From Paludibacteraceae bacterium (GTDB lineage Bacteria; Bacteroidota; Bacteroidia; Bacteroidales; Paludibacteraceae), in contig JAFZNG010000002.1 of assembly GCA_017551025.1 (NCBI GenBank), positions 1 to 59,766 on the forward strand: a stretch of DNA of 59,766 nucleotides, given 5' to 3'. Below, one piece after another: positions 1-59,766 of the stretch (its first letter is position 1; each line of letters opens with the position of its first letter). The position numbers were made by a program, and so were the translations under genes. The notes beneath the pieces were generated by a model that was given only the letters and a program-made list of their open reading frames with translations, made no database searches and had not been told where the DNA came from.

Positions 1-10
1 GTTGACTAGA

Positions 11-94
11 GTATGGTGTATGGTGTATGGTGTATGGTGTATGGTGTATGGTGTATGGTGTATGGTGTATGGTGTATAGTGTAGGGTGTGGGGT
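11..94. repeat. 7-bp tandem repeat (GTATGGT)n
   Basis: Nine perfect tandem copies of GTATGGT lie at 11-73, followed by three degenerate copies (GTATAGT, GTAGGGT, GTGGGGT) to 94. The upstream gene is outside the window. The same word recurs as two copies at 32448-32461 between comEC and xseA. Apart from this repeat and the operator region after it, bases 1-298 hold no gene I can support. Confidence 0.95.
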
Positions 95-104
95 ATAGAG
101 GGGA

Positions 105-204
105 TTTTCGAAAGGTTACGAAAGAAGAAACAAAACATTTAATATGCTTATATTCAGATGATTGAAACAGACGGTTTCGAAAGCGTGTTTCAAAACATGT
201 TTTG
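105..204 (+). promoter_or_regulatory. Putative dual operator of the agaS operon
   Basis: Two elements are visible. Element 1 (105-125) contains TTTTCGAAA and TTACGAAAG, giving CGAAA twice at 10-bp spacing. Element 2 (175-204) contains TTTCGAAA and a perfect palindrome CAAAACATGTTTTG (191-204). The TTCGAAA cores start 128-bp-class and 57 bp upstream of the -7 box (element 1 begins exactly 128 bp before it). The same elements occur at the same distances upstream of the amidohydrolase/SUS operon at 9425-9528. Binding by the DeoR-family protein encoded at 8575-9351 is inference. Confidence 0.65.
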
Positions 205-232
205 CGCGTATACGTATATAAAAAAAATATAG

Positions 233-240
233 TAATTTTG
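233..240 (+). promoter_or_regulatory. -7 box TAATTTTG of agaS operon
   Basis: TAATTTTG matches the Bacteroidota -7 consensus TAnnTTTG. Transcription would start about 6-8 nt downstream. This makes the GTG at 251 an unlikely start and supports ATG 299. The 14-nt context around the box is nearly identical to that at 9553-9560. Confidence 0.7.
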
Positions 241-298
241 CAGCGAAAATGTGAAAAACAGGAATATACCAAGAATACAATTAAAAACACGTAATACT

Positions 299-1444
299 AT
301 GACAAATTACACTTTCGACGAGATTCATCAGCAACCGGCTATGTGGCGGAAGGAGCTGGAAAATCTACTAGCAAAGAAGGCTGAGATTAGTGCATTCATG
401 CACAAGTATTTGACTCCGGACACGGATATCGTGCTGACGGGTGCAGGTACATCGGCGTTTATCGGCGATGCGCTGTGTCCGGTGATGCGTGGTATGTGGC
501 GCAACGTGCGTTCGGTGCCGACAACGGATCTGGTGACGCATGCAAAATACCTGTTGGATGCAGAGCGTCCGTTGTTGCTCATCAGTTTTGCCCGTTCGGG
601 TAACAGCCCGGAGAGTGTAGCTGCGGTGAACTTGGCGAATAAGGTTTGCAAGAATGTGGCACATGTGTATATTACCTGCAATGCGCAAGGCAAGCTTGCA
701 TTGCAGGCTAAGGCTAATGGCGAAAGGTTGGAGGCTAAGGTTGACAACAATATTCTGTTGCTGTTGTTGCCGGAAGAGACGGACGATAAGAGCTTGGCAA
801 TGACGAGTAGCTTCTCGACGATGCTGCTGACCTGCTTGATGCTCGGTCATATCGACACCTTGGAGCAGGATAAGGAGCAGATCGAGAAGGCTGCTAAGAA
901 TGCGGAGGCGGTTATCACTGAGTATGAAGAGAAGTTGAAAGAGATCGCGAGCCGTCCGTTCGAGAGAGGTGTATTCCTGGGCTCGGGTGCGCTGAAGGGT
1001 ATCGCAGAAGAGTGCCATCTGAAACTGCAAGAGTTAACGGATGGAGCAGTCGTTTGTAAGTTTGACAGCTTCTTGGGATTCCGTCACGGACCGAAGGCTG
1101 TGGTGAACTCGAAGTCGATAGTAGTTTATCTGATGACCGATCAGGAAGAGGTGCAACGGTATGAGCGGGACCTGGTGAAGCAGGTAGATGCCAACAACAC
1201 GCCGGTGGCACAGATCATCGTGATCGGCGGTAAGGCTCCGGAGTTGCCGGGTGTAAAGGCTGATTTGGTGGTTCGGATGCCCTACGGCTACGAGGAGAAT
1301 ACGTTCTATGGCATCGTGCCGTTTGTGGTAGTGGGACAGCTGTTAGGGTTCTACGCTTCGAAGGCACACGGGTTGAATCCGGATGCTCCGAGCGTAAGCG
1401 GAAATATACATAGGGTCGTAGAAGGTGTTACGATCTATGAATAG
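299..1444 (+). CDS. agaS: AgaS-like SIS sugar-phosphate isomerase/deaminase
   Basis: 381-residue cytosolic protein with two SIS domains. The first carries GAGTSAF (about 48-54) and SFARSGNSPES (96-106), the typical sugar-phosphate loop. The second carries GSGALKGIAEE and HLKLQELTDG (about 220-241), followed by FLGFRHGPKAV. AgaS proteins convert galactosamine-6-phosphate to tagatose-6-phosphate plus ammonia, or act as Tag6P ketose/aldose isomerases. ATG 299 was chosen over GTG 251 because the latter sits only 11 nt after the -7 box and gives a non-homologous N-terminus. It is the first gene of an operon with a GatZ-like protein, an esterase and a PfkB kinase, which supports galactosamine/tagatose metabolism. 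The exact substrate is inference. Confidence 0.82.
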   Translation: MTNYTFDEIHQQPAMWRKELENLLAKKAEISAFMHKYLTPDTDIVLTGAGTSAFIGDALCPVMRGMWRNVRSVPTTDLVTHAKYLLDAERPLLLISFARSGNSPESVAAVNLANKVCKNVAHVYITCNAQGKLALQAKANGERLEAKVDNNILLLLLPEETDDKSLAMTSSFSTMLLTCLMLGHIDTLEQDKEQIEKAAKNAEAVITEYEEKLKEIASRPFERGVFLGSGALKGIAEECHLKLQELTDGAVVCKFDSFLGFRHGPKAVVNSKSIVVYLMTDQEEVQRYERDLVKQVDANNTPVAQIIVIGGKAPELPGVKADLVVRMPYGYEENTFYGIVPFVVVGQLLGFYASKAHGLNPDAPSVSGNIHRVVEGVTIYE

Positions 1445-1550
1445 ACCGCTTCGCTCAAAGAAAAAAGACCGCTGGCGCTCAAAGAAAAAAGCCTAATTAC
1501 CCCATAGAGAGACGAAACATAATAGGCTTTGAGTGCGTAGCACGTTCTTT
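1443..1550. repeat. Hairpin-word repeats after agaS
   Basis: Two tandem units of about 24 bp begin at the agaS stop codon TAG. Each reads AGACCGC, a small inverted repeat, then CTCAAAGAAAAA (1443-1465 and 1466-1489). A related unit lies in the opposite orientation at about 1528-1550 (CTTTGAGTGCGTAGCACG then TTCTTT). It is linked by GCCTA (1491-1495) and TAGGC (1523-1527), an inverted pair. Related units follow the next gene at 2813-2871. Confidence 0.75.
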
Positions 1551-1587
1551 CGACTTTTATCTTTCGACTAATAAAAATCAAATAAAT

Positions 1588-2814
1588 ATGGCAAAGACAG
1601 AGAATATCCTTCGGGTGATGGAGGAACGGAAGAAAGCAACAGGAGTTCCGATGACATTGTTTGCAGCATGTCCGAACTCGTTGGCAGTGATCAAGGCTTC
1701 ATTCAGAGCCGCAAAAAGAAATAACTCACCTATTTATTTTGCAACCACGCTGAACCAGGTGGACTGCGACGGTGGTTATACCGGCATGACGCAGGAGATG
1801 TTCACGAAGATTTTGGCGCGTGAGGCTGCAGCTGTGCACTACACGGGTCCGTACGTAGTAGCGATCGATCACGGTGGTCCGTGGTTGAAGGACAAACAAT
1901 CGATCGAGCGCTGGGACACCGAGCGTGCGATGAACGGCGTGAAGAAGAGTTATGAGGCGGCTATTCTGGCCGGTTATGACCTGATTCACGTGGATCCGAC
2001 GGTAGATATTTTCCTGCCGAAGGGTGAGATCATCGACATTCACGTAGTTGTAAAACGTACGGTTGAACTGATCAAGCATGCGGAGGATTTCCGTAAGGCA
2101 CATAATATCGCGCCTATTTCGTACGAAGTAGGTACTGAAGAGGTGCACGGTGGTCTGGCTGACGAGAAGACGTTTGACACCTTCCTGGAGGGACTGAAGG
2201 CCGGTTTGAAGGAAGTAGGACTGGAGGATGTATGGCCTTGCTTCATCGTAGGTAAGGTAGGAACGGACCTGCATACCACGTTCTTTGATCCGGAGGTAGC
2301 TAAGGCGCTGACGGCTAAGGTGCGTCCGTACGGCAGTTATATCAAGGGTCACTACAGTGACGATGTTGAAAACCCGGAGGATTATCCGAAGGCCGGTATG
2401 GGTGCTGCAAACGTTGGTCCGGAGTTCACGATGAACGAGTACGACGCGCTGGCTGAACTGGAAGAGGAAGAGAAAAAATTGTATGCAGAGGGCAAGATTG
2501 CGCAGTTGAGTAACATGACGCAAGTGCTCTGGCAATGCGTATATGACTCGAACCGTTGGAAGAAGTGGTTGCACGGCGAAGAGGTAGGCAAGGACCTGAA
2601 GGACTGCACGAAGGAGCGTCAGTTGTGGCTCGTGAAGACCGGTTGCCGATATATCTGGCAGAAGCCGGAGGCACTCGTAGCTCGTCAGACCCTGTATGAG
2701 AACCTGGAGCGTCTGGGCATCCATGCAGAGGAGGTTGTGCTGATGCGCATCGAGCATAATATGGATAAATATTATAACGCCTTCAATATAGTAAATCTGA
2801 ACGATTTCCTATAG
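1588..2814 (+). CDS. gatZ: GatZ/KbaZ-like tagatose pathway protein
   Basis: 408 residues, full length for the D-tagatose-1,6-bisphosphate aldolase non-catalytic subunit family (COG4573). Visible family motifs are AIDHGGPW (92-99), HVDPTVD (134-140), SYEVGTEEVHGG, FIVGKVGTDLH and GMGAANVGPEFT, all expected of the TIM-barrel fold. Classical GatZ/KbaZ stabilises a class II aldolase GatY/KbaY, but no such partner is encoded in this window. Relatives of this family have been reported to epimerise fructose-6-P and tagatose-6-P at C4, which would make an aldolase unnecessary here. It follows agaS and precedes an esterase and a PfkB kinase, separated from both by hairpin-word spacers. The family call is firm; the activity is open. 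Confidence 0.85.
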   Translation: MAKTENILRVMEERKKATGVPMTLFAACPNSLAVIKASFRAAKRNNSPIYFATTLNQVDCDGGYTGMTQEMFTKILAREAAAVHYTGPYVVAIDHGGPWLKDKQSIERWDTERAMNGVKKSYEAAILAGYDLIHVDPTVDIFLPKGEIIDIHVVVKRTVELIKHAEDFRKAHNIAPISYEVGTEEVHGGLADEKTFDTFLEGLKAGLKEVGLEDVWPCFIVGKVGTDLHTTFFDPEVAKALTAKVRPYGSYIKGHYSDDVENPEDYPKAGMGAANVGPEFTMNEYDALAELEEEEKKLYAEGKIAQLSNMTQVLWQCVYDSNRWKKWLHGEEVGKDLKDCTKERQLWLVKTGCRYIWQKPEALVARQTLYENLERLGIHAEEVVLMRIEHNMDKYYNAFNIVNLNDFL

Positions 2815-2871
2815 GACCGCGCTTCGCGCTGAAAGAATAAAGACCGTGAGTTTCACTCACTGAAAGAACAA
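2813..2871. repeat. Hairpin-word repeats after gatZ
   Basis: Two tandem units start at the stop codon TAG of the preceding gene. At 2813-2840, GACC is followed by GCGC-TTC-GCGC and TGAAAGAATAA. At 2841-2871, GACC is followed by GTGAG-TTTCA-CTCAC and TGAAAGAACAA. The flanks are conserved, while the stems differ in sequence but remain self-complementary. They resemble the units at 1443-1550 and fill almost the whole gap to the next ATG. Confidence 0.75.
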
Positions 2872-2880
2872 AGACTTATT

Positions 2881-4242
2881 ATGAAAAAGCATTTTTATCT
2901 GATCGCGTTGCTGGCGGTGATGCTGGGGGCTTGTGGATGTGAGCACAAGCAGCCCGTGGATGATCCACAGCAAGAAGAGTTTCAGTTGAAAGAGACTGTG
3001 GCGCACGTGTGGAGCGGGAAGCCGGAGTTCACCTTTCAACTGACGAACCCAGGTTCGAGCGTAGTGACGTACAGCACGAAGGTCGTTATCGCCACCGACA
3101 AGGTGGATAGCGAAGGTAAGCATATCGTCCTGTACACGCTGGAGGACAATGTCTCGCTGGACGCCAACGGCAAGAAGAATCACGCGATGACGACCAAGGA
3201 GAAGATGGACCCGGGTATTTATCAAGCCAAGTGCTACGTGAATGGTACGATGACGGAGGAGTTCAATTTTGCGATTGATCCGTTTAAGATCACTTCGGTG
3301 GATGATAAGCCGGCAGATTTCGATGCATTCTGGCAAGCGGCTAAGGATCAGTTGGCAGCCGTGGATATGAATGCGCAACTGACGCTGATTCCGGAGCGGA
3401 GCAATGCGAACTGCAAGGTGTATCTGGTGGAGATGAACTCGGTGCCGGACGGACTGGAGGGTGAACCTGTGAAGATTCGCGGCTATTACTGCGAACCGCA
3501 GGACGGCCAAAAGCATCCGGTGATCATGCACTATTACGGTTATGACACGCAGGGTTATACGGGTGAAGTAGCCTGTCCGTGGGGTGGTCAGTACGCGGAG
3601 TTCTACCTGTCACATCGCGGTCAGTACTTGAACAACCGTCCCGCCGGCACGAATCTGGGTGTAGCGGAGGCTACGGAGAATATCTACGGCGATTGGTTCC
3701 GATACAATCTGGGGCAGAAGGACACCTATTATTATAGGGGCGCGTATATGGACGTCTGCCAGTCGATTCGCTTTATGGCGACGCGTGCGTCGAGCGACAT
3801 GAGCAAGTTGTTTGCCGAGGGGTCGAGTCAAGGTGGTGCGCTGACGTACGTAGCCGCTGCACTGAGCGACTGGCCGTTCACGGCAATCGCTGCCAACGTG
3901 GCGTTTATGGGTGATTTTGCGGACGCCTACCATATTCCGAGTCTGGCTTACTGGGAGATCAGCGACCATTACTGGGAGGACGGAGTACCTCAGGAGCAGA
4001 GTATGCAGTACTTGCCGTACTTCGATATCAAGCACATGACGCCGCGTATCTCGTGTGCGGTATTGGCTTCGAGCGGATTGGCGGATGATGTATGTCCGGC
4101 TCGTCTGAACCTGGTGCCGTTTAACAACCTGGCCACTCCGGCAGATAAGAAAGACTATATCATCGAGCCGGAAATGGGACACAGTTATCCGGGGAACTGG
4201 GAGAAGCGGAAGAATGAGTTGTTTAACAAATATTTGAAATAA
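2881..4242 (+). CDS. AXE1-family acetyl esterase lipoprotein
   Basis: 453 residues. The N-terminus is a lipoprotein signal with lipobox LGAC (Cys at about 18), so the protein is exported and lipid-anchored. After a beta-rich N-terminal region, the C-terminal half matches the acetyl xylan esterase / cephalosporin-C deacetylase family (AXE1, alpha/beta hydrolase). It shows the nucleophile elbow GSSQGG with Ser316, a probable acid in GLADDVCP (about residue 400) and a His in EMGHSYPG (about 438). It probably removes O-acetyl groups from a glycan. It lies in the agaS operon, 2 bp upstream of the PfkB kinase gene, linking deacetylation to sugar-phosphate metabolism. Confidence 0.85.
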   Translation: MKKHFYLIALLAVMLGACGCEHKQPVDDPQQEEFQLKETVAHVWSGKPEFTFQLTNPGSSVVTYSTKVVIATDKVDSEGKHIVLYTLEDNVSLDANGKKNHAMTTKEKMDPGIYQAKCYVNGTMTEEFNFAIDPFKITSVDDKPADFDAFWQAAKDQLAAVDMNAQLTLIPERSNANCKVYLVEMNSVPDGLEGEPVKIRGYYCEPQDGQKHPVIMHYYGYDTQGYTGEVACPWGGQYAEFYLSHRGQYLNNRPAGTNLGVAEATENIYGDWFRYNLGQKDTYYYRGAYMDVCQSIRFMATRASSDMSKLFAEGSSQGGALTYVAAALSDWPFTAIAANVAFMGDFADAYHIPSLAYWEISDHYWEDGVPQEQSMQYLPYFDIKHMTPRISCAVLASSGLADDVCPARLNLVPFNNLATPADKKDYIIEPEMGHSYPGNWEKRKNELFNKYLK

Positions 4243-4244
4243 CC

Positions 4245-5189
4245 ATGAAAACATTTGATATTATCGCGTTAGGCGAATTGAATGTAGACTTGATTCTCAA
4301 TAACATTGAGGGTTATCCGGAAGTAGGCAAAGAGAAATTTGCCAAACAGATGACTTTGACGCTGGGTAGTTCGACCGCTATTTTTGCGGCGAATGCCGCT
4401 GCGTTGGGTGCGAAGGTGGCTTTCTGCGGCATGATCGGAAACGACAGTTTCGGTGATTTGGTAGAGAGCAGTCTGAAGGCCAAGGGCGTAGATACGCGTT
4501 ACTTGATCCGTCAGGACAAGCATGCCACGGGTGCGACAATCTGTATGAGTTATGATGAGGACCGCGCAAACCTGACCTATCAGGGCGCGATGGACTTCAT
4601 GGGACTGGAGGATATCAATCCGGAGGTATTCCGGGAGGCCAAACATATTCATATCTCGTCTATCTTCATGCAGAGTGGCGTGAAGCGGGATTTGATGAAG
4701 ATTTTGGAATTGTGCAAGGCGAACGGTGTGACGGTTAGTCTGGACAGCCAGTGGGATCCGACGGAGCAGTGGGACCTGGATTATAAAGCGGTGCTGCCGA
4801 TGCTGACGGTATTCATGCCAAACGAGACGGAGCTGAAGTTCCTGACGCGGAGCGAAACGCTGGAGGAGGCCATAGAGAAGATCCGTCCGTACGTAAATGC
4901 GGCCGTGATTAAGTGCGGCAGTAAGGGAAGCCTACTGATGCGCAAGGGCATGCCGGATCGGATGCAGAAGGCCTTGCTGAACGAGCACGTGGTAGATTGT
5001 ATCGGTGCGGGCGACAGCTTTAACTCAGGCTTCATTACGAGACTGGCCGCAGGTGACGCGCTGGATACATGTCAGGAGTACGGCAATATGACGGGTGCGG
5101 TGAATACAACGGCAGCCGGTGGTACGACAGCGTTTACGAACAAAGAAGAGGTAGAGAAGATCGGAAGAGAGCGATTCGGATGGAGATAA
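4245..5189 (+). CDS. PfkB-family carbohydrate kinase
   Basis: 314 residues, ribokinase fold. The N-terminal signature appears as GELNVDLI and a later GSSTAIFAANAAALGA. The C-terminal PfkB signature is IGAGDSFNSGF, with the catalytic base Asp257 in the anion hole GAGD. The family phosphorylates sugars or sugar phosphates using ATP. Substrates compatible with the operon are galactosamine or GalNAc, tagatose, or tagatose-6-P. The sequence alone does not choose between them. The gene starts 2 bp after the esterase stop, so translation is probably coupled. A CTAGATnnn repeat follows its stop codon. Confidence 0.88.
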   Translation: MKTFDIIALGELNVDLILNNIEGYPEVGKEKFAKQMTLTLGSSTAIFAANAAALGAKVAFCGMIGNDSFGDLVESSLKAKGVDTRYLIRQDKHATGATICMSYDEDRANLTYQGAMDFMGLEDINPEVFREAKHIHISSIFMQSGVKRDLMKILELCKANGVTVSLDSQWDPTEQWDLDYKAVLPMLTVFMPNETELKFLTRSETLEEAIEKIRPYVNAAVIKCGSKGSLLMRKGMPDRMQKALLNEHVVDCIGAGDSFNSGFITRLAAGDALDTCQEYGNMTGAVNTTAAGGTTAFTNKEEVEKIGRERFGWR

Positions 5190-5243
5190 CTAGATGACCT
5201 AGATACTCTAGATGCTCTAGATACTCTAGATAGACTAGATTTT
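5190..5243. repeat. 9-bp tandem repeat CTAGATnnn x6
   Basis: Six consecutive 9-bp units begin CTAGAT (GAC, ACT, GCT, ACT, AGA and TTT as the variable triplets). They start on the base after the pfkB-family stop codon and end 22 bp before the next ATG. Confidence 0.95.
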
Positions 5244-5265
5244 TATTAACCAAAACAATAACAAC

Positions 5266-8200
5266 ATGAAAAAACTTTTACTCTTATTGACGGCATGCAC
5301 GATAGCGGTATGTGCGTCAGCAAGTAACCGGTATGTATCGCCGACAGGCGATGACGGTGACGGTAAGTCGTGGGAGCACGCCGTGCACACCATTGCACAA
5401 GCTATTTGGAACGTAGGTGCGGGTGACACGATGTTCATTGCTGAGGGTGTGTACAACGAGGCTATCTCCGCTCAGAGCGGTGCAACGTACCTGGGTGGTT
5501 ACAATGCCGAGACGGGTGTTCGCGACCCGGAGATGTACGAGTCGATCATCGACGGTACGGGACGCACATCCTGGTCGCTGGTGAAGTACGACGAGGACCC
5601 GGCACAACGCATCGTGATTGACGGATTGGTATTCGCCAATGCGAACCACGCTGAGTGGGGCGGTGCTGCGATGTTTATTCGCGGTAACATGACGGTGAAC
5701 AACTGTGTATTCCGCAACAACACGAGCGGTTCGAAGGCCGGTGGTATCTTTATTGATCCGTCGACAACGGCACAGACGATCATCAGCAACTGTCTGTTTG
5801 AGAATTGCAACAACACCGTTGGCGATCAGGCCGCAGCTATCAGTTGTGAAGATGGCAACCTGAACACCTTGGTAGAGAATTGTATTATCCGTGGCTGTAC
5901 GGGTGATGTAATGATTTACTCGAAAGCCGGTATGACGGTTCGCAACTGCGTGATCTATAACAACCACTCGAGCAAGAACGGTTGTATCTACGGTGGCGGT
6001 ACGTTTATCAACAATACCATTTGTAATAACACGGGTGTGGACGGACGTTATGCCGGTGCTCGCGTGACGGGTAACGTATATAACACTGTCTTCTGGGGAA
6101 ATACGGCTACGAATGCACCGAATGTAAACTATGTTGCTGCAGGTTCGAATAATATCGGCGATGCAGGTAATGGTATAACGCTGGGTCTGGCAGCAGACAA
6201 CAATGCTACTACGGGTCCGAACTTCCGCAACCCGACAGGTTTTGCTGGTGTACCGAGTACCGATGCAGAGAGAACGGCTGTAAGGGATGCTGATTTCGCC
6301 TTGACGAGTGCGTCAACGCTGTTGCTGGACTGCGGTCTGGCCGCTCAGGCTCCGACAACGGATATCAATGGTGTAACGCGTCCGAAGGGTACAGGCATTG
6401 ATCTGGGTGCTTATGAGTACGATCCGAATGCGGTACATGTTGACGTAACGGGTGTAAGTATTCTGCAGGACTCGATCGAGATTATTGTCGGTCGAACGGG
6501 TACGTTGGTAGCCCAAGTGGAGCCTGCTGAGGCGGACAACAAACGCGTAAGCTGGACAATAGACGATCCGACGATTGCGTCAATTCAGAACGGCAAGGTA
6601 ACTGCGCTGGCAATAGGCAGAACGATGGCTTATGTGACGACACAGGAAGGCGGCTTCACGGCTTCGGCAGCGGTGATTGTACTGCCTGTTCCGCCGGTGA
6701 AGTATCCGGACGAGGTGGTTGCAGCCGACTCGCTGTACCGACTGGAGGACTACACGATTCCGAGTGTTATTCCGTTCTTGGTAGCCAAGGAGGAGGCACG
6801 TATCGACAGCCTGGGTGAGGATGTTGACCTAACGGTTATTCCGGAGAAGATTGCTGCTATGAATGCACGCATCGCCGAACTGCAGCCAAAGGAGAATCCG
6901 TACAATCAGATTGCTACGGTCAACGGTGATCCGGCAACGCATATGGGATTCTGTTGGTTTACGAACGGCGGTATCACGAACGGTGTTGTTCAGTTGGTAG
7001 CAAAGGCCAATGCCACGGAGGCTGATTTTGCCGGCGCAGGTGTGATTACGATCAATGCGGACGCAACGAATACGAACTTGCACTACACGCCTATTCAGGC
7101 GAGCGAGAGTCCGAAGTATGACATCTGTACCGCAGCCGGTCTGCCGCGTGACACTTGGTTCAACTACGAGAGCCATAAGGCACTGGCCGAGAACCTGACA
7201 CCGGGTACGGTATACAGCTGGCGTGTCGGTTTTGACGGTCACTGGAGCGAGATTGCGCAGTTTATCACCAAGGATGCAGATCAACGCAATTTCTCGTTTG
7301 TTTACATGACGGACAGCCATATTCAGGATGCTGAGTATATCGAGCAGGCTAGGCGTTGTGCACAGGCTGTAGCACAGCACGAGCCGGATGCTAAGTTCTG
7401 CTTGTTCCCGGGTGACTTCGTAGATACCGGTGGTGACACCAACTCCGAGTGGCAGTGGGAGCGTTGGTTCGAAGGTTCGATGCGTCCGATGCTGAACACG
7501 ATGGCAGTCGTACCGACGGACGGTAACCATGATGACAGTAAGTTGCTGAATTACGACTACCACTTCAACACGGATTGGGGCTTTGCCAATGCAGCGGAAG
7601 TAAAACCGCAGTTCAAGGGTATCACCTACAGTTTCCAATATGGCGATGTACTGTTCTTGGTCTTCTCGATGCAGGATTGGTGGAGAGAGAATGGTACGCA
7701 CGAGAACGAGATGCACTCGAACTACTTCACGCATGATATCCGCAACTGGATGATGGATCAGATCGATGCGCATCCGACGGCCAAGTACCGTGTAACGCTG
7801 TCGCACAAGAATGTCTTCTCCGGTGCAGGTCACCATACTGATGACGAATGTACGCTCATCCGCGCGATGATGCTGCCGATCATGAAGGAGTGTGGTATTG
7901 ACTTGGCTATTCAGGGTCACGACCACTGCTACGAGGTGATTGGTCCGGTAGATCCGGATACGCGTCAGGTTGTTCCGGGTTCTGTAACGGATACCGTACG
8001 TGTCGCTCCGGAGGCTACGGGCCGGTGGGAGCGCAGTGAGAACAAGACCGGTCTGGAAGGCGGTACGTTCAACACCAACGATGGTACCTTGTATTTCATC
8101 GGAGCCACCTGCGGTCGTAAGCGTTATGAGCCGCACAACCGTGCGCTGATGGAAGAGGAGTACACAACCGATCCGGCATTGCTGTATGACTACAACCACC

Positions 8201-8502
8201 ACAATGTAGAGAACCTATTTGACCTGTTTACTTCGAAGTTCGGTCAGCCGGGCAGCCCGTCGTACAGCCGCTTCAATGTAACGAGCGAATATCTGGAAAT
8301 CATCACGTACTACCTGGATCAGAATGACAACCCGGTAGTATACAACACGATTCGCGTGACGAACAGTCGCCAGAGTTGGTACCAAGGAATTGAGAACACA
8401 GAGGCCGGTCAGGAAGTGATGAGCGAGAAAATTCTGCGCGACGGTCAGTTGCTGATTCTCAAGAACGGTTTGGTATACAATGTAATGGGGCAAAAATTAT
8501 AA
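5266..8502 (+). CDS. Secreted beta-helix/BIG2/metallophosphatase fusion
   Basis: 1078 residues with a Sec signal peptide (about 1-20). Residues about 25-390 look like a right-handed parallel beta-helix (NRYVSPTGDDGDG start, many NN/NC turns, GIDLGAYEYDP end). Residues about 395-475 are a BIG2 Ig-like domain. About 545-665 resembles the N-terminal domain of purple acid phosphatases. About 675-1010 is a calcineurin-type phosphoesterase with TDSH, GDFVDTGGD, GNHDD, LSHKN and GHDHC. The tail (ILRDGQLLILKNGLVYNVMG) resembles short T9SS sorting tails. It probably dephosphorylates an extracellular substrate, with the beta-helix perhaps binding glycan. It is the last gene of the agaS operon, before a terminator. 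Confidence 0.85.
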   Translation: MKKLLLLLTACTIAVCASASNRYVSPTGDDGDGKSWEHAVHTIAQAIWNVGAGDTMFIAEGVYNEAISAQSGATYLGGYNAETGVRDPEMYESIIDGTGRTSWSLVKYDEDPAQRIVIDGLVFANANHAEWGGAAMFIRGNMTVNNCVFRNNTSGSKAGGIFIDPSTTAQTIISNCLFENCNNTVGDQAAAISCEDGNLNTLVENCIIRGCTGDVMIYSKAGMTVRNCVIYNNHSSKNGCIYGGGTFINNTICNNTGVDGRYAGARVTGNVYNTVFWGNTATNAPNVNYVAAGSNNIGDAGNGITLGLAADNNATTGPNFRNPTGFAGVPSTDAERTAVRDADFALTSASTLLLDCGLAAQAPTTDINGVTRPKGTGIDLGAYEYDPNAVHVDVTGVSILQDSIEIIVGRTGTLVAQVEPAEADNKRVSWTIDDPTIASIQNGKVTALAIGRTMAYVTTQEGGFTASAAVIVLPVPPVKYPDEVVAADSLYRLEDYTIPSVIPFLVAKEEARIDSLGEDVDLTVIPEKIAAMNARIAELQPKENPYNQIATVNGDPATHMGFCWFTNGGITNGVVQLVAKANATEADFAGAGVITINADATNTNLHYTPIQASESPKYDICTAAGLPRDTWFNYESHKALAENLTPGTVYSWRVGFDGHWSEIAQFITKDADQRNFSFVYMTDSHIQDAEYIEQARRCAQAVAQHEPDAKFCLFPGDFVDTGGDTNSEWQWERWFEGSMRPMLNTMAVVPTDGNHDDSKLLNYDYHFNTDWGFANAAEVKPQFKGITYSFQYGDVLFLVFSMQDWWRENGTHENEMHSNYFTHDIRNWMMDQIDAHPTAKYRVTLSHKNVFSGAGHHTDDECTLIRAMMLPIMKECGIDLAIQGHDHCYEVIGPVDPDTRQVVPGSVTDTVRVAPEATGRWERSENKTGLEGGTFNTNDGTLYFIGATCGRKRYEPHNRALMEEEYTTDPALLYDYNHHNVENLFDLFTSKFGQPGSPSYSRFNVTSEYLEIITYYLDQNDNPVVYNTIRVTNSRQSWYQGIENTEAGQEVMSEKILRDGQLLILKNGLVYNVMGQKL

Positions 8503-8535
8503 GTTCCACGATTACATAGTAAGAACTTAGAACTA

Positions 8536-8569
8536 AAAAAAACAGCTCGCAGCAATGCGGGCTGTTTTT
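8536..8569. terminator. Bidirectional rho-independent terminator
   Basis: An A-tract is followed by AACAGCTCGCA-GCAA-TGCGGGCTGTT (8541-8566) and TTTT. The 11-bp stem has one T-G wobble and a GNRA loop. It separates the convergent metallophosphatase and deoR genes and has U-tracts in both directions. Confidence 0.9.
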
Positions 8570-8574
8570 GTAGG

Positions 8575-9351
8575 TTATACCAGATGGACATCGACGCCGG
8601 CGGCCTTGAGTTTGGATGTCATGCCGGTTGGGATGGCGCGGTCGGTGATGATACAATCGAGTTCATTCACATTGGCAACATGAACGAAGCTGCGCTTGTT
8701 GAATTTGGAGGAATCAAAGACAGCGATGACTTTGTCGGCCTGCTGGATCATGATCTGGTTGAGCAGGGCTTCCTCCAGATTATGGGTAGAGACTCCGTCT
8801 TCCAAGGAGAACGAATCGACGCCAAGGAAGAGTTTATAGCTACTAAAATTCCGCAAGGTGGAAAGTGCCAGTGGTCCGACCAAAGAAAGACTGTTAACAC
8901 GCAAACTACCTCCGAGGAGAACGACCTTAAATCGTTTGTAAGCCATCAGTTCGGTTGCGATATTGACGGCATTGGTGATGATACGCAGATTCTGGAACTT
9001 GCCGAGTTGTCGTGCTATTTCAAGGGTGGTGGTTCCCGAATCGAGCATGATCACATCCCCCTCTTTGATAAGTTTGACAGCTTCTGCACCGATACGCTCT
9101 TTCTCCTTGAAGTTGAACATCTGTTTCTTGGCCACAGCGGTCTCCTGACTGGGATTTTCGATAGGCCGGCGCATCGCCCCACCCCGCGTACGAAGAAGCA
9201 GGTGGCGGTTTTGCAGGATCGTCAGATCCTTTCGAATAGTAACTTCCGAAATACCTGTTTGGCGACTCAGTTCGGTAACTTGCACTTCTTCAGTCTGTTC
9301 CAGCAGACGAAGAATGAGTGCGCGGCGTTCTTTTGCGGATGATGAATTCAT
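8575..9351 (-). CDS. DeoR-family transcriptional regulator
   Basis: 258 residues. The N-terminal winged helix-turn-helix (about 22-58; TELSRQTGISEVTIRKDL, then LLRTRGGA) is followed by a DeoR C-terminal sugar-phosphate sensor domain with MLDSGTTTLEIARQL, ITNAVNIATEL, LGGSLR and an ADKVIAVFDSSKF segment. Such proteins bind DNA and respond to phosphorylated sugars. ATG 9351 was chosen because a TAATTTTG -7 box lies at 9372-9379, inside any longer reading. It is convergent with the agaS operon and divergent from the SUS-type operon, so it is the natural candidate to control both, via the repeated elements at 105-204 and 9425-9528. The effector might be tagatose-6-P or galactosamine-6-P (inference). 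Confidence 0.9.
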   Translation of the reverse strand: MNSSSAKERRALILRLLEQTEEVQVTELSRQTGISEVTIRKDLTILQNRHLLLRTRGGAMRRPIENPSQETAVAKKQMFNFKEKERIGAEAVKLIKEGDVIMLDSGTTTLEIARQLGKFQNLRIITNAVNIATELMAYKRFKVVLLGGSLRVNSLSLVGPLALSTLRNFSSYKLFLGVDSFSLEDGVSTHNLEEALLNQIMIQQADKVIAVFDSSKFNKRSFVHVANVNELDCIITDRAIPTGMTSKLKAAGVDVHLV

Positions 9352-9371
9352 GGTTCTGTTGATTTTGGGTG

Positions 9372-9379
9372 CAAAATTA
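9372..9379 (-). promoter_or_regulatory. -7 box of deoR-family gene
   Basis: CAAAATTA on the plus strand reads TAATTTTG on the minus strand, matching TAnnTTTG. The start codon at 9351 follows about 20 nt later. The operator-like element at 9425-9445 lies about 46 bp upstream of it, so autoregulation is possible. Confidence 0.65.
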
Positions 9380-9424
9380 CGAAAAAAAATTGATATAGAC
9401 AAATAAAAAACGTTTCACTTCGTT

Positions 9425-9528
9425 TTTTCGAAACATTACGAAAGAGCTTTTGCTTTGTGTTTACTATTGATTTTCTGCACATTAAGCCATACACCTTCGA
9501 AACGATATCGTAAAACATTTCAAAACAT
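9425..9528 (+). promoter_or_regulatory. Putative dual operator of the SUS operon
   Basis: Element 1 (9425-9445) is TTTTCGAAA, CA, TTACGAAAGA and differs from the element at 105-125 only in the two central bases. Element 2 holds TTCGAAA (9496-9502), then CGTAAAACAT and TTTCAAAACAT (to 9528). Distances to the -7 box at 9553 are 128 and 57 bp, exactly as at the agaS promoter. Confidence 0.65.
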
Positions 9529-9552
9529 ACTATTTTATTCCAAAAAAAATAG

Positions 9553-9560
9553 TAATTTTG
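9553..9560 (+). promoter_or_regulatory. -7 box TAATTTTG of SUS operon
   Basis: TAATTTTG with context AAAATAGTAATTTTGCA, matching the Bacteroidota -7 consensus and the agaS promoter. The ATG at 9588 follows 27 nt later. Confidence 0.7.
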
Positions 9561-9587
9561 CAAGCAAAATTGACACAAACGAAGGCC

Positions 9588-10685
9588 ATGAAAAAATTAT
9601 TTTTTATTCTTTCAGTTACATCTCTGCTCTTCACGGCATGCAGCAGCACGCCTGAAACAGAGAGTGAATCACCGGCAGACAAGATCCTGCTGAAGGATTT
9701 TGCACCCGTAGTAGTAAATAATATTCCCAAGACTCATGTTGAGCGTGCTAAGTTTGACATCATCGACATGCATGCCCATGATTACGCTTCTTCGGAAGAG
9801 GAGATAAAGCAATGGTGCGAGACGATGGATAAGGTGGGTGTGCTGAACACAGCTATCATGCATTGCTCGTGGATCGGTCGTCCGTTTGAGGAGTTTGTGG
9901 AGGCTTATGCGCCGTATAAGGATCATTTCCGTTTCTGGTGCTGCTTTGACTATACGGGCATTGACAGCGATGAGTGGCCTGCGAACGCGATCGCGACCCT
10001 GGAACGTTGCAAAGAAATGGGTGCTGTAGGTGTTGGTGAGTTAGGCGATAAGGGCGAAGGTGATACCTACGCTCGTCCGGCAGACGGCAAGGACATTCAT
10101 ATTGATGATCCGCGCGTAAAACCGCTGATCGAGAAGGCCGGAGAACTAAAGATGCCGATCAGCATTCATATTGCCGAACCGTACTGGATGTATCTGCCTA
10201 TGGATGAGACGAATGACGGACTGGTGAATGCGGTGAACTGGCACGTAGATACGACCAATTGTTATGGTTATGAGAAGCTGATGACAACCTTTGAGAATGC
10301 GGTGCGCGAGAACCCGGGCACGATCTTTATTGCTTGTCATTATCTGAATATGACGCACGATCTGCCTCGTCTGGGTGCGCTGCTGGATAAGTATTCTAAC
10401 CTGTACTTCGATATCTCTGCCCGCGTAGCGGAGTCGGCACACACCCCGCGTGCTACGCGTGAGTTCTTGATTAAATATCAGGACCGTGTACTCTTCGGCA
10501 CGGATAATGGTATGGATGCCGAGATGTATCAAAACATTTTCCGCGTACTGGAGACCGCCGACGAGCATTTCTACATGCCAGAGTCGGCCTACCACTGGGC
10601 ATTGTCGGGTTTCGACCTGCCGGAAGAGGTACTCAAGAAACTCTACCACGACAACGCGGAGCGGATACTAACGGAGTATAAATAA
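9588..10685 (+). CDS. Amidohydrolase-family lipoprotein
   Basis: 365 residues. Signal peptide ends at lipobox FTAC (Cys 18), so the protein is exported and lipid-anchored. The rest is a TIM-barrel amidohydrolase of the Amidohydro_2 type. Metal-binding HxH is at 62-64 (DMHAHDY), later histidines are in ISIHIAEP and IACHYLNM, and the catalytic-type Asp306 is in LFGTDNGMD. Members hydrolyse or decarboxylate small substrates, and an exported one in a glycan locus is uncommon. ATG 9588 is used because the 30 bases upstream overlap the promoter start region. It is the first gene of the SUS operon. Confidence 0.82.
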   Translation: MKKLFFILSVTSLLFTACSSTPETESESPADKILLKDFAPVVVNNIPKTHVERAKFDIIDMHAHDYASSEEEIKQWCETMDKVGVLNTAIMHCSWIGRPFEEFVEAYAPYKDHFRFWCCFDYTGIDSDEWPANAIATLERCKEMGAVGVGELGDKGEGDTYARPADGKDIHIDDPRVKPLIEKAGELKMPISIHIAEPYWMYLPMDETNDGLVNAVNWHVDTTNCYGYEKLMTTFENAVRENPGTIFIACHYLNMTHDLPRLGALLDKYSNLYFDISARVAESAHTPRATREFLIKYQDRVLFGTDNGMDAEMYQNIFRVLETADEHFYMPESAYHWALSGFDLPEEVLKKLYHDNAERILTEYK

Positions 10686-10745
10686 TCAGAATAATCAGAA
10701 TAATCAGAGTAATCAGAATAATCCGAGTAATCTGAGTAATCCGAT
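10683..10745. repeat. 9-bp tandem repeat TAATCnGAn x7
   Basis: Seven consecutive 9-bp units: TAATCAGAA, TAATCAGAA, TAATCAGAG, TAATCAGAA, TAATCCGAG, TAATCTGAG, TAATCCGAT. The first TAA is the stop codon of the amidohydrolase gene. The array ends 6 bp before the next ATG. Confidence 0.95.
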
Positions 10746-10751
10746 AAATCT

Positions 10752-12620
10752 ATGAAAAAGACTATTATATTTCTCAGCTTGGCGGCGATGATGGTCGCCT
10801 GCACACCGAAGCAGGACACCGAGCGGCTTATCTGCGAAGAAGCAGATATGCAGTCGTTTCCGTATAGCGAACATGGATTGCGCGTCGTGAAACACCAGAC
10901 GGTGACGCCCGTGGAAGGCATGGATGGCCTGGAGGTGATCGAGACGTACTTTGTAAACGAAGGAAAGCCGGTGACCGTGAAGGCTTATGAGCTTTGCCGC
11001 ACTTCGATAAAACCGCAAGATACGGTCGTTTGGTCACTGCAGCCGACCAGTTCGAATGCCCGTCTGGATTGGGTATTGCCCGTAACGGAAGGTTTCCAAA
11101 AAGAGAACTACCTCGGTATGAACAACTCCGATTACGGAGGAGGTATTCCGTTGGTGGATCTCTGGCAGCGTGATGGCGGAGAGGCGATCGGTCTGTTCGA
11201 GCCGGTGCTGAAGATGATCTCCATGCCGGTGGAGTGGAAGCGGTATGACAATAAGGTGACCATGGCGCTGCATTATGACTTGCCGGAGCCCGTAGAACTG
11301 GCTACAGGCGATACGTTGCATTGCTTCAAGGCGTTTCGTTTGACGCATAAGGGTGACTATTTCAATGCTTTACGTACGTTCTCGGAGTATATGCAGGCTC
11401 ACGAGGGCGTAGAGATGAAGCCGTCAGAACCGGAGGCATTTGAACCGGTATGGTGCGCTTGGGGCTACGGACGTCCGTTTAAGATGAACATGGTGCTGGG
11501 TACGTTGGATAAGGTGGCAGAACTCGGCTTCAAATGGGTGGATGTAGATGACGGTTATCAGATTGCCGAAGGCGACTGGAATACCAACGAACTCTTCCCC
11601 GGAGGCGATGCCGATATGCGTCATATCACCGACGAGATCCATAAACGCGGCATGAAAGCCAAGCTCTGGTGGGCACCATTGGCAGCTGATCCGGACACCA
11701 AACTGGTAAAAGAGCACCCGGAGATGCTGCTGCTAACCGATGAGTGGGCACACGAATATATCACATGGTGGGATAGCTGGTATCTCTCGCCGGTGAATCC
11801 GGCCGTAGATGCCTATACAACGGACTTACTGAAGATGTTCCTGCAGACCTGGAATTTCGACGGTCTGAAGATAGACGGTCAGCATCTGAATTGCTGTCTG
11901 CCGGATTATAACGAGCACACCGGATTGAATAGTGCCTGGGAAGCACCGGAACAGATGCCGACGTATTTTGGTAAGGTATATGATCAGGCACGCGCGTTGA
12001 AGCCCGATGCAGTCATTCAGGTTTGTCCTTGCGGTTGTGCGGTGAATTATTTCCTCGTTCCGCAAATCAACCAGGCGGTTGCATCCGACCCGATGAGTTC
12101 GCGCCAGGTGCGCATGAAGCGCAAAGCCTATGCCGCTATGGCTCCGGGACTGGCCTATTACGGCGACCATATTGAGCTCACCGATGGCGGCAATGATTAT
12201 GCGACCCAGATCGGTACGGGTTCGGTCATTGGTACCAAGTTCACCTATCCGGAAGATAACCCGGATTGGAAGGAGGGACCGTTCAAGTTGACGCCCGAGA
12301 AAGAAGCGTTGCTACGGAAATGGATGAAGATCTACAAGGAGCACAACCTGGCGCGTGGCGAGTATTTGAACCTATACACTTGGGGATACGACTATCCCGA
12401 GGCACACGTTATCCGCCAAAACGGCGCATTGTATTATGCCTTCTATGCCGATACGTTTGAGGGAACACTCGAACTGCGCGGGCTGGACAAAGACAAGCAA
12501 TATACGGCCGTAGAATATACGGCAGACACACCGCGCGAGTTCATCGTGGATGGCGCGAATCCGCAGATAGAGGCCAAGTTTGAGAAGAATTACCTGATAC
12601 AATTAACCCCAAATAAATAA
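10752..12620 (+). CDS. Clan GH-D alpha-galactosidase-like lipoprotein (GH36/GH27-like)
   Basis: 622 residues, lipoprotein signal with lipobox MVAC (Cys 17). A beta-sandwich N-terminal region (to about 225) precedes a TIM barrel beginning EPVWCAWGYGR. The nucleophile motif LKIDGQ puts Asp375 in place. ASDPMSSRQVR gives the probable acid/base Asp446 with the conserved downstream Arg. A small C-terminal beta domain follows. Clan GH-D enzymes release alpha-galactosyl or alpha-N-acetylgalactosaminyl residues with retention. Either fits the tagatose-type pathway next door. It lies 5 bp before susC. Confidence 0.82.
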   Translation: MKKTIIFLSLAAMMVACTPKQDTERLICEEADMQSFPYSEHGLRVVKHQTVTPVEGMDGLEVIETYFVNEGKPVTVKAYELCRTSIKPQDTVVWSLQPTSSNARLDWVLPVTEGFQKENYLGMNNSDYGGGIPLVDLWQRDGGEAIGLFEPVLKMISMPVEWKRYDNKVTMALHYDLPEPVELATGDTLHCFKAFRLTHKGDYFNALRTFSEYMQAHEGVEMKPSEPEAFEPVWCAWGYGRPFKMNMVLGTLDKVAELGFKWVDVDDGYQIAEGDWNTNELFPGGDADMRHITDEIHKRGMKAKLWWAPLAADPDTKLVKEHPEMLLLTDEWAHEYITWWDSWYLSPVNPAVDAYTTDLLKMFLQTWNFDGLKIDGQHLNCCLPDYNEHTGLNSAWEAPEQMPTYFGKVYDQARALKPDAVIQVCPCGCAVNYFLVPQINQAVASDPMSSRQVRMKRKAYAAMAPGLAYYGDHIELTDGGNDYATQIGTGSVIGTKFTYPEDNPDWKEGPFKLTPEKEALLRKWMKIYKEHNLARGEYLNLYTWGYDYPEAHVIRQNGALYYAFYADTFEGTLELRGLDKDKQYTAVEYTADTPREFIVDGANPQIEAKFEKNYLIQLTPNK

Positions 12621-12624
12621 TTCC

Positions 12625-15600
12625 ATGAAAAGAATCCAAACAATCTTTTTATGCCTGGTCATGAGTATAGCCGCCATGGCGGATATTCATGTAAGAGGAA
12701 CGGTTGTTGATGCCGACGGTGCTGAACCGCTGATCGGTGTGAGCATTCTCGTTAAGGGAACTACGGTAGGTACTGTGACCGATATTGACGGTCAGTTTGA
12801 GATTACCGTGCCCGACAAAGCGACACTACAGCTCTCCTACATCGGCTACAAGACCATCGAACTGCGTGCGATAGAACACATGCAGATCATTATGGAATCG
12901 GATGCCCAGCAACTGCAAGAAGTTGTAGCGCTCGGTTATTCGGCTGTGAAGAAGGCAGAACTAAGTTCGGCCGTAGTAACGGTATCGGCCGAGCAGTTGA
13001 CCGACGTTACCTCATCCGATGTAGGTAACATGCTACAGGGTAAGGTAGCCGGTGTACAAGTAACCAATGCAGGCGGTCAGCCGGGTGATGCGGCTCAGAT
13101 ACGCATTCGTGGTACAGGTTCGATCACCGCATCCTCTTCTCCAGTATACGTAGTAGACGGAGTGATGGGTGGTACGTTCAACCCGAACGATGTTGAGACG
13201 ATCTCCGTACTGAAGGATGCCGGTTCGACGGGTATCTACGGTGCTGCCGCAGCCGGTGGTGTCATCGTTGTGACCACTAAGTCCGGTAAAAAAGGCGATA
13301 AGATCAGCGTAGACCTCAAGGGTACGGTCGGTGGCAAACAGGCCTTGTTTGGTAACTACCGCATGATGGACTCTGAGGAGTTGTACAATTATCACAAGAC
13401 GCTCTTCAAGCCGTCGACGTTTGCAGCCATTCGCCCGAAATCGCTGCTAGACCAAGACTGGAACTGGCAAAACGAGTTCTTCAAGACCGGTGTTATCCAG
13501 AATTATAACGTTGCAGTCAGAGGTGGTTCGGAACATGTGGGCTATTTCGCTTCGCTGGACTACTACGGCGAGCAAGGTACGCTGATGGGTACCGGCATGC
13601 AGAAAGTCAGTGGACACGCGTCTATCAAAGCCGACCTTGCCAAATGGCTGGATATGAACGTAAAGATGGACTTCTCCAAATCCACCGTTACGTACACGCC
13701 CTCATGGATGATGCTCGACGATGCGTTCAACAAGATGCCTTGGGACTGTCCGTACGTACTGGATGCCAGTGGCAATCCGACCTCGGAGTATATCTATATG
13801 GACGAGAGCCGTACGCGTTCCGACAACGGTGGCGACTGGTACAGTCTGTCGTACTGGAACTCGCTGCACTCTGCGAAGTACAACTACGCCAAGTCGAACA
13901 ACTTTGATTTCTCGGGTGTACTGCAGCTGAATGTCCACTTCACGGATTGGTTGCATTTCACCACCACCAACACCTTCAGCACAGGTTATTCCAAAGGTTC
14001 GGAATATACCGACCCGCGCACCTATGACGCTACCTATAAGAAAGGCTATATGTGCGAGGGTATTGGACTCAACCGTTCCTTCGGTACCACCAACCTGCTC
14101 AAGGGTAGTTACCAATGGGGAGCACATAGCTTCAATGCGATGCTCGGTTTCGAATACGGTGTTTGGAAAGCAGAATACACCACTTCTGCCGGTACCGGCA
14201 TGCCGAATGGCATTGACGCGCTGAATGCTACCGTACCCTACTCCGTTGCCGGATACGAGGTGCCGGGTGCATCGTGGTCGGCTTTTGTACAGGCCAGTTA
14301 CGACTATGGTAAGCGCTATTTTGTGACGGCTACCTATCGCGCTGAGGCCAGTTCGATCTTTGCACCGAGTCATCGCGTAGGCCACTTCCCGTCTGTAGCA
14401 GCCAGTTGGTTGATCAGTAACGAAGACTTCATGCGAAGCCAGGATATCGTCAGTTTCCTGAAGTTGCGCGCCAGCTACGGTATCACCGGTAACAACAATA
14501 TCCCGGCCTACCAATACCTGGCTACCTATACGCTCAACAACCTGTATCAGAACAGCGTTTCCGCTACTTCGAGCCGTCTGGCCAGTCCGGATTTGCGTTG
14601 GGAAACTGCATACATGGCAGCCGTGGGTATCGACCTGACATTCATCAAACGTATCGATATGTCGATCGATCTCTACCAGACCGACAACACCGACCTGTTA
14701 CTGGACGTACCTGTAGCACCAGCTACCGGTTTCTTTAAGGTAACACAGAATGCCGGTTCGGTTCGCAACCGTGGTATTGAGTATCGTATCGATGCCAATG
14801 TGATCAACCAGGGCAAGTGGCGCTGGGATGTCGGATTCAATATCGGCTTCAACCAGAACCGCGTGACCAAGACGCCGGACGGAAAGCCATTCTTGCAGAC
14901 CTCGATTGATGTGAGTCAACAGGTGAAAGAAGGACAGGATATCTACTCCTGGTATATGAAGGAGTGGGCCGGTGTAGACCCTGCTAACGGTGACCCGCTG
15001 TGGTATGTAGTGGACAAGGACGGTAACTACGTACTGGATGCAGCCGGCAACAAGACAACTACCAATGATTACAACGCCACCTATGCACGCGTTGTAGGTA
15101 CGGCCAGCCCGATGTTCTCCGGCGGTTTGAACACCCAACTCAGTTGGAACGGTATCTTCCTGCATGTGAATACCAACTTCACCTACGGCAATATGATCTA
15201 CAACAAGACCCGTGAGGTGACCGATGCCGACGGTGCGTATACGGATGCCAACCAGATGTCGCTCATCCATTCTGCTCAGGGCTGGACCCGTTGGCAGAAG
15301 CCGGGCGATGTTGCCACCCACCCGAAAGCCGTCAGTGCTAACGACTCCCACTCGAATGCCGTTTCGTCGCGTTACCTGGAGGACGGTAGTTTCTTCCGTC
15401 TCCGTAACATCACGCTCGGTTACGACTTCCCGCTGGCGCTGATTAAGAAGGCACACATGACCAAATGCCGCATCTACTTCACGGCAGACAACCTCTGGAC
15501 TGCCACCAAGTTCTCCGGCATGGACCCCGAAATCAACATGGTTTCCGGCTCAAACACACTGGCAGGATTGTACAACTCCAACTACCCCGTGGGACGCACT

Positions 15601-15630
15601 TTCCAAGGCGGACTGGAGATATCATTCTAA
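12625..15630 (+). CDS. SusC/RagA-type TonB-dependent transporter
   Basis: 1001 residues. Signal peptide (about 1-19), then a carboxypeptidase-regulatory-like domain (VRGTVVDADGAEPLIGVS to about 90), a plug domain (VALGYSAVKKAELSSAV, LQGKVAGVQVTNAGG, IRIRGTGSI) and a 22-strand-type barrel ending in GLEISF with a terminal aromatic residue. It imports oligosaccharides across the outer membrane with energy from TonB, capped by the SusD-like lipoprotein that follows. The length is typical for the family. The glycan cannot be inferred from this protein alone. Confidence 0.95.
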   Translation: MKRIQTIFLCLVMSIAAMADIHVRGTVVDADGAEPLIGVSILVKGTTVGTVTDIDGQFEITVPDKATLQLSYIGYKTIELRAIEHMQIIMESDAQQLQEVVALGYSAVKKAELSSAVVTVSAEQLTDVTSSDVGNMLQGKVAGVQVTNAGGQPGDAAQIRIRGTGSITASSSPVYVVDGVMGGTFNPNDVETISVLKDAGSTGIYGAAAAGGVIVVTTKSGKKGDKISVDLKGTVGGKQALFGNYRMMDSEELYNYHKTLFKPSTFAAIRPKSLLDQDWNWQNEFFKTGVIQNYNVAVRGGSEHVGYFASLDYYGEQGTLMGTGMQKVSGHASIKADLAKWLDMNVKMDFSKSTVTYTPSWMMLDDAFNKMPWDCPYVLDASGNPTSEYIYMDESRTRSDNGGDWYSLSYWNSLHSAKYNYAKSNNFDFSGVLQLNVHFTDWLHFTTTNTFSTGYSKGSEYTDPRTYDATYKKGYMCEGIGLNRSFGTTNLLKGSYQWGAHSFNAMLGFEYGVWKAEYTTSAGTGMPNGIDALNATVPYSVAGYEVPGASWSAFVQASYDYGKRYFVTATYRAEASSIFAPSHRVGHFPSVAASWLISNEDFMRSQDIVSFLKLRASYGITGNNNIPAYQYLATYTLNNLYQNSVSATSSRLASPDLRWETAYMAAVGIDLTFIKRIDMSIDLYQTDNTDLLLDVPVAPATGFFKVTQNAGSVRNRGIEYRIDANVINQGKWRWDVGFNIGFNQNRVTKTPDGKPFLQTSIDVSQQVKEGQDIYSWYMKEWAGVDPANGDPLWYVVDKDGNYVLDAAGNKTTTNDYNATYARVVGTASPMFSGGLNTQLSWNGIFLHVNTNFTYGNMIYNKTREVTDADGAYTDANQMSLIHSAQGWTRWQKPGDVATHPKAVSANDSHSNAVSSRYLEDGSFFRLRNITLGYDFPLALIKKAHMTKCRIYFTADNLWTATKFSGMDPEINMVSGSNTLAGLYNSNYPVGRTFQGGLEISF

Positions 15631-15631
15631 A

Positions 15632-15658
15632 ATGAAAGGTAAAAAATGAAAGGAGTTA
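15632..15658. repeat. TGAAAGG-type word after susC
   Basis: The susC/susD gap contains TGAAAGGTAAAAA (15633-15645) and again TGAAAGGAG. The same 13-mer is at 20505-20517 after the transporter gene. The AAAGGAG at 15649-15655 may serve as a ribosome binding site for ATG 15664. Confidence 0.6.
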
Positions 15659-15663
15659 AGATT

Positions 15664-17346
15664 ATGAAAGCAAAATCTTTATATTTACTTGTAGTACTCG
15701 GAATGATACTCGGTTTCAGTAGTTGCAATCTGGATTACTATCCGTCCGACGAGCAAAGTAGTGATGTGCTTATTCAGGAGTCAAGCGCCACCATTATGGA
15801 CGGTTGCTACTCCCTGCTCAAAGACGAGGTAGAGTATCTGGGTTGGCCCAGCGGTAACACTTTCTGTCGTCATTATTTCCAGATGGCGGAGTTTCCGGCT
15901 GATAACATCTGTCTCTCCGGTAAGACGACAGACCCTTTGTTCCAGGCCACGACGTATACGATGACCGACAACCTGCAGAATGTAGGTACACTGTGGATGC
16001 TCGGCTATAAGATCATCTACATGACCAATACGCTTATCGAGTCGCTGGACGAGAACAAGTCGGAGGACAAACAGATCTTAGGCGAAGCCTACTTCATGCG
16101 TGCGCTGATGCATCTCAACATGGTAACCCTATACGCCAAACCTTATTCCTTTGGTCGCAGCGAGAAGGGTGTGCCCCTGGTAACAGCCTCGCAGGCAAAG
16201 GATATTAAGCGTAACACGGTAGGCGAAGTATATGACCAAATCGTAGCGGACTTACAGAAGGCTTCCAAGTTGATGGGTAACTCACGCGGCAACGCAGGAT
16301 ACGCATCTCGTGACGCAGCCATGGGTCTTCTCTCGCGTGTGTATCTCTATATGGAGAACTATGACGAGTGTATCAACACCGTTAATGAAATGCTCGACGG
16401 CGCTGACCCGGCAGGCAAACTGGATGCTAACCTTGCCACCTATTTTGCGAATGCCAAGACCTCCAAGGAGACGCTTTTCTGCATCGCACATGAGATGAAC
16501 GAAGACAAAGGTCAGGCTTCTATCGGTTCGATGTTCAACGGCGATGGCGGTGGCTGGGGAGAGATATACCCCTCTGCTACACTGATGAACCTCTATGAGC
16601 GTTATCCGATGGATATTCGCTATACGGCATTTATCAAGCCGCAGTACAACAAGAGCACAGAGCCGAGTGCCACCAAGAAGGTGTATATTCCCAACGGCAC
16701 AGCCGGATCTGAAGAAAAACGTGACCTGATCAGTTTTGCGGCTACGTATGATGACGTCAACGGCACCTATTCCTTCAAGGATGGAAGCACGACGTATACC
16801 GTAGAGAACCGAACCATTCAGGGCGAGTACAACGAGTATCACGTCAATTACAAGGGCGAAGATCTGATGGTACGTATCCAGCCGAGCAATATGTCGGTTC
16901 GCAACACCTATCCGAAGTACTTCGTTACCAAATTCGGTTATCAGGACGGCAGTCCTACGCTCAGTTCGCCGGTTGTATGCCGTTGGGCAGAAGTGATTCT
17001 CAACCGTGCGGAGGCATATGCACATAAGGGCGAGGACGCCAAAGCGCTGGCGGACGTGAATATCATCCGTACGCGTGCCGGCATTCCTGCCACCGGACTA
17101 TTCAGCACCTCGGATATGCACGGTTATGCGAATGTGACGGACATCGTGCTGGACGAGCGTCGACTAGAACTCGCCTTCGAGGGACACCGCATGTTTGACG
17201 TCTATCGCAACAAACTGAATATGGACCGTCATTATCCAGGCCTGCAGGCATGGAAGACGGTACAATATACCGACCCGCATATTCAATACCCGATTCCGAA
17301 TGCAGAGTGGACCGTCAGCGGTATTGAACAGAATCCGGGATACTAA
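15664..17346 (+). CDS. SusD/RagB-type glycan-binding lipoprotein
   Basis: 560 residues, lipobox FSSC (Cys about 21), hence surface lipoprotein. The N-terminal SusD-like segment includes DYYPSDEQ, YFMRALMHLNMVTLYAKPYSFG (TPR-like helix) and YASRDAAMGLLSRVYLYMENY. The C-terminal part shows RWAEVILNRAEAYAHKGE, INIIRTRAG-like IIRTRAGIP, and LDERRLELAFEGHRMFDVYR, hallmark RagB/SusD motifs. It forms a lid on the SusC barrel and binds the glycan. ATG 15664 was chosen over ATG 15646 because it follows AAAGGAG at normal spacing and gives a standard lipoprotein signal. Confidence 0.95.
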   Translation: MKAKSLYLLVVLGMILGFSSCNLDYYPSDEQSSDVLIQESSATIMDGCYSLLKDEVEYLGWPSGNTFCRHYFQMAEFPADNICLSGKTTDPLFQATTYTMTDNLQNVGTLWMLGYKIIYMTNTLIESLDENKSEDKQILGEAYFMRALMHLNMVTLYAKPYSFGRSEKGVPLVTASQAKDIKRNTVGEVYDQIVADLQKASKLMGNSRGNAGYASRDAAMGLLSRVYLYMENYDECINTVNEMLDGADPAGKLDANLATYFANAKTSKETLFCIAHEMNEDKGQASIGSMFNGDGGGWGEIYPSATLMNLYERYPMDIRYTAFIKPQYNKSTEPSATKKVYIPNGTAGSEEKRDLISFAATYDDVNGTYSFKDGSTTYTVENRTIQGEYNEYHVNYKGEDLMVRIQPSNMSVRNTYPKYFVTKFGYQDGSPTLSSPVVCRWAEVILNRAEAYAHKGEDAKALADVNIIRTRAGIPATGLFSTSDMHGYANVTDIVLDERRLELAFEGHRMFDVYRNKLNMDRHYPGLQAWKTVQYTDPHIQYPIPNAEWTVSGIEQNPGY

Positions 17347-17413
17347 CCCGTATTAAAAATTCAAAATTAAGAATTAAAATTATAGTATTAACCTTTAAAA
17401 AAACACTACAATT

Positions 17414-18196
17414 ATGAAAGCAAATTGGAAAATGGCATTGTTGTGCCTGGCAACCCTCGCTATGGTTGCATGCGAACCGAAGGATCCGACTACTAATCCT
17501 ACTACCGATCCTACCACCGAACCTACTGATTATGTCAGCCCGATCGACGTAAAGGACAAAACCGTAGCTGATTGGGAAGCTCTCGATCCTGCTAAGGTAG
17601 CTGTTGCAACGATTGCTGCCGAACCGTACTGGAGTGGCCTCAAGCAACTCAAGGTATACGCCGACGAGGTATATATCTACTACCTCTTGGAGTACGATCC
17701 CGCACAATATACCAGCCATACTTCGGTAGACGTAATGCACGTTTATTTCGACTTGGACAACAGCGATGAGACTGGTGGTTTCTTCGACGAGTTTGCTGAT
17801 GCTGCAGCCGACATTATGTTGGAAGGTGCGCTCTATGACGATGCAGGTAATGCAATCTCCTACATGCCGACTCCCTATGCATGGAAAGGCAATCAAGGTT
17901 CTTCTTTCCTGCCGAGCGAGAGAAACGTAAATGACTGGGAAGCCGATTGGGAACAAGCCGGTAATGCTGTGAAGGGTGAGAGCCAGTTCGTGGGCGACAA
18001 GTATATCGAAGGTCGTCTGCTGGTTGACCTGATTCCGGGTACGTTCAACGCAGAGCAATTCGGCATCGGTATCGACCTCCAGCAGAACTGGAATAACATC
18101 GGTATGCTTCCACAGTTGGATGCTCAGGGTGATGAGGGCGAGTTTATCGGCCGTACCAACATGCTGAAAGTTACCTTTGACAAGGCCGCTAAATAA
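17414..18196 (+). CDS. Surface lipoprotein, putative glycan-binding
   Basis: 260 residues. Lipobox MVAC (Cys 20) is followed by a Thr/Pro-rich linker of PTTnPTTdPTTeP type (about 25-40). The rest is one beta-rich domain (about 45-258) with IAAEPYWSGLKQLKVYADEVYIYYLLE and HVYFDLDNSDETGGF. The pattern of alternating strands and DLDNSDETGG suggests a CBM9-like or SusE/F-like ligand-binding sandwich, but I do not recognise a named family with certainty. Its position directly after susD is where surface glycan-binding proteins usually lie. An AT-rich spacer of 67 bp precedes it. Confidence 0.7.
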   Translation: MKANWKMALLCLATLAMVACEPKDPTTNPTTDPTTEPTDYVSPIDVKDKTVADWEALDPAKVAVATIAAEPYWSGLKQLKVYADEVYIYYLLEYDPAQYTSHTSVDVMHVYFDLDNSDETGGFFDEFADAAADIMLEGALYDDAGNAISYMPTPYAWKGNQGSSFLPSERNVNDWEADWEQAGNAVKGESQFVGDKYIEGRLLVDLIPGTFNAEQFGIGIDLQQNWNNIGMLPQLDAQGDEGEFIGRTNMLKVTFDKAAK

Positions 18197-18213
18197 TTTT
18201 AAAAAACAATTGT

Positions 18214-19626
18214 ATGAAAAACAAATATCTTTTACTGGCTCTCGCATCGATTTTGGTGGCATGTACGCCCAAGGATCCGGTGGGGCCGGATAACCCGGAT
18301 GAACCCGATCCCGCAGGTACTATCTATTTCACCGAGACGGACTCCCTGTTTGCGAATCCGGAGCGCGGCTTCTATATCCAGAAGTACTACGAATCCGATT
18401 CTATCGCTGATACCGTAGCGCTTTCTTCCGTTGAAAATGCCAGGACCGGCTCGCAGATCACGCTATTCCTGCACTCCTACTACATGGCGGATTATATCGC
18501 AAGTGATATCCCGCAGGAGTACTTAGATCGGTTTGACAAAAACATGAACACCCTTCGTGCAGGTGGCGCCAAGGCCATATTGCGTTTTTCATACAAGCAT
18601 AGTCAGGGCGTTAAGGCAAAGCCCTGGGATGCTACCCCGGAGTGGGCTATGCGTCATATGGATCAACTGGCTCCATACCTCCAGAAGCACGCAGACGTCA
18701 TCTATTGCGTCCAGGCGGGCTTTATAGGGGTGTGGGGCGAGTGGTTCTACACCACCAGTTATCCGCAAGATCCTTCTCAGGATGCCGGTTACGCCACACG
18801 TTGGCCGGTGGCAGAACATCTCATGGAAGTGGTACCTGCCGACCGACAGATCTGTTTCCGCCAACCGCAGTTTAAGATTCGTTATCTGCGTACCCATGGT
18901 ATGGCCGTGACGCCGCTGACGGCAGCAGAAGCCTACCAACCTACTATCAAGGCACGCTGGGCCGGACATAACGACTGCTTTGTATCGTCCAGCACAGACG
19001 TAGGCACCTACCACAACGACGAGGAACGTGCCTTCTGGGCAGAAGACACCAAATATACCCTCATGGGTGGCGAGACCTGCGGCGAATGCGAGTATTCCAA
19101 CGGCGAGAATGCCGTCAAGGAAATGGAGAAATACCACTGGTCGTATCTCTGCAATTCGTACCACCCCGACGTACTCGGTTCGTGGATCGTAGACGGTCAT
19201 CTGGATATCATCAAGCGTCGTCTGGGCTATCGCTTTGCACTGGACAAGGCGTTCTTGACGCAGCAGCCGGAAGCCGGCAAGATGTTCGAAGCAAAACTGA
19301 CGCTTCATAACTCCGGTTTTGCAGCACCTGCCAACAAACGCGACGTAGAACTGATCTTCGTATCGGTGACCAATCCGTCGGAGACATACATCTATCCACA
19401 AACGGATGCAGATCCTCGTTTCTGGCTGCCGGGACAGTCGCATCGCGTAACGCTCGGTTGCACCCTGGATGCCGCTATGCACGGAGAGTACAAATTGTAT
19501 CTCAACATGCCGGACCCGTACGAGTCGCTGCATAACGACCCGCGCTATAGCATCCGTTTGGCCAACCAGGATATGTGGGAAGAGGCCACGGGTTATAACT
19601 ATCTCACAACCGTAACTATTGAATAA
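18214..19626 (+). CDS. DUF4874/DUF4832 lipoprotein
   Basis: 470 residues with lipobox LVAC (Cys 17). The N-terminal domain starts with the characteristic SLFANPERGFY and contains LRFSYKH and VIYCVQAGFIGVWGEWFYT, typical of DUF4874, a TIM-barrel-like domain. The C-terminal domain (about 210-465) matches DUF4832: GHNDCFVSS, GGETCGECEYSN, then a beta-sandwich with LTLHNSGFA. The acidic residues in GEWFY and GETCG would suit a glycoside hydrolase active site, but no activity is established to my knowledge. It sits between a glycan-binding lipoprotein and a transporter, so a role on the same glycan is likely. Confidence 0.8.
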   Translation: MKNKYLLLALASILVACTPKDPVGPDNPDEPDPAGTIYFTETDSLFANPERGFYIQKYYESDSIADTVALSSVENARTGSQITLFLHSYYMADYIASDIPQEYLDRFDKNMNTLRAGGAKAILRFSYKHSQGVKAKPWDATPEWAMRHMDQLAPYLQKHADVIYCVQAGFIGVWGEWFYTTSYPQDPSQDAGYATRWPVAEHLMEVVPADRQICFRQPQFKIRYLRTHGMAVTPLTAAEAYQPTIKARWAGHNDCFVSSSTDVGTYHNDEERAFWAEDTKYTLMGGETCGECEYSNGENAVKEMEKYHWSYLCNSYHPDVLGSWIVDGHLDIIKRRLGYRFALDKAFLTQQPEAGKMFEAKLTLHNSGFAAPANKRDVELIFVSVTNPSETYIYPQTDADPRFWLPGQSHRVTLGCTLDAAMHGEYKLYLNMPDPYESLHNDPRYSIRLANQDMWEEATGYNYLTTVTIE

Positions 19627-19627
19627 T

Positions 19628-20500
19628 ATGAAAGATAAACTTTGGTTACTATTTATCCTCATCACCGTCTTTACGTGGGGTGTTTGGGGAGCATTCTCCG
19701 GCTATCAGATCCAGAATGGTATTCCGGACACCGTTGTATATATCCTCTGGGCTCTTTCGATGATTCCGTGCGCCATCGTGGCACTCATCATCAATCGGGG
19801 CAAGTTCCTGCATGATGCGAAGTCCGCCTTGCTCGGGTGCACCGTCGGACTGCTCGGCGCTGGTGGACAACTCGTGCTGTTCAAGGCCCTGACGCTCGGC
19901 CCAAGTTATATCATCTATCCCTTTATCTCGATGTCTCCGGTTATCGTGATTACCCTGGCTGCTATTTTCCTCAAGGAAAAAGCTACTCGTTGGCAAGTGG
20001 CCGGTATCGCCGTAGCCCTTGTAGCTATTCTGCTGCTCTCGATGGAAACAGGACAGGAGGGTAGTCCCGTCAGCGGATGGCTGTGGATCGTACTGGCTGT
20101 GCTGGTGCTCTTTGCCTGGGGTATTCAGGGCTTCTTCATGAAGTTCGCCAACAATACGATGGACGCCGAGTCGATCTTCTGCTGGATGGCACTCAGCGGA
20201 CTGGTACTCATCCCTGTAGCTTGGTATATGAGCCCGGATGCACCTGCCTTCTTTGCACAAGCAGACATCACCGGCACCTGCTTTGGATGCTTCGGTATCC
20301 AGATCCTCAACTCGATCGGTGCCCTCACGCTCGTCTACGCGTATCGCTACGGCAAGGCCGTCATCGTTTCACCGATGGAGGGTCTGTCGCCGATGGTAAC
20401 GGTGCTGCTATCGCTCATCATCCTCAGCGTCATCCCTAACCCGCTGCAAATCGCAGGTATCTGCTGCGCCGCATTCGCTATGTACGCGCTTTCGAAATGA
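19628..20500 (+). CDS. EamA/DMT-type inner-membrane transporter
   Basis: About 290 residues with ten predicted hydrophobic helices arranged as two EamA repeats. Charged helix ends and the motif EKATRWQVAGIAVALVAILLL mark the first repeat, and EGLSPMVTVLLSLIILSVIP the second. Drug/metabolite transporters of this fold move small solutes including sugars and amino acids. In a SUS locus it probably imports the released monosaccharide or a derivative. ATG 19628 is used, just after the stop of the previous gene at 19626. Its own stop TGA (20498-20500) lies in the TGAAAGGTGAAAGG word. Confidence 0.85.
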   Translation: MKDKLWLLFILITVFTWGVWGAFSGYQIQNGIPDTVVYILWALSMIPCAIVALIINRGKFLHDAKSALLGCTVGLLGAGGQLVLFKALTLGPSYIIYPFISMSPVIVITLAAIFLKEKATRWQVAGIAVALVAILLLSMETGQEGSPVSGWLWIVLAVLVLFAWGIQGFFMKFANNTMDAESIFCWMALSGLVLIPVAWYMSPDAPAFFAQADITGTCFGCFGIQILNSIGALTLVYAYRYGKAVIVSPMEGLSPMVTVLLSLIILSVIPNPLQIAGICCAAFAMYALSK

Positions 20501-20525
20501 AAGGTGAAAGGTAAAAACGGAAAGG
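20497..20525. repeat. TGAAAGG word at transporter stop
   Basis: ATGAAAGGTGAAAGGTAAAA and following ACGGAAAGG contain the TGA stop of the transporter gene and three imperfect copies of GAAAGG. The 13-mer TGAAAGGTAAAAA is shared with 15633-15645. Confidence 0.65.
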
Positions 20526-20549
20526 ATTTTTAAGTAAAATCTATAGATT

Positions 20550-22142
20550 ATGAAAAAACTATTCTTTATTTTAGCCTTGTGTGCGGCGGCCACACTCAAT
20601 GCGGCCGTTGTAGATCTCGACCTGAGCAAGGCGCAAGCCACCTCGTCTTCCGGTTCGGCTACGCTGGCTTATGACGAAGCCACCGGTGAGTTGACCGTCA
20701 ATTGGATCGTTAATACCGACTGGGAAGTGACGGGTGTATATATCCCGCTCCGCAGTCTCACGGGTGTTGACAGTCTCCAGTTTGAGTTCCAGGGGAATGG
20801 TGCAGACGTAGATTTCCTGCATTACTTTGTGGACGAACAGGGCAGTTATTGGTGGAATCCCGAGGGTTGGTTTAACTTGTCATCTACCGAATGGCAATCT
20901 GCTACGTTCGCTCCGAACACTGCTTTGTGGAGCACACCTTCGTATGCCTACGGTGCCTCGCCCATTTTGGGTCTCAACTTCGTAGCTAATCCCTCCGAAC
21001 CGGCCTCCGGCACCTTCAAGTTGCGTAATGTTCGTCTCATCACCTCCGGAGAGAATCCGGATCCCAATCCGGAAGGCCACTCCCTGCCTTTGACCTATAA
21101 GGGCGAGGTGCTGCCTATCAATACCGACTTTACCCGCACTATGAGCGGACAGATCGGTCGTAACATCGGTATTCCGGAGGTTTCCGGTATCGCATGTTCG
21201 CGCGTCACTCCCGGATACATCTGGATGCAGAGCGACGAGACGGATGCCAACACCAATCCGTTCATCATCGCTACCGATGAGACCGGCACTATATTGGCAG
21301 CCAAGGTCAGCTTCGACCATGTGTACCGCTGGGACTGGGAAGATATGTGTGGCGGTGTGTACAACAACACCAACTATCTGTTTATCGGCGGCTTCGGTGA
21401 CAACAATCATACCGACGGTGAGTATTGCATCATCTATTTCGAGGAACCGGCTATCAACCCCGCTAACCCGAATATATCGGTTCAGGCCCACCGCATCAAG
21501 TTTGCGTACCCGGACGGTCAGAAGCACAACTGCGAATCGCTCATGTATGACAATATCGACCAGGTATTGTATATCGTCACCAAGGTATACGATAATGTCA
21601 ACCAGGTCTTCAGTCTGCCCTTCCGTCTCGACTACGGCGATACCCAGCAAACCCTCACCTATGTGTGCGATCTGGGTGTGATCACCGATATAGGGGAAGG
21701 CGAGTATAGCGGTGCTACACATCGCTATAAAGGTTTCCACCTGGCTACCGCAGCAGATATCTCGCCCAACGGCAAGTATATCCTCATCAAGAACCACAAC
21801 AACTACGTGGCTATCTATTCCTGGGTTCTTTATTGGGAGCGCCAGAATGGTGAGAGCATCGCCCAGACCCTCAAAAATCGCCAACCGCAAGTCATCGACT
21901 GCTACGAGTACGAGTGGCAAGGCGAGGCGATTGCCTGGAAAGACAACACCACCTTCTATACCACCTCCGACTCCGACATCGACAGCGAACCGCCTATCTA
22001 TAAGTACGTTCGCGAGGAGCCTCAGGGTGTAGAGCAGGTGAACCTCTCCACGGAGACTGCCACCAAAGTGCTGATTGGCAACCAACTGTACATCCGTTGC
22101 AAGGACGGCTTGTTTACCATCGACGGAATAAAAGTACAGTGA
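20550..22142 (+). CDS. Secreted beta-propeller-like protein with sorting-like tail
   Basis: 530 residues, Sec signal peptide (about 1-19, ending LNAA). Residues about 20-165 form a beta-sandwich resembling a carbohydrate-binding module (YIPLRSLTGVDSLQFEFQG). Residues about 180-495 contain EVSGIACSRVTPGYIWMQSDE, YRWDWEDMCGG, FGDNN and ISPNGKYILIKNHNNY, a repeat pattern of a beta-propeller with DWED and GDNN motifs seen in several secreted proteins. The tail TKVLIGNQLYIRCKDGLFTI resembles the C-terminal tail of the 1078-residue protein and short T9SS sorting signals. No enzyme family is assigned. It is the last gene of the SUS operon and overlaps recO by 4 bp. Confidence 0.7.
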   Translation: MKKLFFILALCAAATLNAAVVDLDLSKAQATSSSGSATLAYDEATGELTVNWIVNTDWEVTGVYIPLRSLTGVDSLQFEFQGNGADVDFLHYFVDEQGSYWWNPEGWFNLSSTEWQSATFAPNTALWSTPSYAYGASPILGLNFVANPSEPASGTFKLRNVRLITSGENPDPNPEGHSLPLTYKGEVLPINTDFTRTMSGQIGRNIGIPEVSGIACSRVTPGYIWMQSDETDANTNPFIIATDETGTILAAKVSFDHVYRWDWEDMCGGVYNNTNYLFIGGFGDNNHTDGEYCIIYFEEPAINPANPNISVQAHRIKFAYPDGQKHNCESLMYDNIDQVLYIVTKVYDNVNQVFSLPFRLDYGDTQQTLTYVCDLGVITDIGEGEYSGATHRYKGFHLATAADISPNGKYILIKNHNNYVAIYSWVLYWERQNGESIAQTLKNRQPQVIDCYEYEWQGEAIAWKDNTTFYTTSDSDIDSEPPIYKYVREEPQGVEQVNLSTETATKVLIGNQLYIRCKDGLFTIDGIKVQ

Positions 22143-22732
22143 TTACCACCACAGCTATCGTACTACAGTTACGTCCCTACTCCGACCGGGCACGGATGCT
22201 ACGCGTGTACACACGCGCAAGCGGGTGTGCTACCTATATAGTATATGGTGTAGGGAGTCGCAAGAAGGGAGCGGGCATCTACAGCCCGCTCTCCCTTGTG
22301 GAATTGAGTATACGCGAAGGTCGCGGAGGTGGTCTTGGTACGGTCGAGCATGCATCACTCATCTATACGCCGCAGCGCATACCTACTGATATTCGTCGCC
22401 AAACGGTGGCTATGTTCCTGAGCGAACTGCTCTCCCATACGCTCTACCAACCTATGCAGGACGAACCGCTCTTCGACTACCTGATGACCGTCATCACGGA
22501 TCTGGATCATTGCGAGGATCCCGAAAACGTCCATCTGCGCACGATGCAGGGGCTGGCGGAACGACTCGGATTCGCCATTGATGAAGAAACCTATCCCCGG
22601 CTCACGGCTGTGCCATCCTCCAGAGCAGAGCGCCAGGAACAACTACGCCAGTTATGCACCTACTATGCCGACCATGTAGATGGTTGGCAAGAGATGAAAT
22701 CGCTGGATATTCTTACCGAAATTTTCGATTAA
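22139..22732 (+). CDS. recO: DNA repair protein RecO
   Basis: 197 residues if started at GTG 22139. The N-terminal OB fold reads TTTAIVLQLRPYSDRARMLRVYTRASG and the protein ends with the family-typical WQEMKSLDILTEIFD. RecO anneals SSB-coated DNA and loads RecA with RecR. The GTG overlaps the TGA of the previous gene as GTGA, which is why I prefer it over an upstream TTG. It is about 40 residues shorter than many Bacteroidota RecO proteins but has both ends. It is convergent with the metallophosphoesterase gene, and the two stop codons overlap by two bases. Confidence 0.85.
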   Translation: MITTTAIVLQLRPYSDRARMLRVYTRASGCATYIVYGVGSRKKGAGIYSPLSLVELSIREGRGGGLGTVEHASLIYTPQRIPTDIRRQTVAMFLSELLSHTLYQPMQDEPLFDYLMTVITDLDHCEDPENVHLRTMQGLAERLGFAIDEETYPRLTAVPSSRAERQEQLRQLCTYYADHVDGWQEMKSLDILTEIFD

Positions 22733-23709
22733 TGCGTGACGATACATTCGTCGTATAAGGCACCTGTCGCGAGTTGATAGGTGCATAGATGTAGCGTATC
22801 ATGATAGAGGGTGATACGCTCATAGTATTGGTCTGTCCGTCCCTGACGCTGATGATAGTGGCGGAATTTCGGTTCATGCTCCGTTGTACAGGTCGTTGTG
22901 GCCACGAAGGGCAGTTGACGGGCATATTGATGATCATGCCCCGAGAAGACCAAGTCGGCATTTCTTAGGGGCGTCAGACATGCTAGATAGACACCTACAT
23001 TCGCCCGTCCACGCGTAGCACTGTAGACCGGATGATGCATCATGACCACCGTATAGCGGTCGCCGGCATCCTGCAGCACCTGCATCAACCACACATTCAG
23101 GCGCGTATAGTCGCGCAGCAGGCGCAAGCGCTGAGTATCTATCACGATAAAGCGCAGTCCGCGGAAATCGACATAATAGGTTGTTCCTTCCAAGCCTACC
23201 GGTCCGTTCTCGGGGTGGCGGAACATGCCGGCCCATACTGGCGATAAGGAACGGCGTAGATCCTTACGGTACTCATGATTACCCGGGCAGGTCAGCACCG
23301 GAATAGAATCCAGACGCGTACCCCGAAGTTCGTGGTATAATTGCTGCTCGTAATACGTATAGCCGCGCTCGAGCCAGTCACCCAACTGGGCGTAGCAGTC
23401 TACATGCGGCAATCTGGTCGCCAGCGTATCGTAGTCGGCATGCTTCAAGCTGCTATGCACATCCCCTAGCAGCAGTATATCCAGTGTATCCGGATACAAG
23501 GTATCCTGCCAGCACTTGTCCTGATACGCGAATCCCGGCACGCTATCGTCGCCGAAGCAATGAAAGCGATACGTGATCCGTTCCCCTTTCCATTCGGGTT
23601 CCTCCGGCATACCAAACCAGGCCTGCCAGCGGAGGGCGCAAATCGTTGCGCCTCCCGCTAGCAGAACCATCAGAATGGTGATCCAGACGTATTTACGAAC
23701 GCGACTCAT
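22729..23709 (-). CDS. Membrane-anchored metallophosphoesterase
   Basis: 326 residues with an N-terminal transmembrane anchor (about 7-28) and an extracytoplasmic calcineurin-like phosphoesterase domain. Metal ligands are visible in LLLGDVHSS, QLGDWLERG, CPGNHEYR, MMHHPVYS and FSGHDHQYA. The substrate is unknown. The start ATG directly abuts the TAA of the DUF3127 gene upstream (TAA then ATG), so the two are almost certainly translated from one mRNA together with pgk. Confidence 0.88.
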   Translation of the reverse strand: MSRVRKYVWITILMVLLAGGATICALRWQAWFGMPEEPEWKGERITYRFHCFGDDSVPGFAYQDKCWQDTLYPDTLDILLLGDVHSSLKHADYDTLATRLPHVDCYAQLGDWLERGYTYYEQQLYHELRGTRLDSIPVLTCPGNHEYRKDLRRSLSPVWAGMFRHPENGPVGLEGTTYYVDFRGLRFIVIDTQRLRLLRDYTRLNVWLMQVLQDAGDRYTVVMMHHPVYSATRGRANVGVYLACLTPLRNADLVFSGHDHQYARQLPFVATTTCTTEHEPKFRHYHQRQGRTDQYYERITLYHDTLHLCTYQLATGALYDECIVTH

Positions 23710-24132
23710 TTAGAAAGGCAGATCGGTCGTATTGTCGTCTACAGTCGGATCAAAGGGTTGCGGTGCATCCTGTACGGGAGCCTCGGTCGGTTGAGCTGCC
23801 GGAGCCGCAGGAGCAGCCTGCGGTGCAGCAGCATCGGCTGCCGCAACTTCGGGAGTGGCAATACCCTGCTGTACGCGCCAAGCACGTACCGAGGTGTACC
23901 AACGACCGTTGAACTCACGACTCTCGATATCAAACGATACGGTTACCAGGTCGTCAAGTTGGCAAGCGTTCTCCTTGATACGTTGCTCTCCAAAGACCTC
24001 AAAGCAGACCTTACGAGGGAATTGCTCCTGGGTCTCTAGTACGTACGATTGCGACTGCCAGGGGTTACCACTATTTTTCGCTACACCCGTCTGAAGGGGT
24101 AGCACTTGAATAATCTTACCGGATATTTCCAT
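23710..24132 (-). CDS. DUF3127 domain protein (OB-fold, SSB-like)
   Basis: 140 residues. Residues about 1-95 match DUF3127: MEISGKIIQVLPLQTGVAKNSG, PRKVCFEVFG and VTVSFDIESREFNGRWYTSVRAW, an OB-fold protein widespread in Bacteroidota. The C-terminal 45 residues are Ala/Pro/Gln-rich and end in an acidic aromatic tip DNTTDLPF, which is like the protein-binding tails of single-strand DNA-binding proteins. The function is not established. ATG 24132 was chosen over a TTG one codon earlier. Confidence 0.82.
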   Translation of the reverse strand: MEISGKIIQVLPLQTGVAKNSGNPWQSQSYVLETQEQFPRKVCFEVFGEQRIKENACQLDDLVTVSFDIESREFNGRWYTSVRAWRVQQGIATPEVAAADAAAPQAAPAAPAAQPTEAPVQDAPQPFDPTVDDNTTDLPF

Positions 24133-24140
24133 CAATTCGT

Positions 24141-24195
24141 AATTTTTAATTTTTAATTTTTAATTAGCCTTTAGCCACTAACCATTAGCCTTTAA
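24141..24195. repeat. AATTTTT array and TTAGCC words at pgk stop
   Basis: AATTTTT is repeated 3.6 times at 24141-24165. It is followed by GCCTTTAGCCACT and CATTAGCCTTTAAT. The pgk stop codon (24185-24187, minus strand) lies inside this block, and the last codons of pgk (Lys-Gly) are part of the word. The 15-mer ATTAGCCTTTAGCCA (24163-24177) recurs inside ddl at 29854-29868. Confidence 0.85.
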
Positions 24196-25432
24196 TCGCA
24201 GCTACGCCCGGCAGTACCTTACCCTCGATAGCCTCGAGCAGTGCACCACCACCGGTAGAAATATACGAAACCTTGTCAGCCAGGCCGAACTTGTTGACGC
24301 ATGCTACCGAGTCACCACCGCCGATGAGCGAGAATGCACCATTGGCCGTAGCCTCAGCGATCGCATTACCGATGGCGCGGCTACCGTCGCAGAAGTTATC
24401 AAACTCGAACACACCTGCAGGACCGTTCCAGAGGATGGTCTTGGCGTCACGGATAGCGGCTGCAAATTTCTTCTGGGCCTCAGGACCTGCATCCAGTCCT
24501 TCCCAACCCTCGGGAATCGCATTAGCGGGGCAAACCTGCTGCTTGGCATCGTTGCTGAACGAGTCTGCACAGATAGCATCCGGAGCCAGCACAAGTTCTA
24601 CGCCGTTCTTCTTAGCCAATTCCTCTACGCCCAGCGCTACATCCAGTTTATCGAGCTCTACGATCGAGTTACCAATCTCGCCGCCGTGTGCCTTAGCGAA
24701 GGTATAGGTCATACCACCGCAGAGGATGAGTTTATCTACCTTGCCCAGCAGGTTCTCGATGATACCGATCTTCGAGCTCACCTTCGAACCACCCATGATG
24801 GCTACGAACGGACGCTTGATGTCACCCAGTACAGCATCTACTGCTGCTACCTCTTTCTCCATGAGGAAGCCGAGCATCTTGTTGTCCGCATCGAAGTAAT
24901 CGGCAATGACAGCCGTCGAAGCATGCTTACGGTGTGCGGTACCGAAGGCATCCATCACATAGCAGTCTGCATAGCTGGCCAGAGTCTTTGCAAACTCTTT
25001 CTGGCGAGCTTTCATCTCCTTCTTAGCTTCCTCGTAAGCGGGATCTTCTTTATCAATACCTACGGGCTTGCCTTCCTCCTCAGGATAGAAACGCAGGTTC
25101 TCGAGCAGTAGCACCTCACCCGGCTTCAACTCAGCAGCCTGAGCCTGTGCCTTCGCGCAGTCTTCAGCGAACTGTACCGGACGACCCAGCGCAGCTGCTA
25201 CGGCTTCCTTGATCTGACCGAGGCTGAACTTAGCCTGTACTTTACCTTTCGGCTTACCCATATGGCTCATGATGATGAGCGCACCACCCTCATCGAGGAT
25301 ATGCTTCAGGGTAGGCAGCGCACCGCGGATACGGGTATCATCGGTGATCTTACCGTTCTCGTCCAGTGGTACATTGAAGTCCACACGTACAATCGCCTTC
25401 TTGCCGGCGAATTTGTAATCTTTGATAGTCAT
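24185..25432 (-). CDS. pgk: Phosphoglycerate kinase
   Basis: 415 residues, normal length. The N-terminal signature is [21 protein letters not shown]. Nucleotide-binding motifs are [30 protein letters not shown] and the C-terminal [14 protein letters not shown], followed by [14 protein letters not shown]. It transfers phosphate from 1,3-bisphosphoglycerate to ADP in glycolysis. It is followed by DUF3127 and the metallophosphoesterase. Its last two codons and stop are part of the AAAGGCTAA word described at 24141-24195. Confidence 0.97.
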
Positions 25433-25468
25433 AATTGTAGTATTTTAGTTTGTTAATTGTTGTCGTTA

Positions 25469-26839
25469 TTACCAATCTATCGAATTCAATCGGCCTCGAT
25501 ACACGTCGCTATAGGTCGTTGTGCGATCCTGTCCGCCGAAGAGGTATATATTGTTATCACGCACGATAGCAGTCTGTTTCTGGCGCGCTTGATAGACTTC
25601 GGGCAACTGGTTCTTGGCCGTGTCGGCTGCCACCCAACTCAGTCCCTCGTCCTCCGAGATCAGAATATCGCGTCCGAAATAACTCATCTCGCTATCCACA
25701 CCGCCGAAGAGCATCAGCCGGTCGTTGTACCAGATAACGCTGATACCCGTAAGGCTGGTGAACGCAGGTCGGTCGATCGAGAACTCGCTCAGGCGGTAAC
25801 CGCCATGCTGATGAATATGTTCGGAATACTCGAGGTTCCAACGCGTATTGAGCGACTGACCGTTCTCAGCAAAACCACCGATGATCATCGCCCGGGCACG
25901 CTCGCTGGCACTATGGAAGCATACGGCTGCAAAGTCGCTTATCGGGAAGTCGCCATCCGGACGGAGACCCGTCAACGAGAGCGAAGGCACAGCGTCCGCT
26001 GGACGGATCGTGGCCAACTCCGCACCGCCATTATCTACGAGCACCCATACCAGTTCGTTCCAGTAGAGCAGCATCGTCTTCATCTCCATCGGCATGGTTT
26101 GTGCCGTCCAGTTCTTGGCATCCGTAGAGCAGTAGAGTGTGGTGCCGTCGGCGTAGTAGAGTTTCGAGCCGTCAGATACAATCTGACGTACGCGGCACGC
26201 CGAAGGCAGTCCGGTCGGTTCACCCAGCGCCGTCCATGTAGCGCCATCCGGTGAGCGATAGGCGGTATTCTGAAAACCGTTATTCGCCATCATCACAAAC
26301 TGCCCACCAAGTTCTACAACACGCTGTTCGCTCTCATCCGCCGCATAGATACCGCTATTGAGGCATATCCACGAGTACAAGTCCGGATCTGCCTGGTGTA
26401 CCGTAGGACGTATCTCATACACTTTCACGGTCTTCCCGTCCGATGAAGTGAGCGTCAGATAGATCGGCAGTTTGGAGAAGTCCAGGGTGTCTGTTCCGGA
26501 GAGCACCAGGGTGGTATCGGGGGTTTGCAGACGGGCTGTACCTACCGCCACCTTGAACGTGAACTTCGGCACAACGCGCTCAAGCGAAGTGCCGTAGCGG
26601 ATCGAATCCTTGTTATACACCAGACCCGTATCGATACGATCCTCCACTGTGAACACCGCCTCAGCCAGTCCCGGCATCGAGTCATTGGAGGCAAATGAGA
26701 AAGCCGTCAATTGGGCAACAGAGGACGTAGATGTCGTCACCGTCGTTCCGGTCTCGCAAGCCGTCATCAGCACCATCACCGCCAGCCACAACAGGCCCAA
26801 ACGGCACTTTTTTGCACTATTATGTACCAAAATATGCAT
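25469..26839 (-). CDS. DUF6242-type kelch-like lipoprotein
   Basis: 456 residues; a signal peptide after Lys-Lys ends at lipobox MTAC (Cys about 28). An N-terminal beta domain (about 40-155; TLVLSGTDTLDFSKLPIYLTLTS is of the DUF-type Ig-like fold) is followed by six kelch-like blades (LGGQFVMMANNG, YRSPDGATWTALGE, YCSTDAKNWTAQT, IIGGFAENGQS, LMLFGGVDSE, NNIYLFGGQDRTTTYSDV). It fits DUF6242 of Bacteroidales, function unknown, probably on the cell surface. It lies upstream of pgk and divergent from the cyclo-ligase gene. Confidence 0.72.
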   Translation of the reverse strand: MHILVHNSAKKCRLGLLWLAVMVLMTACETGTTVTTSTSSVAQLTAFSFASNDSMPGLAEAVFTVEDRIDTGLVYNKDSIRYGTSLERVVPKFTFKVAVGTARLQTPDTTLVLSGTDTLDFSKLPIYLTLTSSDGKTVKVYEIRPTVHQADPDLYSWICLNSGIYAADESEQRVVELGGQFVMMANNGFQNTAYRSPDGATWTALGEPTGLPSACRVRQIVSDGSKLYYADGTTLYCSTDAKNWTAQTMPMEMKTMLLYWNELVWVLVDNGGAELATIRPADAVPSLSLTGLRPDGDFPISDFAAVCFHSASERARAMIIGGFAENGQSLNTRWNLEYSEHIHQHGGYRLSEFSIDRPAFTSLTGISVIWYNDRLMLFGGVDSEMSYFGRDILISEDEGLSWVAADTAKNQLPEVYQARQKQTAIVRDNNIYLFGGQDRTTTYSDVYRGRLNSIDW

Positions 26840-26858
26840 TATTTCACAAAAATTTCAA

Positions 26859-26877
26859 TTTTCTGTTTTCTGTTTTC
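26859..26877. repeat. TTTTCTG short tandem word
   Basis: TTTTCTG is repeated 2.7 times in the divergent spacer just upstream of the cyclo-ligase promoter. Confidence 0.6.
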
Positions 26878-26889
26878 AAATATTTTTTG

Positions 26890-26897
26890 TATCTTTG
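26890..26897 (+). promoter_or_regulatory. -7 box TATCTTTG
   Basis: TATCTTTG matches TAnnTTTG, 22 nt before the ATG of the cyclo-ligase gene at 26919. Confidence 0.7.
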
Positions 26898-26918
26898 CAG
26901 CCCAAATTCAAAAAATCT

Positions 26919-27524
26919 ATGCTGTTTGAAGGATACATCCATGATTTTCGCGCTTGGCTTCCCTGGAACCGTGAGGACCGGGAGAAGCGTGCTTTGCGTG
27001 CTATTGTTGAGCAACGTCGTCGCGTCATGAGCGCCGAGGACGTTCGCAAAGGCTCTAAGGCCATCGTAGCTCAGATCGAGGCTTCTCCTCGTTTCCAGCA
27101 GGCCAAAGTCGTTATGCTCTATTACCCTGTGCACAACGAGGTAGACCTGCGTCCGCTGCTCGAAAAGTACTACAAGCAAAAGATCATGTTGCTGCCCGTC
27201 ACCCATCGCCATTATATGGAGGTGCGTCCGTACGACGGCGAGGATATGATGCGCCGCGGTCATCTGGGCGTTCCCGAACCGCAGACGGAGACCTATCACG
27301 GGCATATCGATATGATCTTTGTGCCGGGCGTCGTCTTTGACCATCATCGCAACCGTATGGGTCGCGGAGGCGGCTACTACGATAAGTTCCTGCGTCGCCA
27401 CCAGGGCGCGTTCCACGTGGGTGTCTGCTACGACTTCCAACTCAAGAACAAGACCATCCCCCACACGCTGCTCGATCGCAAGATGGACCGCATCATCACG
27501 CCCTCTCGCAAGATCAGTCACTAA
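26919..27524 (+). CDS. 5-formyltetrahydrofolate cyclo-ligase
   Basis: 201 residues. The family signature GRGGGYYDKFL (149-159) and the N-terminal VMLYYPVHNEVDLRPLLEKYY are clear. The enzyme converts 5-formyl-THF plus ATP to 5,10-methenyl-THF in folate metabolism. An N-terminal extension of about 25 residues precedes the usual RKGSKAI region. ATG 26919 was chosen because a good -7 box lies at 26890-26897. The gene converges on the conserved unknown gene at 27529-28281. Confidence 0.92.
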   Translation: MLFEGYIHDFRAWLPWNREDREKRALRAIVEQRRRVMSAEDVRKGSKAIVAQIEASPRFQQAKVVMLYYPVHNEVDLRPLLEKYYKQKIMLLPVTHRHYMEVRPYDGEDMMRRGHLGVPEPQTETYHGHIDMIFVPGVVFDHHRNRMGRGGGYYDKFLRRHQGAFHVGVCYDFQLKNKTIPHTLLDRKMDRIITPSRKISH

Positions 27525-27528
27525 ATCC

Positions 27529-28281
27529 TTACCAGAGCGTCTGCTCGCGCGCCCGCTGGCGCTTGAGCTCGAGGTCGGTCAGCGCCGACAACTCTTTCTC
27601 GCCCTTACGGTAGTAATAGATCACGCCGTACTCTTGGCATCGGCACATCCGCTCGTAAGGTAACAGGTCACGGAAGTGAGCTTCCACCTCATCCCAGATC
27701 CTTAGGATCAGTTCGTCCGCATCCTTGCGGAAGCCTTCTAGGTCTCCCTGCACGCGAATCGTGTTCTGCTTGTGGAGCGTATGGTTTACCTGATGCTCCT
27801 TAAATATGTCATAGTACACTTGCACCTTCGTGATCGGCGGGTTATATATCGCAAATCCACCCATCGAGGTGCGTTTTTTCTCTCCATCAATGATGCGTTG
27901 TCCCCACTCCAGAATATCGTTCTCTGTCGTCAGGTCGGGCACTACGCGGTTCTCCAGGTCCAGTCCGTACAGCGCAATCTGCTCTTTCTTAATCTCGCCA
28001 CGGATAATAGCCAGGTTCAGCACCTGGATAAAATGGGAGATATACATACGTGCATTCTGCACGATATGACGGTACTTCTTATTGGCCGTAACCTTCGAGC
28101 GATAGTTGTCACGGTACTGCGTAACCATGGTCTCGAAGTGCATCAATTCGCGTTGCGCATCATTTAGCGTACGATACGAGAGCGCCTGGTTGCTATAATC
28201 CGCGTCAGCTGCACGACGAACGGCAGTTTGCAGGGCATACAATCGCGCCTGGTCGGTATTGGGTAAGCGGCGATAAGGCAT
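27529..28281 (-). CDS. Conserved Bacteroidales protein, unknown function
   Basis: 250 residues, no signal peptide or membrane segment. The N-terminal half is helical (LQTAVRRAADADYSNQAL, YRTLNDAQRELMHFETMV, QNARMYISHFIQVLNLAIIRG). The middle contains EWGQRIIDGEKKRTSMGG and the C-terminal third KDADELILRIWDEVEAHFRDLLPYE, ending with a basic helix. It looks like a cytosolic helical structural protein of a family common in Bacteroidales but without assigned function. It starts 22 bp after the polyprenyl synthase stop, across a TCGTAAA-type word spacer, so it is probably the last gene of the ddl operon. Confidence 0.8.
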   Translation of the reverse strand: MPYRRLPNTDQARLYALQTAVRRAADADYSNQALSYRTLNDAQRELMHFETMVTQYRDNYRSKVTANKKYRHIVQNARMYISHFIQVLNLAIIRGEIKKEQIALYGLDLENRVVPDLTTENDILEWGQRIIDGEKKRTSMGGFAIYNPPITKVQVYYDIFKEHQVNHTLHKQNTIRVQGDLEGFRKDADELILRIWDEVEAHFRDLLPYERMCRCQEYGVIYYYRKGEKELSALTDLELKRQRAREQTLW

Positions 28282-28286
28282 TTTCT

Positions 28287-28316
28287 ATTTACGATTTAAC
28301 GATTTACGATGTACGA
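28287..28316. repeat. ATCGTAAAT word spacer
   Basis: On the minus strand the last codons of the polyprenyl synthase gene, its stop and the gap to the next ATG read as imperfect repeats of ATCGTAAAT / ATCGTTAAAT / ATCGTACAT. The stop codon TAA (28304-28306) is inside one copy. Confidence 0.8.
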
Positions 28317-29248
28317 TTTTCTAATTTATTAGCCAGTTGACGCAGGAAGTCCGTGGCTTCGTTCTGCGGTAGTGTATCCAGCAACCCCAGGGCTTCGGCG
28401 GTATGCTGCGCAATGGCTTGTTCGGCTATGCCGCGCACACCTATTTCATCATATAGCGCCGTCATGCCGGCTATCTTCTCCTTGCCCGGTGCATGCTTTA
28501 GCCATTCGGCCAGTCTTGTCCGTTGCACCTCGTCGGCACGGTCACGCGCCGTAAGCAACAAATAGGTCTTCTTATTGCAACAGATATCCCCACCGATGGC
28601 TTTGCCAAAGGTTTTTGGATCACCATAAACGTCCAGCAGGTCATCCTGGATCTGGAACGCCAGCCCCAAATGGATGCCACAGTCATAAATCGCCTGTTGG
28701 GCCTCGTCCGGCGCACCGGCGATATACGCTCCCGTACGCAACGCATTGGCCAGCAGCACCGAAGTCTTGAGCCGTATCATCTCGATATATTCCTCCAGGC
28801 GCACATCCTCGCGCTGCTCAAAATCTACATCGTATTGCTGCCCCTCGCATATCTCCGTTGCCATCTCATTGAACCACCGCAAGGTCTTGTGCAACTTGTC
28901 TGCCGGCACCTGCGAGAGCAACCGATACGCCTCTATCATCATCTGGTCGCCCGAGAGAATAGAGGTATTCTCGTTCCATCGCACATGCACCGTCTCGCGG
29001 CCGCGACGCACTTCAGCATGGTCCATCACATCGTCGTGGAGCAGCGTGAAGTTATGAAACACCTCCAGCGCCAAGGCAGCAGGCAGCGCGTCTTCTTCCC
29101 TTCCGCCGAACATACGGCAGGCCGTCAGCGCCAACTGCGGACGCAGTCGCTTCCCTCCTGCACGCAACGTGTAGGCAATCGGCGCATACAGTCCCTGCGG
29201 CTCCTTGCTCCAATCCAGCGATGCTATGGCACTATGGATATCCACCAT
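28304..29248 (-). CDS. Short-chain polyprenyl diphosphate synthase
   Basis: 314 residues. The first aspartate-rich motif is LLHDDVMDHAEVRRG and the second is FQIQDDLLDVYGD. RAGGKRLRP near the N-terminus is the isopentenyl diphosphate site. It condenses isopentenyl diphosphate onto allylic diphosphates. A Phe five residues before the first motif favours a short C15-C20 product, but this is inference. ATG 29248 is preferred to a TTG one codon earlier. The gene follows ddl with only the AATTTTT word in between. Confidence 0.9.
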   Translation of the reverse strand: MVDIHSAIASLDWSKEPQGLYAPIAYTLRAGGKRLRPQLALTACRMFGGREEDALPAALALEVFHNFTLLHDDVMDHAEVRRGRETVHVRWNENTSILSGDQMMIEAYRLLSQVPADKLHKTLRWFNEMATEICEGQQYDVDFEQREDVRLEEYIEMIRLKTSVLLANALRTGAYIAGAPDEAQQAIYDCGIHLGLAFQIQDDLLDVYGDPKTFGKAIGGDICCNKKTYLLLTARDRADEVQRTRLAEWLKHAPGKEKIAGMTALYDEIGVRGIAEQAIAQHTAEALGLLDTLPQNEATDFLRQLANKLENRTS

Positions 29249-29249
29249 C

Positions 29250-29274
29250 AATTTTTAATTTTTAATTTTTAATT
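29250..29274. repeat. AATTTTT x3.6 between ddl and polyprenyl synthase
   Basis: The same 25-base AATTTTT array as at 24141-24165. It contains the TAA stop of ddl (29269-29271) and ends one base before the ATG of the next gene, so the whole gap is the repeat. Confidence 0.9.
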
Positions 29275-30285
29275 CGAAAACGCGTTTTCGATGATATCCT
29301 CCATGACATCTTTGATATCCAATCCTGCGGCACGAACCTGCTGCGGGATGAAACTCGTCGGCGTCATGCCCGGCGTGGTATTCACCTCCAACAGCATCGG
29401 CACAATCTCGCCTTCCACCTTCTGGTCGCGTAAGCCTATCAGTATCCAGTCCACACGGATGATACCGTTCGCACCGATAATATCGTATATGCGAAGTGTC
29501 ATCTCTTGCACCTTGTCGCGCACCTCGTCCGGGATACGCGCCGGAGTGATCTCGTCCACCTGCCCCTTGTACTTGGCATCGTAATCAAAGAACTCGTTCT
29601 TGGTCACTACCTCCGTTACAGGGAAGGCTACGGCTTTATCCTTGGTCTTATACACGCCGCAAGTTATCTCCGTACCGCGCATATAGCCCTCACATATTAC
29701 CTCATCGCCCTCCTTGAAGGCCGCCTCGATTGCGGGCAGGATCTGGTCCGGTGTCTTCACTTTCGTACAACCGAAACTGCTACCGCCTACATTGCTCTTA
29801 ATAAAGCAAGGGAATCCCAACTCATTGGCAATTTCGGCTTTTAGCTTTTTGCCATTAGCCTTTAGCCATTCTGCCTTGCGCAGCAGTATGCTCGGCGCAA
29901 TCTTAAAGCCGAAGCCCGACAGGTAGTGGTTGCAAGCGTATTTGTTAAACGTCAGCGCAGCAGCCAGCACGCCACAACAGCTGTAAGGGATACGAAGCAT
30001 GTCCAGATAGCCTTGCAGCAGACCATTCTCGCCCGGCGTACCGTGAATCGTGATATACGCAAAGTCGAAGCTGTGCTTTACGCCCCCGCGCGTAAAAGAA
30101 AAATCATTCTTATCGATCGCGCATCCATCCTCGGTATGCCAGTCTTTTCCAGAGAAAACCACGATTGTTGTATCGTATTTCTCCGCATCGATAAATGTCT
30201 TCAATCCGGCCGCGGAACGCAGGCTCACCTCGTGCTCCGAACTGTCTCCGCCGGCAATAATTGCGATATGTTTTTTGTCTTGCAT
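29269..30285 (-). CDS. ddl: D-alanine--D-alanine ligase
   Basis: 338 residues. ATP-grasp enzyme of peptidoglycan synthesis. Motifs are GGDSSEHEVSLRSA (11-25), HGTPGENGLLQGYLDM (81-96), CFIKSNVGGSSFG, EGYMRGTEITCGV, RVDWIL and LLEVNTTPGMTPTSF. ATG 30285 was chosen over an upstream ATG-less extension because the -7 box lies at 30310-30317. Residues about 138-151 (RKAEWLKANGKKLKAE) look longer than in relatives and are encoded by TTAGCC-type words also found in spacers. Confidence 0.95.
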   Translation of the reverse strand: MQDKKHIAIIAGGDSSEHEVSLRSAAGLKTFIDAEKYDTTIVVFSGKDWHTEDGCAIDKNDFSFTRGGVKHSFDFAYITIHGTPGENGLLQGYLDMLRIPYSCCGVLAAALTFNKYACNHYLSGFGFKIAPSILLRKAEWLKANGKKLKAEIANELGFPCFIKSNVGGSSFGCTKVKTPDQILPAIEAAFKEGDEVICEGYMRGTEITCGVYKTKDKAVAFPVTEVVTKNEFFDYDAKYKGQVDEITPARIPDEVRDKVQEMTLRIYDIIGANGIIRVDWILIGLRDQKVEGEIVPMLLEVNTTPGMTPTSFIPQQVRAAGLDIKDVMEDIIENAFSN

Positions 30286-30309
30286 TGTTATAAAGCCTAA
30301 AATCGGCTG

Positions 30310-30317
30310 CAAAATTA
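30310..30317 (-). promoter_or_regulatory. -7 box of the ddl operon
   Basis: CAAAATTA on the plus strand reads TAATTTTG on the minus strand, 24 nt before the ddl start. Confidence 0.7.
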
Positions 30318-30398
30318 CAAAAAAAATCTCACATACGCAATAGTTTGATAAAAAAAGTATTTTTTATGCCGTCAATAACGCCCCATTTTCGAATGCTC

Positions 30399-30442
30399 AC
30401 CGTAGGATAACCGTAAGATACCCGTAAGATAACCGTAGGATA
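30399..30442. repeat. 11-bp tandem repeat ACCGTAnGATA x4
   Basis: Four tandem 11-bp units: ACCGTAGGATA, ACCGTAAGATA, CCCGTAAGATA, ACCGTAGGATA. They lie in the 217-bp spacer between ddl and the ComEA-like gene, which has no gene in it. Confidence 0.95.
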
Positions 30443-30470
30443 AAGCCAATTTCTCACACAAATCATGCTT

Positions 30471-30500
30471 ATACTATATATATACATAGTATATATATAC
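30471..30500. repeat. AT palindrome after ComEA-like gene
   Basis: ATACTATATATATACATAGT is followed by a GTATATATATAC palindrome (30489-30500). It lies directly after the stop of the reverse-strand ComEA-like gene and before an A/T tract, so it could act as a weak terminator. Confidence 0.5.
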
Positions 30501-30502
30501 TT

Positions 30503-31366
30503 TTATTCGAATACCAGGTAGGGAGAAAGTCCATCTATCAATTCCGGCGACAATTGTGGCAACGAACGGAGATCATCCAGAGACAACAGGCGCACTTTGT
30601 TGCGACGGAGTTCATAGATAGCCTTGGCCTGCTCGAAACGCAGATAAGGATGATGCGAGAGCGTAGAGACCGCACAGCGGTTGACATTGATTCTGCGAAT
30701 AAGCGTAGTATCTACCGTGAAGCGCTCAACAACGGTATCCAGCATTGCATGGTCGATATGCTCGATTTCATACAGTTGGCGCGTCGAATAGTAACCACCC
30801 AGTTGCTCGCGGTATCGCACCATCTGCACCGCCGTCCAGCGACCGATACCCCGCAGCAGTTGCAGTTCGGCCGTATCGGCCGTATTAAGTTCGAGCACCG
30901 TATCGCGCTTCTGAGAAACATAACGCGGCAAGGTATCTCGACGCAAGGTGTCGCGCTCGATGGAATCGGGCAAATCGATATATGGTGCCATCTTCCGATA
31001 CTGCTCTTCGCTAAGCCCGTACAACCGACGCATATCGCTGCGCTTACGAAAACGGCCTCCGGCACGGCGATAATGGATCAGATTGCTCGCCTGCCAGGGC
31101 TTCAGCCCCTGCTCGAGCAGCTCGATGGAATCGGCAAAATTAGGATTAAATCGATGCAGACGAAGTGGTATGGGCGTATGCTTTGGATAACGCGGACGGT
31201 TGCGATATATTGTATCGCGATATGAGCGGCTCGGCATAGCGGCTAGCGTATCCGTAGCAGGTAAGTCCGCTAGCGGCCGTTGCGGCACGAGCTGCACAAA
31301 CGTCACCGTAGCCGCGAGCAGCACGACCACCAGCGCAAGTCCTATCCATTGGCGACGCACTAACAT
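30503..31366 (-). CDS. ComEA-like helix-hairpin-helix membrane protein
   Basis: 287 residues. One N-terminal transmembrane segment (about 8-27) then an exported region with three HhH-like units: PNFADSIELLEQGLKPWQASNLIHYR (about 75-100), LNTADTAELQLLRGIGRWTAVQMVRYREQLGGY (about 160-192) and VNRCAVSTLSHHPYLRFEQAKAIYELRR. HhH pairs bind DNA non-specifically, and ComEA homologues bind incoming DNA at the membrane. Its start overlaps the end of xseA by 7 bp, and comEC lies next upstream, so a DNA-uptake or DNA-processing role is plausible. Confidence 0.8.
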   Translation of the reverse strand: MLVRRQWIGLALVVVLLAATVTFVQLVPQRPLADLPATDTLAAMPSRSYRDTIYRNRPRYPKHTPIPLRLHRFNPNFADSIELLEQGLKPWQASNLIHYRRAGGRFRKRSDMRRLYGLSEEQYRKMAPYIDLPDSIERDTLRRDTLPRYVSQKRDTVLELNTADTAELQLLRGIGRWTAVQMVRYREQLGGYYSTRQLYEIEHIDHAMLDTVVERFTVDTTLIRRINVNRCAVSTLSHHPYLRFEQAKAIYELRRNKVRLLSLDDLRSLPQLSPELIDGLSPYLVFE

Positions 31367-32445
31367 ACGCGAGAGCAGATATCACCATCCATAAGGTGCG
31401 TGGTCAGCAACTGTCCGGGTTGTATCTCCTCAATGCTGCGCACGACATGTCCGTCCGCGGTCAGCAGGCTATAACCCATGCGGTAGATACGCTCCGGCGA
31501 GCAAGCGGCAAGACGCTGCTCGAGCAGTTCGACGCGGTGCCGGCGCAAGAGGATCTGGCGTTGAGCCGTCTGGCACAACCGCCGCAACAAGTCATCGATA
31601 CGTTGCAAGTGGGTGTCCATGCGTTGGATCAGCCATGCCGCCACGGCCGTGGGCGTCTTGAGCGACAGGTGGGCTACCAGGTCCAGCACACTCACATCGC
31701 GCGTATGACCAATGCCCGTCACGACCGGCAGGGGGAATTGGGCACAATGTGCACACAAAGCGTAACTGTCAAAACAACTCAAATCGGTTGTTGCACCGCC
31801 ACCACGGATAATCACGACCGCATCAAAATCTTCCACACGCCCGTAGATAGCATCCAGCGCCGAGAGAATAGACTGCTCGGCATGTTCTCCCTGCATGGTA
31901 GCCGGGAAGAGTTCGGTAGAAAAACGGTACGGCGAGTCAGACAACTGATGGCAGAAATCGCCGTATCCAGCGGCCTCTGAAGCCGATATGACCGCCAGGC
32001 GGCGCACCAGTGTCGGCAGACTGAGCGTAGACTGCATATCCAGCACACCCTCTTCCGTCAACCGACGTATGGTCTCCTGACGCTGACGCGCCAGGTCGCC
32101 CAGCGTATAACGCGGATCGATGTTCACTATCGAAAGACTCAAACCATAGACCGCATGGTACTGCACCTCCACCTCTACCAGCACCTGCATGCCGGCACGA
32201 AGCGGCATACCGGTCTCTTGCTCAAAATAGGCACGGAGCATCCCCCATCGCTGTTGCCAGCACGTAGCCCGCATACGAGCGGCCATCAAGCCCCTGTCGG
32301 CTTTCTCCACCAGGTCCAGATACAAATGACCACCTTTCTCGCTGAGCGAGGCTATCTCAGCCTGCACCGGATAAGTTTCTGGCAGACATTCCATCAGGGC
32401 ATCCTCGATGAGGGCCGATAGTTCTGAAAGGGTGTATGTTTTCAT
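31360..32445 (-). CDS. xseA: Exodeoxyribonuclease VII large subunit
   Basis: 361 residues. The N-terminal OB domain (YPVQAEIASLSEKGGHLYLDLVEK) is followed by the catalytic domain with SASEAAGYGDF, VVIIRGGGATTDLSCFDSY and GIGHTRDVSVLDLVAHLSLKTPTA. The C-terminal coiled coil is shorter than in E. coli XseA (about 450 residues), as is usual for Bacteroidota. It degrades single-stranded DNA with the small subunit XseB. No xseB is visible in the window. It lies between comEC and the ComEA-like gene. Confidence 0.93.
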   Translation of the reverse strand: MKTYTLSELSALIEDALMECLPETYPVQAEIASLSEKGGHLYLDLVEKADRGLMAARMRATCWQQRWGMLRAYFEQETGMPLRAGMQVLVEVEVQYHAVYGLSLSIVNIDPRYTLGDLARQRQETIRRLTEEGVLDMQSTLSLPTLVRRLAVISASEAAGYGDFCHQLSDSPYRFSTELFPATMQGEHAEQSILSALDAIYGRVEDFDAVVIIRGGGATTDLSCFDSYALCAHCAQFPLPVVTGIGHTRDVSVLDLVAHLSLKTPTAVAAWLIQRMDTHLQRIDDLLRRLCQTAQRQILLRRHRVELLEQRLAACSPERIYRMGYSLLTADGHVVRSIEEIQPGQLLTTHLMDGDICSRVC

Positions 32446-32447
32446 TT

Positions 32448-32461
32448 TGGTGTATGGTGTA
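32448..32461. repeat. TGTATGG word between comEC and xseA
   Basis: Two copies of TGGTGTA fill the gap between the comEC stop (32462-32464, minus strand) and the xseA ATG (32445). It is the same 7-bp word as in the array at 11-94. Confidence 0.8.
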
Positions 32462-33919
32462 TTAAATAGTTATATATAAATAGCCAAACAAACTCAAACA
32501 GGCAGCGGCACCGGCGGCATACCACGGACTGCGGCGGAGCGTCAGTGCGCCAAAAGCAATCGCACCGTACAGCAGTCCTATCATCGGCGGCGTAATACGC
32601 ACAGCCGTCACCGCACCCGGCAAGCTATCGATCCAACCCACGGAGGTATTCATCAGCCATACGACCTTATCGGTTAGCCATACGACACCCGTTCCTATCA
32701 CCGGCACGGTTCCCAATATCAGACTCGCCAGTCCTCCTACCACGGCTAACCACGCCAAAGGTAGCACCAGCAGACTGGCCAGGAGGAAATAGTTGCTGCA
32801 ATACCCGAAGTAAAACGTCGTCAGCGGCATCGTTCCGAGCCATGCAGCCAAGGTAACCAGCAACATTTCGCGCAACCACCGATAGCCCTTATCCAGCCAC
32901 TTCCGATAGTGGGGAAGGCGACTTGGTACATACGGTTTCAACACCGGCAATAGGCATAATATAGCGAATACCGCCATAAAACTCAACTGAAAACTCGCGT
33001 TAAACAGATCACGCGGTCGAAAGACCAGTATCAGCACAGCCGCAGCGGCCAGGGTGTTGAGTGATAGCGTTTCGCGACGACATGCATAGCCCAGTTGTAA
33101 GATCGTAAGCATCAGTGTAGCACGTACCACCGAAGGTGTCATACCCGTCATCAGGGCATATCCCCATAACGCAAGAACAATACCTATCGATAGTATCCAG
33201 CGTCTGCCGTGTTGTTCATAGAGCGGTTTTCGCCATCCGAAGCAGGTCAGCAGACCCCATACGATGGTATATACAATACCGGTATGCAATCCGCTCACTG
33301 CCAGCACATGGGCGGCACCCGAGGCCTGAAAACTGCGTTTCACATCCGGTTCGATATCTTCCTTGTAACCCAGCGTGAGTGCCTGAAGCGTCCCTAATTC
33401 GCGTGGCGCAAAAGGCATCCTGCGCAATCGCTCGGCGGCATAGTGTTGCCAAGCCTTAGGCGAGAAACGCACATCGCTATGCCCCAGGCAGCGCCAAGAC
33501 CGAACGGGCACATACGCCGTGCCCGCTATGCCCTGCATGCGCAGGTAAGCACCGTAGTCGAAACTACCAATCCGGCCTGCGCGACAAACGCGCGCCCGAA
33601 GCAGCAGGGTATCGCCTAGGGAGAGTGTCCCGGCAGGATGCAAGGAGTCGCCGGCGAGGTAGAGCAGTACGCGGGTATGGAGCGGCTGCATGACCGTATC
33701 TTCCCTACTCAACAAGCATGCTTCCGCTCGCCACGTTTTGCGGCGTGGCGAGGGATAGTCGGTAAGCACAGCTCTGTAAGTATGCAAACTATCAAGATAC
33801 GCAAACTCGGTATCAGCCGTCAGGTTGACCGGATGGTCGGTATAGCGGCACAGTAGAATCAATCCTATCAGCGGCACCAGCAGTACCCACATAGGATTCG
33901 TCCCGACCCATGCACGCAT
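32462..33919 (-). CDS. comEC: ComEC/Rec2-family membrane protein, short
   Basis: 485 residues, with an N-terminal transmembrane pair and an OB-like exported domain (about 30-165). These are followed by the competence domain with the diagnostic SGAAHVLAVSGLHTGIVYTIVWGL and at least seven further helices. ComEC forms the inner-membrane channel for transforming DNA. Homologues in this phylum are usually about 650-700 residues, so this one lacks a C-terminal region, including any metallo-beta-lactamase-like domain. It ends cleanly in a hydrophobic segment, so I do not call it a pseudogene. It lies next to xseA and a ComEA-like gene. Confidence 0.83.
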   Translation of the reverse strand: MRAWVGTNPMWVLLVPLIGLILLCRYTDHPVNLTADTEFAYLDSLHTYRAVLTDYPSPRRKTWRAEACLLSREDTVMQPLHTRVLLYLAGDSLHPAGTLSLGDTLLLRARVCRAGRIGSFDYGAYLRMQGIAGTAYVPVRSWRCLGHSDVRFSPKAWQHYAAERLRRMPFAPRELGTLQALTLGYKEDIEPDVKRSFQASGAAHVLAVSGLHTGIVYTIVWGLLTCFGWRKPLYEQHGRRWILSIGIVLALWGYALMTGMTPSVVRATLMLTILQLGYACRRETLSLNTLAAAAVLILVFRPRDLFNASFQLSFMAVFAILCLLPVLKPYVPSRLPHYRKWLDKGYRWLREMLLVTLAAWLGTMPLTTFYFGYCSNYFLLASLLVLPLAWLAVVGGLASLILGTVPVIGTGVVWLTDKVVWLMNTSVGWIDSLPGAVTAVRITPPMIGLLYGAIAFGALTLRRSPWYAAGAAACLSLFGYLYITI

Positions 33920-33938
33920 ATTCCCGGCAGTCGAAGGG

Positions 33939-36542
33939 TTAGCGCACGCTGGTCAGGCGACGTACCTGCGCATTAAACTCATCCTTGCGGAGCAGGTCCT
34001 CAAGCGAGATATGCATACGGTAGTTCCAGAAGTGGCGCGGGTTAGCCGGCACGTTGATACGCTCGCCTTGTGCATCCGGCAGACGTACATCGTCATTGAT
34101 AGCCAACCAGTCCTGGAGCGGTAGGATCACCCACATAGCCGGACTGTACATATGCTGATTGACGATAAATTCGGCGATTTGTGCCGACATCTGTTGCGGA
34201 GCTTCGCCCCACCAGCCCATCTGCTCGTTGTAGAAGCGCTGGGTAACCTCGCGGTCCTCTTCCCACCATGCACGCAGCGGATTGGTATCATGCGTACCCG
34301 TAGTACATACACTCAGATACGGTGCATCGGCCGGGTGAGCAAACATGAGGGTCGGATCCTTCGGCATACGCTGAATCTCGAGCGAGAGTATCTGCAATTC
34401 GTGCATTACGTCAGGCACGCAAGCCGGCACCATACCCAGGTCCTCACCGCAGCAGAGCATACCCGTCGCATTGATGAGCGTAGGTAGCTTACGCATAGCC
34501 GACTGACGCCAGAACTCGGTATGACGACGGAAGAAGTAGTCGTTATAGATGCGCATCAGGATCTCTTTCTGGTCGTCGTAGAGTTCGGTGAACGAGTGCG
34601 ACTGATAGATAGAGATACGCGGATGGAGCATATACGGATTGTTCTGGTCGATAACGAATAGTTTCTCGCAGTGCAGATAGATCAAACCATTGGCAATATT
34701 GTGCGCCTGGTCGAGCGTCAGGCCGGAAGCCTTCAGCTTCGCAGCATTCTCTACCAGTTCATCGAGCCAATTCTGCACCTTCAGCTGGGTATCAAACTCC
34801 TCGCGGAAATAGTATACATAGTTGTCGTGAGTAGCCAGTGCATGCTGTTTAGCCCACTCGGTATCATAACCGAATACATCGCCCAGGAAGTTGGCACGGA
34901 TATACGGCTTGGTCATACGATCCCAGTCGAGACAGATACCCTGGTTCTGCAGGTCCTGATAGGAGTACGGCAGAGCCGGTACGAAATGACCGCACAATCC
35001 CCATACATCGTTCTTAGGCATTTGCCAGATACGGAAGAAACCAAGGATATGATCGATACGATATGCATCAAAGTAATCCTGCATCTTCTGGAAGCGGTGA
35101 CGCCACCAGCCGAAGCCGTCCTTTGCCATCTCGTCCCAGTTATAGGTCGGGAAGCCCCAGTTCTGGCCGGAGATAGAGAAATCATCGGGCGGAGCACCTG
35201 CCGAGGCATTGAGGTTGAACAGCTGCGGATCGGTATAGGCATCTACCGAGTCAGGCGAGATACCGATAGGTATATCACCCTTCATAGCCACACCGATCGA
35301 GTGGGCATACTGAACGGCTTCGCTCAGTTGCTTGTCGGCATGGAACTGGAGGTAGTAATACAATTCCTTCGGCTGTTTGTCGCGCTTATGCAGGAACTGC
35401 GCATACGGCTCGAGCCAGTCACGGTTCTTTTGGAAGAACGACTTGAACTCAGCACTCGAGAAGCAAGCCTCACCCTCTGCTTTGAAGAGAGCCTTGAAGT
35501 ACTTCATCTTCTCGTCGTATACACACTGGTAATCAGCAATCGTCTTGGCATTGAATTCCTTCTGCGTAGCACGATACTTCTTGAGTTGCGCTGGCGTTAG
35601 ACGACCCATCTTCTCGATATTGATATAGATCGGATGGAGCGCGAAGACCGATACGGCATTATACGGATACGAGTCGCGATTGGTATGCGTGAGCGTCGTA
35701 TCGTTGATCGGCAGGGTCTGGATCATCTTCTGGCCCGTCAAAGCTGCCCAGTCGGCCAGTTTCTTCAGGTCCTGGAACTCACCAATACCAAAGCCCTCTT
35801 CCGTACGGAGCGAGAAGACCGGTACGGCTACACCGGCACCCTTGAAACGAGGTTGGGTACGACGGAACGAACGGTCGTTCTGACAGATCTTCACACCCTT
35901 CTGTACACCCCAGATCTTACGGTTCTCACCCCATTCCTGGTCCACGGTCTGACCTGTAAGCAGATCGTAGATGACGTATTTATACTCGATGATCTGATCG
36001 GGCGCAGCCTCAAAGTCTACATGCCAGAGCGGGAATTCACCATCCGCCATCGGCAGTTTCTCATCATGGTTCCAATTGCCCAACGCCGGGATATTACCTA
36101 CAACTGCCACACCCTGGGTCGGCAGAATCTGCGGCAGATCGATCGAGAGGCGGATATTACCCTTCGGAGCCTTAGGTTTCACGGGCTTATGACGCAGGAA
36201 GAGCGACTTCAAAAAAGCCGTCGTATAGAACGACTTCTCATAGTCTATTGCCTGCCAGAAATCGCGCACTACCATCTTCTTGTCCGCAGCGCGGAGCGTC
36301 AGGTTTCGGGGTTCACCGGCCTCATAGATAAAACCGCCGTCCTGCAGACGAATCGCATACTTATACTGCAGCGATCCCGCAAAGTCGGAAACTGGAACAG
36401 TGGCCGTCCAGAAATCGGCACCGTGGCAATTGAGCAAGAGCGGTGTCTGCTCGGTCCAACCTAAGATAGATTCACGCGTTTCAATAACGCATAGCGTCTG
36501 ACCGTACTCAGTACGATAATTGATTTGAAAAGTGAGTGTCAT
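33939..36542 (-). CDS. malQ: 4-alpha-glucanotransferase with two CBM20 domains
   Basis: 867 residues, cytosolic. Two N-terminal starch-binding CBM20-like domains (about 1-115 and 130-235; GVAVVGNIPALGNWNHDEKLPM is characteristic) precede a GH77 barrel. Catalytic motifs are YRIDHILGFFRIW (nucleophile Asp), CCGEDLGMVP (acid/base Glu) and TGTHDTNPLRAWWEE. It disproportionates maltodextrins. This domain layout and length are standard for Bacteroidota and plant DPE2-type enzymes. A -7 box lies at 36578-36585. Confidence 0.95.
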   Translation of the reverse strand: MTLTFQINYRTEYGQTLCVIETRESILGWTEQTPLLLNCHGADFWTATVPVSDFAGSLQYKYAIRLQDGGFIYEAGEPRNLTLRAADKKMVVRDFWQAIDYEKSFYTTAFLKSLFLRHKPVKPKAPKGNIRLSIDLPQILPTQGVAVVGNIPALGNWNHDEKLPMADGEFPLWHVDFEAAPDQIIEYKYVIYDLLTGQTVDQEWGENRKIWGVQKGVKICQNDRSFRRTQPRFKGAGVAVPVFSLRTEEGFGIGEFQDLKKLADWAALTGQKMIQTLPINDTTLTHTNRDSYPYNAVSVFALHPIYINIEKMGRLTPAQLKKYRATQKEFNAKTIADYQCVYDEKMKYFKALFKAEGEACFSSAEFKSFFQKNRDWLEPYAQFLHKRDKQPKELYYYLQFHADKQLSEAVQYAHSIGVAMKGDIPIGISPDSVDAYTDPQLFNLNASAGAPPDDFSISGQNWGFPTYNWDEMAKDGFGWWRHRFQKMQDYFDAYRIDHILGFFRIWQMPKNDVWGLCGHFVPALPYSYQDLQNQGICLDWDRMTKPYIRANFLGDVFGYDTEWAKQHALATHDNYVYYFREEFDTQLKVQNWLDELVENAAKLKASGLTLDQAHNIANGLIYLHCEKLFVIDQNNPYMLHPRISIYQSHSFTELYDDQKEILMRIYNDYFFRRHTEFWRQSAMRKLPTLINATGMLCCGEDLGMVPACVPDVMHELQILSLEIQRMPKDPTLMFAHPADAPYLSVCTTGTHDTNPLRAWWEEDREVTQRFYNEQMGWWGEAPQQMSAQIAEFIVNQHMYSPAMWVILPLQDWLAINDDVRLPDAQGERINVPANPRHFWNYRMHISLEDLLRKDEFNAQVRRLTSVR

Positions 36543-36577
36543 GATATTATTGTTGTGTGTTTATATTTTTCCGGCTA

Positions 36578-36585
36578 CAAAGTTA
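36578..36585 (-). promoter_or_regulatory. -7 box of malQ
   Basis: CAAAGTTA on the plus strand reads TAACTTTG on the minus strand, about 35 nt before the malQ ATG at 36542. Confidence 0.7.
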
Positions 36586-36609
36586 CGCAAAATTTTTCAA
36601 TTGAACAAA

Positions 36610-37473
36610 TTATTTTGCATTTTTGCGCACAAAAGTGCCAATAAGCATAGGTAACAAGCTATTTATTGTCCATAGGAGCATACCAGCGAGCGTCGCTTCT
36701 ACCGATCCGAACACCCAAATCGCCGCGGCACCACGTACACCGACTTCAGCTAGGGACACAGCCGGCGCAAGCGTAATCACGAGGTAATAGACCGGTATGC
36801 GAACGAGCCATACCTCCGCGCCGGTAATACAGAAAAGCCGAAGCACCAATGCCAACTGGATGCACCAGCATAGATAACGCACCAGGCTCTGCAACAGCGA
36901 GACGGAGAGCGTACGGTAGCCTAAGGTGAGCCAACGCCGAAGCAGACGGGGCAACGAGACCGTCAGCAACACCACAGCACCCATAGCAAGTGCTATGACA
37001 CCCCATCCCGTATGCGGCGCATCTCCGCCGAGCCATACTACCAGCGGTACGGCACCCACCGCCACTATCGCAAGCGTCATCGTCATCGAACCTACGACAC
37101 CCAGGCTGAGCAGTTCCGACCACCGGGTATCCTGCATCAGTAGGCCGCGAGCCGGATATTCCCCCAGTTGGTAGGGCGTGAGCTGCCCTGCCATCTTGCT
37201 AAAATAGACCTGACGACAAGCTTCCTTCATCGTAATTCTGTTACCCATCAGAAAACGCCAACGCCAAGCCTCGAGTCCCATATTCAGCGGCATCAGCAAC
37301 AAGGCTACCAAACCGCACAACCAAGCCCTTGCATCCGCCGTGCGCAGACACACCGCCAACGACGACCAGTCGTCGTAGGTCAGCAAACGATAGGCTAAAT
37401 AGGCGTAAGCCAGCAGCGTCATCACCCATGCCGTATACCGCCAATAACGTTGTTTTCGGTTCGTTCGTTCCAT
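36610..37473 (-). CDS. LPG-synthase-like integral membrane protein
   Basis: 287 residues with about seven to eight hydrophobic helices. The pattern MPLNMGLEAWRWRFLMGNR, ACRQVYFSKMAGQLTPYQLGEYPAR and APAVSLAEVGVRGAAAIWVFG matches the lysylphosphatidylglycerol synthase transmembrane family (UPF0104). The soluble aminoacyl-transferase domain is absent, as usual in this phylum, so flippase or lipid-handling roles are possible. ATG 37473 is chosen over a TTG four codons upstream. A TACTTTTG -7 box is at 37483-37490. Confidence 0.8.
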   Translation of the reverse strand: MERTNRKQRYWRYTAWVMTLLAYAYLAYRLLTYDDWSSLAVCLRTADARAWLCGLVALLLMPLNMGLEAWRWRFLMGNRITMKEACRQVYFSKMAGQLTPYQLGEYPARGLLMQDTRWSELLSLGVVGSMTMTLAIVAVGAVPLVVWLGGDAPHTGWGVIALAMGAVVLLTVSLPRLLRRWLTLGYRTLSVSLLQSLVRYLCWCIQLALVLRLFCITGAEVWLVRIPVYYLVITLAPAVSLAEVGVRGAAAIWVFGSVEATLAGMLLWTINSLLPMLIGTFVRKNAK

Positions 37474-37482
37474 TTTACTCTG

Positions 37483-37490
37483 CAAAAGTA
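37483..37490 (-). promoter_or_regulatory. -7 box, LPG-synthase-like gene
   Basis: CAAAAGTA on the plus strand reads TACTTTTG on the minus strand. With the box at 37523-37530 it forms a compact divergent promoter pair. Confidence 0.65.
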
Positions 37491-37522
37491 CAGAAATATT
37501 TGCATATACGCAAATTTTGACG

Positions 37523-37530
37523 TATCTTTG
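37523..37530 (+). promoter_or_regulatory. -7 box, HhH/outer-membrane gene
   Basis: TATCTTTG, only 9 nt before ATG 37539, so the transcript is nearly leaderless. Confidence 0.65.
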
Positions 37531-37538
37531 TAGGCGAA

Positions 37539-39395
37539 ATGTGTAAAAAATTAGGAATAGTGGGCTTGCTGCTCTGCACGAACATGCTCTTCGCTCAGAT
37601 TCAGACGGCGGATATCATCGAGGATATCTACCGTCAGTTGACCGAAGTCAGTGAAGTGGATTACGAGGAACTGGAAGAGGACTTGCAGGACCTGGCCGCA
37701 CATCCTATCGACCTGAACAGCGCCAGCGAAAGCGACCTGCAACGGCTCCGTTTTCTCTCGCCCCGCCAGATAGACGATATTCTCCTGTATGTCTACCAGC
37801 ATCCGATGGACAGCTTGTATGAATTGCGCCTGATTCGCAGTTTGGCAGAATACGACATACGTAATCTCTGTGCATTCGTTACGCTTCGGCCTGTAGCACA
37901 TGGCGAGCAAACCGTTCGGGCCAAAGAAGCGATGCTGCACCTAAAACACGAGCTCTCGGTGCGGCTGGATGCGCGCAACTGCGAGCAGTTCGTGCATGAC
38001 CCGATGTATGTGCAGACGCGCTATGTAGTGCGTTACCGCGATCAGTTCGACATGCGGTTGCAGTTGCGGCGTCCCGCCGGTGGCGATGCCCGTTCGCTAC
38101 AGTACGGCGGTTTTCTGCGGCTACAGCATGTAGGACCGCTCCGCACACTGGTAGCCGGCACGATGCAAGCCGGCTTCGGTCAGGGGCTGGTACTGGCCCC
38201 CGCGATGCGAATGGGTAAGACAGCATATGTCACCAACGTAGGGTACGAGCAGGAAGGCGTACGCGGATTAAGTACGGTGGATGGCAGCGGGTTGCATGGC
38301 ATAGGCACTACACTCGAGTGGCAAAAAGGCAAAAACACCGTGCATGTTTCGGCCCTGTATTCACTACAACGAACACGCGATAGCATTCGTCATCACGTTC
38401 TGGGAGCGAATATCACCTTCGGACGCAACAGCTGGAAAGTAGGTTTTACGGCCGTGGAAAACCTCTATTCCGACAGTACGCATCCGTACCAGAACACGGC
38501 ATACAACCGTCATTATTTCCGTGGGCGTCGCCAGGCAGTCATGGGACTGAACGCCCGGTATGTATGGCGATGGTTGGACCTGTTCGGCGAAGTGGCAACG
38601 GCGCAGAATGAACGGTGGGGCGTGGGTGTGCAGACCGGTGCACGGTTTGCTGCCTCCAATAACACGAACCTAACACTGCTCTACCGCTATTACTCCCCCT
38701 GGTTTGACAATGCATTGGGCTATGCCTTTTCCGAGACAAGCCGTATCGGTGACGAGCAGGGAATCTATCTAGGGATGGAGATCCACTGCCCGCATCAGTG
38801 GTTGCTACGCGGCTACGCGGACTTGTTTCGATTCTCGGGTATCAAGTACGGCATCCATTATGCACCGTCCTACGGGTATGATGCCATGCTGGAAGCCGCC
38901 TATATACCTAATGATGTATGGAGCGTGCGCTGGCGTGCGCGCGCGAGAGAAAAAGGACGTGCGGCGCATTACAGTCTTCGAGGAGGTTTCTGCTGGCAGC
39001 AGGGCGGATGGAGCCTAAAGACCACAGCCGAAGCCAACCTCACACAAGACAGTCTGCATCAACTCGGCTGGGGACTCATCCTCGCGCAGGACTTGGCATA
39101 CACCTGGCAGCACGTACCGCTCACGCTACAAGTACGCTTGGAGGGATTTGATGCACGCGAATGGAACAACCGCTTCTATCTATACGAGCACGACGTATTA
39201 TATGCCATGACCACACCGGCCATCTACGGACGAGGCGGTAGGGCGTATATAAATCTAAGATGGAAGATTATCGATCCGTTGACCCTCTATCTAAAACTTA
39301 GCGAGACCGTCTATGAGAAGCATTGGGCTTCGGCGCATAACAAAGCGCTCACGCGGACGGATATCCATTTGATGCTGCGCGCCACACTACCCTAA
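37539..39395 (+). CDS. Helix-hairpin-helix plus outer-membrane barrel protein
   Basis: 618 residues, signal peptide (about 1-20, ending LFAQ). Residues about 25-115 contain an acidic helix and two HhH-like units (DLNSASESDLQRLRFLSPRQIDDILLYV and ELRLIRSLAEYDIRNL). The remaining 500 residues are amphipathic strands with many aromatic residues typical of a beta-barrel (FGRNSWKVGFTAVENLYSD, LYRYYSPWFDNALGYAFSE). The C-terminus RTDIHLMLRATLP is barrel-like. It may be an outer-membrane protein with an exported DNA- or protein-binding head. Function unknown. Located downstream of a divergent promoter shared with the LPG-synthase-like gene. Confidence 0.78.
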   Translation: MCKKLGIVGLLLCTNMLFAQIQTADIIEDIYRQLTEVSEVDYEELEEDLQDLAAHPIDLNSASESDLQRLRFLSPRQIDDILLYVYQHPMDSLYELRLIRSLAEYDIRNLCAFVTLRPVAHGEQTVRAKEAMLHLKHELSVRLDARNCEQFVHDPMYVQTRYVVRYRDQFDMRLQLRRPAGGDARSLQYGGFLRLQHVGPLRTLVAGTMQAGFGQGLVLAPAMRMGKTAYVTNVGYEQEGVRGLSTVDGSGLHGIGTTLEWQKGKNTVHVSALYSLQRTRDSIRHHVLGANITFGRNSWKVGFTAVENLYSDSTHPYQNTAYNRHYFRGRRQAVMGLNARYVWRWLDLFGEVATAQNERWGVGVQTGARFAASNNTNLTLLYRYYSPWFDNALGYAFSETSRIGDEQGIYLGMEIHCPHQWLLRGYADLFRFSGIKYGIHYAPSYGYDAMLEAAYIPNDVWSVRWRARAREKGRAAHYSLRGGFCWQQGGWSLKTTAEANLTQDSLHQLGWGLILAQDLAYTWQHVPLTLQVRLEGFDAREWNNRFYLYEHDVLYAMTTPAIYGRGGRAYINLRWKIIDPLTLYLKLSETVYEKHWASAHNKALTRTDIHLMLRATLP

Positions 39396-39402
39396 CCGAT
39401 AC

Positions 39403-39434
39403 AAAAAGAGACCTCATCTTGCGATGAAGTCTCT
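39403..39434 (-). terminator. Terminator after CAU tRNA
   Basis: On the minus strand AGAGAC-T-TCATC, loop GCAA, GATGA-G-GTCTCT is followed by TTTTTG. It sits 2 bp after the tRNA 3' end. On the plus strand there is no T-tract, so it serves the tRNA transcript. Confidence 0.85.
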
Positions 39435-39436
39435 CG

Positions 39437-39511
39437 TGGTCCCACTTGGGCTTGAACCAAGGACCCCCTGATTATGAGTCAGGTGCTACTAACCAACTGA
39501 GCTATAGGACC
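39437..39511 (-). tRNA. tRNA with CAU anticodon (Met or Ile2)
   Basis: 75-nt cloverleaf. The acceptor is GGTCCTA with TGGGACC, the anticodon arm CCTGA-CTCATAA-TCAGG, and the T arm CTTGG-TTCAAGC-CCAAG, with no encoded CCA. CAU may read AUG (elongator Met) or AUA (Ile2 after lysidine modification), and I cannot decide which. The D arm reads GCTC then AGTTGGTTAG then TAGC, one base longer than usual, so the fourth D-stem pair is a C-T mismatch. No separate promoter is visible, so it may be processed from the OmpA transcript. Confidence 0.9.
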
Positions 39512-39538
39512 ATCGTGCTTTTGGTAAGGGCACGCACC

Positions 39539-41143
39539 TTATTTCTTAATGCGGTTGTAGTATTCCAGTGCTTCTGCCTGAGTAATATGTTTCTGCTCCT
39601 CAGTCAGCTCCGGCACGGTAATATCCACGCCAACCGGCATCACATTGATATCATCAATCTTATCTTTGTTCGCCTCGTAGATATATACCCAGCAATTCGG
39701 ATTACCAAAGTACTTGCGTGCGAGACTGGTGAGCGTCACAGCATTCACCGACTCTCTCGAGCGCACGGCACTGGTATTCGCATCAGTGTTTACATTCTGA
39801 CCGTTCAGCTCACCGCGCTGTTCACGCTCAGCCTTCAGGCGCTCGTACTCCTCACGCGAGATGAGACGAATCTCTACACGGCGGTTCGGACCATACTTCG
39901 CCTTGCTGCGACGTCCGACAATCTTGCCGCGACCAGAAGTCAGGCAGTGGTCAGCCGGAATATCGTACTCGTTACGGAGTTCATCCAATACAGTTTCTGC
40001 ACGGGCAGTAGCCAGACGGTTGTTGAGTTCATCCGAACCCGTATTATCGCACATACCGATTACATCAACATAGAGCGTACTGTCGCTATTCAGGCGATCT
40101 GCCACTTGCTGGATAATCGTCAGACCTTGCTCGGTCAGTTCACTGCGTGCATTGTCGAAATAAACATAATATGTCTGTCCGAGCACGCTGCTGGTATGCG
40201 AACTGCGCTCCGTATTCGAACTGGATGCAACAGCTGTCTGAGGCTGCATAACCACAGTGTCGTGCGAGATAACATATACGGTATCCTTCTTGCCGCCAAA
40301 GAGCTGCTCCATACGAATATCGTGCGCCATGTTACGAGGATGCGACTTGCGTACGGCGTTGATCTTATAACGCAAAGACAGCGTCATGTCAAATATACCG
40401 TCATTGTTCTTCGAAGCATGCGCAGCCTCACCCGAGAAACCACGACCGTCAATCACGTCCTTGGTATAATACGCATAATCCGCACGCAATCCCAAAGCAA
40501 GCGAGCGATTCAGATTGAAGTCAACCAGGATACCGCCTTGCAGGTACGGCAGACATTTGTATCCGTCCATATGATCCGGACCGACTACACCGTCTGCATT
40601 CACATACGAAGCCGTATGACCACGCTTATGGCTCAGGTCGTTCTCCGCATCATCCATGTAGTATTTACGGCTCTGATAGAAACCTGCTCCGGCTCCTCCC
40701 ATGAGGTAGATCGATACGATTTTACGCTTCGCATAGGGGAAGAATAAGTTAATCATGTCCACCGACAAATAAGCACCCACTTTGTGCATATCACCACACA
40801 GAAGGGTATCTGCATTGTCTAGGCCTGCCCCTTGCTTACCCGTAACGGTATACATATCATACGCGTAATCTAAGCCCAGCGCCCAAACCGGCGTAAAGCT
40901 ATATTCCAACGAAACGCCCACACTCGGAATGGCCACGTTGTGCTTCATCTCGCTATTGAAGTCACCGTCAAAGGCATTGAAACCAAAACGAGGCAACAAT
41001 GACCAATGCGCTACTTCCGGCGCAACGGTTGCATTCTCTTCTACCTTGTACGGGTGCACACCTTTTACTTCGGCTTCATCAGCAAACATACTGACACTCA
41101 GCGCGATGACGGCTACTAGAACAATCGATTTCTTAAATAACAT
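39539..41143 (-). CDS. OmpA-family outer-membrane protein with LysM-like tail
   Basis: 534 residues. Signal peptide (about 1-20), an eight-strand-type barrel (to about 290), then an OmpA peptidoglycan-binding domain (about 310-440: YVYFDNARSELTEQG, RLATARAETVLDELR, GRGKIVGRRSKAKYGPNRRVEIRL). The C-terminal 85 residues contain TLTSLARKYFGNPNCWVYIYEANKDKI, which resembles LysM. It anchors the outer membrane to peptidoglycan. ATG 41143 was chosen because it gives a clean signal peptide. The -7 box is at 41204-41211. Confidence 0.9.
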   Translation of the reverse strand: MLFKKSIVLVAVIALSVSMFADEAEVKGVHPYKVEENATVAPEVAHWSLLPRFGFNAFDGDFNSEMKHNVAIPSVGVSLEYSFTPVWALGLDYAYDMYTVTGKQGAGLDNADTLLCGDMHKVGAYLSVDMINLFFPYAKRKIVSIYLMGGAGAGFYQSRKYYMDDAENDLSHKRGHTASYVNADGVVGPDHMDGYKCLPYLQGGILVDFNLNRSLALGLRADYAYYTKDVIDGRGFSGEAAHASKNNDGIFDMTLSLRYKINAVRKSHPRNMAHDIRMEQLFGGKKDTVYVISHDTVVMQPQTAVASSSNTERSSHTSSVLGQTYYVYFDNARSELTEQGLTIIQQVADRLNSDSTLYVDVIGMCDNTGSDELNNRLATARAETVLDELRNEYDIPADHCLTSGRGKIVGRRSKAKYGPNRRVEIRLISREEYERLKAEREQRGELNGQNVNTDANTSAVRSRESVNAVTLTSLARKYFGNPNCWVYIYEANKDKIDDINVMPVGVDITVPELTEEQKHITQAEALEYYNRIKK

Positions 41144-41203
41144 ATTCCGTATAATTGTATTTCTAAAACAAATTAGCGGACACAAATCCACAATTCAGGG
41201 TGC

Positions 41204-41211
41204 AAAGGTAC
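41204..41211 (-). promoter_or_regulatory. -7 box of OmpA gene
   Basis: CAAAGGTA on the plus strand reads TACCTTTG on the minus strand, about 60 nt upstream of the start codon. Confidence 0.7.
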
Positions 41212-41293
41212 AACTTTTTTTTCATTCCGGCAAATTTTTAGCATAAAAAAAAACTTTTTTTATCAAACTATTGCACATGTCGGCTTTTTTTCG

Positions 41294-41301
41294 TAACTTT
41301 G
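41294..41301 (+). promoter_or_regulatory. -7 box of pta operon
   Basis: TAACTTTG, 53 nt before ATG 41355. It is divergent from the OmpA promoter. The upstream in-frame ATG at 41271 precedes this box and is therefore not a likely start. Confidence 0.7.
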
Positions 41302-41354
41302 CACGACAAAATAAACATGCAAATCATAAACGCAAAAATAAATCCTATTTTATT

Positions 41355-42353
41355 ATGGACATTCTTCAAAAAATGCTGAAACGTGCGCAGGATAATCCGC
41401 AACGCATCGTACTGCCCGAGGGTGACGAGCCACGTACCCTGGAGGCAGCGAACCTGATTCTTCGTGACAAAATCGCCAAGCTCATTCTCATCGGTAATCC
41501 CGAGACGATTCGCCAGATGGCCGCCGAGAAAGGCTATGAGTACATTGCAGAAGCCGAGATCATGGATCCGGTCAACGATCCCCGGATGCCGATGTATGCC
41601 AACCTGCTCTACGAACTCCGCAAGGCAAAAGGTATGACCGAAGAGGAGGCTAAGAAGAAAGCGCAAGACCCGCTGTACTTGGGATGCTTACTGATCAAGA
41701 ACGGTGACGCAGACGGCGAGTTGGCTGGCGCACGCGGTACGACTGCCGACACGATTCGTCCTGCTTTCCAGATCCTGAAGACCAAACCGGGCGTAGGTAT
41801 CGTAAGCGGTGCCTTCCTGATGTTCACGCCTGCCAAGCAACTGGGTGAGGACGGATTCCTGGTATTTGCCGACTGTGCAGTCAATCCCAATCCGGATGCA
41901 CAGCAACTGGCACAAATCGCCGTATCTACCGCCGAGACAGCCCGCAGCATCGCCGGTATTGAGCCGCGCGTAGCTATGCTCTCGTTCTCCACCAAGGGTT
42001 CGGCCAAGCATGAAAACGTCGATAAAGTCACCGCAGCACTGCAGATGGCTAAGGAAATGGCTCCCGAACTGGAGATTGACGGTGAGCTGCAGGCAGACGC
42101 CGCATTGATCCCCAGCGTAGGCGAGAAGAAAGCGCCGGGCAGCAAAGTGGCCGGTCACGCTAACGTACTCGTCTTCCCCGACCTGCAAGCCGGTAATATC
42201 GGTTACAAGCTCGTTGAGCGCTTCTCGGGTGCAGACGCCGTAGGTCCTATCTTGCAGGGTATCGCCGCTCCGGTAAACGACCTAAGTCGCGGCTGCAAAG
42301 TTCAGGACATCGTTCAAATGGTAATCATTACAGCAAATCAAGCGATTAAGTAA
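41355..42353 (+). CDS. pta: Phosphate acetyltransferase
   Basis: 332 residues, the short single-domain type. Family motifs are RIVLPEGDEPRTLEAA, GCLLIKNGDADGELAGA, FADCAVNPNPDAQQLAQIA, AMLSFSTKGSAKHENVDKV and NVLVFPDLQAGNIGYKLVERF. It converts acetyl-CoA to acetyl phosphate. Start MDILQ at 41355 agrees with the family and with the promoter at 41294. It is followed by ackA across an ACGTAATTACGT word spacer. The pair makes acetate and ATP in fermentation. Confidence 0.97.
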   Translation: MDILQKMLKRAQDNPQRIVLPEGDEPRTLEAANLILRDKIAKLILIGNPETIRQMAAEKGYEYIAEAEIMDPVNDPRMPMYANLLYELRKAKGMTEEEAKKKAQDPLYLGCLLIKNGDADGELAGARGTTADTIRPAFQILKTKPGVGIVSGAFLMFTPAKQLGEDGFLVFADCAVNPNPDAQQLAQIAVSTAETARSIAGIEPRVAMLSFSTKGSAKHENVDKVTAALQMAKEMAPELEIDGELQADAALIPSVGEKKAPGSKVAGHANVLVFPDLQAGNIGYKLVERFSGADAVGPILQGIAAPVNDLSRGCKVQDIVQMVIITANQAIK

Positions 42354-42361
42354 ATCTCTCG

Positions 42362-42394
42362 TCATTACGTCATGACGTAATTACGTTATTACGA
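42362..42394. repeat. ATTACGTAATTACG word between pta and ackA
   Basis: Imperfect repeats of TCATTACG, CATGACG, TAATTACG and TTATTACG. The palindromic 13-mer GACGTAATTACGT (42374-42386) occurs reverse-complemented at 57630-57642 between tsaB and the porW-like gene. Confidence 0.8.
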
Positions 42395-42415
42395 AAATTT
42401 TAACTTTTAAAATAC

Positions 42416-43606
42416 ATGAAAATTCTGGTTCTGAACTGCGGTAGCAGTAGTATTAAATACAAGCTCTTCAACATGGAGAGCAAGCAGGTAATGGCACAGG
42501 GCGGCATCGAGAAGATCGGTTTGCCGGATTCATTTCTGCTAGTCAAACTGCCGAATGGCGAGAAAGTAAAATTCGAGAAATCGATGCCGGAGCATACGGT
42601 AGGTATCGAACTGATCCTGGAGAAACTGGTGGATTCGCAGATCGGTTGCATCAAAGACCTCAAGGAGATCAACGCCGTAGGTCACCGCGTAGTGCACGGC
42701 GGCGAGAAGTTCAACAAGTCGGTGCTCATCACGCCGGAGGTGAAAGAGATGATTATCAAGTGCGTAGAACTGGCTCCGCTGCATAACCCTGCTAACCTGA
42801 AAGGTATTGATGCGATTGAGAAGATCCTGCCGGGTGTTCCGCAGGTAGCTGTCTTCGATACGGCTTTCCATCAGACCATGCCGGATTATGCGTACATGTA
42901 TGCCCTGCCCTACGAGCTTTATGAGAAATACGCTATCCGCCGCTACGGCTTCCACGGCACGAGTCACCGCTACGTATCGGCCCGCGTATGCGAGTTCCTG
43001 GGCGTAGACCCCAAGGGTAAGAAGATCGTAACGGCGCATATCGGTGGTGGCGGCAGTTGCACGGCTGTCATGGATGGCAAGTCTGTAGATACCTCTATGG
43101 GTCTGACGCCGGTAGAAGGACTGGTAATGGGTACCCGTGCCGGTGATCTGGATCTGGGAGCAGCAACGTTTATCATGGATAAGGAGCACCTGGATACAAC
43201 CGCATTTAACAATCTGGTGAACAAGAAATCCGGTCTGCTGGGCGTTAGCGGTGTATCGAGCGACTGCCGTGATATCGAGGCGGCTATCAACGAGGGCAAC
43301 AAGCGTGCCGACCTGGCCCGTAAAATGTTCATCTACCGCGTGAAGAAATATATCGGTGCATACGCCGCCGCTATGAACGGCATAGATATCCTGGTCTTCA
43401 CCGCCGGCATCGGTGAGAACGATCCGTATATCCGTGCAGAGATCATGAAGGGTCTGAGTTATCTCGGCATTGAGTTGGACGAAGAAGCCAACAACGTACG
43501 CGGCGAAGAGCGCATCATCTCCAAGAAGGGCTCGAAGGTAACGGTTTGCCTCATCCCGACCGACGAAGAACTGATGATTGCTACGGATACGGCCGCACTC
43601 GTATAA
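42416..43606 (+). CDS. ackA: Acetate kinase
   Basis: 396 residues. ASKHA-fold kinase with KILVLNCGSSSIKYKLF (1-17), VGHRVVHGGEKF, FDTAFHQTMP, RRYGFHGTSHRYV, HIGGGGSC and FTAGIGENDPYIR. It makes acetate and ATP from acetyl phosphate. The length and ends are standard. It is downstream of pta and upstream of a GH13 gene. Confidence 0.97.
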   Translation: MKILVLNCGSSSIKYKLFNMESKQVMAQGGIEKIGLPDSFLLVKLPNGEKVKFEKSMPEHTVGIELILEKLVDSQIGCIKDLKEINAVGHRVVHGGEKFNKSVLITPEVKEMIIKCVELAPLHNPANLKGIDAIEKILPGVPQVAVFDTAFHQTMPDYAYMYALPYELYEKYAIRRYGFHGTSHRYVSARVCEFLGVDPKGKKIVTAHIGGGGSCTAVMDGKSVDTSMGLTPVEGLVMGTRAGDLDLGAATFIMDKEHLDTTAFNNLVNKKSGLLGVSGVSSDCRDIEAAINEGNKRADLARKMFIYRVKKYIGAYAAAMNGIDILVFTAGIGENDPYIRAEIMKGLSYLGIELDEEANNVRGEERIISKKGSKVTVCLIPTDEELMIATDTAALV

Positions 43607-43658
43607 GCAGTACATGAAAAACACACATACTTAACCTAACAAACAAAAAAAACATAGA

Positions 43659-45293
43659 ATGATTATTTATCAGATCCTACCCCGACTGTTCGGTAATGCC
43701 AACGAGACACGTATTCCTCACGGCACACGCAAGCAGAATGGTTGTGGTACGATGGCGGACATCACGCCCAAGGCACTCAAGGCAATTGCCGATTTGGGTG
43801 CCACGCATGTCTGGTACACCGGTATTATCCGTCATGCCACAGGTGAGCGCAACAACCCGGCGATCACTAAGGGCAAGGCGGGTAGTCCGTATGCCATTAC
43901 CGACTATTATGACGTGCATCCGGATATAGCAGCAGACGAGAAGAACCGCATGGCGGAGTTTGAGGCGCTCGTGCGTCGCACCCACCGTGCAGGGCTGAAG
44001 GTGATTATGGATTTTATACCCAATCATGTGGCTCGTCAGTATAAGTCAAAAGCCAAACCTAAGGGCGTACGCGACTTGGGTCAAGATGACAATCCGGATT
44101 GGGCTTTCTCGCCACTCAATAATTTTTATTACATCCCCGGTCAGGCCTTCTCTATGGACAAGGACCTGCAGGGTTATGAGGAATACCCCGCCAAGGTGAC
44201 GGGTAACGACTGCTTCACGGCGCACCCTTCGGAGGGCGACTGGTATGAGACGGTCAAACTCAACTACGGTGTCTTCTACCAGGGTGGCGGAGAGAAGCAG
44301 TTCTCGCCTATTCCAAACACATGGATTAAGATGCGCGATATCCTGCTCTTTTGGGCAGGTAAAGGTATCGACGGTCTGCGTGTAGATATGGCAGAAATGG
44401 TACCCGTTGAGTTCTTCGAGTGGGCCATTCCCCAGATTAAGCAAAAATATAAGAAGCTTATCTTCATCGGTGAGTGTTACGACCCCGCACGCTACTGGTC
44501 GTATATCCGTGCCGGATTCGACTACTTGTACGACAAGGTCGGCATGTACGACTACCTGCGCGGTGTAACCAATCGGGGTTGGTCGGCCGAAGGTATCTCG
44601 TCGCGCTGGCTGGAGCGGGGCGAACAACTGCCGCATATGCTCTACTTCCTGGAGAACCACGACGAGCAGCGTATTGCCAGCGGTTTCTTCTGCGGTAGCG
44701 GTATATGTGCCGAACCAGCCATGATCGTAGCCGCCGCACTCACCCCGAATCCGCTGCTCATATACATGGGACAGGAGTTGGGCGAGAAAGGCATGGACTA
44801 CGAGGGATTCTCCGGCATCGACGGTCGTACCACGATATTCGATTTCTGGGGTGTTCGGTCGCTGCAGGCTTGGGCTAACCACGGCAAGTACGACGGTGCC
44901 GGTCTGGACGAAGAGCAGCGTCAGTTGCGTCTCTTCTATCAGCGGCTCCTATGCCTCAAGCGTGACAATCGTGCGCTGCGCGAGGGTAAGATGTATGACC
45001 TACAATATGCGCAGGGCGAAGGCTACAACCGCCAGCGTCAATTCTGTTTCCTGCGACACGTGAAAGGCGACCTGCTGCTGGTCATCGTTAATTTCGACGA
45101 CCGCAAAGTGGATCTGCACGTCAACATACCTACCGATGCCTTTGTCTATTTGGGTCTGGAAGGTACTACCAGGGCTAAGATGACCGATCTACTCACCGGA
45201 GACAGTTGGGACGGACCGTTCACCGACACTATGCCGGTCACACTCAGCCTTAATCCTTGGACGGGTGTCATACTGAAGGTAGAAAAACAATGA
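43659..45293 (+). CDS. Cytosolic GH13 alpha-amylase-family enzyme
   Basis: 544 residues without a signal peptide. GH13 conserved regions are MDFIPNHVAR, GLRVDMAEMVP (nucleophile Asp), FIGECYDPARYW (acid/base Glu) and FLENHDEQR (transition-state Asp). A C-terminal beta-sandwich (about 455-544) follows. It probably hydrolyses intracellular maltodextrins. The subfamily cannot be named with certainty. It ends in an ATGA overlap with the UbiA gene. A position after pta-ackA suggests one fermentation/starch operon. Confidence 0.9.
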   Translation: MIIYQILPRLFGNANETRIPHGTRKQNGCGTMADITPKALKAIADLGATHVWYTGIIRHATGERNNPAITKGKAGSPYAITDYYDVHPDIAADEKNRMAEFEALVRRTHRAGLKVIMDFIPNHVARQYKSKAKPKGVRDLGQDDNPDWAFSPLNNFYYIPGQAFSMDKDLQGYEEYPAKVTGNDCFTAHPSEGDWYETVKLNYGVFYQGGGEKQFSPIPNTWIKMRDILLFWAGKGIDGLRVDMAEMVPVEFFEWAIPQIKQKYKKLIFIGECYDPARYWSYIRAGFDYLYDKVGMYDYLRGVTNRGWSAEGISSRWLERGEQLPHMLYFLENHDEQRIASGFFCGSGICAEPAMIVAAALTPNPLLIYMGQELGEKGMDYEGFSGIDGRTTIFDFWGVRSLQAWANHGKYDGAGLDEEQRQLRLFYQRLLCLKRDNRALREGKMYDLQYAQGEGYNRQRQFCFLRHVKGDLLLVIVNFDDRKVDLHVNIPTDAFVYLGLEGTTRAKMTDLLTGDSWDGPFTDTMPVTLSLNPWTGVILKVEKQ

Positions 45294-46282
45294 AGGAGCG
45301 CTTTATAGACATCATGCGGCTTATCCGCTGGCAGAACCTGCTGTTTCTCGTCATCTTAATGTGGGTTATGGAGAAATGGCTCATCGTGCCATTGCTGTTT
45401 ACCTACGGCAACGGACTGCCGGAAGTATTGCCTACATCTATGCTGTGGACGCTGATAACTTCGGTGGTTCTTATTGCCGCCGGCGGGTACGTAATCAACG
45501 ATTACTTTGATATCAAGATCGACCGCATCAATCGTCCCGACCGCGTGATCGTAGGTGAGACACTTACCAAACCTGCAGCCATGCGTATGAGTATCGGATT
45601 GAGTGCGGTTGGTGTATTGCTAGGCGGACTGGTAGCATGGCTCTGCAGCAGTTGGACGATGGGCATACTGATCCTGCTGATGCCGGGTCTGTTGTGGTTC
45701 TACTCTTCGTCCTACAAGCGTCAGTTCATCATCGGCAACCTCATTGTGGCGTTCGCCTCAGCCGTAGTACCTATGTTATTGGGACTTGCTAATGAAGGGA
45801 TGTTCCAGCCCTTTATCATTGAGCATGACCTGCAACCGCTCTACGGCGAGTTACAACCGGTGATACGCGTTATCTACACCTGGTTGGGTGGATTTGCGCT
45901 GATGATATTCCTCTATACGTGGATACGCGAAATACTGAAGGACCTGCAGGATCAGATGGGTGATCGCGAACTGGAGTGCCGCACCCTGCCTATCAAGATT
46001 GGCGAACTATGGACCAAGATCGTCGTCACATTGCTCATCCTGCTGACGATCGGTCTGCTCTGTTGGTTCTGCTTTGGATTGCTACCCTTCCCGCATACAT
46101 GGGGCAGCCTAAGTATACGTTATCTGGTCTTCGGATTACTGGTACCGCTACTCTGCGTACTGGCACTCACTTGGGCAGGACGTATCTCGTCTGACTACCG
46201 CAATGCACAGTTGCTCATGAAGTTCGCCATGTTCCTGGGTTTGTTGTACTGCTATGTGATTAACGCCCTGCTATGCGCTTGA
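45290..46282 (+). CDS. UbiA-family prenyltransferase
   Basis: 330 residues with about eight to nine hydrophobic helices. The first metal-diphosphate motif is NDYFDIKIDRINRPDR (about 78-93), and the second region DLQDQMGDRELECRTLP contains DxxGD-like acids. UbiA enzymes join a prenyl diphosphate to an aromatic or polyol acceptor. Bacteroidota members of this group are often annotated as geranylgeranylglycerol-phosphate geranylgeranyltransferase, which remains unproven here. The ATG overlaps the GH13 stop (ATGA), and the end overlaps maf by 10 bp. Confidence 0.85.
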   Translation: MKERFIDIMRLIRWQNLLFLVILMWVMEKWLIVPLLFTYGNGLPEVLPTSMLWTLITSVVLIAAGGYVINDYFDIKIDRINRPDRVIVGETLTKPAAMRMSIGLSAVGVLLGGLVAWLCSSWTMGILILLMPGLLWFYSSSYKRQFIIGNLIVAFASAVVPMLLGLANEGMFQPFIIEHDLQPLYGELQPVIRVIYTWLGGFALMIFLYTWIREILKDLQDQMGDRELECRTLPIKIGELWTKIVVTLLILLTIGLLCWFCFGLLPFPHTWGSLSIRYLVFGLLVPLLCVLALTWAGRISSDYRNAQLLMKFAMFLGLLYCYVINALLCA

Positions 46283-46833
46283 TACTTGGAAGCAAATCGC
46301 CTCGCCGCAGAGAACTACTGGCGGGACTGGATATACCGTTCGAGGTTGTGGATATTGATGCCGACGAGCGTTGCCCGGCGGAGTTAAAGGCCGGGGATAT
46401 TCCTTTATATATCTCGCGTGCGAAAGCGCGCGCCTACGCGAAACCGCTTCATACGGACGAACTGCTCATCACAGCCGACACCATCGTATGGTGCGACGGT
46501 CATATGCTGGGCAAACCCACGGATGAAGCGGATGCACGGCATATGTTGCGCGCCCTTAGCGGTCGCACCCACCAGGTATATACCGGTGTAACGCTGCACT
46601 ATGCCGATGGACGTGAGGAGTCTTTTGTGGATGCCACAGACGTGACGTTTCGCATACTCACCGAAGCCGAGATAGACTATTATGTCAGCCGTTACCGACC
46701 GCTGGACAAAGCCGGTGCATACGGCATCCAGGAATGGATAGGCTATATCGGGTGCACATCGCTCCACGGATCATACTTCAACGTCATGGGACTACCGGTT
46801 GAGAAACTATACGAAAAAATCTCGCTCGAGTGA
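46273..46833 (+). CDS. maf: Maf-family nucleoside triphosphate pyrophosphatase
   Basis: 186 residues. Signature LILGSKSPRRRELLAGL (3-19), ITADTIVWCDGHMLGKP with the catalytic Asp, VYTGVTL, and DKAGAYGIQEWIGYI. Maf proteins hydrolyse dTTP/UTP or modified pyrimidine nucleotides. It starts inside the end of the UbiA gene. Its last six codons and TGA stop form part of the terminator at 46814-46846. Confidence 0.94.
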   Translation: MRLILGSKSPRRRELLAGLDIPFEVVDIDADERCPAELKAGDIPLYISRAKARAYAKPLHTDELLITADTIVWCDGHMLGKPTDEADARHMLRALSGRTHQVYTGVTLHYADGREESFVDATDVTFRILTEAEIDYYVSRYRPLDKAGAYGIQEWIGYIGCTSLHGSYFNVMGLPVEKLYEKISLE

Positions 46834-46846
46834 GCGAGATTTTTTT
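46814..46846. terminator. Bidirectional terminator overlapping maf stop
   Basis: AAAAAATCTCGCTC (46814-46827), loop GAGT, GAGCGAGATTTTTT (46832-46845). It forms a perfect 14-bp stem with U-tracts in both directions. The maf TGA (46831-46833) begins in the loop, so the hairpin is partly coding. Confidence 0.93.
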
Positions 46847-46848
46847 GG

Positions 46849-46877
46849 GCTATTAGCTGTTGGCCTTTAGCAATTAG
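46849..46877. repeat. TTAGC/TTGGCC words at deoC stop
   Basis: CTATTAGCTGTTGGCCTTTAG and CAATTAG surround the deoC stop (46874-46876). GCTGTTGGC plus TTTAG is also found inside miaB at about 54646-54660. Confidence 0.6.
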
Positions 46878-47755
46878 AAGTGTTTAGCCTCCTTGCCAAC
46901 GATGCTCGAGAGCAGGTTGTTGGCCAAACGGCTTGCGCCAAAGCGGAAGAACTCATTATTGAGCCACTCCTCACCCAGGATCTCCTTGACGAGCGTATAG
47001 TGCTGCACCGCCTCGTCCGTGGTAGAAACACCACCGGCGGGCTTGTAACCCATCTTCACGCCGGTCTTCTCTTTCCATGCCTTGATAGCCTGGCACATAA
47101 CAAATGTTGCCTCCGGCGTAGCATTCACGGCGATCTTACCGGTAGAGGTCTTAATAAAATCGCAACCGGCAGCCATCGATAAAATCGATGCCTTCCAGAT
47201 ATTCTCGGCCGTCTTCAGCAGACCGGTCTCAAGGATCACTTTGAGGTGATGCTCTTTGCAAACATCCTTGATCTCCCGGATTTCATCGAAGCACTCCTGA
47301 TAGCGTCCCTCAAGGAACTTGCCGACAGAAAGCACGATATCTACCTCCGTAGCACCTGCTTTCAGCGCCATAGCAGTCTCGGCAACTTTGATCTCCGGGA
47401 AAGTCTGTGCAGCAGGGAAGCCGGCACAGCAGCAAGCAATATTGAACTTCGGATCTTTGAGTGCCTTGCGAACATACTCAGCCATAGCCGGGTAAACGCA
47501 GATAGCAGCTACGTTTGGAATACCGGGATATGCCTCCTCGAAGGTATTCACTGCATTAGCCATACGCTCTACGCGTTCGATGGTATCGTCTGCGCTCAGC
47601 GTGGTGTAGTCAATCTGGTGGAGACACTGCTTCCACACCGCTACATTATTATTCTCAGCGAAATGTTTCGCCTGGATATCAGCCACTTGAGCCTTGACTT
47701 GCTCATCAGTAAACGGGCAGGGGTACTGCGCAAATAATTCTTCAAACTTGTTCAT
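46874..47755 (-). CDS. deoC: Deoxyribose-phosphate aldolase
   Basis: 293 residues, class I aldolase. DFIKTSTGK contains the Schiff-base Lys, and EVDIVLSVGKFLEG and KPAGGVST are the flanking active-site segments. It splits 2-deoxyribose-5-phosphate into glyceraldehyde-3-phosphate and acetaldehyde. An N-terminal extension of about 35 residues relative to the E. coli enzyme is normal for this group. It converges on maf at a bidirectional terminator. It lies 39 bp after psd on the same strand, though in the reverse orientation it is the upstream... gene order on the minus strand is pyrE, SRPBCC, psd, deoC. Confidence 0.95.
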   Translation of the reverse strand: MNKFEELFAQYPCPFTDEQVKAQVADIQAKHFAENNNVAVWKQCLHQIDYTTLSADDTIERVERMANAVNTFEEAYPGIPNVAAICVYPAMAEYVRKALKDPKFNIACCCAGFPAAQTFPEIKVAETAMALKAGATEVDIVLSVGKFLEGRYQECFDEIREIKDVCKEHHLKVILETGLLKTAENIWKASILSMAAGCDFIKTSTGKIAVNATPEATFVMCQAIKAWKEKTGVKMGYKPAGGVSTTDEAVQHYTLVKEILGEEWLNNEFFRFGASRLANNLLSSIVGKEAKHF

Positions 47756-47788
47756 GATATTATTGATTTTTTATTGATACTTCTAAAG

Positions 47789-47809
47789 CTCCTTTCACTT
47801 TTCATTTTC
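47789..47809. repeat. TGAAAAG/TGAAAGG word at psd stop
   Basis: On the minus strand GAAAATGAAAAGTGAAAGG encodes the last residues of psd and contains its TGA stop (47795-47797). It resembles the TGAAAGG words at 15632 and 20497. Confidence 0.6.
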
Positions 47810-48484
47810 TTCCTTGTCGGCCAGACGGGCGATAATCGTCTCGTTGCCGCGCACAGCCTCACCTACCTCGACAAACATCTCTGTATCCAGCGGCAGGTAC
47901 ATGTCTACGCGCGATCCGAGTTTGATAAAGCCCAGGTGGGTATTCCGACGACAATGCTTGCCGGCCTTGGCATACGTAACGATACGGCGCGCCATCGCAC
48001 CGGCTATCTGACGAACAGCGATAACCACCTTGCTCTCGGTCTCAATCACTACGAGCGAACGCTCGTTCTCAGTACTGGACTTAGGCAGCCATGCTCCTTT
48101 ATGGCGTCCCTTCTGGTGGGACGACTCCAGGATGGTGCCCTCAATAGGATACCAGTTGGCATGCACATTGAAGGGGGACATGAAGATAGACACCTGGAGT
48201 TTTTTCTCGTGGAAATACTCGTTCTCCTCGGTAGGCTCGATGACTACCACGCGGCCGTCTGCAGGCGCAATGATAAAATTCGGGTCATCCACCTCCAGCA
48301 CACGTACCGGATTACGGAAGAAATACGTGACAAATACCAGCAACATAGCCGTCAGCACAAGCGTTACGGCAAATATCCAACGCTGGGAAAAGAACATAAA
48401 CGCAGGTACGTTGATCAAGAACAGCAGCAATACTGTTCCGATAATGAGGTTGCGACCCTCACGATGTATTCTCGGACGTTTCAT
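47795..48484 (-). CDS. psd: Phosphatidylserine decarboxylase
   Basis: 229 residues. Two N-terminal hydrophobic helices (about 15-60) precede the catalytic part: FFRNPVR, APADGRVV, SIFMSPFNVHANWYP and THLGFIKLGSRVD. The GS in LGSRVD is the expected self-cleavage site that makes the pyruvoyl cofactor. It forms phosphatidylethanolamine at the inner membrane. This is the short archaeal/Bacteroidota type. The C-terminus EENEK and stop lie in a TGAAAAG word. Confidence 0.93.
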   Translation of the reverse strand: MKRPRIHREGRNLIIGTVLLLFLINVPAFMFFSQRWIFAVTLVLTAMLLVFVTYFFRNPVRVLEVDDPNFIIAPADGRVVVIEPTEENEYFHEKKLQVSIFMSPFNVHANWYPIEGTILESSHQKGRHKGAWLPKSSTENERSLVVIETESKVVIAVRQIAGAMARRIVTYAKAGKHCRRNTHLGFIKLGSRVDMYLPLDTEMFVEVGEAVRGNETIIARLADKEENEK

Positions 48485-48508
48485 ATGGTATGAAATTAAA
48501 ATTACAAA

Positions 48509-48946
48509 TTAATTACTATTCCACTGCCGGTAAGGGAATTGCGTGAGCATGTCGGCCGCATCGTCAAGCCCCTTCTGGATTTTCTTGTCCAGCATCATGC
48601 GGAACATCATCGGCAGTTCGGCCTTAAGGGTCAGTTTTACATAGCAGGTATTACCCTCGCCTGGCTTGAGTTGGATCCAAAAGTTCATCGGCATCGGCAG
48701 TCCCTCAGCGCCGAACTTAACGGTATCATTTTCAATGCGATCCTCGATGATGATACTGATTTTCTGACCCAGGCCATCCACTTTCATACGAACGCTATCG
48801 GCCGTAATCTCGAGTTCCTGGATGCGATCCTTAGGGATATGTTCACGCACCCGCTCCAGATTCTGCAGGTTACTCAGCGCAGGATAAACCTCCTCTACCG
48901 GAGCTGGAATAATGCGTACTTGGCTGGTATATTTCGATTCTGCCAT
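48509..48946 (-). CDS. SRPBCC/START-like domain protein
   Basis: 145 residues, cytosolic. The pattern of an N-terminal strand TSQVRIIPAPVEEVYPALSN, a central antiparallel sheet and the long C-terminal helix LDKKIQKGLDDAADMLTQ is that of SRPBCC ligand-binding proteins. No ligand or reaction is known. ATG 48946 is chosen over an upstream TTG. It lies between pyrE-like and psd genes on the same strand. Confidence 0.82.
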   Translation of the reverse strand: MAESKYTSQVRIIPAPVEEVYPALSNLQNLERVREHIPKDRIQELEITADSVRMKVDGLGQKISIIIEDRIENDTVKFGAEGLPMPMNFWIQLKPGEGNTCYVKLTLKAELPMMFRMMLDKKIQKGLDDAADMLTQFPYRQWNSN

Positions 48947-48959
48947 AATACTATGCAAG

Positions 48960-48992
48960 AATTTTTAATTCTTAATTTTTAATTTTTAATTT
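48960..48992. repeat. AATTTTT array before SRPBCC gene
   Basis: Four to five copies of AATTTTT/AATTCTT in the gap between the pyrE-like stop (48999-49001) and the SRPBCC ATG (48946). Same word as at 24141 and 29250. Confidence 0.85.
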
Positions 48993-48998
48993 ACTTAT

Positions 48999-49637
48999 TC
49001 ACTTATGCGCTTTGGCCCATGCGGCAGGATTGGCGTGCCATTCGTGCAGACAATCCATTACTTCTTGTGAATAACCGTAGGACGGCAACTGGCGCTCCAG
49101 TTCCTCGTACTGCGCCAGCGACACCAGAGGTACACCGGCCTCACTAAATCTACGGTGAGCCAACTCCAGTTGGTAGTCAAAGATCGTCACCACGCCTAGC
49201 ACCGTACAACCGGCTCTGCGGATAGCGTCAATGACGGGTAAAGCATTCTTACCTACATTAACCTGATTCTCGATGACAACCACTTTCTGCCGCGGACGCA
49301 AATCACCCTCTATCTGATTCTCCAACCCGTGGTTCTTAGGCGTAGGATGTACATAGACAAAAGGCAAAGCCAATTGCTCGGCCACCAGCACACCATGCGC
49401 CACAGCATTGGTTGCGATACCGGCTATCACGTCAGCATCCGGATATAATTCGGCCACCAGACGCCCTAATTCCAACTTAACGAAATTGCGCGCCTTGGTA
49501 TAAGAGAGTATTTTTCGGTCGTCGAGATAGACCGGCGCCTTCCAACCGTTACCCCAAGTCAAGGGGTTGTTCACCTGGATCTGGAAAGAGCGCAACTGCA
49601 GCAATTTCTCGACCACCATATGTGATAATTCGTTCAT
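48999..49637 (-). CDS. pyrE: Orotate phosphoribosyltransferase-like protein, altered motifs
   Basis: 212 residues, colinear with Bacteroidota PyrE from MNELSHMVVEKLL to the end, which is why ATG 49637 is preferred to ATG 49658. OPRT adds PRPP to orotate in pyrimidine synthesis. Three active-site segments are unusual. The PRPP loop reads VVVIENQVNVGKNA (119-132) instead of the acidic pair plus TG/STGGSS type. The catalytic loop reads HPTPKNHG (97-104) instead of RSTPKDHG. The first loop reads GIATNAVAHG rather than a TGA type. The Lys of the catalytic loop is kept. It may be a paralogue with changed or lost activity. The fold assignment is firm; the function is not. Confidence 0.8.
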   Translation of the reverse strand: MNELSHMVVEKLLQLRSFQIQVNNPLTWGNGWKAPVYLDDRKILSYTKARNFVKLELGRLVAELYPDADVIAGIATNAVAHGVLVAEQLALPFVYVHPTPKNHGLENQIEGDLRPRQKVVVIENQVNVGKNALPVIDAIRRAGCTVLGVVTIFDYQLELAHRRFSEAGVPLVSLAQYEELERQLPSYGYSQEVMDCLHEWHANPAAWAKAHK

Positions 49638-49666
49638 TTCGTAGTTATGTAAAGTCATTTAGGCTG

Positions 49667-49674
49667 CAAATATA
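49667..49674 (-). promoter_or_regulatory. -7 box of pyrE-like operon
   Basis: CAAATATA on the plus strand reads TATATTTG on the minus strand, about 30 nt before ATG 49637. Confidence 0.6.
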
Positions 49675-49759
49675 CTGCTTTTTTTGCATATACGCAAGCA
49701 TAAGAGCGTTTTTTTGTAAAAAAACGACAGATTTATTTGCCTATGTGCGAAATTTGTTG

Positions 49760-49767
49760 TATCTTTG
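49760..49767 (+). promoter_or_regulatory. -7 box of OmpA/TPR lipoprotein operon
   Basis: TATCTTTG, 89 nt before ATG 49857. The leader of about 80 nt is AT-rich, and I see no riboswitch-like structure in it. Confidence 0.7.
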
Positions 49768-49856
49768 CACGCTGATAAATGTGCACATATGCTTAGCATT
49801 GCATACTCACAGACGAAAACAATATAAATTAAGTAACATTATTAACACAAAAAAAC

Positions 49857-51539
49857 ATGAAAAAGATTTCATTTCTCATGGCGCTCATGGCCATTGTTAT
49901 GATGACCTCCTGCTCTAAGATTGTGGATAAGCCACAAGAGATTCAGGTTACTCCGGAAGACGTAGCCGTGGTAGGCGGCGAGATCAACGCAGACATCACC
50001 GGTACGTTCCCTCCGAAGAAATTCGCTCGCAAGGGTGAGTTGAAGGTAACCCCCGTGCTGAAGTACGGCGACAAGGAAGTACTGTCCGAGTCAGAGATGT
50101 ACGTTGGCGAGAAGGCCAAGGTAAATGGTAAGACCGTTTCGTACAAGAAGGGTGGTACCTATTCGCAATCCTGCCATTTCAAGTACACGCCCGACATGGA
50201 GGGTAAGGAGCTGAAGCTCTACCTGCGTTGCGAGGCTAAGTGCGGCAAGAAGGTATACGACATTCCTGACGTGCTGATTGCCGACGGTATCAATACCACG
50301 GCTACCCTGGCGCACACCGAGGAGCAGGCTGTGGTTACGCCCAGCAAGTTCCAGACCATCGTAGAGGAATTGACCGAAGCAGACATCAACTTCATTGTAG
50401 CACAGGCCAATCTGCGCGATAGCGAGCTTTCGGCCGAGGACATGAAGGCCCTGCTCGAGACGATCAAGGCTGCTAACAAGGACAAAGATCGTTCTATCTC
50501 TCAGGTAGAGATCTCCGGTTACGCCAGTCCGGAAGGTGGTCAGGACCTCAACGAGCGTTTGGCTACCAACCGTCAGGCCAACACCGAGCGCTACATCCGC
50601 GGCAAGGTGAACGGCAACCAGGCTCGCTATATCAGCAGCACCACGGCCGAAGACTGGGAAGGTTTCCGCGCCGAGTTGGAGCAGAGCGATATCCGCGACA
50701 AGGATCTCGTGATCCGCGTGCTGGAGATGTATAGCGACCCGGAGGAGCGTGAGGCACAAATCCGCGCACTGAGCCAAGTATATCCGGATATCGCCCGCGA
50801 GATTCTGCCTAAGCTGCGTCGTAGCCGCATCCTGGTAACAACGGCTATCATCGGCAAGTCCGACGAGCAACTGCTCCAAGAGGCACAAGCAAATCCGGAG
50901 TCCATGGACCTGGAAGAACTGCTCTACGCTGCTTCTATCGCGCCTACCGAGGCTGAGCAAATCGCACTCTACAAGAAGGCTGCTGAGTTGCACAACGACT
51001 ATCGCGCATACAACAACCTGGGTATGATTGCTTACAAGAACAACAAGTTGGACGAGGCTGAGCAGTACTACAAGAAAGCACTGGCTTTGGCTCCGAACAA
51101 TCCTGACGTAAACTACAACGCCGGTCTGGTTGATCTGGCTAAGGGCGATGTAGCCATGGCTGAGCAACACCTGGGTAAAGCTGCAGGCACCAAGGGTGAC
51201 CTGGATGGCGCACTCGGTACGCTCTACACGATGAAGGGTGACTACAATGCCGCTAAGAAATCCTACGGTACTGCCCGCTCCAACAATGCTGCTCTCCAGC
51301 AGATCATCGACAAGGACTATGCAGCTGCTCGTCAGACCCTGGAGCAGATCGAGGAGCCGAACGCCAAGACCGCTTATATCAAGGCTATCCTGGCAGCTCG
51401 CACCAACGATCGCGAGGGCGTTTACAGCAACATGCAGACCGCCGTTGCCGGTAACGCTGAGTACAAGAGCCGTGCAAAAGTGGACGTAGAGTTCGCTAAG
51501 TACAAAGAGGACGCTAAGTTCCAAGCTATCATTAAGTAA
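49857..51539 (+). CDS. OmpA-like/TPR lipoprotein
   Basis: 560 residues, lipobox MTSC (Cys about 19). The N-terminal 140 residues are beta-rich and Lys-rich. Residues about 165-330 include VEISGYASPEGGQDLNERLATNRQANTERYI, an OmpA-like signature, but lack the later RRVEI segment in canonical form (LRRSRILVTTAI instead). Residues about 345-480 hold two to three TPR units (AYNNLGMIAYKNNKLDEAEQYYKKALALAPNNPDVNYNAGLVDLAKGD). Probably a periplasmic envelope scaffold. The stop shares its last A with the ATG of the next small gene (TAATG). Confidence 0.85.
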   Translation: MKKISFLMALMAIVMMTSCSKIVDKPQEIQVTPEDVAVVGGEINADITGTFPPKKFARKGELKVTPVLKYGDKEVLSESEMYVGEKAKVNGKTVSYKKGGTYSQSCHFKYTPDMEGKELKLYLRCEAKCGKKVYDIPDVLIADGINTTATLAHTEEQAVVTPSKFQTIVEELTEADINFIVAQANLRDSELSAEDMKALLETIKAANKDKDRSISQVEISGYASPEGGQDLNERLATNRQANTERYIRGKVNGNQARYISSTTAEDWEGFRAELEQSDIRDKDLVIRVLEMYSDPEEREAQIRALSQVYPDIAREILPKLRRSRILVTTAIIGKSDEQLLQEAQANPESMDLEELLYAASIAPTEAEQIALYKKAAELHNDYRAYNNLGMIAYKNNKLDEAEQYYKKALALAPNNPDVNYNAGLVDLAKGDVAMAEQHLGKAAGTKGDLDGALGTLYTMKGDYNAAKKSYGTARSNNAALQQIIDKDYAAARQTLEQIEEPNAKTAYIKAILAARTNDREGVYSNMQTAVAGNAEYKSRAKVDVEFAKYKEDAKFQAIIK

Positions 51540-51772
51540 TGTCGGTATTATTTCCTAAAGTAAATAAACCGCGAGAGTGGGACTACCGTCCTATCTACTT
51601 TGACCCCGATAAGGAGGCGCGCAACGAACGACGTGCGCGCCTCCATCGAGGTTCGTTCCGCGAGGAACACGAGAAAAACATGACCACGCTGCGCAAACGG
51701 CAGCAGTCGAAACTGCTCTTATGGGTCGTACTGCTTGGTGCGCTGGTCATCGGATTTTATATCTTTCTATAA
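51539..51772 (+). CDS. Small basic membrane protein
   Basis: 77 residues. A charged N-terminal part (RPIYFDPDKEARNERRARLHRG) precedes one C-terminal transmembrane segment (about 58-77, LLLWVVLLGALVIGFYIFL). It is a tail-anchored small protein of a type common in Bacteroidales, located between the OmpA/TPR lipoprotein and mutL. The TAATG overlap with the upstream gene and 9-bp spacing to mutL support it as a real operon gene. Function unknown. Confidence 0.8.
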   Translation: MSVLFPKVNKPREWDYRPIYFDPDKEARNERRARLHRGSFREEHEKNMTTLRKRQQSKLLLWVVLLGALVIGFYIFL

Positions 51773-51781
51773 CCCGTTATT

Positions 51782-53566
51782 ATGGACATCGTCCACCTTC
51801 TACCTGACCACGTAGCCAACCAGATTGCCGCCGGAGAAGTAATCCAGCGGCCTGCTTCGTGTCTGAAGGAGTTGGTGGAGAACAGTCTGGATGCCGGAGC
51901 AACGAATATCCAGGTCATCGTGCGCGATGCCGGACGCACCCTGCTGCAGGTAATCGACAACGGCAAAGGCATGAGCCAGACCGATGCCCGCATGGCCTTT
52001 GAGCGCCACGCTACGAGCAAGATCAGCCGGGTAGACGATCTCTTCTCGTTGCGCACGATGGGTTTTCGTGGCGAAGCACTGGCCAGTATATGCGCCGTAG
52101 CGCAGGTGGAGTTGACTACCCGCCGCGAGGAAGACGAGGTTGGCGTACTGCTGGAGATCGACGGTTCGGAGGTAATCACGCAGGAGCCATGCGCCTGTCC
52201 GGTAGGAACGAATCTGAAGGTCAAAAACCTTTTCTATAACGTACCCGTACGGCGTAAGTTTCTCAAGACCGACCAGACCGAACTGCGCAACCTGCTCACC
52301 GAGTTTTATCATATCGTACTGGTCTATCCGAAGGTGCAATTCACCTTTGTCCACAACGACGAGGTACTGCTCGACCTACCCGTATCCAGCGAGAAGCAAC
52401 GTATCGAAGCTATCTTCGGTCGCAACAATGCCCGTCAGTTCACGAGCAACCTCATCGACCTGCATACCGACACCGACCTGGTATCGATACGCGGTTTCGT
52501 GAGCAAACCCGAGGCGAGCAGCAAGACTTCGCAGCAGTATTTCTTCGTCAACGGACGCTACATGCGTCACCCCTATTTCCACAAGGCCATACTGACCGCT
52601 TATTCGGGCATGTTGCCGGGAGATTATACGCCCTCGTATTTCATCTATTTTGATATCTCGCCGGAGGCTATCGATGTTAACATCCATCCCACAAAGACCG
52701 AGATCAAGTTTGCCGACGAGCAGACAATCTTCCAGATCCTGCTAGCCTCTGTACGCGAAGCGCTGGGTAAGTTCTCACTGGCACCTACGATCGATTTCGA
52801 CCGTGAGGGTGAGATAGAAATGCCGACCCTCAGTGCTGGTAGTTCGCGGATGCCAAACGGACCCGGGCTGCCGCATATTCAGGTAGATCCTACCTACAAT
52901 CCCTTCCGCCCTAAATCCAGCACACCCTCCGGTTGGAGCACACTCTACCCTGACCGTCCGACGGCTACTATGCCAAGTGCCGAACAGGCTCCGCTCTTTG
53001 AGGAGCAGAACATACCTACCGGCGTACCCTACCAGTACGCGGAGCGGTATATCCTATTGCCTACGCGTGAGGGACTGATGATTATCAATCAGCACCGCGC
53101 CCATATATGCGTGGAGTACCACGCACTGCTTCGTCAGTTGCAGGAACATACCGGCCTCAGCCAGCAGTTGCTATTCCAGGAGGTCATCGAACTGACTCCG
53201 GATGAGATAGCCTGTATGGAAACCATCGAGGATGATCTGCGCGCAATAGGTTTTGCCCTCGACCGCTTTAGCAAAACCGCTTACGGAATATCCGGCGTAC
53301 CCGCCCAATTGCAGCAAGGCGATGCGGTAATGCTCGTGCGCGATATTCTGCATGCTGTGATGGAAACGGATGCAAACGTAGCCCAAAAATGGCAGGAACA
53401 AATCGCACTGGCTATGGCGCGCAACATAGCTATTCCCTACGGTAAGACACTGAGCCAAGACGAGATGCAGGATCTATGCGACCGTCTGATGGCGCTCAAG
53501 AACTACGCACGTACACCCGATGGTAAGCGCGTCGTCACGCTACTCAGCGACAACGACCTCCCCTAA
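51782..53566 (+). CDS. mutL: DNA mismatch repair protein MutL
   Basis: 594 residues. GHKL ATPase motifs are NQIAAGEVIQRP, DNGKGM, MGFRGEALASI and VGTNLKVKNLFYNVPVRRKFLK. The C-terminal dimerisation domain starts about 400. Where endonuclease-type MutL has DQHAxxE, this protein has IINQHRAH with Asn436, and no CPHGRP-like motif is seen (AIPYGK instead). Other members of this phylum also deviate from the endonuclease type, usually keeping DQHRAH. MutL coordinates mismatch repair. Its 3' end overlaps the convergent miaB by 27 bp. Confidence 0.95.
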   Translation: MDIVHLLPDHVANQIAAGEVIQRPASCLKELVENSLDAGATNIQVIVRDAGRTLLQVIDNGKGMSQTDARMAFERHATSKISRVDDLFSLRTMGFRGEALASICAVAQVELTTRREEDEVGVLLEIDGSEVITQEPCACPVGTNLKVKNLFYNVPVRRKFLKTDQTELRNLLTEFYHIVLVYPKVQFTFVHNDEVLLDLPVSSEKQRIEAIFGRNNARQFTSNLIDLHTDTDLVSIRGFVSKPEASSKTSQQYFFVNGRYMRHPYFHKAILTAYSGMLPGDYTPSYFIYFDISPEAIDVNIHPTKTEIKFADEQTIFQILLASVREALGKFSLAPTIDFDREGEIEMPTLSAGSSRMPNGPGLPHIQVDPTYNPFRPKSSTPSGWSTLYPDRPTATMPSAEQAPLFEEQNIPTGVPYQYAERYILLPTREGLMIINQHRAHICVEYHALLRQLQEHTGLSQQLLFQEVIELTPDEIACMETIEDDLRAIGFALDRFSKTAYGISGVPAQLQQGDAVMLVRDILHAVMETDANVAQKWQEQIALAMARNIAIPYGKTLSQDEMQDLCDRLMALKNYARTPDGKRVVTLLSDNDLP

Positions 53567-54865
53567 CAATGTAGCTGCCGAGGCCGACGTGATACGCACG
53601 TTGACCAATTCGCCTATATGACGTCCCGCACGCGGGAAGACAACGGTCTTGTACTGACTTGTGCGGCCAAACATATCATCATGGCTGCGCTTGGAGAATC
53701 CTTCTACCAACACTTCTACCGTACGACCTATCTCGCGCTGGTTGGAGGCCAGCGACAATTCGGATTGCAGGGCAATGATCTCGTTCAGTCGGCGCACTTT
53801 CTCCTCCTCCGGGATATTATCCGGCAGGTGTTTGCTGGCATAGGTGCCCGGACGCTCGGAGTACTTGAACATAAAGGCGGTATCGAATCCTACCTCGCGC
53901 ATGAGGCTGAGGGTCTGCTGATGGTCCTCGAGCGTCTCGCCATGGAAACCGCAGAAGACATCCGTACCGATTGTAGCATCGGGAAGAATACGACGAATGG
54001 CTGCTATACGATCCAGATACCACTCACGGGTATATTTACGATTCATGGCCTTTAGGATGGCATTACTACCCGACTGCACCGGTAGATGAATAAACTTGCA
54101 CAGGTTCGGATAACGGGCAATAGTCTCCAGCGTACGATCCGACATATCCTTGGGGTGCGAGGTCGTAAAGCGGATACGCATATCGGGCACTGCCTCGGCT
54201 ACGATGGCCAACAAGTCCGGAAATTCGATCTCCTGATAGTGATAAGAATTGACATTTTGGCCGAGTAGGGTCAACTCCTTGTAGCCCTTTGCCTGCAGGT
54301 CTTTTACTTCACGCAGGATCGATTCTACATCGCGGCTACGTTCACGTCCACGGGTATAGGGTACCACGCAGTAGCTGCAGAAATTATTGCAACCGCGCAT
54401 AATAGAGACAAAGCCGGATATCGTCTTGCCCAGGCGGGCAGGCAGTACGTCGCGATAGGTCTCGGTCGTACTGAGCGTCACGTTGACAGGCTTGAAGCCT
54501 TGCTCGCATTGCGCGATGAGGTTCGGAATATCCATATAGGCATCTGGCCCGGCCACGAAATCTACGCCGCACCGGTCGATCAGTTCCTGCCCCATCCGCT
54601 CGGCCATACAACCGATTACGCCGATTAATTGGCTCTTGGCTTTTGGCTGTTGGCTTTTAGGTTTAGCTTGGAGTTCCTGCAGGCGATGACGCACTTTCTG
54701 CTCGGCATTGTCTCGGATCGAACAAGTATTCAGCAGCAGCACATCCGCCTCATCCATTTGGTCGGTATACTGTGCATCGGTCGTCGTCATAATAGCTGCT
54801 ACAACCTCGCTATCTGCCACGTTCATCTGGCATCCATAGGTCTCTATATAGAATTTTTTAGCCAT
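53540..54865 (-). CDS. miaB: tRNA-2-methylthio-N6-isopentenyladenosine synthase
   Basis: 441 residues. UPF0004 domain (FYIETYGCQMNVADSE and TCSIRDNAEQKV), radical SAM motif CNNFCSYCVVPYTRG, and a C-terminal TRAM domain. It methylthiolates i6A37 of tRNAs using two 4Fe-4S clusters. ATG 54865 matches the family. Residues about 67-79 (AKPKSQQPKAKSQ), just before LIGVIGCMAER, look like a low-complexity insert encoded by TTGGC/TTTTGGC words. The 3' end overlaps mutL. Confidence 0.95.
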   Translation of the reverse strand: MAKKFYIETYGCQMNVADSEVVAAIMTTTDAQYTDQMDEADVLLLNTCSIRDNAEQKVRHRLQELQAKPKSQQPKAKSQLIGVIGCMAERMGQELIDRCGVDFVAGPDAYMDIPNLIAQCEQGFKPVNVTLSTTETYRDVLPARLGKTISGFVSIMRGCNNFCSYCVVPYTRGRERSRDVESILREVKDLQAKGYKELTLLGQNVNSYHYQEIEFPDLLAIVAEAVPDMRIRFTTSHPKDMSDRTLETIARYPNLCKFIHLPVQSGSNAILKAMNRKYTREWYLDRIAAIRRILPDATIGTDVFCGFHGETLEDHQQTLSLMREVGFDTAFMFKYSERPGTYASKHLPDNIPEEEKVRRLNEIIALQSELSLASNQREIGRTVEVLVEGFSKRSHDDMFGRTSQYKTVVFPRAGRHIGELVNVRITSASAATLLGEVVVAE

Positions 54866-54913
54866 TTTTAGTAAAAAAATACGTTTTTTCTTGCGTATGT
54901 CAAAATTTTGTAG

Positions 54914-54921
54914 TACCTTTG
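54914..54921 (+). promoter_or_regulatory. -7 box of tRNA-Pro
   Basis: TACCTTTG, 21 nt before the mature 5' end of the tRNA. Confidence 0.7.
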
Positions 54922-54942
54922 CACCCGCTTTTGAAAAAGCGA

Positions 54943-55016
54943 CGGGATGTGGCGCAGTCCGGTAGCGCAACGGTCTGGGGGACCGGAGGTCGCAAGTTCA
55001 AATCTTGTCATCCCGA
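54943..55016 (+). tRNA. tRNA-Pro (GGG)
   Basis: 74-nt cloverleaf. Acceptor CGGGATG pairs with CATCCCG, D arm GCGC/GCGC, anticodon loop CTGGGGG with anticodon GGG, T arm GCAAG-TTCAAAT-CTTGT. No CCA is encoded. Reads CCC/CCU. The first anticodon-stem pair is A-G, a mismatch. Confidence 0.93.
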
Positions 55017-55017
55017 C

Positions 55018-55053
55018 GAAGAAGAGAGGTCGTAAGACTTCTCTTCTTTTTTT
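55018..55053 (+). terminator. Terminator after tRNA-Pro
   Basis: GAAGAAGAGAGGTC-GTAA-GACTTCTCTTC followed by seven T. It has a stem of about 11 bp with one G-T pair. The convergent porW-like gene stops 16 bp beyond it. Confidence 0.9.
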
Positions 55054-55068
55054 GTTTCAAAGAGCGCG

Positions 55069-57615
55069 TTACCGAGTGGTAGGTTCTATCTCATTGGTTG
55101 CCATAAATTCAGCAAGCACAGGATTGTTGCGTATCAGGCCTATCCACCATGTTGCTTCTTTTTGCGTATCAAACGGTCCTACCTCCAGGGCAAGTCGGCC
55201 GTCGGCGGTCGTCTGACGCCGCAACTCAAAGTCACGCAACAGGAAGACCTCGAAGTTGTAGAGCGCCACTTCATACTGGAGTTGGTTGAAGAGCTGTTCA
55301 TCCTGGCGCGGTAGCACAAGCAGCACCACCGGTTTTTGTTCCTCTATCGAGATATCTCCTGCCTTCGCAGCTTCCTCTTCAGCCGCCTTGGCTGCTTCGT
55401 CAGCCGCTTTCTGGCGTGCATCGGCCAGGTCGTCTTGTCCACCACCCTTCTGGGTCTCCGCACCTTGTCCCATGAGCGCGAGCATATCCTTGGCGCGTGC
55501 ACTCAGTTCGTGGGTAGGATACTGTTCTACCATACGGCGCAACTCTTCTACAAAGGCTGCCTGTCCTTCGGTGCGGGCTTTCGCTACCGCCGCCAGGAAT
55601 AGGAATCGCGGCAGGATCTGCTGCTGGTCGGTCTCGCCGGCTATAGTGACGGCCGTCTCGGCATCCGATTTAACCTGGGTATATTGACGGGCACGGAAGG
55701 CGGCATAGGTGGTCTCGTAGAGCGAGTCAAGCCGTGCGGTGATCTCGGGCCATTGGTCTATCAGCTGCGGCCGCGGGCGGTTCGGACAACGCTCATCGAG
55801 CGTCACCAGCGTTTGGTCGGCCAGCGCCGTATCGCGCAGGTCATAGCGGTAGATTCGCTCCATCTGGGTGAGCGCATCACATATGAGACTATCCGAAGCC
55901 TGCAATTCAGCCTCGGTATGAGGTATCTGCTGGTAGTACATACGCACCGTCGCATCGAGTGTATCGAGCGGATCGGGAGCTACAGTGGAGTCGTTGAGCG
56001 TCAGACTGTCGGTCTCTGCATCATACGTATCCGTCTCGCTCTCGGTGGGCAGCACGCTGACCGACTTAGAGAGTCGGCGCCAATGGTCCTCCAACTGGCG
56101 ATTACCCCAAGTGCGTTGGAACTGCTGACGGCCTTGGCGAATGAGCTGGGCATTATAGAAATACCAGGCGGCTGCCTGTGCACCTCCGCCACCCAGCATG
56201 TTTTGGGTATTGACACTCAGTGGTCCTTCGTCCAGTTCTTTATCGCGTGCCTCCTGCGCCATCTTGATCGAATCACGTCGGCGTTGCTCTTCCTGCTCAC
56301 GGATGAGTCGATGAATCACGGCCAACTGCTCCTCGTCACTCAGTCGGCTGAGTTGCTGGAGCGAGTCCTGGAGCGTAACGGTATTGACATGCGTGATGAG
56401 TTGGTCGAGTACCTCCGAGCGGGCCTGCAGACGGCGATACTCGTCGTGTTCGGTCGAGAAGATCGTGAGAGCCTCGCGGTAGCAGGGTTGCGCTTCGGTA
56501 TACTGTTTGCGCTCGAAATAGAGGTCGCCTGCACGCACCAAGATACCGGCCTTGTCGAGCGTAGCCGATTTGGCGGTGTCGATCGCCTGTTGATAGAGCG
56601 CCAGCGCACGGAGCGTATCGCCCGAGGCGAGCCATATATTGGCCATCGTACCGTAGAGTACGTCCTGATGATCCTTGTGCTTGGATTGGCGCGTCATCTG
56701 ACGCAGACTCTTCAAGCCGGCTTTGCCACGCAGTTCGGCCATGTTAAGACGGGCATGAAAGTCCATGACGGTAGGTGGCGCGAGTCGTATTACGCGGCGG
56801 TAGGCATCGATTGCCTCCTGGCGCTGCCCTTGCGACTGGTAGAGTTGGGCCAGTACGTATTGGAAACGGGGACGATAGACCTTGCGTTTCTCGTGTGGCA
56901 CCGCTATCTTGAGGAAAGGGATCGCCTGGCGGTACTGCTTGGCGTGGATCAGTACATCGGCCGAGGTGGCGCCGTAGAGGTGGGCATGCTTTTGCTTGAG
57001 TGCATCTTGCTGCACCTTGCTAAGCATATCTTCTGCCTCGTACTGCCATCCCAATTCGGCATACGCACGCGCTACCATCAGTTGGCAGCGGGCGATGACA
57101 TCCGGGTCGTAACTGTAGTGACGGATAACGTAGTTGAACGTACCTACAGAACCCAGGAAGTCTCCTTTATGAAATTCTGCCTCACCTAAGCGTATCCACG
57201 CTTCGGAGAGGACAGCGTTGAATTCTTCTTGTTTGAGCCACTCGCGATATTTCGGATCGTTGCGGCGTTTGGGGTCGGGTTTAGGTTTCGCTTTGATAGA
57301 ATGGAGTTTGATGGACTTACGGCATTTTTCAATCGTGCGGTCCATCTGTGAGGTAGCCGCTTGGGCGGCCTTATGGTCGCTGACGGGATAGAGGGCGAGT
57401 ACGCCCGTGTAGTCATCCTCAGCAGCTTTCTGGATAGCGCGCAGTCCGTCCTCATAGGCGATGTTGCCGTTGTAGAGGATATTGTAGCGCACCTTGGTCT
57501 GATGGAAGGAGCGCGACGCGCGAGTGTTCTTCTGCGTAGAACAAGCAGACAATAATATTAGTCCCGCGAGGACTACTACAGAGAAGATGTTATATTTTAT
57601 ATTTGATATTTTCAA
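55069..57615 (-). CDS. porW: PorW/SprE-type TPR lipoprotein of T9SS
   Basis: 848 residues, signal ending at lipobox LSAC (Cys about 25). TPR-like helices run from about 125 to 420 (AWIRLGEAEFHKGDFLGSVGTFNYVIRHY, YVLAQLYQSQGQRQEAIDAYRRVIRLAP, ILVRAGDLYFERKQYTEAQPCYREAL). A charged region about 425-470 precedes the diagnostic NMLGGGGAQAAAWYFYNAQLIRQGRQQFQRTWGNRQLEDHWRRLSK-type segment (shown here in part), followed by acidic and TPR-like tail regions. These match SprE/PorW lipoproteins needed for type IX secretion and gliding. No in-frame ATG precedes the signal peptide, so TTG 57615 is proposed. A word spacer separates it from tsaB. Confidence 0.82.
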   Translation of the reverse strand: MKISNIKYNIFSVVVLAGLILLSACSTQKNTRASRSFHQTKVRYNILYNGNIAYEDGLRAIQKAAEDDYTGVLALYPVSDHKAAQAATSQMDRTIEKCRKSIKLHSIKAKPKPDPKRRNDPKYREWLKQEEFNAVLSEAWIRLGEAEFHKGDFLGSVGTFNYVIRHYSYDPDVIARCQLMVARAYAELGWQYEAEDMLSKVQQDALKQKHAHLYGATSADVLIHAKQYRQAIPFLKIAVPHEKRKVYRPRFQYVLAQLYQSQGQRQEAIDAYRRVIRLAPPTVMDFHARLNMAELRGKAGLKSLRQMTRQSKHKDHQDVLYGTMANIWLASGDTLRALALYQQAIDTAKSATLDKAGILVRAGDLYFERKQYTEAQPCYREALTIFSTEHDEYRRLQARSEVLDQLITHVNTVTLQDSLQQLSRLSDEEQLAVIHRLIREQEEQRRRDSIKMAQEARDKELDEGPLSVNTQNMLGGGGAQAAAWYFYNAQLIRQGRQQFQRTWGNRQLEDHWRRLSKSVSVLPTESETDTYDAETDSLTLNDSTVAPDPLDTLDATVRMYYQQIPHTEAELQASDSLICDALTQMERIYRYDLRDTALADQTLVTLDERCPNRPRPQLIDQWPEITARLDSLYETTYAAFRARQYTQVKSDAETAVTIAGETDQQQILPRFLFLAAVAKARTEGQAAFVEELRRMVEQYPTHELSARAKDMLALMGQGAETQKGGGQDDLADARQKAADEAAKAAEEEAAKAGDISIEEQKPVVLLVLPRQDEQLFNQLQYEVALYNFEVFLLRDFELRRQTTADGRLALEVGPFDTQKEATWWIGLIRNNPVLAEFMATNEIEPTTR

Positions 57616-57622
57616 TGTATTT

Positions 57623-57657
57623 CGTTATTACGTAATTACGTCATTTCGTAATTACGA
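57623..57657. repeat. CGTAATTACG word between tsaB and porW-like gene
   Basis: CGTTATTACG, CGTAATTACG, TCATTTCG and TAATTACG fill the gap after the tsaB stop (57661-57663) up to the porW-like start at 57615. The 13-mer ACGTAATTACGTC (57630-57642) is the reverse complement of one in the pta-ackA spacer. Confidence 0.8.
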
Positions 57658-57660
57658 CAA

Positions 57661-58389
57661 TTATTTTAGGCCTTTGACATGGCTCGGCGCAGCGATGAAC
57701 TCTTTTAGATAGTAGGGTTCGTAGTAAGCGATATCATTCGCCTTTAGCCCTTTGCCTTTAGCCACTTCTTCTTCGGCCAATCGTCCCATATATTGTGCAT
57801 CGGGTACAATGTCGGGAATATAATGCCAGTTGGGGCTTTTCAGGACCTCCTGGCACTTCGTCGCACCATCACCGAAGTAGTAGAACTCCCGCTCACCGCT
57901 CACCGATAACCGCTCACCGTTAATCAACGACCCTTCATTCTCAACTACCACGGCGCGGGCCTCTTTCGCCTTTAAACTTTCAACTTTCACCTCTGCGCTA
58001 TACAGCGCAGTATATACTTCCATCCTTCTGGCATCAATCATCGGACATAGAAGTCCGTCCTCCACGTGCGCATGCGCCCTCGCGCTCGCGCACATTATTT
58101 CTAAGGTATTAATAGGCAGTAAGGGCACCTGCCATCCATAGCAAAGGCCTTTTGCCAGACTGGTACCGATACGTAGGCCTGTATAACTGCCGGGACCGGC
58201 ACTGAGTGCCACAGCCTCTATTCGCAGTCCCTTAGCCGACACCTCCGCCAGCAATTCGTCCACATAACGAGGAAGCAAGCGGGCATGATTCGCTTCTCCC
58301 AGAGAGATACGCGTGCTTGTCGGCACGCCATCCTTGCAGATGGCGGCCGAACAAACTTGCGTACTGGTTTCGATACAAAGTATCGTCAT
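57661..58389 (-). CDS. tsaB: tRNA threonylcarbamoyladenosine protein TsaB
   Basis: 242 residues. ASKHA-fold protein with ILCIETSTQVCSAAI (3-17), ALSAGPGSYTGLRIGTSLAKGL (61-82) and PMIDARRMEVYTALY. TsaB partners TsaD in t6A37 formation on tRNA. Three segments have biased composition and are encoded by words also found in spacers: KVESLKAKEA (about 135-145), LINGERLSVSGERE (155-168) and VAKGKGLKAND (209-219). The last codons VKGLK and stop also lie in an AAAGGCCTAAAATAA word. Confidence 0.93.
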   Translation of the reverse strand: MTILCIETSTQVCSAAICKDGVPTSTRISLGEANHARLLPRYVDELLAEVSAKGLRIEAVALSAGPGSYTGLRIGTSLAKGLCYGWQVPLLPINTLEIMCASARAHAHVEDGLLCPMIDARRMEVYTALYSAEVKVESLKAKEARAVVVENEGSLINGERLSVSGEREFYYFGDGATKCQEVLKSPNWHYIPDIVPDAQYMGRLAEEEVAKGKGLKANDIAYYEPYYLKEFIAAPSHVKGLK

Positions 58390-58397
58390 AGCGTTAA

Positions 58398-59741
58398 TTA
58401 CAACTTATTTGCTTTAAACTCTTTGTACTTCTTCTTGGGAAAGTTGAAGTGGTAAGCGAGTTTGATACCTGCATCAAAATAACCGAGTTTATCAGCATAT
58501 GCGTGCGTAGCGGACAATACATCCAGTTTTGCCTTATCGTCATCGGTCGGAGCCGTCAGGTTGAACAGTCCTTCCGAATTGGTCGTGTTCTTGTATGTAT
58601 TGAATACGCTATAGTTAGCATATGCACCCAGGCCGAGTGAGTTGCCCGACTTCAGGATCCACTCATAACCGATCTCGGCAGTCAGCATCACGTTGATGTT
58701 AAACTGGATGCCGTTCTTCTCCTCGGGTTGTTGGCCGGTGTACTGTCCGGTAACAGGGTTGTCCTGGATCGTAATACCGGTCTCGGGGAAGTAGGCTGTG
58801 ATGTGGGTCTCTTGCTGGTTCACGGTCTGCTGATACGGAGTGTAGAGCGGAATCATGAACTTAGGACCTACGTTCAGGAACAGGCCGTTGTCGTGGATCA
58901 TAGAGAACATCACCGGTACTTCCAGTTGGAATTGATGGTCGGTCTCCTTGATATCCTTAGCTACAACGGTGTAGTCTACGTTGGCCTTGGTGAAGGCCGT
59001 ACTGTCGTTGGTCTTGAGTCCGCTGGCCTGATAGCCGAGTCCGAGTCCTACGATGATACCCAGATCTGCCGGACGAAGATCGTTCGTCCAGTAGTGAGCA
59101 TATTGCAGGTCGAGCACTACGTCACCACCACAGGTCCAGTTGCCCTTGTTGGCATGGTGCATGAGGGCCGAAGCACCGCCACGCAGACCAATAGTGAAGC
59201 GGTCGTACTGAGACTTAAACTGACGATCAGCATTCGTTGTATCAACGGGTTCCTGCTGCTTCTCTTCTTCTTTCTGTTTTTGCTCTTCGGCGGCAGCCTC
59301 TTCGGCAGCCTTCACGGCCTCTTCGCCGGCAGCGATAGCATCGCGTTCGCGTTGCTGTTTTTCGCGCTGAGCGGCCTCAAAAGCTTCGCGATCTTCGGCC
59401 TGCTCCTCAGCAGCCTGCTGCGCAGCCTCTTCGGCATGACCGTTGACCGGAATCAAGCAGTCTTCGCACATCCAGGAGTAGATATTCATCAGCAGCACAC
59501 CATCCGGGAAGCGCTTGGTTCCCAATTGGCGTACGGTATGTACCTTATCCCAAACCCAGGAAGAGGGTCTCTCACCGGTCAGGTATTTCTGGCACTCGCG
59601 CTTGATCATGACCGAGTCACCCAGTTGCACCTTAAACTCATGTTTCGGAGCGGGCTGTGCAGCCTGCTGTGCCGACAGCGTCGACACGGCAGTTGCACCT
59701 ATCAGAGTAGCTACAATCAGCAATGATTTTATAGTCTTCAT
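58398..59741 (-). CDS. Outer-membrane barrel protein with Glu/Ala/Gln coiled coil
   Basis: 447 residues, signal peptide ending STLSAQ (about 24). Residues about 33-100 form a small domain with HEFKVQLGDSVMIKRE and two Cys (WMCEDC). About 103-170 is a Glu/Ala/Gln/Lys-rich coiled coil. About 180-445 is an outer-membrane beta-barrel (FTIGLRGGASALMHH, DLGIIVGLGLGYQASG, LGLGAYANYSVF, FDAGIKLAYHFNF). The C-terminus KYKEFKANKL is basic. Function unknown. It may link the outer membrane to periplasmic partners. It is preceded by a strong AGGAGG ribosome binding site, rare in this window. Confidence 0.78.
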   Translation of the reverse strand: MKTIKSLLIVATLIGATAVSTLSAQQAAQPAPKHEFKVQLGDSVMIKRECQKYLTGERPSSWVWDKVHTVRQLGTKRFPDGVLLMNIYSWMCEDCLIPVNGHAEEAAQQAAEEQAEDREAFEAAQREKQQRERDAIAAGEEAVKAAEEAAAEEQKQKEEEKQQEPVDTTNADRQFKSQYDRFTIGLRGGASALMHHANKGNWTCGGDVVLDLQYAHYWTNDLRPADLGIIVGLGLGYQASGLKTNDSTAFTKANVDYTVVAKDIKETDHQFQLEVPVMFSMIHDNGLFLNVGPKFMIPLYTPYQQTVNQQETHITAYFPETGITIQDNPVTGQYTGQQPEEKNGIQFNINVMLTAEIGYEWILKSGNSLGLGAYANYSVFNTYKNTTNSEGLFNLTAPTDDDKAKLDVLSATHAYADKLGYFDAGIKLAYHFNFPKKKYKEFKANKL

Positions 59742-59748
59742 TTTGCTA

Positions 59749-59754
59749 CCTCCT
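59749..59754 (-). promoter_or_regulatory. Strong Shine-Dalgarno AGGAGG
   Basis: CCTCCT on the plus strand reads AGGAGG on the minus strand, 7 nt before ATG 59741. Most genes in this window have no recognisable Shine-Dalgarno, as is usual for Bacteroidota, so this gene may be unusually well translated. Confidence 0.7.
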
Positions 59755-59766
59755 ATTCTTATTTAA

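Follow-up and report, generated by a model that had tools for sequence, protein, structure and literature searches.

Tandem arrays in the window

The window, a stretch of 59,766 nucleotides from a Bacteroidales (Paludibacteraceae-like) draft genome of which 851 kb were analysed, carries short tandem arrays in the spacers between its genes and also within genes, miaB and tsaB among them (Table 1). A first-pass annotation had described the spacers as built from tandem words anchored on the upstream stop codon and had listed 13 such sites, and at each of these we compared the ungapped tandem score of the spacer with those of 500 dinucleotide shuffles. The list was confirmed in part: seven sites reached P=0.002 (10683, 5190, 24141, 1443, 42362, 48960 and 57623) and three gave weak values (29250, 32448 and, at P=0.030, 47789), but three failed this ungapped test (28287, 2813 and, at P=0.509, 20497). 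By eye, 2813 holds two gapped copies of a unit with a variable hairpin, an arrangement that is invisible to such a test. The four exact words that had been said to recur do so, each being found twice in the window, a result seen in none of 100 shuffles, and one of the two copies of ATTAGCCTTTAGCCA (29854-29868) lies within a called gene. Where its array lies, the miaB product is longer than the solved relative by four residues; for the tsaB array region the alignment to solved TsaB is weak, too weak for calling an insert.

Table 1. Tandem arrays located in the window, with the P value of the ungapped spacer test.
Coordinates	Array	Context	P
11..94	GTATGGT, period 7	precedes first called gene (299-1444)	
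1443..1491	two copies of a 24-bp unit, GACCGCTTCGCTCAAAGA type	starts within TAG stop of gene ending at 1444	0.002
2815..2880	GACCG-hairpin-CTGAAAGAA unit, two gapped copies by eye	behind TAG stop	0.303
5190..5240	CTAGATNNN, period 9	from stop codon	0.002
10681..10748	TCNGARTAA, period 9	includes TAA stop, nearly fills spacer 10686-10751	0.002
24140..24194	AATTTTT, then ATTAGCC units	reaches spacer end	0.002
28287..28319	ATTTACG units (TRF array)	spacer 28282-28303 into gene end	0.323 (spacer only)
29250..29274	AATTTTT, period 7	fills 20-bp spacer, overlaps gene end	0.012
29840..29870	TTTAGCC	within called gene 29269-30285 (-)	
30399..30443	ACCGTAAGATA, period 11	in spacer	
32446..32461	TGGTGTA, two copies	fills 16-bp spacer	0.016
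42360..42393	CGTNATTA, period 8	before acetate kinase-like gene 42416-43606	0.002
48960..48992	AATTTTT, period 7	in spacer	0.002
54629..54655	TTGGCTC, period 7	inside miaB (53540-54865, -), encodes KPKSQQPKAKSQ	
57618..57656	ATTACGTA, period 8	in spacer	0.002
57889..57923	CCGCTCA, period 7	inside tsaB (57661-58389, -), encodes about INGERLSVSGERE	

Extent of the arrays in the genome and the phylum

In the 851 kb, where spacers were called positive if their ungapped tandem score exceeded that of dinucleotide shuffles at P<=0.01 and where genes came from a home-made caller, so that start positions are approximate, 124 of 275 co-directional spacers carry a tandem array, 81 of these with period 7, and the two halves of the sequence are concordant (58/133 and 66/142). 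Tandem words at many co-directional junctions are thus real, and wider than had been claimed. Spacers between convergent (10/26) and divergent (7/37) genes also pass, which means that the arrays are not limited to co-oriented genes. When the identical test was applied to other species, represented by one genome each, arrays were found in 46/198 co-directional spacers of a sample of the genus and in 7/336 spacers from members of the phylum that belong to a different family, order or class. Arrays are common in the genus and scarce in the remaining Bacteroidota of the sample. Taken in the wide sense, the trait of prokaryotic heptamer repeats, an excess of tandem units of 5-11 nt of which 7 nt is the commonest, is present here. 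Exclusion of arrays by promoters was considered and rejected, given that 25/70 spacers with TAnnTTTG have arrays vs 99/205 without it, a difference that is only modest.

Position relative to stop and start codons

The 58 arrays of the main genome in which stop anchoring was tested cover the stop codon in 19 cases, where uniform placement alone would predict 17.3, and the idea of the stop codon as a generator of arrays was rejected on these grounds. Still standing after that rejection are an extension of at least one codon into the upstream gene, seen in 12/58 arrays vs 2.1 expected, and an excess of arrays nearer the stop (21) over arrays nearer the start (7) among those with slack. Swapping in the flanks of other genes lowered the expected stop cover to 12.1, and to 15.2 when the swapped flanks ended in the same stop codon, and in neither case did any of 300 swaps reach 19. 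Start codons are covered by 4/58 arrays, where uniform placement predicts 17.3 and flank swaps 0.7. Overlap with the stop is weaker in the genus sample (4/41 arrays, with a mean of 1.2 for swaps and 2.7 for same-stop swaps). What survives of the proposed anchoring is therefore a stop-side bias and a run into the gene beyond expectation, but not the overlap as such, most of which uniform placement predicts. Within arrays ATG occurs 19 times on the sense strand and 47 times on the other, and the same ATG and stop bias, in weaker form, is seen in spacers without arrays. The stop-side placement fits a selective filter, with few sense-strand ATG and room left before the start, together with a minority of arrays truly overlapping gene ends.

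Arrays inside genes

A process aimed at intergenic gaps or at the stop codon, as had been suggested, is not supported: arrays of the same words lie in the bodies of 41/642 called genes, including dxs, gltX, argS, mutS, miaB and tsaB. Period 7 accounts for 35 of these 54 gene-body arrays, so that an exclusion from coding sequence of units not divisible by three does not hold. In all seven AAAAATT-type arrays in genes, the positions at which an unbroken repeat would create a TAA in frame are altered by base changes. Coding words of the heptamer type are identical to an intergenic word in 22/39 cases vs 3.9 expected, and alignments to solved relatives show gaps at the arrays of Dxs, GltX, MutS and MiaB.

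Words shared between sites and species

The same words turn up at distant sites and in more than one species, and the abundant words differ by species. The AAAAATT family makes up 27/48 of the heptamer arrays of the main genome, and among the 21 outside it eight pairs are identical vs 0.75 for shuffled words. The TCNGARTAA pattern, present in 14/101 genomes, has 46 matches in the main genome and at most 14 in each other genome; three tandem copies of GTTGAAA, present in 42/101 genomes, have two matches in the main genome and 25 in another (G234), the reversed-pattern control being uninformative for this word, whose reversal merely rotates it. Relative to the genes, several words are confined to one strand, among them ACGTCATT (7/7), and AAAAATT is found on both. 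Some positions of the 9-mer family are nearly invariant and others are saturated, a contrast that is partly built in, as the search pattern fixed 7/9 positions of one unit and four of the unit after it, and required any additional unit to agree at 5/7 fixed positions. A coding origin of the 9-mer, suggested by its variable positions 3, 6 and 9, which resemble third codon positions, was rejected because neither strand is stop-free; in the one in-gene case followed by hand (C1:75450) the variable base is at the second codon position. Hairpin-driven expansion, which the apparent self-complementarity of the 8- and 9-mer words had suggested, was likewise rejected, for heptamers (3.70 self-complementary columns vs 3.74 in letter-shuffled words) and for 11-mers (5.83 vs 5.78). 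For 8- and 9-mers self-complementarity holds when each array is counted (2/300 shuffles reach it) but fails by distinct family (29 and 168 of 300 shuffles).

Turnover between species

At the two orthologous junctions compared, counting the spacer of the main genome itself, spacers are unlike each other in most species and many are tandem, although at the acetate kinase junction 12/24 spacers fail to qualify as tandem even with the threshold relaxed to P<=0.05. For arrays inside genes, the comparison of orthologues covered two of the 41 genes, Dxs and GltX, in whose loops species carry different arrays; 58/173 loops are tandem vs 30/865 random stretches from the same genes (52/167 without the six loops of the main genome, which had been chosen for their arrays), and 115/173 are not. 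Close species pairs differ by presence or absence of an array, by shuffling of units, and by duplication of units of 7 and 9 nt, including single 7-nt duplications. By a strict test 51/71 indels of at least 15 nt between close species are without a tandem, and of the nine tandem indels that fall in called genes only four have a length divisible by 3. Within genes, one clear case of presence in one species and absence from a close one was seen. In one clear case, a 36-nt array is present in one species where the immediate flanks of the site in a close species are without such a word. Given that words recur beyond what letter-shuffled words would yield, and that orthologous spacers are unlike, the active process making or moving words that was initially suspected is plausible, whereas its targeting of gaps or stop codons is unsupported. 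In this genus of gut bacteria the words take up much of the intergenic space and are not the same from species to species, so that they seem to be continually inserted and replaced by some process.

Discussion

We lean towards the view that this lineage possesses its own library of short tandem words, mostly of 7 bp and also of 8, 9, 11 and about 16-24 bp, that would have spread by copying and slippage and been filtered by selection. Words would travel genome-wide in stretches of roughly 25-60 nt, a piece of an existing array possibly being copied to a new site by, for example, template switching or short-patch repair, after which slipped-strand steps could lengthen, shorten and shuffle it. 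Selection would then remove most new copies, and two kinds would survive: intergenic arrays, which tend towards the stop side and have few sense-strand start codons, and those within genes that stay open and sit in variable loops. The stop-codon pattern would accordingly be due mainly to this filter, and partly to arrays beginning in, or growing into, gene ends. Neither a copying event nor an enzyme was seen in the data examined, which counts against copying, as do the non-tandem indels (51/71), loops (115/173) and acetate kinase junction spacers (12/24) noted above, the low share of tandem indels in genes that keep the frame (4/9), and the weaker ATG and stop bias of spacers without arrays. 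The AAAAATT word is of low complexity and could arise many times independently, a further point against copying. Bolder, and put forward only tentatively, is the proposal that an undescribed word-copying machinery might insert ready-made arrays across the genus, in spacers and housekeeping genes alike, with species continually replacing operon spacers and rewriting loops of enzymes such as Dxs and GltX with heptamer-encoded peptides.

Local slippage alone, in which each array would be a tandem duplication at its own site, with 7 nt favoured by the polymerase and words recurring through composition and stop codons, appears to us rather unlikely as the full account. It would agree with the 7- and 9-nt duplications between close species and with the gene ends included in 12/58 arrays, as if seeded there, and among the long simple repeats of prokaryotes heptamers are reportedly the most frequent, an abundance for which polymerase slippage has been proposed (Mrazek 2007, as related in passages of PMC4679880 and PMC4692102). 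Slippage does not, however, readily account for the sharing of words that are not AT-only beyond letter-shuffled words, for single words that abound in some species but are missing from most, or for the 36-nt array described above.

A mobile element, such as a RAYT with its palindromes, is an improbable vehicle for the arrays. The genome does contain one Y1 transposase gene (a Y1_Tnp match) and some word families have hairpins, but the transposase is single copy and heptamer arrays at different sites have, by eye, no common ends. The genome has no match to Ku or to RVT_1 (reverse transcriptase) either, which speaks against an element without being decisive as to the cause. Slightly less probable again is that the words are binding sites or elements of post-transcriptional control kept by selection, as proposed for the TAACTGA of Beggiatoaceae. 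The near-invariant and saturated positions of the 9-mer family and the one-strand words would suit such a role; the word at a given junction, however, changes from species to species, gene bodies contain the same words, AAAAATT is used on both strands, and the strand bias of ACGTCATT is explained by avoidance of ATG. An assembly artefact is hardly credible, for although the relatives whose records carry titles are MAGs by those titles, with repeats that may be collapsed or broken, and the longest array lies at the contig end, species that were assembled separately have different arrays. Arrays also occur within open genes that have curated names, and few were found when other genomes of the phylum were sampled in the same way.

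If the preferred reading, of a copied and filtered library, were true, bacterial chromosomes would have a natural means of producing operon spacers and new protein loops rapidly, and it would become possible to test how heptamer repeats spread, why seven is the preferred unit length, and what amount of foreign peptide can be accommodated in a housekeeping enzyme. Spacers and loops of this genus should meanwhile be compared before any of them is taken for a conserved regulatory or functional site.

Comparison with known systems

Our search of the literature, of limited depth, found no report of arrays in this genus or of heptamer arrays in housekeeping genes. The short tandemly repeated repetitive sequences (STRR) of cyanobacteria are likewise families of 7-bp tandem units scattered over the genome; they are not known to lie in the bodies of housekeeping genes, and the present host is not of cyanobacterial descent, its closest relatives being Bacteroidales records. 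CRISPR differ in having repeats of tens of bases and unique spacers, where the units here, of 7-24 bp, stand head to tail.

The closest parallels are heptamers. In the portions of PMC4692102 that treat them, the GGGAATC / GGGGAYT repeats of Xanthomonas and Nostoc lie, like those studied here, between aligned genes and rarely between divergent ones, many of them within 50 bp of a stop codon and some overlapping it, and vary in length between close species. They form, however, one G-rich word family, and two species have mostly retained it at the same intergenic positions, whereas here there are many words, which differ at the same junction and occur in gene bodies as well. The TAACTGA direct repeats, recorded in excerpts of PMC4679880 from Beggiatoaceae, Cyanobacteria and five Bacteroidetes, with two sets in Paludibacter propionicigenes, are also heptamer tandems in spacers, with one word containing stop codons and with strain-specific histories. 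There a single favoured word lies mostly just before start codons, whereas the arrays of our genome draw on many words and seldom cover the start side; TAACTGA is absent among the array words listed for this genome. Rickettsia palindromic elements, in the account excerpted from PMC10969869, sit in frame in unrelated genes and change the protein, and our arrays too lie within genes; those elements are palindromic and about 150 bp long, unlike these far shorter arrays of tandem words, which also fill spacers and whose heptamers are no more self-complementary than shuffled words. The tandem repeats of Borgs, finally, are genome-wide, fast evolving, and found both between genes and in ORFs, as are the arrays reported here, but in the examples given in the relevant parts of PMC9879509 their units are of about 18-21 nt, perfect, and in ORFs always divisible by three, whereas the ORFs of this genome accommodate imperfect heptamers.

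Results

The window (contig C13, bases 1-59766) belongs to a draft genome (1,937,726 bases in 36 contigs, 95.27% complete) in which tandem arrays of short words, mostly of 7 bp, are frequent. In a sample of 851 kb comprising the window and 40 further stretches, spacers of 20-300 bp were said to carry an array if they scored at least 9 and if this score was equalled by at most one of 200 shuffles, and an array was found in 124 of 275 spacers between co-directional genes, in 10 of 26 between convergent genes, and in 7 of 37 between divergent ones. The two halves of the sample were concordant for co-directional spacers (58/133 and 66/142), where period 7 accounted for 81 arrays, followed by periods 8 (15), 9 (11), 11 (6), and 14 (6), and arrays were most common in spacers of 30-110 bp (94/165, compared to 13/49 below and 17/61 above this range). 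Such frequency is limited to a clade. The genus is large, with 178 genomes searched. In 24 of its genomes other than our own, the same test yielded 46 of 198 spacers, compared to 1/6 in another genus of the family, 3/132 in other families of the order, 2/94 in other orders of the class, and 2/110 in other classes of the phylum.

The first-pass annotation had listed 13 sites where tandem words, anchored on the upstream stop codon, were thought to fill most of the gap between co-oriented genes. TRF arrays are present at most of them; against 500 dinucleotide shuffles, seven were clearly tandem (P=0.002), three weakly so (P=0.012-0.030), and three failed, while each of four long words said to recur was indeed present twice, and never in 100 shuffles. 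The clearest site is the 9-mer junction (see table), where a unit containing the TAA stop occupies almost the entire gap up to the next ATG. The proposed anchoring itself survives only in part. Arrays covered the stop in 19 of 58 cases (4 of 41 in the genus sample) and the start in 4, and uniform placement predicts 17.3 for each; when the flanks of other genes were swapped in, however, expected stop coverage was 12.1 (15.2 with the same stop codon) and start coverage 0.7, and 12 arrays ran a codon or more into the upstream gene compared to 2.1 expected; the observed counts were reached in 0 (stop), 0 (run into gene), and 1 (start) of 300 swaps. Therefore, the arrays that genuinely overlap gene ends are a minority; the others occupy the space left by a start side that is kept clear. 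The 124 arrays contain 19 ATG and 396 stop triplets on the sense strand versus 47 and 331 on the opposite one, and non-array spacers lean in the same direction, more weakly.

Coordinates of the features discussed (window positions unless a contig of the same genome, C2 to C16, is named)
Feature	Position	Remark
9-mer junction	10686-10751	
Acetate kinase junction	42354-42415	
Array-free junction	36543-36609	promoter-like TAACTTTG
Array-free junction	43607-43658	
GTATGGT array	11-94	long, nearly perfect; contig's left end, where the assembly may have broken
GACCG-[hairpin]-CTGAAAGA unit	1443-1491, 2815-2880; also loci of relatives	often directly behind TAG stop
KLKIKNE-encoding arrays	C2:57633, C2:58604, C2:77411, C8:19941, C16:46856	
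Y1 transposase gene	C4:18703-19452	single copy

Array spacers turn over between species. At the 9-mer junction, 16 of 29 spacers of at least 20 nt, our own included, were tandem at P<=0.01 and five more at P<=0.05, and only 4 of 406 spacer pairs were at least 70% alike, with downstream proteins 75-87% identical to our own; at the acetate kinase junction, the corresponding figures were 10 of 24, two more, and 5 of 276 pairs, with the kinase 82-98% identical. Both array-free junctions are similar among the closest relatives. In closer pairs (~86-95% DNA identity) some array spacers are identical, some have the same length with altered units, others gain or lose single units, and others are replaced. 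Sixteen close-species pairs (228 kb of alignment) yielded 71 indels of at least 15 nt, 20 of them tandem by a strict test; nine of these lie in called genes, just four being multiples of 3, and among all 71 indels multiples of 3 number 23/33 in called genes versus 18/38 elsewhere. In the clearest case, 36 nt of GTTGAAA-type units are in frame in one locus (L032) and absent from another (L029), with flanks 82% alike.

Arrays also lie inside genes. At a stricter score of 16, the called coding sequence sampled from this genome (769 kb) contained 67, or 8.7 per 100 kb, compared to 3.5 in the genus, 0.4 in other families, 1.4 in other orders, and 0.5 in other classes. Fifty-four, 35 of them of period 7, were assigned to gene bodies, being no closer than 150 nt to the start and 45 nt to the stop, and are distributed over 41 of 642 called genes. 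Ten hosts, eight of them from the sample outside the window, were scanned with NCBIfam: Dxs, GltX, MutS, ArgS, MnmE, Rho, MiaB, and TsaB exceeded curated cut-offs, as did an alanine racemase carrying a MurF-like part (for which the fused model falls just below its own cut-off), and an RluA-family synthase fell one bit short. Aligned to the best solved relative, the proteins have extra residues where the arrays lie, 16 and 8 in GltX, 7 in MutS, 4 in MiaB, and 5, none, and 6 in the first, second, and third Dxs loops; for TsaB the alignment is too weak at the array to be read. A coding filter is evident: in each of the seven AAAAATT-type arrays within genes, bases are altered at the points where a perfect repeat would give an in-frame TAA. 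A near-identical stop-free variant encodes KLKIKNE repeats in five genes, as if the coding-compatible version itself had been copied. Across 29 other genomes each, the six Dxs and GltX loops differ in letters and mostly in length, different species carrying different words in the same loop, and 58 of 173 testable loops were tandem (52/167 without our own six) compared to 30 of 865 stretches drawn at random from these genes.

Genes and spacers share words: 22 of 39 coding heptamer-type words match an intergenic one (3.9 for shuffled words). Compared to letter-shuffled words, word-sharing pairs numbered 8 versus 0.75 among 21 of our own heptamer arrays outside the AAAAATT family, 5 versus 0.93 among 19 genus heptamers, and 3 versus 0.02 among seven 9-mers. 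Pattern TCNGARTAATCNGARTAATCNGA was found in 14 of 101 genus genomes (46 hits in our own, at most 14 in any other), its reversed control giving none, and GTTGAAA x3 in 42, with 2 hits in our own and 25 in one other genome (G234); therefore, the shared words that are abundant vary from species to species. In our sample, the 9-mer family TCNGARTAA comprises 17 arrays and 102 units, 8 arrays lying wholly within called genes; departures from consensus at positions 1, 2, 4, and 5 number 0, 2, 3, and 0, and position 3 reads A31 C26 G31 T14, a contrast partly built in by the array-finding procedure. Positions 3, 6, and 9 appear free to vary in genes and spacers alike.

Other dispersed words contain hairpins. 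In the GACCG unit the hairpin letters vary with pairing seemingly kept, as judged by eye, and in Dxs loops of other species the unit reads like DRFAER. The word CCCCACCCCGACCCTCCC...GGGAGGG occurs in other species' spacers (loci L024, L233, L237, and L035) and may appear in Dxs loops as SPTLPSREG. In our sample, GACCGCTTCGCT occurs 14 times with 0 expected, and CCCTCCC 14 times with 81 expected. The only Y1 transposase gene of this genome (L258), which we take to be RAYT-like, lies ~0.7 kb from a TCNGARTAA array; neither Ku nor a reverse transcriptase was found in the genome.

For one window protein, the nearest records belong to MAGs of Paludibacteraceae or Bacteroidales, and the titles of several name cattle or sheep stomachs; amino acid identity is 89-96% for the closest six. 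Like these relatives, the window probably has a gut origin.

Discussion

We infer that array stretches are copied from site to site, with slippage acting in addition. The main rival is local slippage, by which each array would be made of words generated at its own site; this would account for the unit changes between close species, and perhaps for the AAAAATT arrays, but it leaves the shared non-AT words unexplained. Copying with added slippage is the reading that we favor.

A library of many words that spans spacers and housekeeping genes is not described in the available portions of the literature cited here on heptamer, RPE, Borg, and satellite repeats. Its separate traits, as far as these portions tell, do have counterparts: RPEs are in-frame insertions in Rickettsia genes (PMC10969869), Borg repeats are fast evolving and genome-wide (PMC9879509), and heptamer-derived satellites were reported in other bacteria (PMC6749651). 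Bacteroidota reportedly carry short tandem repeats at high density (PMC12699852), TAACTGA repeats extend to five Bacteroidetes (PMC4679880), and in Xanthomonas and Nostoc heptamer repeats are located between aligned genes, close to stop codons and across them (PMC4692102).
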